Shown here: piece by piece, positions 1 to 40,919 of the stretch
Position numbering within the stretch: position 1 is the first letter of the stretch
How the letters are laid out: every line of letters begins with the position of its first letter
DNA from: Fragilaria crotonensis
Taxonomy: Eukaryota > Bacillariophyta > Fragilariophyceae > Fragilariales > Fragilariaceae
Assembly: GCA_022925895.1 (NCBI GenBank)
Contig: JAKSYS010000578.1
Span: 1 to 40,919 of the forward strand
Direction of reading: 5' to 3'
DNA length: 40,919 nt
The notes under the pieces: model-generated
Seen by the model: only the letters and a program-made list of their open reading frames with translations
Database searches by the model: none
Told to the model about the DNA's origin: nothing
Position numbers and translations under genes: made by a program

Positions 1-913
1 TGATCTGAAACGCCAAATTGGGTCTACCGCAAGGGAGATTGGGGACACCGAATGGAGCAGATTATGAGACATCCGTGCCATCAAGAACACAAGCAAACGC
101 AACACACGGCGAACAAACATAATTGCCGGTGTCGTTTGGAAGGTGTTCTGCTACGACTCTACAAGAGTAGCGTCTCACCGCTGACAATATCCTGTTGGAG
201 CTTGGAGCACTGAGGACAGCGTAAACGAGAATCCGTGTCTTGGATCTCATGCAGCGGCATGGATCGGTGTCATTCTCGACACGAGTGCGACAGCGGACGA
301 CACATGACACTGTAGCGTTGTCACGCTGAACGTGTGTGTTGTTTAGCAGCAGAGATACCCGAAGGATTCCCAACGCCATTCGTGACTTTCTCATCACATC
401 ATCTTCAGAGATCGCTTCCTCGGGCTGTTTTGCTGAAAGAGATGCCCATAGAGATGTCAAGGACTGAAGGACCGTCCACACCATTCGTGATTTTCTCATG
501 GCATCATCGCAGGAGATTTGCGAAAACTAATCGTCTTCTCGAGGAGGACCTATACTGTGTCGTGGCCAAGTACAAGCTGAAGAACCAAACCATATTCGTC
601 ACGATCCGTCAAATATGGAGCGTGCACTCACGTAATCGAAGTATATAGGCATTGTTGTTCCTCGTCGAACTTGTTGAAGGCATTGACACTGACTCAGTCG
701 TCTGTGCCACTGTCATGTACAATGTAAACTGAATACTTTTGTTAAACTCGCACTTGGCAATTAGCGTCGACTTGTACCTTGACGCTCCTTTTGTATTACT
801 TGCATGTACACATGAATGAAATGAATAATTTTACTATAACATGCATACTATAGGGCGCCAGGCTATTCTCAGGCAAACATGATGGGAATACAACTGGAGT
901 ACTTCCGGTAGTA
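1..913. repeat. Repeat X1: 3' flank of gene A, duplicated at 30157-31071
   Basis: This stretch lies downstream of gene A, which reads leftward. It is nearly identical over most of its length to 30157-31071, which lies downstream of gene D, and more loosely similar to 13441-14170. Shared blocks include the start near base 3 and the cagcggcatggatcggtgtc block near 251. The flank and the following kinase exon therefore form one duplicated unit of about 2.8 kb. Open frames inside it (for example 62-499 minus and 334-648 plus) are not preserved as proteins between copies, so I call no gene here. Confidence 0.8.
895..911. repeat. 17-bp direct repeat, 3' border of gene A
   Basis: The sequence tggagtacttccggtag ends 2 bp before the complement of the gene A stop codon. 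It differs by one base from the copy at 5169-5185, just outside the start codon. It contains the palindrome-like core ccggtag. An identical copy lies at 31053-31069 next to the gene D stop. Confidence 0.7.
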
Positions 914-3900
914 CTAGGTTCTGGTGGTGTCATCTTCATGATTGACACGCACGGTATAAAACTTCGCATACTCACCCTTCACCCAAATGGGAGTTCCGTT
1001 CTCGTCCAAAACAGGAACCATCTGAGGTGGCATCCACTGTGATCTCTTTTCTTTCCTTGCCTTTTCGGCTCTGAACTTGAACGCACCTCCTGCTAGTGTC
1101 TGCACTTGACCGTACGTATCGATTGACATGGTGTCATTCTCAAGGAGAGCTTCACATGCCTCGCAATGTGTCACAACTGCATGCGATGCTTCCTGAAGCA
1201 CAGAATCGAGGAAAGCATTCATCGTCTCGCATTGTTCGAAAAATGGGAGATCAGGGTCTGGGAAGGGAAGGGCTTGAGATTTGGCGATCACTTTGATTAC
1301 CTTGAGACACAATTTCAGCCAAGGTGCAATCTTCACAATCCATTCTCGAGGCATGTCGATCTCAAAGGGTTCGTGACCTGGTTCACCCGAGCGAGCACAG
1401 ATAAAGACAACGCTGTACTTTTTCGTGAACCACTTCTTGGGATGTTCCAGGATTGTCTTATCAACCACGACGGGCGTCATCCAAACCAGATTCGGGCACT
1501 CCTTGAACTGATCGGCTGACAGATGCGCTAACGCTGCCAATGACCGGTCCAATCCTTTCTTCAGTCCCATTAGCACCCGCAGCTGTTTCTGCAACTGTGC
1601 TCTATTCTCGTCGAATCCCACTTTGACATCATCTTTGATGCCATCCAAATCGAATTTCAGCCCGGAAACTTGGGACTGCAGACCAGCCACTTGCCCAAAA
1701 AGATGTGATTGGAAACCAACAAATCGCGATTCAAATTGGAGGAAATAATCGTCCCATGTCTTCCTCTCAACACGTTTTTCAACATACCGATTGTACGTCT
1801 CAGTAGGAATGTGTTGACAAAGATCCTTGTCGTGAATTTTGCTGGAGCACTCCTTGATCAGGCACAAAAGTTGGCATCCGCTGTCATCAGCAAGCTTGTC
1901 CACAATACAAGGTGGGCACAGCGCGTGCCCTTCACTGCATGTTATATCTGTACGATAGTTGTTACAAACATCGCAGAATGAACCGCTGTCTATTGCAGTC
2001 ACAGCCTCAGAATTCTGAACGCCTGCGTTGGTATTCAAACGGATTGCATCTCTGAGCTCATCGAGGAGTTCCTTCGTGCTCAACCGTTTTTTAGAAGAGG
2101 GATGCATGCACTTAATAGCAGCCTTGCACACGAGTTCAAGAGACGCTGCATTCCAGATGATAGTGGGATCTGCATCACGTTTGAGCTTTCCCCATCCATC
2201 GTCAATCCGTAGATGATCCTCATCCTGTACGTAGGTCTGAAACACATCATGGAATTCAGTGTTAGAGGGCATCGATTGCCCTCTATTCAAGCGTCCTAAA
2301 ATTAGCTCAACCATCACAACACCAATGGAATACACATCGTAAGCAGCTTTATACGGACCCTTCTTCCACAGATACTCTGGACAAACATATCCACTAGTTC
2401 CAGATGGTGGCCCATCAGGTTTGCTCCAGTAAGAAACTGTCAACGATCCCGGAGTAGCACTGTAGTTGTCGTCCGGTACACATTTGGCAAGTCCACAATC
2501 AATCAGTCGGGGGGTGAAATCGTCAGCCAGACAAATGTTGGCACTCTTGATATCGCGATGAAACACTTTCCAACCATCGCCTGTCACCTTTTTGCAACCG
2601 CCAGTATGCAAGAAGTGAACCGCTCGCACCAACTGGAACATGATGGACAATCGAATGTCTGACGACAGGCGCGCTCTGTTGCCGACATCAGTAAAGAAGC
2701 CAGCGAGGGAGCCATTTGCGGCGTATTCATACACCAAGCACTGCTGTGCACGGTTGGCATTTAAACTGTAGCCATACAAGACAATAATGTTGGGATGCCG
2801 GCATTTCTTAAGCGTCTGGATATAATGTACAAATTGAGCGGTAGGAAGACGTAATTGGTCGTGACAAGGGAGATCATTGCTGCTCCTTATCAGAGACAAT
2901 TCAATACAGAACTTACCGAAAGCTCCGTCCGAAAGGTTCTACGAATTTCTTTGATATTGGCATCATCACATTTAGTAGGTCTAATCATTTTCACTGCAAA
3001 CTTTTTAGGCAGACGACTATCTTCCGCCAAAAACACGTCGCCAAAGGCGCCCGATCCAAGTTTGTGGTCCTTCTTGATGCATCGCTCTACGTATGCCAAG
3101 GAGAGTTCCACAGGTTCAGCGGAGGTTGTATTCATTACATGGTGAAGCTTCCTTCGGAATTGTTCAATCTTGAAGCTTGAAAAAGCATTCAAAGAACCCC
3201 AAATACTAGCGCAAGCGAGAGCCATCCATGTCCAGCCAATCTTTTTTCGACGGTCACGCTTTATATGCAACTCCAAGAGAAGTGCGACATCTTCTTTTTT
3301 CTGCCTGCGAGCGCAATCAAGAGCTGTGGCGCCATGGTTATTCTTGATATTCATATCCACTCCATCGTGCTCCAATAATGCACGAACCACTTCCACATGG
3401 CCATCGTAGCTCGCCAAGGTGAGAGCGGTGTTGCCATTGTTATTCTGAATATTCACATCCACTCCATGATGCTTCAATAAAGCACGAGCCACTTCCAAAT
3501 GACCCTTCCAGCTGGCCAAGATGAGAGCTGTGTCGCCATGGTTGGTATTCTTGATATTCACATCCACCCGCACGTGATTCAATAAGGCACGAACCACTTC
3601 CACATGGCCCATTTCGCTTGCCAAGGTGAGAGCTGTGGCGCCATGGTTATTCTTGACATTCACATCCACTCGACGGTGATTCATCAACGCATGAACCAAT
3701 TCCACACGGCCACTCAAGCTTGCCAAAAGTAGAGCTGCATCGCCATTATTATTCTTCGTATTCACATCCACACCTGCGTGATTCAATATAGCACGAACCA
3801 CTTCCACGTGGCCCTTCTCGATTGCTATGATGAGAGCTGTGGCGCCATGGTCATTCTTGATATTCACATCCACTCCATCGTGCTTCAGTAACGCACGAAC

Positions 3901-5166
3901 CACTTCCAAACGGCCCTTTTTACTTGCGGCGATGAGAGCTGCTACGCCAAAGTCATTCTTGGTATTCACATCGACTCCATCGTGAACCAATAAAAAACGA
4001 ACCACTTCCAAATGGCCAAACATGCTTGCACGGATAAGAGCTGTGTAACCATATTCATCTTTGGCATTCACATTTGCCCCACTTTTCAAAAGGTCCCGAA
4101 CCTTGTCGAGATTTCCATCTCTGGCTTTGCGAACCAAATCAACGCTTAGATCACGCTCTTCCTCCTTGAAAGACGTTTGCTCTTCCTTCTTGTGAAGCCT
4201 ATCAGGTTCCACGTGTTCCACCAAGGGACGTGCCGAAATGTCCCAATCACGTGATGCGGCGCCATGATTGTCCGTGATGGGCACATTCACCCCTTGGTGA
4301 TTCAATAACGCGCGAACAACCATCCAACATCCCCAAGCGCAAAAACAAATGAGAGCTGTTTGTGTCCAGCCAATATTGTTTCGACGTTCACGATTTATGT
4401 GTTTTTCTTCCAAAGCTTTTAAACGTGCAGCATCGTCACGACGCTTTTCAAGTTCTTTTTCCAACGCATCCTTGAGTCGCGCCTGCGATTCCTCTATGCG
4501 CCGCTTCGCTTTTTCCTCCTCCTCACGACGCTTCCGCTCTTCCTCCTCATAACGCTTTACAAATTCTTTTTCCAATGCATTTAAACGTTCAGCCTTCTCC
4601 TTGAGACGCGCCTGCGCTTCCACATTTAAACGTTCAACCTCCTCCTTGAGACGCGCCTGCGCTTCCACAATTAAACGTTCAGCCTCCTTGAGACGCGCCT
4701 GCGCTTCCTCCTCTCGACGCTTCCGCTCTTCCTCCTCACGACGCTTCCGCTCTTCCTCCTTGCGAAGCTTCTCCCGTTCCATGTGTTCCTGCAAGAGACG
4801 TGCAACATCACCTTTGTTCTCCTTGCGAGCAACGTCAAGAGCTGTTTCACCATCTTCATTCTGGATATTCGCATCCACTCCGTTGTGCATTAATAAAGCA
4901 CGAACCACTTCCAATTGGCCCTTATAGCTTGCACCGCTGAGAGCAGTCCAGCCTTTAATACCCTGGATATTCACATCAACTCCATCGTGATCCAATAGAG
5001 CACGAACCACTTCCAAATGGTCATTCCAGCTTGCCACGATGAGAGCTGTCCAGCCATATTTACCTTTGGCATTCACATTTGCCCCTCTTCGCAAAAGGTC
5101 ACGAACCTCGTCGAGATTTCCATCTCTGGCATTGTACATCAATTCATAATCAAGAGTCCAAGTCAT
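914..5166 (-). CDS. Gene A: ankyrin-coiled coil-kinase-RING-like protein, two exons, intact
   Basis: Exons are 5166-2917 (750 codons) and 2815-914 (633 codons plus stop), giving 1383 residues. The start is fixed by an in-frame TAG four codons upstream and by alignment with gene E. Domains: four ankyrin repeats (about 1-128); Glu/Arg coiled coil (128-260); a degenerate Trp-rich ankyrin-like unit (264-300); nine more ankyrin repeats (344-635); a hydrophobic stretch (643-662); kinase from 703. Kinase motifs seen are GSGAFG (704-709), AVK lysine 726, helix-C Glu 748, HRDIKSAN (836-843), DCG in place of DFG (856-858) and a CPEY motif in place of APE. A C-x2-C-x8-C-x2-GH-x2-C-x2-C motif with three later cysteines (1031-1073) looks RING-like. 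A C-terminal domain (about 1168-1383) is shared by all paralogs. The family is known to phosphorylate Ser/Thr; ligand and partner roles for the ankyrin part are inferred. Membrane attachment at 643-662 is possible. Confidence 0.85.
2816..2916 (-). other. Phase-0 intron of gene A (101 bp)
   Basis: The donor GTAAGT follows the codons for Glu-Leu-Ser at the end of kinase helix C. The acceptor TCCAG precedes the codons for Thr-Leu-Lys. Removing 101 bp joins the kinase N-lobe to the conserved HPNIIVLYGY strand. Genes C and E have an intron at the same codon, which supports all three calls. Confidence 0.88.
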
Positions 5167-5168
5167 AG

Positions 5169-5185
5169 TGGAGTACTACCGGTAG
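5169..5185. repeat. 17-bp direct repeat, 5' border of gene A
   Basis: The sequence tggagtactaccggtag begins 3 bp outside the gene A start codon, in the same orientation as the copy at 895-911. It contains the perfect palindrome ctaccggtag. Gene E has a 15/17 match at the same place (37243-37259). Confidence 0.7.
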
Positions 5186-5800
5186 GCAGCTTCTCTAATT
5201 CTTACAAATGTGCTGTGTTTGAGCTGCAATGCTGGTCTGCAAAAAGTGCCAAATGGCGGCACAAATGGCCATGAGAGAAATGCACGCGTTTGAGAGATTT
5301 CAGCTTGAGTTCTGCACAGATTCACAAGACACCAAGAGATGCGAATTTTTCTCATCTCGCGATTAACCGTATTTGTTATATATGGAAGCGCATGCAACAT
5401 GCAACGAGGCTACCAGGTACAACAGTAGATGTACATACTCGTACTACCGTGTATCATACGAGTACGAGTATATTCATTTACGTATGCAGTCATGTGCGTG
5501 TATGGACGTCGCGCAACTGACAACTAAACCGATGTGTATACCTGTAATAATGAGTAGTACTAGTCGTAGTAATTACCATGAGATTGACGGCGACGGCGAT
5601 GGAGACAATGTTCCATGGGAGAACTCCATAACAGCAAACAGTTCTTTTGGTGCGAGTAGGAGGAATGAGGCTAGCCAAAGCTAACAATTACATGCACATT
5701 CGCCATTGTATGACACAGACAATAATCAACTCGGACAGGCACCCCTTTTCTCCAACACCAAATAAGCGTTGTTGGTGCGTTACAATTGCTGCTGTTGTTG
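5186..5800 (-). promoter_or_regulatory. Conserved 5' flank of gene A, probable promoter region
   Basis: This spacer upstream of gene A aligns with 37260-37910 upstream of gene E. The first 150 bp (gcagctt..., a block around tgagctgcaatgctggtctg) are almost identical, and patches continue to the ccaacaccaaat block near 5753. Conservation without a conserved frame suggests a shared promoter or 5' UTR, or simply recent duplication. No core promoter element can be assigned. Bases 5801-6340 hold nothing I recognise. Confidence 0.5.
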
Positions 5801-6344
5801 TTGGTTGTGTTGAAATAGAATCCCATGCAATCCATCTGCACTTGTCCATTGTAATCTCTGCAAGAGAATCGCTTGTGGATTATAAACACAACAACCTCCA
5901 ATCCGTATGTTCGAGAGTGTATGAATCTATGATACCAGGTACCGTATTCATCGGAGTGCACGTGACTGATATGATGCGAAAGGTGACATCGGCAACTACT
6001 CGTACCCAGTAACAAGTGTGTTTGGTGTGATGACGATGTGCTGATTGTTGCATCTCAACCGTCATTGTGTTCAGCCGCCAATGTGCGAGTATAACAAGTC
6101 AAGAAATCAACAAACAGCCTCGATTGCTGAGGAGCAGTGCGTGCGATCACGTTTGTCAGCAGGGACCACCGTGTGCGGATGCAGCGAGCTTGACAGGGAC
6201 TCTCGTTCCGCCTGACAATGGATTGATTATACTCTTCCACAGTGTTTTTCGAATAGACAATGCTACGCCGAGCGTGCACGTTTCTTTCCAGGAAGAACGT
6301 GATGGTGATAATGACGGTGAAAATTTCGTGGACTACGAATGATG

Positions 6345-7110
6345 AATGCGCACCATTGTATGGATTGTATTGGTCTGTATCAAGATTTGGACTACCGCGT
6401 TGATTGTATTTCGACTTTCTAGGAATGCATTCCCAAAGAGTCCATCTCGGTACCATGGAAAGGAAAGACGTTCTTCCGAGTACAGCTGTGAGGACTGCCA
6501 TTCAGCTGTTTGGTCCAACAATACGACTTCGTTTCCGATGTTATGGAACAACGTCATAAGCAACAATACACAGGAAGTTCTCGTTCATGGCGACTTGCCG
6601 CATCTGATACACAACAAGGAAAGTGACGATAAGTACGACGACGACGATGATGATGACGCACTCGGAGATTGATAATGACAAGGAGGGCCGTAAGAACGTT
6701 CTGTCAATACCGCCAAGGGCCATTCCGATATCTCGTGTGTCAGTGCGATGGAGAAGACCTATACAGCAGCAAGTCTATTGTTGGTGTAGACGATCGTAGT
6801 TGTAAAAACACTCGGAATGACTTTCCATTTCCAAGGCCTTGGGATGAATCCTACTAGATTCGCTGTAGCTCTCGATGCAGAATGAAAAGAAATCAAAAAC
6901 AATAATCCCACTACCTTGGGGTCGCACTTCTATACTCTAGTACATGACCATAACTGATGCATCTAATCAACCAGATCGACTTGCAATTGCTTTTTGAATG
7001 CCGGTATACATTTTTCATTGAAAGGTTTGCATTCTTCCGTTGGCATCAAATCAGGGTTTGACACCTTAGGGAGCGCATTGCGGATTGACCTACGAAATCG
7101 ATTCTCCGTT
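6345..7110. repeat. Dispersed repeat Y, copy 1
   Basis: It is about 765 bp and similar to Y2 (17745-18480) along its length and to Y3 (33053-33520) over 6475-6950. Shared blocks include tccgagtacagctgt, ggttctcgttcatggcgact and ggtgtagacgatcgtagtt. Both strands keep short open stretches that are partly conserved, such as NKQEVLVHGDLPHP-like on plus and TTIVYTNRDLLLYRSTPS-like on minus, but each copy has its own breaks. It may be a decayed gene or a non-autonomous repeat. A GAC/GAT microsatellite occupies about 6635-6658. Confidence 0.6.
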
Positions 7111-8040
7111 GCGTTCCGCTTCAATGTTCCTTCGCCTCCACGTCAAAAAAGTGCTTGTCGTCTGTTTTCTACAACGTCCGACCTTGATGTACTTTCACGG
7201 AGTGTCATTCATGCCCGAGTCGAACTCGCATCTAGCAGCAGCGAAGGAAGGGTTCAAAGACCTTTTTCCTTTGAGTGTCTTTTTTACGAATGGCGCCCGG
7301 TCCATGCTCCATGCGTTCTCCAATTTCCAAAACACTCGTGAGAGCATCCGATGCTCTCGTCGTTGTTTTTCAGCACGTTTGTTTGAGAAACCTTGACGAA
7401 TTGTACATCCAACTAATTGTAGCCAGTCCTTGTCTTGAAGACGATGGATGCGTTGGCGTTACCAGCCTTGTAGGGTGGGAATGACATTCTTGAGCAACAT
7501 TTCGTTCGATTCCTGTTCCTAAAATGTCCTCTTTCTTCTCTCTCATCGATATCATGGAGAGAGAGCAAAGAACAGCGTCGCGTTTCTCCCGAAAGTCTCA
7601 TTTGTTACTTGTCGAACAGCTCCGAACGCATTGGTCGAAATTGAACGACCGCAGGAACACCCACACTTTTTTTCGTCTCCAGCAAAGATGTAAAATGTCG
7701 TCAAAAATCGGCTCCGCGGTGAAAAGTGTCTGCAGGATTATGGATTATTCCCAATCCATTCATGCGATTCCCGTCAGTTCGAAATCACACACAACATCAG
7801 TGTCGTGTAATTCAAATTTGCACGCCACTGATGGGCGTTCGGGTACCATCGTTGGAGTTCGGAACCTCTTTATAATCAACGGAGAGACTTCAAACGTGTC
7901 GAAAACTGATTTGCCGAACTCACTGATTTGGTGAGGTCAATCGTCAATCAATCTCCATGGTCATGGATTTATAGTCAGGTATTCGTATGGCTGGATTCAC
8001 GAACAGGATTCGCGAGGTAGAGCTCTACGTACTAGTACCA
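7111..8040. other. Spacer without a recognisable gene
   Basis: Both strands contain many stops. The minus strand gives short protein-like stretches near 7000-7110 (a LMPTEECKPFNEKCIP segment, also seen at the right end of Y2) and near 7700-7920. None forms a supportable gene. A gtactagtac word lies near 8030. Confidence 0.4.
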
Positions 8041-8048
8041 CGATTTTT

Positions 8049-8504
8049 TTAATGCGTGCGCATCGAAAATAGATTTATGCGTCGAATCACTTGCTTCTCA
8101 ACCCCATTGACCTTGACAGTCCATACCTTCACCAATTCTTGATATTCCGTGGAGCTTCTTGAAGATATTTCATCTCCTTGTTCATCATGAGTGAAAACAC
8201 GCTGAAGCTCCACAGAAATCGGATCAGGTATCAGTTCGTTAGAAGTAGTTTCAACGCTGTTTTGCAAGATTCACGACTTCATGAAGTTTGGTGGCAAGCG
8301 GACACATTGCTGGATGAAATCAATACAAGGTGCCAGCTTCAAGATGATTTGAAGGTGAAAAGTCAGAGCTTCTACGTGTTGTGGGAAAGGAGTACCATGA
8401 GAAGTCCATTGAGGTAACATCTTTGTCGGTGGTGGCGGCGAACAACTGAAGCTTTTTCGACACGACTTCAAAGCAAGGGAAGACGGAAAGCAACAGAAGT
8501 ACAA
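8049..8504 (-). CDS. Unrecognised ORF with one in-frame TGA (doubtful)
   Basis: On the minus strand one frame stays open from 8504 to 8049 except for a single TGA at about 8268-8270. The downstream 72-codon part is hydrophilic with plausible coding character (it ends INLFSMRTH). A cag acceptor-like site a few bases past the TGA could start an exon that skips it. I do not recognise the family. It sits just left of, and opposite to, the DDE transposase, so it might be a second gene of that element. It may also be spurious. Confidence 0.25.
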
Positions 8505-8527
8505 TTTCTTTCAGGTTTCTGTAAAGG

Positions 8528-11244
8528 ATGTCCCCAATCCTACCCGACCGCATCCAATTCAGTAGCTTGGAAAGAGCAAATGCCTCACACCCGCTGCCTC
8601 CAAGGACTCGTCAACATGTTGACTTCACCACATCATCCTCCTCGCAATTTTTTTCGGCTGTTCCTGGACCTGTGAATACTAAGAAGCGTAAGCTTGCTTC
8701 TGACCAAGCAAACGAAACTCAGATAGAGGAAACAACCCTACTAGTTCCTTGTTGATCCTCACCGCTCAAGAACCGTCGCTGCAATTATCCTCGTATTGGG
8801 AATCTGGCGATTCCAGAAAGCTCTTCGCACCAAAGTTGTATTATGGCACTGATTGCGATGTTCGGAAAGCTGTCATGGATCGAATTGAAAAATTGGAGAT
8901 GGTTAACAGTATTGCTGCAGATTGGAGGACACTTGTAGATGGTGGCGATCAAGAGGATTTGTGTTCAGAACACGACATCTTTATGATCAGGCATCGGAGC
9001 ATGTACCTTGCATGTGCCTTGCGAAAATTTGTCGACGAGGCGAGCAAAACATCGAGGTGGACATGGCAGCAATGTATCGAGTACTCAATTGGATTGATGA
9101 ATGATGTCGGGTTGAGCTACTCCCATTGGCGACCACTGGCAAGGTGGCACAGACGACTGGCCTACAGCCCGAAAGGCACCTTTATCAAATCACCTGTACC
9201 CAAAATTGCTTGCCACCGTTCTTTATCGAGAATCCAGACGCAATGGATGCTTTCAGGAAACATGGAGTAAGCATTCTGAAAGAACTGTCGGTGGAAAGAA
9301 TGCACACGTACGTGCTTGAAACATTGATTCCAACGATGATGGCAAGAGTTGAGCGAGGCATCGAGGAGACTTCTGACAATTCGCAAGAAAATGACCTTGT
9401 TACACCGCCAGTGCTGGAGCTATCGCAAGAGACGAAGAGCTTCCTTCAAAGTTACCGTTTATCTAAGATATCCATTGCCACAGTTGTTCGATGGATGCAT
9501 GCCACGGGTTTCAGATACAAAAACCGCAGCAAGCATTATTTTGTTGATGGACACGAGAAGGCGGAAACACTTGCTTATCGGCCTGTCTTCACAAAGCGAT
9601 ACATCGCTCATGAAGTTCAAGCTCATCGGTGGGTTCAGCTTAGTCTTGTAGCTTCTAAAATTCTAGAGGCACAAGATTCGGTTGCAAAACTGTGGCTATC
9701 ATTACGTAGATCCTATCAGTAATGTTGAGATGGTGGAATATCACGTTGACGCCATTTCGAGTGAAGCAGTGGCGGATATAGTAGGGACGGCGTTCTTTGG
9801 AGCACACTTAAGCATACGACGGGACACAAGCAAGCCAATAGTCATCTTTGTCGGGCAGGACGAGGCCATCTTTAAGCAGTTCTCGTTTCTTTCAAAGATG
9901 TGGACAGGTCCCAAAGGCGAGCGTCCTCTCCTCCCCAAGGATGAAGGAGCGGGGTGATGATATCATCATTTATCTGCAGGGAATATGGTTTGATCCAAGA
10001 ATTAGATCAAAACACACTAGACTCAGTGAACGAGATACGGCAAGGAACGAGATATGCCGATGAAGAAGCAGCAATGGAAGTCTTAGGCTCTTCCCTTAAG
10101 CCCCTTCTATTAGCTGGCAAGTCGCCATTCCTAACATACTTCGACTACAGGGAAAACAAAGAGGGCTACTGGGATTATAATCACATGGTGCTACAGTTCG
10201 AAGATGTCGTTGATTGTCTAAAGGTTATGCATCCACAGGTCCATTTTGTATTTCTATTCGATCATTCATCAGGACACGCAAAGCAGCGCCCCGATGGTCT
10301 CAATGCAGCTAAAATGAATAGATCATTTGGTGGAAAATGCCCAGTCATGCACCCGACTGTCATTGAAAGGGAATCCGGCTTCCTCGGTCCATATGCACGT
10401 ATCCTGGAGCCCGGCCAAACTCAGCGATTGACATTTACCGAAGTTGATGTTGGACCTTTCTGGATGATACCAAACGAACGCATTCTCAGTCGCCTTGATC
10501 AAGTCGATGGCGATCCGTCAAATGTCTCAAGAAACAAATCCGAATTAATCCTCGAACTACGTCGTCAAGGCATTAACACCAAAGGAAAGAACAAAAAAGA
10601 ACTGATCGCTATTTGTATCGACAAAAATATCCCGATCAATCGCGAAGTTCTAAAATAAAGGAAGGTTGGGTGGGAAAGGCAAAGGTTTGCTTCAGGTGTT
10701 GTGGGAGCGAGGATATATTGATATGAACAAGCTGTCAAGCTATACACTTACCGGCAGGAAGGATGAGCTCGAAACGTGGACTTGAGCTTGAGTTTGCGCC
10801 ATCTAATGGCGATGTGTTCTGATTTCTTGAACGAAGAAAGCATGATGGAGCATGTCGGAGCAAAATTGGCGTGGAAGTCATGCTAACCCCAAGTGTCATG
10901 CCGAAATAGCAGGTGAAGGCGTTGAGTACATGTGGGCATGCAGCAAAGGTGCATACCGCAATCTCACCTTAAAAGAAAAGAAAGGGAAGGAAAATTTCAT
11001 GGCAGGCGTTAGATATTCTTTGTCGGAGAAAGTCCTTTCAATTGAACGCATTCGAAAATTTGCGAAACGAGCTCGTCAATATCTTCTTGCTTACCACGCC
11101 ATTGATAGCGGGCAAGTCAGTGCTGAAATACAGCAAGACTGTGCAAAGTATGGTCCTGTTGCATTGGAGAAACTGCTTCGGGAGTTCAAAACACATCGAT
11201 GTGTAATGGACTTCGATTTCAAGTTTGTGATGAATCCAGATTAG
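8528..11244 (+). pseudogene. Large DDE-type transposase-like gene, multiply frameshifted
   Basis: Homology runs through several frames: about 8528-8755, 8749-9190, 9190-9690, 9682-9953, 9954-10655, then short pieces to 11244. An N-terminal NTKKRKLAS stretch could be a nuclear signal. Later motifs are PPFFIENPD, FVDGHEKAETLAYR, GYHYVDP and GQDEAIF (first acidic residue), FLFDHSSGHAK (second), a SAP-like stretch at about 10530-10640 (KSELILELRRQGINTKGK), LQVLWERGYID, and CHAEIAGEGVEY (candidate catalytic Glu). This order matches a large transposase-like family I know from diatoms, oomycetes and fungi; I cannot give a superfamily name. Most breaks fit single-base losses in G or C runs (near 9213, 9953, 10675, 10772, 10868, 10890), so decay and sequencing error are both possible. 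No terminal inverted repeats were found. Confidence 0.7.
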
Positions 11245-11753
11245 AAACCTCGATCCATTTGCGTTTGCGTAGACTTAGTATACTTTCTACGTCTGAACAA
11301 AAACATTGAATACTACGACCTACGTGGGGCTACCTCGTGTACCCAGAATATGCATCCAGCCATATGATACCTCTCATGCACCGACAAACCCTTCGGAGTC
11401 ATGAAACAGATTGCGGCATGCGTTGCGTAGAGCGTGGTATCTTCGTATATCCATATATGCGTATCTTTGTATCTTTATATTACGTATCTTTAGTGGAGCG
11501 ATCCCAAAACCTCAAATTCTCAAATAGCCATTTCTTCCGTTGTACATGTATTGAAGTCATGTTTTCCATGTGTACGACATGCAATACATGTTACACTAAC
11601 ACATGTAAAATGAAAAACAGTGTTTTGAGGAAATGGTGTGATATCATACGTAGAATCCTAAAACTCGAAACACGAGTATTAATTTTACCATCCAAGAACA
11701 CCAGACAATCCACCGCACCTGTGCTCCGCTGCTGTTAGTACCTCATCTCCACC
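11245..11753. other. AT-rich spacer between the two transposon remnants
   Basis: No coding frame resembles a known protein. The stretch has repeated words such as tatctt(c/t)gtat near 11440-11490 and catgt words near 11540-11610. It probably represents flank or noncoding ends of the neighbouring elements. Confidence 0.4.
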
Positions 11754-12475
11754 ATGCTGGATGACATTGACATGATGCTGCTCTTCCTTCTCTACCGCAG
11801 AAAACCAAGAAGAATTCATTTCAAGTCCATTCAAGGTATCGGAAGAAGTTCCTAAAGAATCTCAGGTCACTGCAGCGCCGATTGCGCCAACGTCGTATTC
11901 CTCGTGTTTCGCTTCAAGACGCTTCTCAAAGTGCGTGGAAAACGCTGTTCAACTCAGGTAATGATCAGGCGTTAATTACCTTGACAGGCTTAACCTTTGA
12001 AGTATTCAATTGGTTGTTGCCTAAGTTGAGTGAGTTGTATGATACGCATTCACCTTTTGGTTCCGCTGATGGTTCAATCATTGCAATTCACAATGATCAG
12101 GTGATCAACCGAGGAGGACGACCAAGGATGATGAAAGCAACAGACTGCCTTGGTATGTCTTGCATGGACCAGGACAAGGGGCTCAAGTATGGTGCTGCAG
12201 ATTACTATCTTTGGGATGACTGCAACGTCCGTCAGCCTCTACCTTCAGTTCGGTCGACGAATTTTAGTTGAGGTTCTTAAAAATGAGCCACTTTCAGCCA
12301 TCGGGATTCCCAGCATTGAAAATATCAGAACTTATCAGGCAGTTATTAGGGGAGTCAACAGGATCCTGCTGCCAATAATGTTGCTGAGTTTGCCAGAGGT
12401 GTTAGAATGAACAGGGAAGCAACTGCTATGCGGCAATCTGCCGAGTGGGGGATGCGGGCCATTCAGTCAACAGTC
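11754..12475 (+). pseudogene. PIF/Harbinger-like transposase, internal deletion
   Basis: The ATG at 11754 starts MLDDIDMMLLFLLYRRK, typical of this family's N-terminus. A one-base loss near 11840 shifts into a second frame that carries RQRRIPRVSLQDASQSAW, FNSGNDQALITLTGLTFE and YDTHSPFG. A two-base loss near 12150 shifts into CLAWTRTRGSSMVLQ and YLQFGRRILVEVL. After about 12355 the middle third, with both catalytic Asp motifs, is gone. The sequence resumes as VRMNREATAMRQSAEWGMRA, the segment with the last catalytic acid. It then runs into the convergent DUF6818-like ORF. The protein cannot be active. I recognise the family from diatom Harbinger-like proteins. Confidence 0.75.
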
Positions 12476-12751
12476 TGTCTTGTTTTTAATCAATTCGTAG
12501 ATTCTCTTCGCTCTTCTCACATCTGGAGGACAGTTTGGGTCTCCAGTTGGAGTCTTCTCAAGATAAAGCTTTGCAAACTTTCGGCGCAAGGCATCTCGGC
12601 TCCTATCACGGTCAGGGTACATACTGTGATGCTGCCTTTCAACATCATCCCATTCTCCCATTCCAATGGGTAGAATCTCTTCAATGACATCAAGGAGGGA
12701 GTCCAGCTCCGTTTGGGAGAAGCCCGGGCCTCTCTTCTTCCTGGGAGGCAT
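12467..12751 (-). CDS. DUF6818-like SANT/Myb-type DNA-binding protein, C-terminally truncated
   Basis: The 94-residue ORF begins MPPRKKRGPGFSQTELDSLL and continues with EEILPIGMGEWDDVE, a YPDRDRSRDALRRKF helix and a PTGDPNCPP motif. This is the conserved core of DUF6818-like proteins, which I take as SANT/Myb-like DNA-binding modules of stramenopiles. Relatives are longer, so the TGA here, inside the Harbinger tail on the other strand, probably marks a deletion junction. Harbinger elements usually encode a Myb-like partner that binds the element ends and helps bring in the transposase, so this could be that partner. The basic PRKKR start may be a nuclear signal. Confidence 0.6.
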   Translation of the reverse strand: MPPRKKRGPGFSQTELDSLLDVIEEILPIGMGEWDDVERQHHSMYPDRDRSRDALRRKFAKLYLEKTPTGDPNCPPDVRRAKRIYELIKNKTDC

Positions 12752-12957
12752 GAGAGGATGCGATGAATTGCAGTGTGAAAAACTTCTGATTCTTGTGTTG
12801 AGAGCTCTGTGCGTTTCGAAAGAAGCTGGTATGTTTTTGTCCGTAGACTTGAACGTGAACGGAAATTTGAGGTTCTGGGTATCATGACCAAATTCTGGTC
12901 AACCTCAATTTGAGTTTGACAAGAATTTGTGTTTTTGGGGATTTGACTGTCGCCCAT

Positions 12958-12997
12958 TTCTGGCGCGAAGAATTGAAAAAAATCGCATCCCGCCAAA
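12958..12997 (-). promoter_or_regulatory. Two E2F-like sites upstream of the DUF6818-like ORF
   Basis: On the minus strand TTTGGCGGGA (12988-12997) matches the E2F consensus, and CTTCGCGCCAG (about 12960-12970) is a near match. They lie about 210-245 bp upstream of the ATG at 12751. Function is inferred from the motif only. Confidence 0.3.
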
Positions 12998-13440
12998 AAA
13001 AAAGATGATTTGGGTATTTGGTACCTGAAAATTATAGGTGTTTGAGGTTTTGGGATCGTTCCAGTATCTTCGTATCTCTTCTACTGGTCGGAGTTCTTTA
13101 CTGGAGTATTGTACATACTCTACTAGCTAGCTACGTGGTAGTACTCTGCATACCGGTTGTTGTTTCCAAGTGTTTCATCAAGGCGCCATCGACTCAAAAC
13201 TCAAACACACCTGCTCCAACGGCCACCTTCCGACTTCGACTCTCTGTCGCTTTCATGTACTAGGAGTACTCCGTATAGTAGTACAACACGGTGTCGAGTT
13301 GAGAGTCATTCTCAGATGCTGCTGCTCATCTGCTATCATCAATAATGATTGCTCCTATTCTCCAATACTCCAACCATCGCAGCATGCCACGATTCCTGTT
13401 TGCATTGCATTGCAAAGCAGTCGACAACATCAAAAAAAGG
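12998..13440. other. Spacer without a recognisable gene
   Basis: No protein homology is visible. The stretch is rich in gtac/tagta words (for example 13135-13145 and 13257-13285), a feature of several spacers in this window. Confidence 0.4.
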
Positions 13441-14170
13441 ACATTCATTACCGGCAAGTGCCATTAGTCATGAACCATGAACTTTGTCATTATTCTTTGC
13501 TGAAAGGCCCACCAGGCACACTCGACATCCATCAGCGGCGGGTATCCCTGGCTCCTGGGTTCTGTCGCCATCGTTGCCCTCGCACATACAATTCAGATAC
13601 TCCATGACAGGAACGCCCTGCTTTGGAAATTGTTCTGCTACGACTCCATGAGTCGCGTCCAACAAGATTCAGCATGCACCAGATGCTGTTGCATACTAGC
13701 TTGCTTCGAGTTTGGCTACTTCACTTGACCATCCAATGAAAAAACAAAAAGTGTGCCACAAACGCACACCACCGTGCCCATGTTTCAAGTGCAAGGATCG
13801 CTCTGTTGCATTTGCAGATCATTCAATCTGGTTTGCGTTGGGCATGTCTCTGTCGATATTCTGTTGCAAGCCCAAGGACAGCGCAGGAGAAACTGCGCCT
13901 TGAATCTTTCGCAGCGGCATGGATCGGTGTCATTGTCGATGAGTGGCTGGAGCGGATGACACTCGACACTAGCCTTGTCAGACTGTGCGTGTATATTGTT
14001 TAGCGGAAGTGACGCCCGTCGACATTGTAAGGACCAAAGGATCCCCACCACAGCATTCGTTTCTTCTTTCAGATCTTTGATGTACCGAGGCCACGTGAAA
14101 GCTGCTGCAACGAACTATACTCGTCACGATCCGTCAAATACAGCGCGTGCACCCCTCATAAGTGAACTAT
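13441..14170. repeat. Repeat X2: diverged copy of the gene A/gene D 3' flank
   Basis: It shares with X1 and X3 the blocks ggaaattgttctgctacgac (13626-13645), cagcggcatggatcggtgtc (13912-13931), tgcgtgtatattgtttagcg and ctcgtcacgatccgtcaaat (14119-14138). It carries extra sequence of about 150 bp between the first two. It lies left of the kinase and ankyrin remnants at 14979-17110, matching the position of X1 and X3 relative to genes A and D. Confidence 0.6.
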
Positions 14171-14870
14171 GTGTCGCCGCCGAGTTCGTGAAAGGCAGTG
14201 CTTCTCTTTTTCAAGTATTGGAGACAACATTTGCTTGTTGCAAAGAGCACTTCCACTGCGTCATTTGCGGTCGAAAGTTCTGTGCGATTGCGACTTGCAC
14301 AGTGGCGACTCCTCCTTCTGTTTATGTCTCTGTCAACATGGACGTTGCTGTTGGTGCAGTCATATGATTGCGAACACAACGAGCCACATGAACGATGATT
14401 CTCAATACGCAATTGCGATCATCCACAACTTTATGAACGTGACTTGCGAGCGCCACCTCGAAAACGATTCCAAGTCGTGCCTTCACAACCGGCAACATCA
14501 ACACTTAACTTCCCTTGACATTTACTCGCGCAATGTAAACCCAACATTTGCAGATTTCCCATGTCCGCCTCATCCACGATGAAGCGACGAGGTCCGTTTG
14601 TTATAGTCCCACATGAGCCATCCCCGACGTTCCAACAGCCGAGAATCTGTTGTCGTCGTTGGTCTTCGAATCCCACGACCATGAGCCTTTCCTGCAGTGT
14701 CGTCACTCCGGTGCGGTACATTTCAGATATGTGATGGAGTGAGTGCATTGGTGTCCTGTGTGATTTGTAGGACAATGGAGAGATTGTCATTTCGTCAATG
14801 GTGATTTGCGATTTGATTGTGTGTTCGGTGCGCGATTCTTATCTAATCCCTGATAGGGCCTATATAACTT
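14171..14870. other. Spacer; open frames on both strands but nothing recognisable
   Basis: A 119-codon frame (14790-14431 minus) and a 137-codon frame (14169-14582 plus) overlap antisense. Neither shows a known motif, and I cannot choose between them. No gene is supported. Confidence 0.3.
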
Positions 14871-14978
14871 TTTAAAGCATCTTATAGTCGCAAGCTATAC
14901 ATGCAGAATATAAAAAATATGTAAAAATGCATATCGAAAGGGTTCCAGGCTCACATTTCATAGTTCACACGTGACCTT

Positions 14979-16158
14979 TCACCATACTGGCTGCGATTCC
15001 GCCGAACGACGCTTCTGTTGTTCAACCTCTCGAAACCTCTGTACTTCCACCACAAGACGTCTCGGCTCGTCTTCCTCGAGACGGTTCTCGTGTTCCGTGT
15101 GTTCCTCCGAGTGACGTGCAACGTCTTAATTCTCCCGGCGGCATGCCACATCCTAGAGGATATCAGATTAGGTATTCATGCATCTGGCATTCACATCCAC
15201 CTTATCGTTTTGGTGCAACAAACGGACAACTTCCACATGGCCATTTTCACTCGCAATAATAAGAGCTGTTTTGCCATCGGTGCATCGGAGATCCACCTCA
15301 ACATCGTCGTCGCCGTCTTGGAGCAACTCGCGAACAACGTCTGCATGGCCATTTTCACTCGCAATGTAAAGAGCTGTTTTACCATCGGCGGTGCATTGGG
15401 CATTCACCTCCACGTCGACGCATTCGAGTAACTTCCGAGCAACTTTCTCATGGCCATTTTCACTCGCAACGTATAGGGGTGTTTTATCATCAGTGCATCG
15501 GGCATTCACATCTACCTCATCATTTTCGAGTAATTCCTGAACGACTTCCACATGGCCCTTTTCACACGCAATGAAGAGTGCTGTTTTACCATTAGTACAT
15601 TCGAGATTAACAACCACATTGATGTGGTGTTGTTGCAATTCGTCGAGGACTTCCGCACTGGAATCGTCACATGAAGGGCTCTTCTCGTTTCAACGAGCAG
15701 GGGTTCTGCGTGGCACTCGATGCTCAGCTCCGCTTCCTGCAGGCTTTCTATTAAACAACTCTTGTCGACGTTCAGCATCTTCATATCTTCGTTGTTGTTC
15801 CTCCTCAGGACGTCTCTTCTCTTCTTCCTCGCGATTATTCTGGTCCGTGGAATAGCCCTGTATCCTTGCTCGTTTTCTTGGTGAATTTGCGGACTGCGAA
15901 TCGGTTTCGATCCAATGTACTTTCTGTGCCTCCACGCGACGCCTCCGTAGGTTCGTCTTCTCCTCCAAGAGGCGCGCAATATCATCATTACCATGGTTGC
16001 GAGCGTATTCCCATGGCCCACATGGCTTGCACAGATGAGAGCTATATTACCGTATTCATCCATCGCATTCAAGTAAGAGCCCAAGAACCTCGACGAGATT
16101 GAGAACATTTCTGGCGTTCTCAATCCATTGCGAATCATGAGGAAGCGTTTGACTCATA
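14979..16158 (-). pseudogene. Ankyrin-coiled coil pseudogene (no kinase)
   Basis: The ATG at 16158 begins MSQTLPHDSQWIENARN, matching the first ankyrin unit of genes A and E. The frame then breaks several times: LNAMDEYGNIALICAS in a second frame, then a DDIARLL unit and a coiled-coil stretch with RRQELFNRKPAG (15968-15690) in a third. A five-unit ankyrin array with repeats ending DVNA or NAR follows (15638-15168). The last unit reads DVACRREN, a TAA, then DVARHSEEHTEHENRLEEDE, the same order as DVARKENKGDVARLLQEH in gene A. The coil ends at TGA 14979-14981. Two ankyrin blocks separated by a coil echo gene A. No kinase follows, so this was either an ankyrin-only member or a truncated copy. 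Confidence 0.75.
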
Positions 16159-16784
16159 ATGCGCAGACTTCTCTGAAATGGAACAACACGAACTGTCAAT
16201 TGAAATCAAAATGTTGGCAGAGACGTGACTGACGGATGGCTCGTGGCTAGTGGCTCACGGGTGATCTGTCACGCCAATGCAAGATCTGTTGTCCACTTGT
16301 GCCCCACAATTATGCATAGAGTAGATGTGATGAAGTTTCATGCTGTCTTTGGTATGGGTATCTTTTCTCGGAACAATCACAACATTCGCAACAGATTTTG
16401 TCCTCCCACACGATGCATGCGATGCATTTACTGCAGGAGGCTGTTCCGAGTTCCGATGCACCGGGTGAAGGAAGGTCCGCGCCAGATTATTTCGATTTTC
16501 GCCACCGTAGCTTCTGGTACTGTAGTTGTAGCACTTTGAATCTTTGTATAATATACATACATGCAAACTGCATATACTCGTAGTACATGTCACTCACTCG
16601 TACTAGTACACCAATAATATGACAAAATTCAAAACTCAGAACGAAAACGCTCCCATCACAAGTCACAATGCCGTTCGCAACTGGAATTGCTATTAATTGA
16701 CCGTATTGTTGATTTCATCATTACGAATTGTTTGTTCCAGAAATGATTGATTTGGCTTTGGAAAAAGAAAGGAAGAAAAGGCAT

Positions 16785-17110
16785 TCAGAGGCGGCTATTT
16801 GGTTCGATTACCTCAAGATACAATGTCATCCAAGGTCGTGCAGTCGTCGCAATCCATCCTTTTGGATCGTCGGATCCATACGATTCGTTGATGCACTTGT
16901 TGTTCGTGGGAGTGTGCACTTTTGAAGACGACGCTGAAATGTTTCCTTCGCTACTATTTGTGTGATGCATTTCTTGGGATTTCTCAAATCGTTCTTGAAC
17001 TACGGCATCATTCCTCATGGGAGTAGTCAACCAGAAGAGATGTGTCGGGCACCTCTTGAACTGAATCGTGGACAGTTGCGCCGATGCTACGTACCACGAC
17101 CGGTCAACAG
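16785..17110 (-). pseudogene. Diverged fragment of the kinase-gene C-terminal domain
   Basis: One minus-strand frame (17110 to the TGA at 16785) aligns with the C-terminal domain of genes A, C, D and E. It has DRS, then QLSTIQFKRCP (compare LSADQFKECP), a TTP motif and later DPKGWIATTARPWMTLYLEV (compare PREWIVKIAPWLKLCLKV). It stops early, at EPNSRL. Upstream, 17110-17440 keeps faint matches to the RING-like region (CTNCDIQF near 17420) with stops between. The DNA around 16800-16830 also resembles the gene A exon near 1300. It lies between an ankyrin pseudogene and repeat Y2, as gene D lies next to Y3. Confidence 0.6.
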
Positions 17111-17744
17111 TTTAACGATTGCCAACACTGTCCGCTGTCCGAGTATTGAAGCGTAGGTGATTGATGTCGCACTACCAGTACTTCTGTGCTGCACCCTGCA
17201 CCGTGACGGAACGCTGCATTGAGCAGAATTGCAACTTTAGATGTACTGCAGAGACGATGAGGTTAATGCGCCAAATAAGTCAACAAGTCAGCTTGGCAAG
17301 ACCCTCTCTTTCCGACTTTTACTGGATTGCTCGCTTGAATAGTCTGCTGGTTTCACAGGACTTGTCCTCTCAACGAGTTTGCCTTTTTGTGAGTGACAAA
17401 TTGAATGTCACAGTTCGTGCACTGCACTCGTCGTTCCAGGGGTTGGTACCCAAAGAGAAAAGCGCGTGAAAGGCTCGGTAGAAAATGCATGTTGTACCTC
17501 ATGGCAAACCGCCATTGCGATCTCGTCGTCGTCGAGACCAACTAGCCGTCAAGTCCAATGATACTGCTGCTGCGATTTTTACTAGTACTGCCATGCCAAG
17601 CATCGAGAGCGGCGCAGGAAGAAACCGCCTGCATCGCAAGAGGGATCCACAGGAAATACCACAAGAACAAGAACAACCACTACTACCATCACTACCAGAT
17701 CTTTCGAGCCAGCTTCTTGTCGGACTACGAATGGTGGTTACGTA

Positions 17745-18480
17745 CCATCACATGGGTTGCATTGGTCGCAAGATTGGAGTGCCATAGTGCTTACATTTCG
17801 ATTTGCTTGCTAGGAATGCAGTCCCAAAGGCTGTTTCGGAACAATGGAAAGGAAAGATGTACAGCTATAAGGTGCGGCATTCAGCTGTAGGCTCCAACAA
17901 TACGGCTTCGTTGTTGCTTACAATGGAACAATGTTGAAAACAAATAAACTGGAGGTTCTCGTTCATGGCGACTTGCCGCATGCATCCGATGCACGAGCGT
18001 GACGACAATCACGATGCCGTCCACAATATTGAATTGTATTGGGAGATTGGTAAGGATGACGAGGGACACAAATACGTTCTGTTGACACCGCCAAAGCCAA
18101 TTCCAATAGATTTGTGACAGCTCGATGGAGTAGACCTATACAGCAGCAAGTCTCTGTTGGTGTAGACGATCGTAGTCTTAAAAGCACTCGGAAAGGCATT
18201 GCGTTTCCAAGGGTTTGGGATTGATCTTGCTAGATTTGCTGTTGTTCCCGATGTAGAATGAAGATAAAACAATATTCCCACTACCTTGAGGTCGCAATAC
18301 TCAAGTACATGGCCATAACTGATGCATTCTATTCAACCAAATGGATTTGCTTTTGCATTTTCAATACTGGTATTACGTTATTCATTGAAAGTTTGCATTC
18401 TTCCGTTGGCATCAATTCAGGGCATGACATTTGTCATCGGGAGCACGTTGGATTCGACCACCGCGCCGCTGGTACTCCAT
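17745..18480. repeat. Dispersed repeat Y, copy 2
   Basis: It matches Y1 from about 6345 to 7110 and Y3 from 33053 to 33520. Shared blocks are ttcagctgtaggctccaaca-like (17880), ggttctcgttcatggcgact (17953) and gttggtgtagacgatcgtag (18157). The right end shares the cattcttccgttggcatcaa block (18397-18416) with Y1. It sits just downstream of gene C as Y3 sits just downstream of gene E. Confidence 0.6.
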
Positions 18481-18700
18481 TGCGATTCATTATAGAGTAA
18501 GAGTACTCGAGCATTCGTTTCCAACAAAGGCTGTCCTTGTCGAGGATGACATCAATGTAAGGCGGACGAGGAGCTTGGTGATCAGAAGTCAGAAGACGAA
18601 GTGACAGTGTTTCACCTTCGATTGTCAACTGGGAAACTTGAAAACATCATGATTACATAATTACACCACAACTACTACTATATATTGAACACAAAAAATC

Positions 18701-21700
18701 CTAAACTCGATAGTGATCCTGAAATTCACCCTTCACCCACATTATCGTCCCGTTCCGATCACAGACAGGAACCATCTGAGGTGGCTTCCACTGCGATCGC
18801 TTCTCTTTCTGTGCCTTCTCTGCAATAAGCTGGAACGAATCTCCCGCTAGTGTCTGCATCTGACCATATGAATCAATCGTCATAGTGCCACTCTCAAGGA
18901 GAGTCTCACAACGAGACAAGACAGCGTTCGCACCTTCTTCAATCACAGACTCGAGCAACGTCTTCATTTTTCCGCATTGGTCAAGAAATGAGAGATCAGG
19001 GATGGGAAAGGGAAGTCCCTGCGAACCGGCAGCCCCTTTCAGTGCCAAAAGGCACAATTTCAGCCAAGGTGCAATCTTTGTAATCCAACCTTTTGGCACC
19101 TCGATCTCAAAGGGTTCGTGACCTGGTTGACCTGAGTGTGCGCAAATGAAGACAACCTTGTATTTTTGCTTCAATGCGCTCCTGATCCAATTCTTGGGAT
19201 TTCCCAGGTCTTGCTTCTCAACCGAGATGGGTGCCACCCAAACGAGATTTGGGCACTCCTTGAACTGATTCGCAGCGAGCAACGACAATGCCGCCAATGA
19301 CCGTTCTAATCCGCTTGCCAACCTCTGAAGCATATCCTGCTGCTCCTGCAGCAATTGGTTATTGCGTTCAACGCCAACTCGGACCGCCCTCATCCCGTGG
19401 AGAATTTCGTCCAACTTGGCATGCTCGACTTTCTTCTCAATGTACCGATTGTACGTCTCAACAGATACGCGTCCAAAAAGATCTTCGTCTCGAAAAGGTT
19501 GACTCGAGCACCGGTCGATCAGGCACGATACGTGGTATCCGTTGCTATGCCCGAGCGCGTTCCCGATGCAACCTGAGCACAAAGGATGCCCTTCGCTACA
19601 AGCCATATCCGTACGGCATTGGTTGCAAATAATACAGAATGGGCGGTTGTCTCCTGCGCTGTTAGTCTCGGGGCTTGGTGTTTCTGTGATGGCCGTGCGA
19701 AGCTCTTCAAGGAGCTCGCTGGTGCTCAACCTTGTTTTAGAGGTAGGGGTTATGCACCGAATTGCAGCTTTGCAAACTAATCGAAAAGACCTTGGATCCC
19801 AGATGATGGAGGGGTCTGCATCTTGTTCAAGTATCTTCCACCCATCGCCAATGAGCTCACCATCCTCATCCTTAACATACTTCTCAAACACATCGGTGAA
19901 TTGCGTTCCATTCCTTGTCGACTGCCCATTAATCAAGCACCTAAAATTAATTCAACCATGACAATGCCAATAGAATACACATCAAAGGCGGCAATATAGG
20001 GACAGGACTTCCCCATACCCTTCTTCAAGACATACTCCGGGCACATATACCCACGGGTTCCAAATGCGTGGCCGCCAGTTGTACTCCTTACTGATGGTAT
20101 GACAGAGCCTGGAACAATGTTGAGGTTCTCGTCAGGAACAAACTTGGCAAGCCCACAATCAATGAGCCGGGCTGTGAAATCTTCCGCCAGACAAATGTTC
20201 GCACTCTTGATATCGCGATGAAAGACTTTCCAACCCTCGCAACCACCAGAGTGCAAGAAGTTGACTGCTCTCGCCACTTCGAACATGATTGACAGCCGAA
20301 TATCTGTCGTGAGGCGAGCTCGATTGCCGTCATCTCTCAAGAAACCATCAAGGGAACCGTTGGCTGCATACTCATACACCAAACACTGATCATTAAGACT
20401 GGCATTTAAATTGTAGCCGTACAAGACAATGATGTTGGGATGATGAAATCTCTTGAGTGTCTGCGGAAGATTTGTACACATGCTCTTATGTAAGAAATCC
20501 AGAATATAGGGAGGGTCGTTCTACCATACGCCAATGTTTTGAGAGCACATTTCAGAACTTACCGACAGTTCCCGCTGGAAGCTTTTCCGAATTTCGTTAA
20601 TTGTATCTTGATCACATTGAGCAAGTTTGACCTTTTTGACTGCAAACTTTTTGGGGAGGTGACTATCCTCGGCCAAAAAAGCATCGCCAAAGGCACCTGA
20701 TCCAAGTGTGCGTTTGGTGATGCAATGTTCAATGTACTGATGAGAGAGTTCAACAGGATCATGATCCTTGGAGGTGCTACTCATCACATTGAACAGCTTG
20801 CTTCGGTCCTTTTCAATCGCAGCGTCATCGCTGGGAGGGCTGTTCTCGTTTCGACGAGGGGGGTTGCCTGTCACTCGCTGCCCCGCTACACTTGCTGCTG
20901 CAGGCCTCCTTCTGTTCAACAACTCTTGTCGACGGCGCTTCTCTTCCATGGCCTGCTTCCGTTCATCATCCATGCGACGCCTCCGCTCTTCCTCCTCACG
21001 TCGCTTCTGTTCTTCTTCCTCAAGACGATTCCTCTCGTCCTCCATGTGTTTTTTCAAGAGACGTACGATATCATCGTGCTTTTGTTGGAGCGCTCTATCC
21101 AGAGGTGTTAACCCACCATCACCAGTACATTGGAGGTTTAAATCCACCTTGTTGTTTTGGAGCAACGCCCGGACGACTTCCACATGGCCATTTTGACTCG
21201 CAACGTACAGGGCTGTTGCACCATCATCAGTACGTTGGAGATTCACATTCACCTTGTTGTTTTGGAGCAACTCGCGGACGACTTCCAAATCGCCATTTTG
21301 ACTCGCAACGTACAGGGCTGTTGCACCATCATCAGTACGTTGGAGATTCACATTCACCTTGTTGTTTTGGAGCAACTCGCGGACGACTTCCACATGGCCA
21401 TTATGACTCGCAATCATAAGGGGTGTTGCACCATCAGTCATTCGTAGATTCACATCCGTCTTGTTGTTTTGGAGCAACAAGCGGACGACTTCCACATGGC
21501 CATTACAACTCGCAACGTAAAGGGGTGTAAAACCACCAGTCATTTGGAGATTCGCATCCACCTTTTTGTTTTGGAGCAACAAGCGGACGACTTCCAAATG
21601 GCCATTACGACTCGCGGCGTAAAGGGCTGTTTGACCATCAGTCATTTGGAGATTCACATCCGTCTTGTTGTTTTGGAGCAACAGGCGGACGACTTCCACA

Positions 21701-23437
21701 TGGCCATAACAACTCGCCATGAAAAGGGCAGTTACACCATCATCATCACGTTGACCATTCACATCCGTCTTGTTGTTTTGGAGCAACAAGCGGACGACTT
21801 CCACATGGCCATTACGACTCGCGGCGTAAAGGGCTGTTTGACCATCAGTCCTTTGGAGATTCACATCCAATTTGTTGTTTTGGAGCAACTCGCGGACGAC
21901 TTCCACATGCCCATTTTGACACGCTATATAAAGGGCTGTTGCACCATTAGTGTTAGGGAGATTCACATCCACCTTGTTGTTTCGGAGCAACTCGCGGACG
22001 ACTTCCAGTTGTCCATTTTGACTCGCAACGTAAAGGGCTGTTGTACCATCATCAGTGCGTCGGAGATTCACATCCACCTTGTTGTTTTGGAGCAACGCCC
22101 GGACGACTTCCACATGGCCAAATTCACTCGCAATGTAAAGGGCTGTATAACCACCAGTCATTTGGAGATTTACATCCACCTTGTTGTTTCGGAGCAACTC
22201 GCGAACGACTTCCACATGGCCCTCTTGACTCGCAATGTAAAGGGCTGTTGTACCATCATTTGTACGTTGGAGATTCACATCCACTTTGTTGTTTTGGAGC
22301 AACGCGCGGACGATTTCCACATGGCCCTTTTCTCGCAATGTAAGGGCTGTATAACCACCAGTCTTTTGAGATTCACATCCACCTTGTTGTTTTGGAGCAA
22401 CGCGCGGACAACTTCAAATGGCCAAATTCACTCGCAATGTAAAGCGCTGTTGTACCACCATCATCAGTACGTTGGAGATTCACATCCACCTTATTGTTTT
22501 GGAGCAACTCGCGGACGACTTCCAGTTGTCCATTTTGACTCGCAACGTATAGGGCTGTTGTACCATCATCAGTGCGTCGGAGATTCACATCCACCTTGTT
22601 GTTTTGGAGCAACGCCCGGACGACTTCCACATGGCCAAATTCACTCGCAATGTAAAGGGCTGTATAACCACCAGTCATTTGGAGATTTACATCCACCTTG
22701 TTGTTTCGGAGCAACTTGCGAACGACTTCCACATGGCCCTCTTGACTCGCAGTGTAAAGGGCTGTTGTACCATCATTTGTACGTTGGAGATTCACATCCA
22801 CCTTGTTGTTTTGGAGCAACGCGCGGACGATTTCCACATGGCCCTTTTCACTCGCAATGTAAAGGGCTGTATAACCACCAGTCTTTTGGAGATTCACATC
22901 CACCTTGTTGTTTTGGAGCAACGCGCGGACAACTTCCAAATGGCCAAATTCACTCGCAATGTAAAGCGCTGTTGTACCACCATCATCAGTACGTTGGAGA
23001 TTCACATCCACCTTATTGTTTTGGAGCAACTCGCGGACGACTTCCACATGGCCATTTTGACTCGCCATGTAAAGGGCTGTTGAACCACAAGTATGTTGGA
23101 GATTCACATCCACCTTGTTGTTTCGGAGCAACTCGCGGACGACTTCCAGTTGTCCATTTTGACTCGCAACGTAAAGGGCTGTTGTACCATCATCAGTGCG
23201 TCGGAGATTCACATCCACCTTGTTGTTTTGGAGCAACGCCCGGACGACTTCCACATGGCCAAATTCACTCGCAACGTAAAGGGCAGTTACACCAATATCA
23301 GTACGTTGAGCATTCACATTGGCTCCCGCTCGTAACAGGTCACGAACCTCTTGGAGATTACCATCAAAGGCACTGTTAATCAATTTCCGATCATTCGCAC
23401 TCGACGGCTCCTTCCTTTTCGAAAAGATAGATCGCAT
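18701..23437 (-). CDS. Gene C: kinase-RING-like protein with about 23 ankyrin repeats; frame broken by small deletions
   Basis: Exons are 23437-20563 and 20460-18701. About 23 ankyrin units end in DVNL-type turns. A Glu/Arg coil with RRQELLNRRRPAAA follows, then the kinase: GSGAFGDAF (Ala replaces the usual Val), AVKKVK, HRDIKSAN, DCG, GTRGYMCPEY. The RING-like motif (CIICNQCRTDMACSEGHPLC) and the shared C-terminal domain complete it. Exon 1 lacks five bases near 22333-22412 compared with the matching array at 22840-22945 (one CA, one A, one G, one C). With these counted, exon 1 is exactly 960 codons. Exon 2 lacks one base near 19940; with it, exon 2 is exactly 587 codons, the same as gene E. 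The losses are either recent mutations or assembly errors. Unlike gene A it shows no hydrophobic stretch before the kinase. Confidence 0.75.
20461..20562 (-). other. Phase-0 intron of gene C (102 bp)
   Basis: Donor GTAAGT after Glu-Leu-Ser codons and acceptor CGCAG before Thr-Leu-Lys codons. The position is identical to that of the gene A and gene E introns. The intron sequence itself is not conserved between genes. Confidence 0.85.
22041..23260. repeat. Higher-order repeat inside the gene C ankyrin array
   Basis: The word ttgtaccatcatcagtgcgt recurs at 22041, 22558 and 23182. Spacings are 517 bp (522 with the five lost bases, five ankyrin units) and 624 bp (six units). The segments are almost identical at DNA level, unlike the more diverged units at 20521-22000. 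The array therefore grew recently by duplicating blocks of 5-6 repeats. All spacings are multiples of three once the losses are counted. Confidence 0.75.
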
Positions 23438-23639
23438 GGCTTGAAGTTTAAAGACGCAAGGTCAAGGGATGCACAAAAACCATGAAGAATCAATGAGCGC
23501 CCTTTTTCGTGCGAATACATAACTGAGGATCGTACGCGCTTTCGTAGAGGGATTTACCCGAGAGGTATACACTTTCTGTATATCCTTAAAATCCATTTTG
23601 TGTAGAGTGTAGTATATATGGAAGGTACACGCTAGGCCT

Positions 23640-23679
23640 GCCCCAAAAGTCATACACCTAAGCGTATGACTTTCGGGGC
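23640..23679. other. Near-perfect inverted repeat (hairpin)
   Basis: Arms gccccaaaagtcatac (23640-23655) and gtatgactttcggggc (23664-23679) pair with one mismatch around an 8-nt loop. Weaker pairing extends outward by several bases. It lies about 200 bp upstream of the gene C start. It could be a fold-back MITE remnant, or a regulatory or structured element. I saw no second copy in the window. Confidence 0.5.
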
Positions 23680-23689
23680 GGACCTTATC

Positions 23690-24170
23690 TGATTCAGGTC
23701 CATGTCTGAGTAAGTGCTGTCAGTTAAATAGTGGTTTTAGAATACATATACTTAGACGATTTGAATTCCCATATCGAGGGCATCGACAAGTGACAAGTAG
23801 CACTTGCTACAACTATGTTGTAACAGGGTATCGGGGTAAGACTGGTTTGGCTGTCGGAATCTGTGGGCTTTGCGTCCAATTCGTTGCGAGCTTGTTCATC
23901 TGCTCAGTGTCTCGGACATCCATTGTCTTCCGTTCCACTGCTTCAAAATCTGGAGTGCTGCCAAAATTGTCTGGAAACCAAAATCACCATTTAGCCTCCC
24001 GCGACATCACGTCAAAAAGTTGCTCCTTGCTTGAAGCTTGTCCAACTACTTTACTCGAAGTAAATGAACAATCTACGATGGTAAGGGAGTCTATTTTTTA
24101 GGATACAGTCTTATGGGCTACAGAGTATTGGTCGAATTTTTCGCCACCAGTTTTATTTTTACAAACGAGA
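23690..24170. other. Spacer without a recognisable gene
   Basis: A 103-codon plus-strand frame (23790-24101) has no recognisable motif. Nothing else is supported. Confidence 0.35.
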
Positions 24171-24176
24171 AATTGG

Positions 24177-24800
24177 TCATATCCACTTGAGCAGGAGCAT
24201 GATTGACAAAAGGAAACAGACAAGAATAGGCTCACTCCCTGGGTGCTGCCTATTTAAATTGACCTCATGCTGTGGGTCTGAAGCGCCGTTGTGGTGCAAA
24301 CACTGCCACAATCCGTCTGGAACAGCCTGAGCGAAAATGTCATCGTGGCCCGCACACTGCGATTGAGCAGCAGGAGGTTGCACAGTAGGTCGCGTGGTGG
24401 CGCGAACAACAACTCCCGCCACAATGATGACTAAGGGATCCTGCAGCGACAGTAGACTCCTTTACTGAATTTAGAAACCTGTAAAAAAGGAGCAAGGTAC
24501 ACAGTGAGAAACAGTTGAAACATCCATCGGCATCACAATAACAGAACAATGCACAAGAGGAACCGCTGATTACATACCTTTTTATACAGAGAAGACAAAC
24601 AAAAACTACGGTTTCACTCCAGGTAAGATGGAACGGGCATTGAGTATCAAATGACGTGGTGGACTGGGTTGTTTGGCACCACGTCGTCACATGACAACAT
24701 GGTGTCAAATGGCTCCAAAGTCCCTCTGTGGTTTTTGTGTTTACAGTGTGCTCGAAACTCAGAGTTTTGTTCTCGAGTATTAAAATGAACACATCTCTGA
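24177..24800 (-). CDS. Possible small spliced gene, unrecognised
   Basis: The minus strand has a canonical-looking 99-bp intron: donor AAAAAG-GTATGT at 24577 and a polypyrimidine acceptor CTCCTTTTTTACAG ending at 24479, close in length to the kinase-gene introns. Downstream, one frame gives a hydrophobic DPLVIIVAGVVVRATTR stretch and ends ILVCFLLSIMLLLKWI before a TGA at 24177, suggesting a small membrane protein. The frame across the intron does not lead into that reading, so the exon model is uncertain. The family is unknown. Confidence 0.25.
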
Positions 24801-25793
24801 GTGGCTACATTCGTGACACTCGTGATTGTACTTTGCAAGTATCTTGCGGTCTTTTATTCTAAGTAAGTAAAAAATCTGAGAGAACTTCATTGCCTTGTAC
24901 AATACATACCCTATTCTAGAGGCATATGCATACCTTAGTAGGTGTATACTTTCCTCGCTCGCTTATACATACACCCTGATTGAAATTCGTTCCGAGTTCC
25001 GAGGGAGTCTTGATTCGTGTTGCGTGTTGCGCCCCATCGATTCCAGCGTGCATATCATCATCACTTATACTGCTACGGTTACGGTACGCCTACATTTCTC
25101 GTCAACACACGGGAGGAACGGCGTGCACAAGTCGTGTGCTAGTAGAGAGATGATATTGTAGGATACATGCATGTTTCGTACGCCTGGTACCAGTATTGTA
25201 CCAGCTCTACATACGGGGTTTTGTCGTTATGCACCTTTATGCATGTATGTATATATGTTGCGTGCGATTGAAGATTCTATTCTGATATATCGTATATACA
25301 GATGTAAAGTATATGAAATATGTTCTACGTGAATGGGTACGTACAGCTGGTTGCACAATTAAATGGCATCGCTTAGAACGTAGTAATATTTCTACAGGCG
25401 TTCAATAATCTCTATAGTAGACGTCAGCAGAACAATTTGAATGGCTGCTACGGTAGGCTCCTGATGAATGGTATCTTTCCACAAGTGATGTCTCATTCCG
25501 TCTGCCCTGTTCGGATGCGACTCGCAATGCTCCCAATCCATACTTGAAGAGCAGTTTGATGCACCAGAAGATTGCTCTTGTCGTGACTCTAGACAGTGGT
25601 TTTGAACACTCCCGTGTTTGTGAGTGGTACTTTGGAGGCAGGACCATTCGAGACGAGGCGTTTTTGCGCCGATCTGGCACGCCCACCAGTAGCCCATTTG
25701 TGTTGGACTGAGCTGTGCGCTGGATGCTCAGCATGGTTCCGTTTGAGGAGCGTCTCGCAAAACGTACCGACGTGTTTCTGGCTTGTGTAAAGT
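24801..25793. other. Spacer rich in short tac/gtac words
   Basis: Alternating words such as gtac, catac and gtatat are common (24895-25330). Overlapping frames at 25390-25790 on the minus strand resemble nothing I know. No gene is supported. Confidence 0.35.
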
Positions 25794-26620
25794 AATGCGG
25801 CGGGTCTCCCGAACGGCATGAGTGGGTACGACGACATGCCCGATGCGATGGTGCAGCACAACGAGGTGTTTTCCGTCAAGGGGTGGCTGAACATGGTGGT
25901 TGGTTGTTGTGGGTCGACACCTCCTCACATCAAGGCGATCCGCGAGATGGCTGCGAACTACAAGCCTCGCAAGCTTCCCGACGCGGGTCGTCCGAAGATG
26001 TGGCTGTCAGGTCTTGAGGATCATGTAGTTGAGGACGTGCATAACCAGCACGGCAGGCCGTTCTTGAAAATGGGTGAGCGATGCAACCTGAGGGGCTCTA
26101 TTAAGTTCAAGAAGGTCATGATGGCGGGTGATTTTGGAGCTGCCATGGATATTGCAAAGAAACAAGTTGAGGATGGAGCACACGTGATTGACATCAAATG
26201 TCGATGACGGTGTGCTTGATGGACTCGCGGCAATGCAGAAGTTTGTGAAGATCGCCGTGACTGAGCCTGAGATCGCGAAGGTTTCGTTCATGTTGGACGC
26301 ATCGAAGTTCGATATTGTTCTTGCTGGGTTGAAGTGGTGCCAAGGGAAGTGCATAATCAACTCGATCTCGTTGAAGGTTGGCGAGGACTGAGTTCGAGGA
26401 GCATGTGGCATAACTGAAGATGCATGGAGCCGCTGTCGTTGTGATGGCGTTCGACGAGGAAGGTCAGGCCGCGACAGAGGATGAAAAGCTACGCATCTGT
26501 AAGCGCAGTTGCGACATCATGCTAGTGAACGAAGTCCGCTTTCCTCCTGAGGATATCATCTTTGATCCCAACGTGTTGACGATGGGCACTGGTTTGGAGG
26601 AGCACAACAACTATGTCTTT

Positions 26621-26674
26621 AACTTTATTAATGCTATTAACTTTATTAATGCTGTTAACTTTATTAATGCTGCG
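26621..26674 (+). repeat. 18-bp tandem repeat (3 units) inside the MetH copy
   Basis: Units begin at 26621, 26639 and 26657, each aactttattaatgct plus three variable bases. They encode NFINA-type hexapeptides where MetH normally has a single FINA segment before KIIKE. The expansion keeps the frame. Confidence 0.85.
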
Positions 26675-26970
26675 AAGATAATTAAGGAAGAATGTCCGTA
26701 GTATGTGAAGATTTCTGCTGGTATCAGCAACTTGTCGTTCGGCTTCCGCGGCGTGACAACGATTCGCGAATCGATTCACTCCGTGTTCTTACACCATGTC
26801 ATCTTGGAGGCTGGTATGGACGTGGGTATAGTTAATGCGTTGGAGTTGCTTAGCATTGATGAGCTTGACCCTGAATTGAGAGAAGCCAGCGAGAACGTCG
26901 TGTTGAACAAGATGGAGAATGCGACAGAAGTTATGATAGATTTGACTTGTGAGTCAGATTTTGCTGCTCG

Positions 26971-27020
26971 CATGCACAGAAACTCACCAAGCAAGCATGC
27001 ACAGAAACTCACCAAGCAAA
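26971..27020 (+). repeat. 25-bp tandem duplication at the end of the MetH copy
   Basis: The unit catgcacagaaactcaccaa plus gcaag occurs at 26971-26995 and again at 26996-27020 with one difference. It lies where similarity to MetH ends and the frame runs into a foreign tail before a TAA. Confidence 0.8.
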
Positions 27021-27039
27021 AGAAAGTCACATAAAGGCA

Positions 27040-27990
27040 CTCCAAATTATAACAAATTGTGGGGTTGTGATGTGAAAACTGACAACATCACTCATGTTGC
27101 TCAATCCTCAAGGTAGTTCGCAAGGTAATGATATAGGGCATGTTGTCAGTTTGCCACAGTGTGGGCCTTGTTGACCCGCTGATGCCCCCATGATCAACAC
27201 ATGATATTACCGTGTTATTTTTTTTACTACCCAAAAGGACGAATCTGTTTTACTTAGGCAAAAAAGCTTTTAACGTGCAAAAACTGCCAAGATCTACGTT
27301 GGGTTATTTAATTGTGCAAACAGCTGTACCAACCGCATAAGGAGAATTTTGGACAGCTAATATGGCTTATGAGATGCACAGCATATGTATGACAGTACGA
27401 CAGCATCATCATCTATCGGCAAAGTTACAACTGTACAACAGATCCACAAATCGCCAAGGTTAATAGAGATAAAACTAGAATGGTAGATCTGCACAGTGAT
27501 TTTGTTGCCTTCAGCTGGTATTGAAACATCGTATTCCCCGACATGGCATTCATCATTTCATGATGAGGGATGCGTGCTACTACTACCTTTTTATTGTACC
27601 AGCAGACTGCTATCGATAGAGAAAACGTCAGCATTAGCCCAAACAATCTTCATAGGCGTCGTCCTCGTCGTCTTGCACCAATGTTTCATCATCCAAAAAG
27701 TCAAAGCTGACAACAACGTCTCGGTCCTGTTTTGCTGTTTTTACCGTCGCCACCATCATCCTTTTAATCTTCATTGGCAAAGAGATGAAAGTCTTCATTC
27801 CTTGACCCAAGTTTGATCTGCAAATCAAAGCTGTAGACGGGCTCGAACTAGATTTTGCAAACCGATACATTCCACTTGCGCCTCTACTTGGCTCTGAGCT
27901 CCAACACGGACGACTTGCATTTCTACCCTTCATCGGACTCTGTGGGTTCCATGTCTCCCTGACAGTACGTCAAACCCGTTCCCAATAAAT
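27040..27990. other. Spacer without a recognisable gene
   Basis: A 99-codon minus frame (27933-27634) with an acidic end (DDEDDAYEDCLG) has no recognisable family. The rest is AT-rich and stop-rich. Confidence 0.3.
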
Positions 27991-28679
27991 TCAATGCTTT
28001 GGAGTATAAACGTCGCACCAGTACTCGCTCACACGGACATTTGCGCCATCCAACAAGAATCGTCGGACGACTGGTCGTCCCAACGGCCAAGACCTCTGGG
28101 AACGAAATCGATTGCCGTTGAGCAGAAGAGTTGCGCTCTGCAAATGACATGCCCACGCCAATTCGATCCTCAAGTGAAATTGATTTGGTTGAGTCGCGTC
28201 GCACCTTTCCCTTACTATAGTCACACTCGGAATATGCTCATTACTGAGATGTCCAAACGAAGACTCAGGTTGCGCACGATGGTACAATTTCATGTCAGTC
28301 ATCAAAGTCTCAAATAGATGTGACGGTATGTCGGTTGTCCTTTTTCGACATTGAAAATGAATACAGATTTCATCGTGCGTGTGCCAGCATCCACAATGCT
28401 GAATCGGACACCGAAGTGTCTCTAATGTCGTTTCCACGGTTCTGGGCACGATGACGTACGCTCAAGTTCGACGAAACATCCCTCCTTTCCAACCTGTACA
28501 CTTTGGGAACAACTCGACACGAGAATCTTGATTCCTTCGGAGCAATCGAATGCCAAGTTTTTGGAAATGGTTTCAATCCATGCCTCGAGTTGATTTGAGA
28601 AACATGGTTGTCTTGTTTGGGTCCTCTGTCTGCAGTACTTGGCAAGAACGCCTTTGCTTGTTGCGAACCTTGTCAACAT
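27991..28679 (-). pseudogene. Possible decayed gene, unrecognised
   Basis: Two minus-strand frames read like protein in succession. 28679-28422 has NQLEAWIETISKNLAFDCSE and KEGCFVELERTSS. 28449-27991 has RCPIQHCGCWHTHDEICIHF and many charged residues. A frameshift near 28430 would join them. I cannot name a family, and the reading could be chance. Confidence 0.25.
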
Positions 28680-30046
28680 CTGCTCGCTCCAACAAGAAGC
28701 ACGGCAACGAAAGCCAAGATCATACTACTCTCAACCTTTCTCGTCCACCAATCCAAGGATGAATCTTGATGGCGCCAAAATAAGTCACTCGCCTGTTGTG
28801 AGGCGAATGCATCATCATAATCACTTGTAATAGGATCATAGTATCATCATGGACCGATCAAACCGTTTGTTTGTGGAGGGTGTGATGATGATGCCTATGG
28901 ACCAATGGATGGAAGGTTGCTTTTTGACAAGAATCGAGCTGGCCACTGTGGCATGCGTTATATGCATATGATAATGACGCGACAGTGACGTACTGTTTCC
29001 TCCCACGCGTCCAAATGTTGATGTGCATTTTCGCGGAGCCTCAGTTTGTTCTCTTCAAAGGGAATGAAACGTTGTTTTGCAATTTCTCGATTGAGAGTGT
29101 GTGTTGTGTGTGTGCTCGCTGCTTCGAGGGGCGACCACAACGTCTCGTGTGTGTGTGTGGTAATAAGAGTCGAAATTAGTCTCTGTAGCAACAAACGAAA
29201 CAAAAGTGCTCATGGATCATTTTCTGGCGTGTCATTTTCAATACTTGCACCACACCATCCTCCAACATGATGATTTCGGAATGAAAATCCACAATCATTT
29301 TCATAGAGACAGCGCGCGTGCCGCACAAATGCCATATCCTTGTGGATCCTTGATTCATGCCATTATCAAATCTTGACATCCAACCATCATGCCAGCCTTA
29401 GAGGCTGCGTGTCACGTTCAATGTCATTGTATATAATAATGTCGACGCGTGAGTCGTTTGGTGAAAACGACGAGATCGGCAAGGGAATACTGTAGTATTT
29501 CATACGCATTGTTCATGTCAGTTTGCTGTTAAGGTTTCTTTTTTCCGAGTGAAAGAGATGATTTCAACTGGATTCCAAAGAGTGGACTGCTGTGATAGGA
29601 ACGACAGAATGCACAGACATGGAAGAGTATTCGGTTCCGACAGCGGCTGTCCTTGTAGACGATGGATGCATCCATAGAGAGCGGAGGTAAAGGCTGCACA
29701 AAGTGATTTGTGATCGGTGCGAGCGGTGATCGGAAATTGTGACGCCTCCTTTTGTTTTCGTTGTACTCCAGTACTGCACGTACGACTACTGTGGTACAAG
29801 TAATGCATACCAGATAGTAGCGGAGATCTTTTATTGTAGTACCAGGTACCCTGAAGTACAAATCTTGGCGCGCACCTGTCACAATGATGACTTTATTCAT
29901 GTGGACTATTGTCACACTCATTCCTCTGCATTTGATGCAGCATATACCGTATGCCGTATGCAGTCAGCTGAATGATAATCGCTGAATCTCAGAGTACAAC
30001 CAGGAGCCAGACAGAGACAAGATCATGACGAAGAAAAAGGCGCCGT
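28680..30046. other. Spacer; GT-rich microsatellite, no recognisable gene
   Basis: GT/TG runs lie at about 29096-29117 and 29146-29160. A 130-codon minus frame (29921-29529) overlaps other frames and shows no motif. Nothing else is supported. Confidence 0.35.
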
Positions 30047-31071
30047 TCATTACCGTGGCATGCCGTGTGTTGTGTTGAATGTCATCAATTATTCTTTGCA
30101 ATCATCGCTGTGCATACTATCATACATACTCCGAGTACTGCATATAATGTACCCCTGAAACGCCAAATAGGGTCTACCGCAAGGGAGATTGGGGACACCG
30201 AATGGAGCAGATTGTGAGACATCCATGCCATCAAGAACGCAAGCAAACGCAACACGGCGAACAAACAAAATTGCCGGTGTCGTTTGGAAGGTGATGTGCT
30301 ATCACTCCTTGTAGCGTCCCACCTGATACGGTTGGACATTTGGCATGTCTCCTTCTCCGCTGACAATATCCTGTGTGTTGGAGCGTGGAGCACTGAGGAC
30401 AGCGTACACGAGAATTCGTGTCTTGGATCTCAAGAAGCAGCATGGATCGGTGTCATTCTCGATATGAGTGCTGCAGCGGACGACACATTACACTCGAGCC
30501 TTGGCACGCGGTGCGTGTGTGTTGTTTAGCAGAAGAGATACCCGAAGGATTCCCAACGCCATTCGTGACTTTCTCATCACATCATCTTCAGAGATCGTTT
30601 CCTCGGGCTGTTTTGCTGAAAGAGATGCCCATCGAGATGTCAAGGACTGAAGGACCGTCCACACCATTCGTGATTTTCTCATGGCATCATCGCTGGAGAT
30701 TGCGAAAACTAATCGTCTTCTCGAGGAGGACCTATACTGTGTCGAGGCCAAGTCACGATCCGTCAAATATGGAGCGTGCACTCACGTAATCGAAGTATCT
30801 AGTAGGCATCGTCCTTCCTTGTCGAACTTGTCGAAGGCATTGACTCTGTCTCAGTCGTCTGCGCCACTGTCATGTACAATGTAAACTGCTTACTTTTGTT
30901 AATCTCGCACTTGGCAATTAGCGTCGCCTTATACCTTTATGCCCCTTTTCTATTTGCATGTACACATGAATGAAATGAATAATTTTAATATATAACATGC
31001 AGATACTTTAGGGCGCCAGGCTATTCTCAGGCAAATATCATGGGCATACAACTGGAGTACTTCCGGTAGTA
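30047..31071. repeat. Repeat X3: 3' flank of gene D, duplicate of X1
   Basis: From 30157 (gaaacgccaaatagggtcta) it follows X1 almost base for base up to the gene D stop, with small indels. Upstream, 30047-30156 shares the cattcattaccg and tcattattctttgc type blocks with the left end of X2. It includes a copy of the 17-bp border repeat at 31053-31069. Confidence 0.8.
31053..31069. repeat. 17-bp border repeat next to the gene D stop
   Basis: Identical to 895-911 (tggagtacttccggtag). It ends 2 bp before the complement of the gene D stop codon, the same offset as in gene A. Confidence 0.7.
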
Positions 31072-33144
31072 CTAGGTACTAGTGGTGTCATCCTCATGAT
31101 TGACACGCACTCCATAATGCTTCTTCGCACAGTCACCCGTCACCCAAATGGTAGTTCCGTTCTGGTCCACAACAGGAACCATCTTAGGTGGCATCCACAG
31201 ATGCCTTCTCTTGTCTTTCTGTGCCTTTTCTGCGATTAACTCGTATGCAGCTCCTGTCAGTTCATGCATTTTGCCGCATGCTTCGATTGGCGTGGTGTCG
31301 TCATTCTCAAGGAAAGCCTGAAAACTGTCCAAGACGGCACCCGCTGCTTCGTCAATCACAGAATCAAGAAACCCCGCCAATTTTTCGCATTGGTCAAGAA
31401 TTGGGATTGGAGGGATTGGGAGGGGAACACCATAAGCTTCGACAACCTTTTTGATTACCCAAAGACACACTTTCAGCCACGGTGCAACCTTCACGATCCA
31501 TCCTCGAGGCATCTCGATCTCAAAGGGTTCGTGCCCTGGCACACCCGAGTGTGCACAGATGAAGACGACGCTGTATTTTTGCAGCACTTTGTCCTTGCTC
31601 CACCCCATTGGATCTTTCAGGAACTTCTCATCAAAAACCAAGGGTGTCATCAAAACCAGATTCGGGCATTTCTTAAACTGATTTGCTGACAGTAGCGCTA
31701 ACGCTGCCAATGACCGGTCTAATCCTTTTGCCAACCTCTGTAGCATGTGCTGCTGCTTCTGTAGCAACTCGTTTGAATGTTCAACACCAACATGGACCAC
31801 GTATATATCAGATCTCACCAGGTACACTTGGCGGAGACATTCGTCCACCTTCGTCTGGTCGGCGCGTTGTTCAACGTAACGTTTGTACGTCTCAACAGGA
31901 ATGCGTCCATAAAGATCCTTGTCGTGGATTTTGCTTGGGCAATCCTGAATCAGGCATACAAGTTGGCATCCGTTCTCATCACAGAGCTTATCCACAATAC
32001 AAGTTGTGCACAGCGCATGCCCTTTGCTGCACTTGAAATCTGAACGATATCTGTGGCAAGTTTCACAGTATGCATATTCATATCGGCCGGTGTTCGTATT
32101 GCGCCATATGCTGACGTGGCTTGCAAAGATTGCGAAGATCGTGACTCCGATGATTAGGAAATTGGCGACCCGTAAATCTGGAGCAAAACAAACGGAAATC
32201 GTCAGCAAAAAAGTGGCAAGCACTGCGACGCTTCGCACTCCATCAGGTTGTCGAATGCCTTCGTCGGCATTCAAATTGATTGCATCTCTGAGCTTATCGA
32301 GGAGTTCCTTCGTGCTCAACCTTTTGTCAGGCAGAGGAGCCATGCAGGCAATAGCAGCCTTGCATAAAAGTTGAAGAGACGCTGGATTCCAGATGATGGT
32401 GGGATCGGCATCATCCATGAGCTTTTTCCATCCTTTGCGAATCGGCCGATCACGCCCGTCCTTGACATATCGACGATATGCATTCTCGAGTTGCACCCCG
32501 TTGGTCGTCGGAAGCCCTCCCGTCACGCATCCCACAATGAGCTCAACCAAGACAACGCCAACGGAAAACACGTCATAGGCAGCGATATAGGGCCACGAAG
32601 CGCTTTCCGATTTCATCTTGACATACTCTGGGCACATGTATCCGCGAGTTCCAAATGCAAACGCGCCGTTTGTGCTCTGCAAAGACCCCGGAGTAGCCCT
32701 GGAGTTGTCGTCAGGTACAAATTTGGCCAGCCCGCAATCAATCAGCCGGGGGGTAAAATCTTCCGCCAGACAAATATTGGCACTCTTGATATCGCGATGA
32801 AACACTTTCCAACTTTTGCCTGCCACCTTGCACCCGCCCGTGTGTAAGAAGTGCACTGCTCTCACCAATTTGAACATGATGGACAATCGAGTATCTGCCG
32901 ACAGGCGGGCTCTGTTGCCGTCGTCAGTAAAGAAGCCAGCGAGGGAGCCGTTAGCGGCATGTTCGTACACCAAACACTGCTGTGCACTGTTGGCATTTAA
33001 ACTGTAGCCATACAAGACAACAATGTTTGGATGCCGGAATCTCTTCAGACGCTCCGAGTACAGCTGTAAGGACCGCCATTCAGCTGTTGGGTCCAACAAT
33101 ACGGCTTTGTTTCCGATGTTATGGAACAACATCATAAGCAACAA
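31072..33144 (-). CDS. Gene D: partial kinase-RING-like paralog with a two-helix membrane hairpin, lacking ankyrin and kinase N-lobe
   Basis: An uninterrupted frame of 690 codons. Residues 32-690 are homologous to exon 2 of gene A: HPNIVVLYGY, HRDIKSAN (116-123), DCG (136-138), GTRGYMCPEY, the RING-like motif (360-402) and the C-terminal domain. Residues 305-321 and 327-347 form two hydrophobic segments absent from the paralogs, a likely membrane hairpin between kinase and RING-like motif. Residues 1-31, including MLLMMLFHNIGN, come from repeat Y3, so translation from this ATG is uncertain. The glycine loop, the ATP-binding lysine and all ankyrin repeats are missing, and no exon 1 is found before gene E. 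It is a pseudogene, a pseudokinase, or uses an exon I cannot see. The frame is fully open, so loss was recent or selection persists. Confidence 0.7.
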   Translation of the reverse strand: MLLMMLFHNIGNKAVLLDPTAEWRSLQLYSERLKRFRHPNIVVLYGYSLNANSAQQCLVYEHAANGSLAGFFTDDGNRARLSADTRLSIMFKLVRAVHFLHTGGCKVAGKSWKVFHRDIKSANICLAEDFTPRLIDCGLAKFVPDDNSRATPGSLQSTNGAFAFGTRGYMCPEYVKMKSESASWPYIAAYDVFSVGVVLVELIVGCVTGGLPTTNGVQLENAYRRYVKDGRDRPIRKGWKKLMDDADPTIIWNPASLQLLCKAAIACMAPLPDKRLSTKELLDKLRDAINLNADEGIRQPDGVRSVAVLATFLLTISVCFAPDLRVANFLIIGVTIFAIFASHVSIWRNTNTGRYEYAYCETCHRYRSDFKCSKGHALCTTCIVDKLCDENGCQLVCLIQDCPSKIHDKDLYGRIPVETYKRYVEQRADQTKVDECLRQVYLVRSDIYVVHVGVEHSNELLQKQQHMLQRLAKGLDRSLAALALLSANQFKKCPNLVLMTPLVFDEKFLKDPMGWSKDKVLQKYSVVFICAHSGVPGHEPFEIEMPRGWIVKVAPWLKVCLWVIKKVVEAYGVPLPIPPIPILDQCEKLAGFLDSVIDEAAGAVLDSFQAFLENDDTTPIEACGKMHELTGAAYELIAEKAQKDKRRHLWMPPKMVPVVDQNGTTIWVTGDCAKKHYGVRVNHEDDTTST

Positions 33145-33520
33145 TAAACAGGAGGTTCTCGTTCATGGCGACTTGCCGCATCCGATAGACTACAAGGAAC
33201 GTGACGATAAGTACGACGAAGACAATCATGATGAAATGCACTGGAAGATTGATCATGACAAAAAGGGATGTACGTACGTTCTGTTGACACTGCCAAAGGC
33301 CGATCCCAATAGCTGGTGTGACATTGCGATGGAGTTGACCTGTACAGCAGCAAGTCTCTGTTGGTGTAGACGATGGTAGTTGTACAAACACTCGGAACGA
33401 CGTTGCGTTTCCAAGGGCTTGGGATGAATCCTACTAGATTCGCTGTTGCTCCCGATGCAGAATGAAAACGAAGCAATAATCCCACTACGTTGGGATCGCA
33501 CTACCATACTCAAGTACTTG
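33053..33520. repeat. Dispersed repeat Y, copy 3, fused to the gene D kinase exon
   Basis: Similarity to Y1 begins exactly at tccgagtacagctgt (33053; 6475 in Y1), next to the first kinase codon of gene D, and ends near 33520 after caagtac. Left of 33053 the sequence is kinase exon; in Y1 and Y2 the repeat continues instead. This marks a recombination junction. Confidence 0.65.
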
Positions 33521-33845
33521 TCTCTTGTCAGTTTGACCCATCATGCCATCACACACGTACACCATACTTGTGTGCCATGTACTACAAGTATCGTACTACT
33601 ACTAACAAATACAAGCTTCAAGCTACTAATACTACGAGGTAGTTCTCGACGTGCATTCGAAGTAATGGAGTCTGGAATACGAGAATGTTGTGTGTGCTTT
33701 AGGTACTGATTATGATGAGTACACGATGACTACAGTTTGATGTTAGATATATATATGATACACCAATTCAACGAAACGCATCTCCAAACTTGAACGAATG
33801 ATATGCATACAACAGCTACTATGTACTAAGTTAACACGAACAATC
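33521..33845. other. Spacer between repeat Y3 and gene E
   Basis: It is rich in tac/gtac words (33515-33650), with tatatatatga near 33747. The last 20 bp before gene E resemble the 3' flank of gene C. No gene. Confidence 0.4.
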
Positions 33846-36800
33846 CTAAACTCGATAGCGATCCTGAAATTCACCCTTTACCCACATGATCGTCCCGTTT
33901 CGATCACAGACAGGAACCATCTGAGGTGGCTTCCACTGCGATCGCTTCTCTTTCTGTGCCTTCTCTGCAATAAGCTGGAACGAATCTCCCGCTAGTGTCT
34001 GCATCTGACCATATGTATCAATCGTCATAGTGCCACTCTCAAGGAGAGTCTCACAACGAGACAAGACAGCGTTCGCACCTTCTTCAATCACAGACTCGAG
34101 CAATGTCTTCATTTTTCCGCATTGGTCAAGAAATGAGAGATCAGGGATAGGAAGGGAAGTCCTGCGAACCGGCAACCTTTCAGTGCCAATAGGCACAATT
34201 TCAGCCAAGTGCAATCTTTGTTATCCATCCTTTTGGCACCTCGATCTCAAAGGGTTCGTGACCTGGTTGACCTGAGTGTGCGCAAATGAAGACAACCTTG
34301 TATTTTGCTTCAATGCGCTCCTGATCCACTTCTTGGGATTTCCCAGGTCTTGCTTCTCAACCGAGATGGGTGTCACCCAAACGAGATTTGGGCACTCCTT
34401 AAACTGATTCGCAGCGAGCAACGACAATGCCGCCAATGACCGTTCTAATCCGCTAGCCAACCTCTGAAGCATCTCCTGCTGCTCCTGCAGCAATTGGTTA
34501 TGCGTTCAACGCCAACTCGGACCGCCCTCATCCCGTGGAGAATTTCGTCCAACTTGGCATGTTCGACTTTCTTCTCAATGTACCGATTGTACGTCTCAAC
34601 AGATACGCGTCCAAAAAGATCTTCGTCTCGAAAGGTTGACTCGAGCACCGGTCGATCAGGCACGATACGTGGTATCCGGTGCTATGACCAAGCGCGTTCC
34701 CGATGCAACCTGAGCATAAAGGATGCCCTTCGCTACAAGCCATATCCGTACGGTATTGGTTGCAAATGATACAGAATGGGCGGTTGTCTCCTGCGCTGTT
34801 AGTCTCGGGGTTTGGTGTTTCTGTGATGGCCGTGCGAAGCTCTTCAAGGAGCTCGCTGGTGCTCAACCTTGTTTTGGAGGAAGGGGTAATACACCGAATA
34901 GCAGTTTTGCAAACTAATCGCAAAGACCTTGGATCCCAGATGATGGAGGGGTCTGCATCACGTTCAAGGATCTTCCATCCATCGACAATAAGGTCATCGT
35001 CCTCATCCTTGACGTACTTCTCAAAAACATCGTCGAATTGCGTTCCGTTCCTTGTCGACTGTCCACCAATCAAGCATCCCAAAATTAGTTCAACCATGAC
35101 GATGCCAATAGAATACACATCAAAGGCGGCAATGTAGGGACACGACCTCCCCCTACTCTTCTTCTTGACGTACTCTGGGCACATATACCCGGGGGTTCCG
35201 AATGCTGGGCCGCCAGTTGTACTCCTTACCGATGGTATGACAGACCCAGGAACGATATTGGGGTTCTCGTCAGGAACAAACTTGGCAAGCCCACAGTCAA
35301 TGAGCCGGGCTGTAAAATCTTCCGCCAGACAAATGTTCGCACTCTTGATATCACGATGAAACACTTTCCAACCCTCGCAACCACCAGAGTGCAAGAAATT
35401 GACTGCTCTCGCCACTTCGAACATGATTGACAGCCGAATGTCTGCCGTGAGGCGGGCTCGATTGCCGTCATCTCTCAAGAAACCATCGAGGGAGCCGTTG
35501 GCGGCATATTCATACACCAAAAACTGATCATAAAGACTGGCATTTAAATTGTAGCCGTACAAAACAATGATGTTGGGATGATGAAATCTCTTTAGTGTCT
35601 GGCAGAATTGCGCTCTCTTGTTAGAGGGGGGGGGGAGGGTCATTCTTCCAGACGAGGCAGCAACGTACCGAAAGTTCCCGCTGGAAGCTTTTCCGAATTT
35701 CGTTAATTGTATCTTGATCACATTGAGCAAGCTTGACCTTTTTGACTGCAAACTTTTTGGGGAGATGACTATCCTCGGCCAAAAAAACATCGCCAAAGGC
35801 ACCTGATCCAAGTGTGCGGTTGGTGATGCAATGTTCAATGTACTGATGAGAGAGTTCAACAGGATCATGATCCTTGGAGGTGCTACTCATCACCTTGAAC
35901 AGCTTGCTTCGGTCTTTTTCAATCGCGGCGTCATCGTTGGAAGGGCTGTTTTCGTTTCGACGAGGGGGGTTGCCTGTCACTCGCTGACCAGCCACACTTG
36001 CTGCTGCAGGCCTTCTATTAAGCAACTCTTGTCGACGGCGCTTCTCTTCCATGGCCTGCCTACGTTCATAATCCTTGCGACGACTCCGCTCTTCCTCCTC
36101 ACGACGCCTCCTCTCTTCCTCCTCAAGACGATTCCTCTCTTCCTCCTCATGTTTCTCCAAGAGACGTACGATGTCATCGTTGTTGTACTTGCGAGCGTTA
36201 TCAAGAGCTGCGTTGCCATCATTGTCCTTCATATTCACATCCACCCCTACGTGATTCAATAAAGCACGAACCACTTCCACATGGCCCCGATGGATTGCCT
36301 GGATGAGAGCTGTGGCGCCATGGTCATTCTTGATATTCACGTCCACTCCATTGTGCTTCAATAGAGCACGAACCACTTCCAAATGGCCGAGATAGGTCGC
36401 GTCGATCAGGGCAGTGGTGCCCCAATTATTCTTCATATTCACATCCACTTCATCATGATTCAATAACGCAAGAACAACTTCCATTTTGCCTGAAAAGCTT
36501 GCCCGGATGAGGGCTGTGAAGCCATCTTCATCCTTGGCATTCACATCCACTCCGTTGTGCACTAATAAAGCACGAACCACTTCCGTATGGCCATTATTGC
36601 TTGCCAAGATGAGAGCTGTGAAGCCATGATTATTCTGGATATTCACATCTACTCCGTTGTGCATTAATAAAGCACGAACCACTTCCAAATGGCCATTAAT
36701 GCTAGCATGGATGACAGCTGGGTTGCCATATTGACCCTTGATATTCACATCCACTCCATCGTGATTCAATAAAGCACGAACCACTTCCAAATGACCCTTT

Positions 36801-37240
36801 TTGCTTGCCAAGATGAGAGCTGTGTTGCCATCATTATTCTGGATATTCACATCCACTCCATCGTGATTCAATATAACACGAACCACTTCCGAATGGAAAC
36901 TCTCGCTCGCTTTGATGAGAGCTGTATCGCCAACATTATCCTTGATATTCACATCCACTCCATTGTGATTCAATAAAGCACGAACCACTTCCACAAAGCC
37001 ATACCAGCTTGCCCTGTAGAGAGCTGTGTCGCCCCATCTATCTTTGGCATTCACATCCACTCCATCATGATTTAATAACACACGAACCAATTCCAAACGA
37101 CCCCCAGTGCTTGCCCAGATGAGAGCTGTCCAGCCATCTTCATCTTTGGCATTCACGTTTGCCCCTCTTTGCAAGAGGTCACGAACCTTGTCGAGATATC
37201 CATCTCTGGCATTTTTAATTAATTCTTGATCAAGAGTCAT
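33846..37240 (-). CDS. Gene E: ankyrin-kinase-RING-like protein, frame broken by homopolymer deletions near the 3' end
   Basis: Exons are 37240-35669 (524 codons) and 35598-33846. The ATG at 37240 aligns with the gene A start; an in-frame Met 21 codons upstream lies in the conserved flank and is less likely. Eleven ankyrin units of the gene A type (NHDGVDVNIK) precede a Glu/Arg coil with RRQELLNRRPAAA of the gene C type, then GSGAFGDVF, AVKKVK, HRDIKSAN, DCG, the RING-like motif and the C-terminal domain. Against gene C, exon 2 lacks eight bases at 34150-34640, all in runs (AAA, CCC, CCCC twice, GG, TTTTT, TT, AAAA). Adding eight gives exactly 587 codons, as in gene C. The rest of the gene is clean. 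Sequencing error is likely, a young pseudogene possible. The gene is a mosaic of A and C types. Confidence 0.75.
35599..35668 (-). other. Phase-0 intron of gene E (70 bp)
   Basis: Donor GTACGT after Glu-Leu-Ser codons and acceptor TGCCAG before Thr-Leu-Lys codons, the same position as in genes A and C but shorter. It contains a run of C residues on the minus strand (35629-35637 as G on plus). Confidence 0.82.
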
Positions 37241-37242
37241 AG

Positions 37243-37910
37243 TGGAGTACCACCGGTAGGCAGCTTGTCTAATTCTTACAGATGTGCTGTGTTTGAGCTG
37301 CAATGCTGGTCTGCAAATAGTGCCAAATGGCGGCCCAAATGGCCATGAGAGGAATGCACGCGTTTGAGAGATTTCAGCTTGACTTCTTCACGGATTCACA
37401 ACACCACAAGACGCGAGAATCCGAACGCTCTGGTCACGGTACTGGCACGGGTGCCCGTATACTACCGTAGTACAAGGATTCGAGTTCGAAGGAAAGAAAG
37501 CAACGCGAAGCCCTAATCTAAAATGCGAAGACAGCGCTATATAGTAGATGTACATACTCGTCCTACCGTCTGTCATACGAGTATGAGTATATTCATTTAC
37601 GTATGCAGTATGTGCGTGTATGCATGCCGCTGAACTGACAACTAAACCGATGTGTACATACCTGTAATGAGTAATACCGATGAGATTAACGACGACGGCG
37701 ATGGAGACAGTGTTCTAAAGGAGAACTCCATAACATCAAACAGTCAACTGAAGTTCTTTAGGTTCAACTAGGAGGAACGGGGCTGTCAACGTTTAGCCGA
37801 TCGAATACATACACATTTGCCGTATATGGTATATGGCACAGTCAACAAATCAGCTCGGACTGGCACCTCTTTTCTCCAACACCAAATAGCGCTGTTGGTG
37901 CGTTACAATG
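37243..37910 (-). promoter_or_regulatory. Conserved 5' flank of gene E, with border repeat
   Basis: It starts with tggagtaccaccggtag (37243-37259), a 15/17 match to the gene A border repeat. It then follows the gene A flank (5186-5800) closely for about 150 bp and in patches to the ccaacaccaaat block near 37879. It probably contains the promoter and 5' UTR. Bases 37911-38100 hold nothing recognisable. Confidence 0.5.
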
Positions 37911-38149
37911 TCATTGTTTCCAAAGGCTGGGAAGCGGAATTGAAAACAACACCAGCGCAGAATGAAATGGCAAAAAGTCCATGAAGATTTGTGAGCGATT
38001 CGAGTATGTACTCGGTGCTTTGTGTTGTTAAATTTATACTTAGTTGGGCCTGCGGATCATATTGTTGTCATCATCTCGTTGCAACCAACAATACATGCTG
38101 AATACAAATAACATGTAAAGCGTGCATGTCGAAGGGCTCTACTACCGGT

Positions 38150-38345
38150 AGGCTCTCACGTCAAAGTTCATGCGTTCCTCATCCTTTCGGCGATTCGTCT
38201 CTTCTTACTAGAGACGCTTCTTATTTTGTTTCATGCGCATGTGCGCTCCTACAAGAGACGAGCTACAGTATCATTATTATTGTATCGATCCCCGATAAGG
38301 GGTTGTGTCGCCATTATTATGCTAAATACGGCAGTATTCACATCC
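38150..38345 (-). pseudogene. Remnant of an ankyrin-coiled coil gene
   Basis: A minus frame reads NNNDTVARLL then a stop, matching the last ankyrin unit YNNDDIVRLL of gene E, and goes on with a broken coil (EETNRRKDEERMNFDV). The right flank gives a poor ankyrin-like stretch before it. Downstream, 38090-38150 aligns with 14900-14970 beside the ankyrin pseudogene, and includes ctactaccggtag (38139-38151), the core of the border repeat. Confidence 0.55.
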
Positions 38346-38808
38346 CCTACTTGATGCGACGAAATGCATTGGATATTGCACTCTCTACGGTGGGGCCAAG
38401 GAGCGATCCTTGGTCAAGTGCAAAGGGAACTCGGCGATTTCAGATCGATGCAAATCCTAGAGTCAACCATAACATCACAGTGTCAGTATCTATTCAGACT
38501 GTCATGAGGGTATGCCATACCCCGGTCGCACATTCTCACATCAGTCACGACAAACGTATACACACTACTACAAATGCGTTGGACGATTCAAAACGGAATT
38601 CAACTCCTCATCTCCTCGCTTGCTACTGTACCTGCAAACGATTTCGCTCCTGCAATGAAACCTTGAGTTATGAAGGAATCTTTTAGAGATGGTATCGATG
38701 CAAATAATCCATAAAAAGTAATCGATTGAAAAAGATAGGCGCTTGACTCGTTTCTTCAAGGATCGAACTATTCCCACAAGCTATTCGGAAATTTCCGGAT
38801 GGATCTTT
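38346..38808. other. Spacer without a supported gene
   Basis: A 186-codon plus frame (38126-38686) covers much of it, but its left part is antisense to the ankyrin remnant and the rest shows no motif. I do not call it. Confidence 0.35.
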
Positions 38809-39294
38809 CTAGAATACTCGTACTAGCTTGAGGCACGTAGACGTGTGCAATCGGAAGCGAATTTGACACTCCGACGGCCATGATGCGCTGGATCCAAGGC
38901 TCATGGTGGAGGTTAGCAAGCAAAGCCCCCCCACGTAGCCCAACGAAGCGGAAGAGGAGCATGGAAGACACGTGGTGCCAAGACGTGCAGGGTTTTCTGG
39001 AGCTCGAGCGTATTCGAGCACGGCTTCCTTGAAATTCTGCACATTCACTCCTGCAGAAAGACAAAGCGGATCAGGTGGTAGTGGCACACCTCCTGGGCTA
39101 GCAGCTTGCTCTTGAGCCGCCTGGATAGCCTGAACAAAGACTTCCACGTTCTGCCAGGCAAAAATCATGGGCGGATAATCTTCCGCGTCAACAGCGAGTT
39201 CTACCATCTTCTTAAAGAGGTGTTCCTCGCCATTTCCCTTCAAAACATCTTCGAGCAGGGCATTATCGGCATCAAACACTTCTTCAGGCGTCAT
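38809..39294 (-). CDS. Unrecognised 161-codon ORF
   Basis: The first 95 residues (MTPEEVFDADNALLEDVLKG, an ELAVDAEDYPPM segment, FVQAIQAAQEQAA) are acidic, helical and protein-like. The rest (GTTCLPCSSSASLG onward) is rich in Ser and Cys and may follow a frameshift near 38990. The family is unknown; a capsid-like or adaptor region of a mobile element is one guess. No neighbouring gene gives context. Confidence 0.3.
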   Translation of the reverse strand: MTPEEVFDADNALLEDVLKGNGEEHLFKKMVELAVDAEDYPPMIFAWQNVEVFVQAIQAAQEQAASPGGVPLPPDPLCLSAGVNVQNFKEAVLEYARAPENPARLGTTCLPCSSSASLGYVGGLCLLTSTMSLGSSASWPSECQIRFRLHTSTCLKLVRVF

Positions 39295-39935
39295 CTTTGC
39301 GGATGTTGTTGATTCAATTCAGAAAGGAACACAATGAAATTGTGATGCTGTTGATCTAAAAACCATGAATACGTCGTAGAACTCGGGCGTTGTGCGACAG
39401 ATAGTGCGATCTGATAAGTATCAAGTGGTCCTTTGTGTGGAAAATATGCTGCACGATTAAAGAAGAAGTGAATATCAACAAACTTCATTGTCGACTTTGC
39501 CGTACCCCCTAGAGACATGAAAAACGTGCATGCACCAATTGGGCATTGGACCACACATTCGCGAGCTTGCGAGGGCATCGGTCAGCCTACATTTGCATAC
39601 TGCGATCACGAATCACAAGTGCACTTATTTTCCGTCGTGTTCGTGGTGATAAAATCTGTTTGCCACCTGGATCCCCCCAAACGACGTGGGAGATCCACAT
39701 TATCCAACATGCTGGCTTTGTTGTCGCCCCTACCTTCGATAATTGGGCGTGCATTGTTTTTTTTTCAGTCTGCTCCAATCAGCATTGTTTTTTTTCAGTG
39801 TGCTCCAATTGCCCAGACGTCCCCATAGTGAGAGAACAACTTTCATGCAAAGTTGACGATCGTCACGTCTTGAGAATCGCACCGTCTTCTCTTGTTGCAA
39901 AGCACATCTATTGGCAGACGACCCTGATCAATCTC
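39295..39935. other. Spacer without a recognisable gene
   Basis: There are poly-T runs with a short direct duplication (gcattgtttttttt...cagt near 39750 and 39782, each followed by tgctccaat). Overlapping plus frames show no motif. Confidence 0.35.
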
Positions 39936-39939
39936 AACG

Positions 39940-40620
39940 ACGTGCCATCAAACCATCGATATTGCCGGCATTCAGATTCACCGTTACGTCCTCCAATATC
40001 TCTGCCATCAGCTCCAAATAGTCCCTTTTACTCGCCACGATGAGGGCAGTTTTCGTTCGCTATCTGCGGCATTCGTGTCCTACCTTTTGGCACTTCATTG
40101 ACTGTCTGGCCAGCTTTACCGACGTCATTTCAAGACATTGCCGACTGCTTCCCTCGTTGCTCACCGCGGCAAGCGCTGTCATATCATCGTTACCGGCCTT
40201 ACCATTCCTGGCATTCAAATCACCCATGAGGTTTCTCAAAAACAGCGCAACGCTTTCCAAGTGACCCTTTAATTCGCAATGGATAGCGCCATGTGCCCAT
40301 CGTCAGCTTCAACATTTACAACCAACCTTACATGCTTCTATATGGCTCGCCTCGCGAACAATTTCATTATATCCGAATTCGCTTGCTTCCAATAGGGATG
40401 TGTAGCCGCCATTGTCTTTGGTATTCACATGCCAGCATGCAATTGTCATGTTTCACAAACTTGCGAACCACTTCCAAATGGGCATTCCAGAACCGCCACC
40501 CAAAGACAAGTGCCACATAGATTCCGTCGTGTTCCAAGAGGTCGCGAACGACGTGCGAAAGGGCTGTTTATATTTTGCGGCGATTGTGGCCGGGAAACCA
40601 GTGCAATTGTGCGCATTCAC
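39940..40620 (-). pseudogene. Heavily decayed ankyrin-repeat gene fragment
   Basis: Ankyrin signatures appear in turn on the minus strand, with frame changes and stops between: HVVRDLLEHDGIYV and NAHLEVVRKFVKHDN (about 40555-40440), VNTKDNGGYTSLLEASEFG (about 40425), VNVEADDGHMALSIAN then TAA (about 40310), GHLESVALFLRN and DLNARN (about 40260), and ALIVASKRDYLELMAEILED (about 40040). Unit spacing and the HDG turn resemble the gene A and E type. No coil or kinase is seen in the window on either side. Confidence 0.65.
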
Positions 40621-40919
40621 ATGTGCCCTTCTCAACGATTCGATGACGCTGAAAGGAAACGACCAAAAACAAGGACTCGTCTCTGCTGACGAACAACGAA
40701 TTCTGCTCTTGTCATCATCCTGTAGTATCTCGAACGATACGAAATAAATCTCTGTACGAAAAACGATCCTGAATCCTCCTCACTCATCCCTGATGAACGT
40801 TCTGGAAAGAGGGTGTGTGTACCGACGGGTGCATTTGATAGATCAGATGATGCTTGTGTTGGATGCTGATTTTCAACGCATTTGATAATCCAACAGGGCG
40901 TAGTATTGTACTGTGTGCT
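40621..40919. other. Window end, nothing recognisable
   Basis: No coding or repeat signal was recognised. Confidence 0.4.

Follow-up and report, generated by a model that had tools for sequence, protein, structure and literature searches.

A clustered family of ankyrin, kinase and RING-like genes with recombined halves in the diatom Fragilaria crotonensis: candidate modular signalling proteins

The window, the whole 40,919-nt stretch of Fragilaria crotonensis contig JAKSYS010000578.1 that was analysed, carried four minus-strand loci (A, C, D, and E) in which kinase, RING-like, and C-terminal domains were combined, with or without an ankyrin array. We consider it about an even chance (roughly 0.5) that they belong to a large, fast-turning diatom family of modular signalling proteins, with the ankyrin arrays as putative sensors. 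The domain architecture, the conservation of catalytic and zinc-type residues, the family size, the mosaic members, and the pattern of constraint can be read directly from the sequence, as can the recombination of array and signalling halves between paralogs, which is new in this analysis. A clustered family with exchangeable arrays, constrained cores, and fast surfaces would offer concrete candidate receptors for the recognition of viruses, bacteria, and parasites by diatoms.

By our own profiles, the 5' to 3' order on the minus strand was array, kinase N-lobe, kinase, RING-like domain, and C-terminal domain (Table 1), and a profile search found the domain order constant across the family loci. 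Pfam Ank_2 matched the window arrays at E-values of 1e-75 to 1e-124, and the scores of 264, 408, 302, and 250 bits, against a Pfam cut-off of 27.3, identify them as ankyrin repeats. The Pfam protein kinase model matched the window loci at E 6e-23 to 1e-26; in A, C, and E the N-lobe forms a separate piece, and these pieces scored about 20 bits, below the Pfam cut-off. Ankyrin profile matches numbered 12 in A (three, one degenerate, and eight), 23 in C (including two overlapping ones at a frame break), 10 in E, and none in D. The initial annotation, made from the sequence alone, had counted 4 + 9, about 23, 11, and none, respectively, and the counts agree once end caps are included. Its cluster of four loci sharing kinase, RING-like, and C-terminal domains behind differing arrays was likewise recovered by Pfam and the profiles. 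Its four large genes are real as loci, but only A has an intact frame, C and E being frameshifted and D truncated. Conservation of the motifs across loci rules out chance as their source. Rfam gave no match in the window at the gathering score. Light-harvesting and Rubisco proteins indicated a diatom source.

Table 1. Features of the family loci in the window.
Feature	Position	Strand	Evidence
Gene A exon 2: kinase (2042-2815), RING-like (1766-1981), C-terminal domain (917-1555)	914..2815	-	Pfam Pkinase E 1.4e-26, profiles, splice acceptor
Gene A intron, 101 nt, GT-AG, phase 0, within kinase	2816..2916	-	
Gene A exon 1: short ankyrin array, charged segment, second ankyrin array, kinase N-lobe (2917-3111)	2917..5166	-	Pfam Ank_2 E 6.6e-80, open frame, splice donor, profiles
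Ankyrin remnant	15168..15689	-	Pfam Ank_2 E 1.2e-33
Possible C-terminal-domain remnant	16803..17105	-	Weak profile match, 24 bits
Gene C kinase (19688-20460, frameshift-interrupted), RING-like (19421-19645), C-terminal domain (18704-19312)	18701..20460	-	Pfam, profiles
Gene C array (about 23 units, QNNKVDVNLQ type), charged segment, kinase N-lobe (20563-20754)	20563..23437	-	Pfam, profiles
Locus D: kinase without N-lobe (32278-33051), RING-like (31855-32076), C-terminal domain (31075-31725)	31072..33060	-	Pfam, profiles
Gene E kinase (34825-35598), RING-like and C-terminal domain, the latter two frameshift-broken; 92% identical to C	33849..35598	-	Pfam, profiles
Gene E array, A type (NHDGVDVNIK), and kinase N-lobe (35669-35860)	35669..37240	-	Pfam Ank_2 E 1.4e-75; array and upstream match A
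Last ankyrin repeat of E; E/C matching block ends inside (36180), the junction of A-type array and C-type half	36128..36230	-	

Gene A encodes 1383 aa in two exons joined in an intact spliced frame; C and E have an intron at the corresponding site, of 102 and 70 nt, respectively. The array of C contained a frame break at about 22370-22415. In the assembled sequence, the signalling half of C carried one private frameshift and that of E six private indels, every one of them frameshifting. Locus D is an open frame of 696 aa without an array and without a kinase N-lobe. The idea that D is a natural member without ankyrin repeats was rejected: because the N-lobe is absent along with the array, D reads as a 5'-truncated copy.

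Genome-wide, the family comprised about 92 loci after merging, spread over 41 contigs. Contigs with at least two loci held 72 of the 92; 20 merged loci consisted of a kinase only and 21 of a C-terminal domain only. An unbroken kinase-RING-C-terminal frame was present in 11 of 28 loci read, a sample that is biased since the loci read in detail were mostly those closest to the C-terminal domain of gene A. With 17 of the 28 lacking such a frame and truncated D among the remaining 11, a large part of the family may be non-functional.

Among solved structures, the set used for the kinase comparison, the nearest relatives of the kinase were PBL2, SymRK, and IRAK1/4, that is, plant receptor-like/RLCK and IRAK kinases. 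The catalytic Lys was kept in 12 of 12 kinases and the HRD Asp and the metal-binding Asp in 20 of 20 each, which together with the nearest domains places the kinase, among solved structures, in the TKL IRAK/RLK-Pelle group. All 20 diatom kinases carried DCG instead of the canonical DFG, keeping the Asp and the Gly. The PBL2, SymRK, and IRAK chains are not known to have an ankyrin array or a RING. The residue counts here and below cover stretches that start near the profile start and reach at least 85% of the profile, with second copies of window loci and two duplicate loci skipped.

The RING-like domain displayed a C3HC4 ligand set with RING-like spacing: seven of the eight ligands were kept in 25 of 25 stretches and one in 24 of 25, the last pair being spaced C-x4-C where C-x2-C is usual. 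Searched against the PDB, its profile matched TRIM69 best (E 9e-4), followed by CBL, TRIM5, TRIM34, and TRAF6 (E 0.03-0.7). Curated RING models matched as follows among the 12 members scanned, in no case significantly: Sina_RING in eight (best E 0.029), zf-C3HC4_2 in three (0.14), and XB3/XBAT31 RING in two (0.025, the best of all). The RING-like motif described previously is thus upheld by its conserved ligands and by solved matches that are mostly RING ligases, but those matches are weak and no curated model reached significance. A few non-RING zinc models scored about as well in single members.

The C-terminal domain had no PDB match at E ≤ 1. Of five RING-like and C-terminal pieces searched against Pfam at E ≤ 10, one gave a single match, at chance level (DUF7842, E 0.17). 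In IMG/VR, 25 stretches fitted two short patterns, and GTDB genomes gave 103 pattern matches; none was confirmed in either. The predicted structure of the RING and C-terminal domain from three window sequences (pLDDT 37.2, pTM 0.25) gave no usable fold. A similar C-terminal motif may occur in proteins of other eukaryotes.

In gene E, a 5' region and array of A type precede a signalling half that shares 92% identity with the one in C. In blastn comparisons of E, A, and C using rows above 120 bits, E 36180..33809 aligned with C 21077..18668, and upstream of 36180 E had rows with A and none with C. Further mosaics were C409:41703, C83:88943, and A versus C210; three change-over points differed. 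The mosaics E and C409b were both frame-broken. In trees of 13 loci (C163, with no kinase in hand, was excluded), array and kinase topologies conflicted strongly. The array clade of C, C422, and C83d (support 100/100) was rejected by the kinase data (p-AU 2.5e-51), and the kinase clade of C, C422, C409b, and E (100/97.6) was rejected by the array data (p-AU 4e-6); a five-locus A-type set did not form a clade on array data (p-AU 0.034). These groups were picked after the blastn comparisons. The swaps fit the earlier picture of a conserved signalling half behind a variable array, but the arrays of A and C210 were 87-100% identical per window of comparison with an omega of 0.37, so arrays are not always variable.

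Within the ankyrin units, core codons were constrained (omega 0.11-0.17), while surface omega was about neutral or above: 1.01, 1.66, and 1.22 at up to 6, 10, and 14 differences. Over all 69 matched pairs surface omega was 1.09 (95% range 0.73-1.72), and relaxed constraint would also give a value near 1. Surface dN over overall dS was 1.77 (1.36-2.26) versus 0.50 (0.42-0.61) elsewhere. Gapped and short units were dropped, leaving 191, of which 138 were in matched pairs. Surface positions followed designed-ankyrin practice and were fixed once the repeats were known, and core positions were picked after the surface-class table was known. Kinase omega had a median of 0.28 over 121 pairs and was 0.09-0.11 among C422, C409b, and E; C-terminal-domain omega, with D compared to C608 and to C409:36332, was 1.07 and 0.88, respectively (for both domains, pairs outside dS 0.02-1 were dropped). 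The initial annotation had proposed comparing ankyrin surface positions with the kinase, and the surface did evolve faster (1.0-1.7 against the kinase median), as it also did relative to the ankyrin scaffold, a class comparison that cannot tell positive selection from relaxed constraint.

These values bear on whether the family is birth-and-death debris, a tandem-duplicating and mostly pseudogenised set whose mosaics are by-products of repeat recombination and whose surface change is neutral. The small share of unbroken signalling halves, the many single-part loci, and the six frameshifts in E speak for such an origin. Low omega in the kinase and the ankyrin core and nearly invariant zinc-type and catalytic residues indicate that members have been under selection, and we regard debris as improbable.

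If the family consists of modular signalling proteins, the variable surface of the array may bind a protein ligand, and binding would activate or cluster the kinase, which would then phosphorylate partners. The RING-like domain could act as an E3, recruiting an E2 by which the bound or a downstream protein would be ubiquitylated, and phosphorylation and ubiquitylation would be coupled in a single sensor, possibly of invaders or non-self. New specificities would arise as arrays expand, surface codons change, and arrays recombine onto different signalling halves.

Endogenous kinase/E3 enzymes are a somewhat unlikely alternative, in which the arrays would pick the cell's own substrates (quality control, cell cycle, or stress), with shifting clients and no detection of invaders. 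Ankyrin-RING ligases and ankyrin kinases elsewhere often act on own-cell partners. In rice, the ankyrin repeats of XB3 bind the XA21 kinase (PMC3661601), and the conserved A and C210 arrays would also suit this alternative; the size and clustering of the family, its mosaics, and a surface omega close to or above 1 seem beyond what a stable client set needs. A recognition role outside defence, whether in mating, cell contact, or symbiosis, would predict the same pattern of variable binding and conserved signalling; we give it little credence. A place among the frustule-building ankyrin proteins (dAnks) appears highly improbable: ankyrin-domain proteins are named among diatom frustule morphogenesis proteins, but the account, in the passages drawn on, speaks of ankyrin-repeat proteins and leaves kinase, RING-like domain, and array swapping unmentioned (PMC11151724).

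The initial annotation had likened the cluster to NLR-type receptors. What holds is the likeness in layout, a changing repeat half joined to a conserved signalling half, in clustered and fast-evolving genes, as NLR genes are. Membership does not hold: the output is kinase and RING-like, and Pfam found no NB-ARC, NACHT, or ROC-COR domain in ten window frames (for one frame, among the best 25 of 27 families), and the NLR label was rejected for want of a nucleotide-binding domain in the family frames. At E ≤ 0.001, the whole genome yielded a single NB-ARC match and a single, weak NACHT match, both on contigs other than that of the window. Tentatively, diatoms, almost without NLRs, may have built their own variable receptor repertoire by swapping ankyrin cassettes onto a one-chain kinase/ubiquitin-ligase module.

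The way of working would, by analogy, resemble that of modular repeat-array receptors such as brown algal LRR-ROCO proteins and the plant pair of receptor kinase and XB3. In brown algae, LRR-ROCO and NB-ARC-TPR proteins are candidate immune receptors in large stramenopile families, with a variable array on a conserved signalling core, repeat shuffling, selected sites at the putative binding face, and many probable pseudogenes (PMC11378527). Their arrays are LRR or TPR, each LRR having its own exon, and sit on a ROC-COR GTPase or an NB-ARC core, whereas the diatom family has ankyrin arrays within one exon (gene A), a kinase and RING-like output, and whole halves recombined. XB3/XBAT31 shares an ankyrin array, a RING, a C-terminal tail, and, through XA21, a receptor-kinase partner in immunity (PMC3661601). 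XB3 and XA21 are two plant proteins, whereas the diatom kinase and RING-like domain share one chain; the kinase and an XB3/XBAT31 RING score no better than that given above place the family outside the XB3 ankyrin-RING proteins, whose chains lack a kinase and carry an XB3-type RING. Plant kinase-U-box proteins combine a kinase and a ubiquitin-ligase domain in one chain, and RIPK4/ANKK1 and the plant ankyrin (ILK) kinases combine a kinase with ankyrin repeats. We know of none among these with all three domains, as united in the diatom chain, and of no array swapping in them.

Against the intracellular placement suggested by the initial annotation, a hydropathy scan marked residues 270-288 of A and, in D and C608, a hydrophobic stretch separating the kinase from the RING, but it also marked a kinase helix in several members, so that the proteins may or may not be intracellular. 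The charged segment between the two arrays of gene A appeared coiled-coil-like by eye.

Pfam was searched with ten minus-strand frames of the window, contig C534 of a 62.1 Mb genome in 881 contigs. The genome is taken to be that of a diatom: among solved structures one of its light-harvesting proteins came nearest to the fucoxanthin-chlorophyll protein Fcpb7 (E 5e-95), and its Rubisco large chain could be aligned with solved large chains across 490 residues; the best-matching chains belong to diatoms, among them Chaetoceros and Phaeodactylum. Ank_2 scored 250-408 bits in four array frames and 116 bits in a 173-aa ankyrin remnant (cut-off 27.3), kinase matches were found in four window frames (E 6e-23 to 1e-26), and the RING-like and C-terminal stretches had no significant Pfam match. 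Profiles made from the loci A, C, D and E showed that, both in the window and at other loci, an ankyrin array is followed by the kinase N-lobe, the kinase, the RING-like domain and finally the C-terminal domain. Gene A was comprised of two exons encoding 1383 residues, open throughout, with a GT-AG intron of 101 nt; the introns of C (102 nt) and E (70 nt) occupied the same phase-0 place. The cluster of ankyrin-kinase-RING-like paralogs described in the initial annotation was upheld for arrays and kinases by Pfam and for domain order by the profiles, but C and E contained frameshifts and D was 5'-truncated. At three numbered loci of the genome (L017, L018 on contig C422, and L026) one open frame spanned the kinase N-lobe and kinase, so the intron-sized gap there lacked a stop. 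An isolated ankyrin-profile match at 40351 (minus strand), distant from the family genes, probably arose by chance.

Catalytic and zinc-type residues were conserved. The HRD and DCG aspartates were invariant in 20 of 20 kinase stretches and the N-lobe lysine in 12 of 12, and C3HC4 ligands 1-8 were kept in 25, 24, 25, 25, 25, 25, 25 and 25 of 25 RING-like stretches. The solved kinases nearest to the family were plant (PBL2, SymRK and others) and animal (IRAK1, IRAK4, IRAK3). TRIM69 was the top solved match of the RING-like profile (E 9e-4), followed by CBL, TRIM5, TRIM34 and TRAF6 (E 0.03-0.7), with non-RING chains (such as GLI1 and a ferredoxin) among the matches from E 0.7 on. A hydropathy scan flagged residues 270-288 in gene A and a single segment of the C83:73994 gene, and in both D and C608 a stretch lying between the kinase and the RING; as it likewise flagged a kinase helix in C83d, C422, C608 and D, flagged segments are no proof of membrane segments. 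Three broken family loci (L028, L035, L037) each carried at least two consecutive RING-like stretches, as if by tandem duplication.

Across the genome, 101 stretches matched the C-terminal domain of gene A (E<=0.01) and 126 its kinase-RING part (E<=1e-5; 114 of 155 candidates scored), the weakest of the latter perhaps being other kinases. Merging matches within 900 nt on the same strand gave 92 family loci distributed over 41 contigs, a count that takes D and E as one and perhaps counts broken copies double. Both parts were present at 51 of these loci, the kinase part alone at 20 and the C-terminal part alone at 21. Seventy-two of the 92 lay on 21 contigs holding at least two loci each. Among 28 distinct loci read (four in the window), which were biased toward those most similar to gene A, 11 encoded kinase, RING-like and C-terminal domain in a single frame; these included D, yet without its N-lobe.

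Arrays and signalling halves (kinase, RING-like and C-terminal domain) were exchanged between loci. By blastn, E (36180..33809) and C (21077..18668) shared a block of 91.9% identity over 2415 nt, starting in the last ankyrin repeat and ending at the gene end. Upstream of this block no E-C row exceeded 120 bits, and E matched A (array 72-80%, 5' part and flank 78-82%). In the C409:41703 gene an array of A/E type, 80% identical to that of E, was joined to a C-type half that shared 91% identity with C and 94% with E; the change-over fell in the charged segment, where the frame was broken. At C83:88943 the array was C type (75%) and the half was by identity closer to A (74%) and D (81%) than to C (70%); C608 combined an E-type array (83%) with a D-type half (88%). 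Measured per 90-nt window, identity between A and the C210 gene was 87-100% starting in the array and continuing to about 2550, fell to 82% in the following window, and was 14-76% thereafter. This is a variable stretch where identity dipped in two further paralogs also; because the C83:73994 gene returned to 76-91% downstream and C210 did not, a change-over within the kinase is likely. The flanks downstream of A (193-492) and D (30376-30675) were 93% identical, and L047 had this element too (90% and 82% identity), indicating that duplications bring flanks along. A 121-nt flanking repeat adjoined family genes in three copies (6779-6899, 18155-18275, 33359-33479).

Trees of 13 loci, tested for groups picked after the blastn results and mostly unresolved at other forks, placed {C, C422, C83d} together for arrays (support 100/100) and {C, C422, C409b, E} for kinases (100/97.6). 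When imposed as constraints, the kinase clade was rejected by the arrays (p-AU 4e-6) and the array clade by the kinases (p-AU 2.5e-51). A grouping of five A-type loci, {A, E, C409b, C608, C409a}, was rejected by both (array p-AU 0.034, kinase p-AU 7e-118).

Codon constraint was measured as pairwise omega (Nei-Gojobori; pairs not independent). The kinase had a median of 0.28 (121 pairs), the N-lobe 0.31 (28 pairs), the RING-like stretch 0.45 (166 pairs, maximum 0.89) and the C-terminal domain 0.39 (79 pairs, maximum 1.07). For ankyrin repeats, 191 units gave 69 nearest pairs, of which 40 matched units from a single locus or from the window; surface positions were 2, 3, 5, 13 and 14, the ones varied in designed ankyrin proteins. 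Omega was 1.09 at the surface (bootstrap 0.73-1.72) and 0.54 at other positions, and surface dN over overall dS was 1.77 (1.36-2.26) versus 0.50 (0.42-0.61) elsewhere. By cut-off, core omega was 0.11-0.17 and surface omega 1.01-1.66; only 2 of 20000 random five-position sets attained the surface rate. Array cores are thus conserved and the binding face is free to change, a pattern that fits diversification without proving it. The A and C210 arrays (omega 0.37, 279 codons) count against diversification.

The initial annotation compared the family's layout with that of NLR-type receptors; genome-wide, NB-ARC and NACHT each had one match at E<=0.001. As a sensor, the ankyrin array would bind protein ligands, binding would trigger the receptor-like kinase, and the RING-like domain would add ubiquitin signalling, with recombination and array growth supplying new specificities. 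The closest working analogues are the rice receptor kinase XA21 together with the ankyrin-RING ligase XB3 that binds it (PMC3661601), and the LRR-ROCO genes of brown algae, in which repeats are shuffled and sites on the concave face are under selection (PMC11378527). The Phytophthora infestans kinome paper names three kinases with ankyrin, and its main text does not contain the word RING (PMC3019232). Two further diatoms are described as having ankyrin genes in abundance or enriched (PMC8613185, PMC5859163); an explanation through frustule dAnk proteins (PMC11151724) seems very improbable. No ankyrin-kinase-RING family in diatoms was found described in the accessible portions of open-licence literature. 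Families that couple variable repeat arrays to a conserved signalling half are already known; this one is set apart by its ankyrin-kinase-RING-like domain set, its C-terminal domain without assignment and the recombination of whole halves.

Four frames within 8704-11244 of the window, a region that includes the transposase-like run tabulated here, had no Pfam match.

Other window features and NLR-type domain matches in the genome
Feature	Position	Strand	Remarks
Methionine-synthase-like gene pieces	25791-27034	+	Successive frames encode the end of a homocysteine S-methyltransferase and a pterin-binding domain
Transposase-like ORF run	8704-10658	+	Identified by eye
ORF with DUF6818 match	12467-12898	-	E 4e-9
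NB-ARC match	G000:C394:36286-37077		Sole match in genome at E<=0.001
NACHT match	G000:C72:18804-19286		Sole match in genome at E<=0.001
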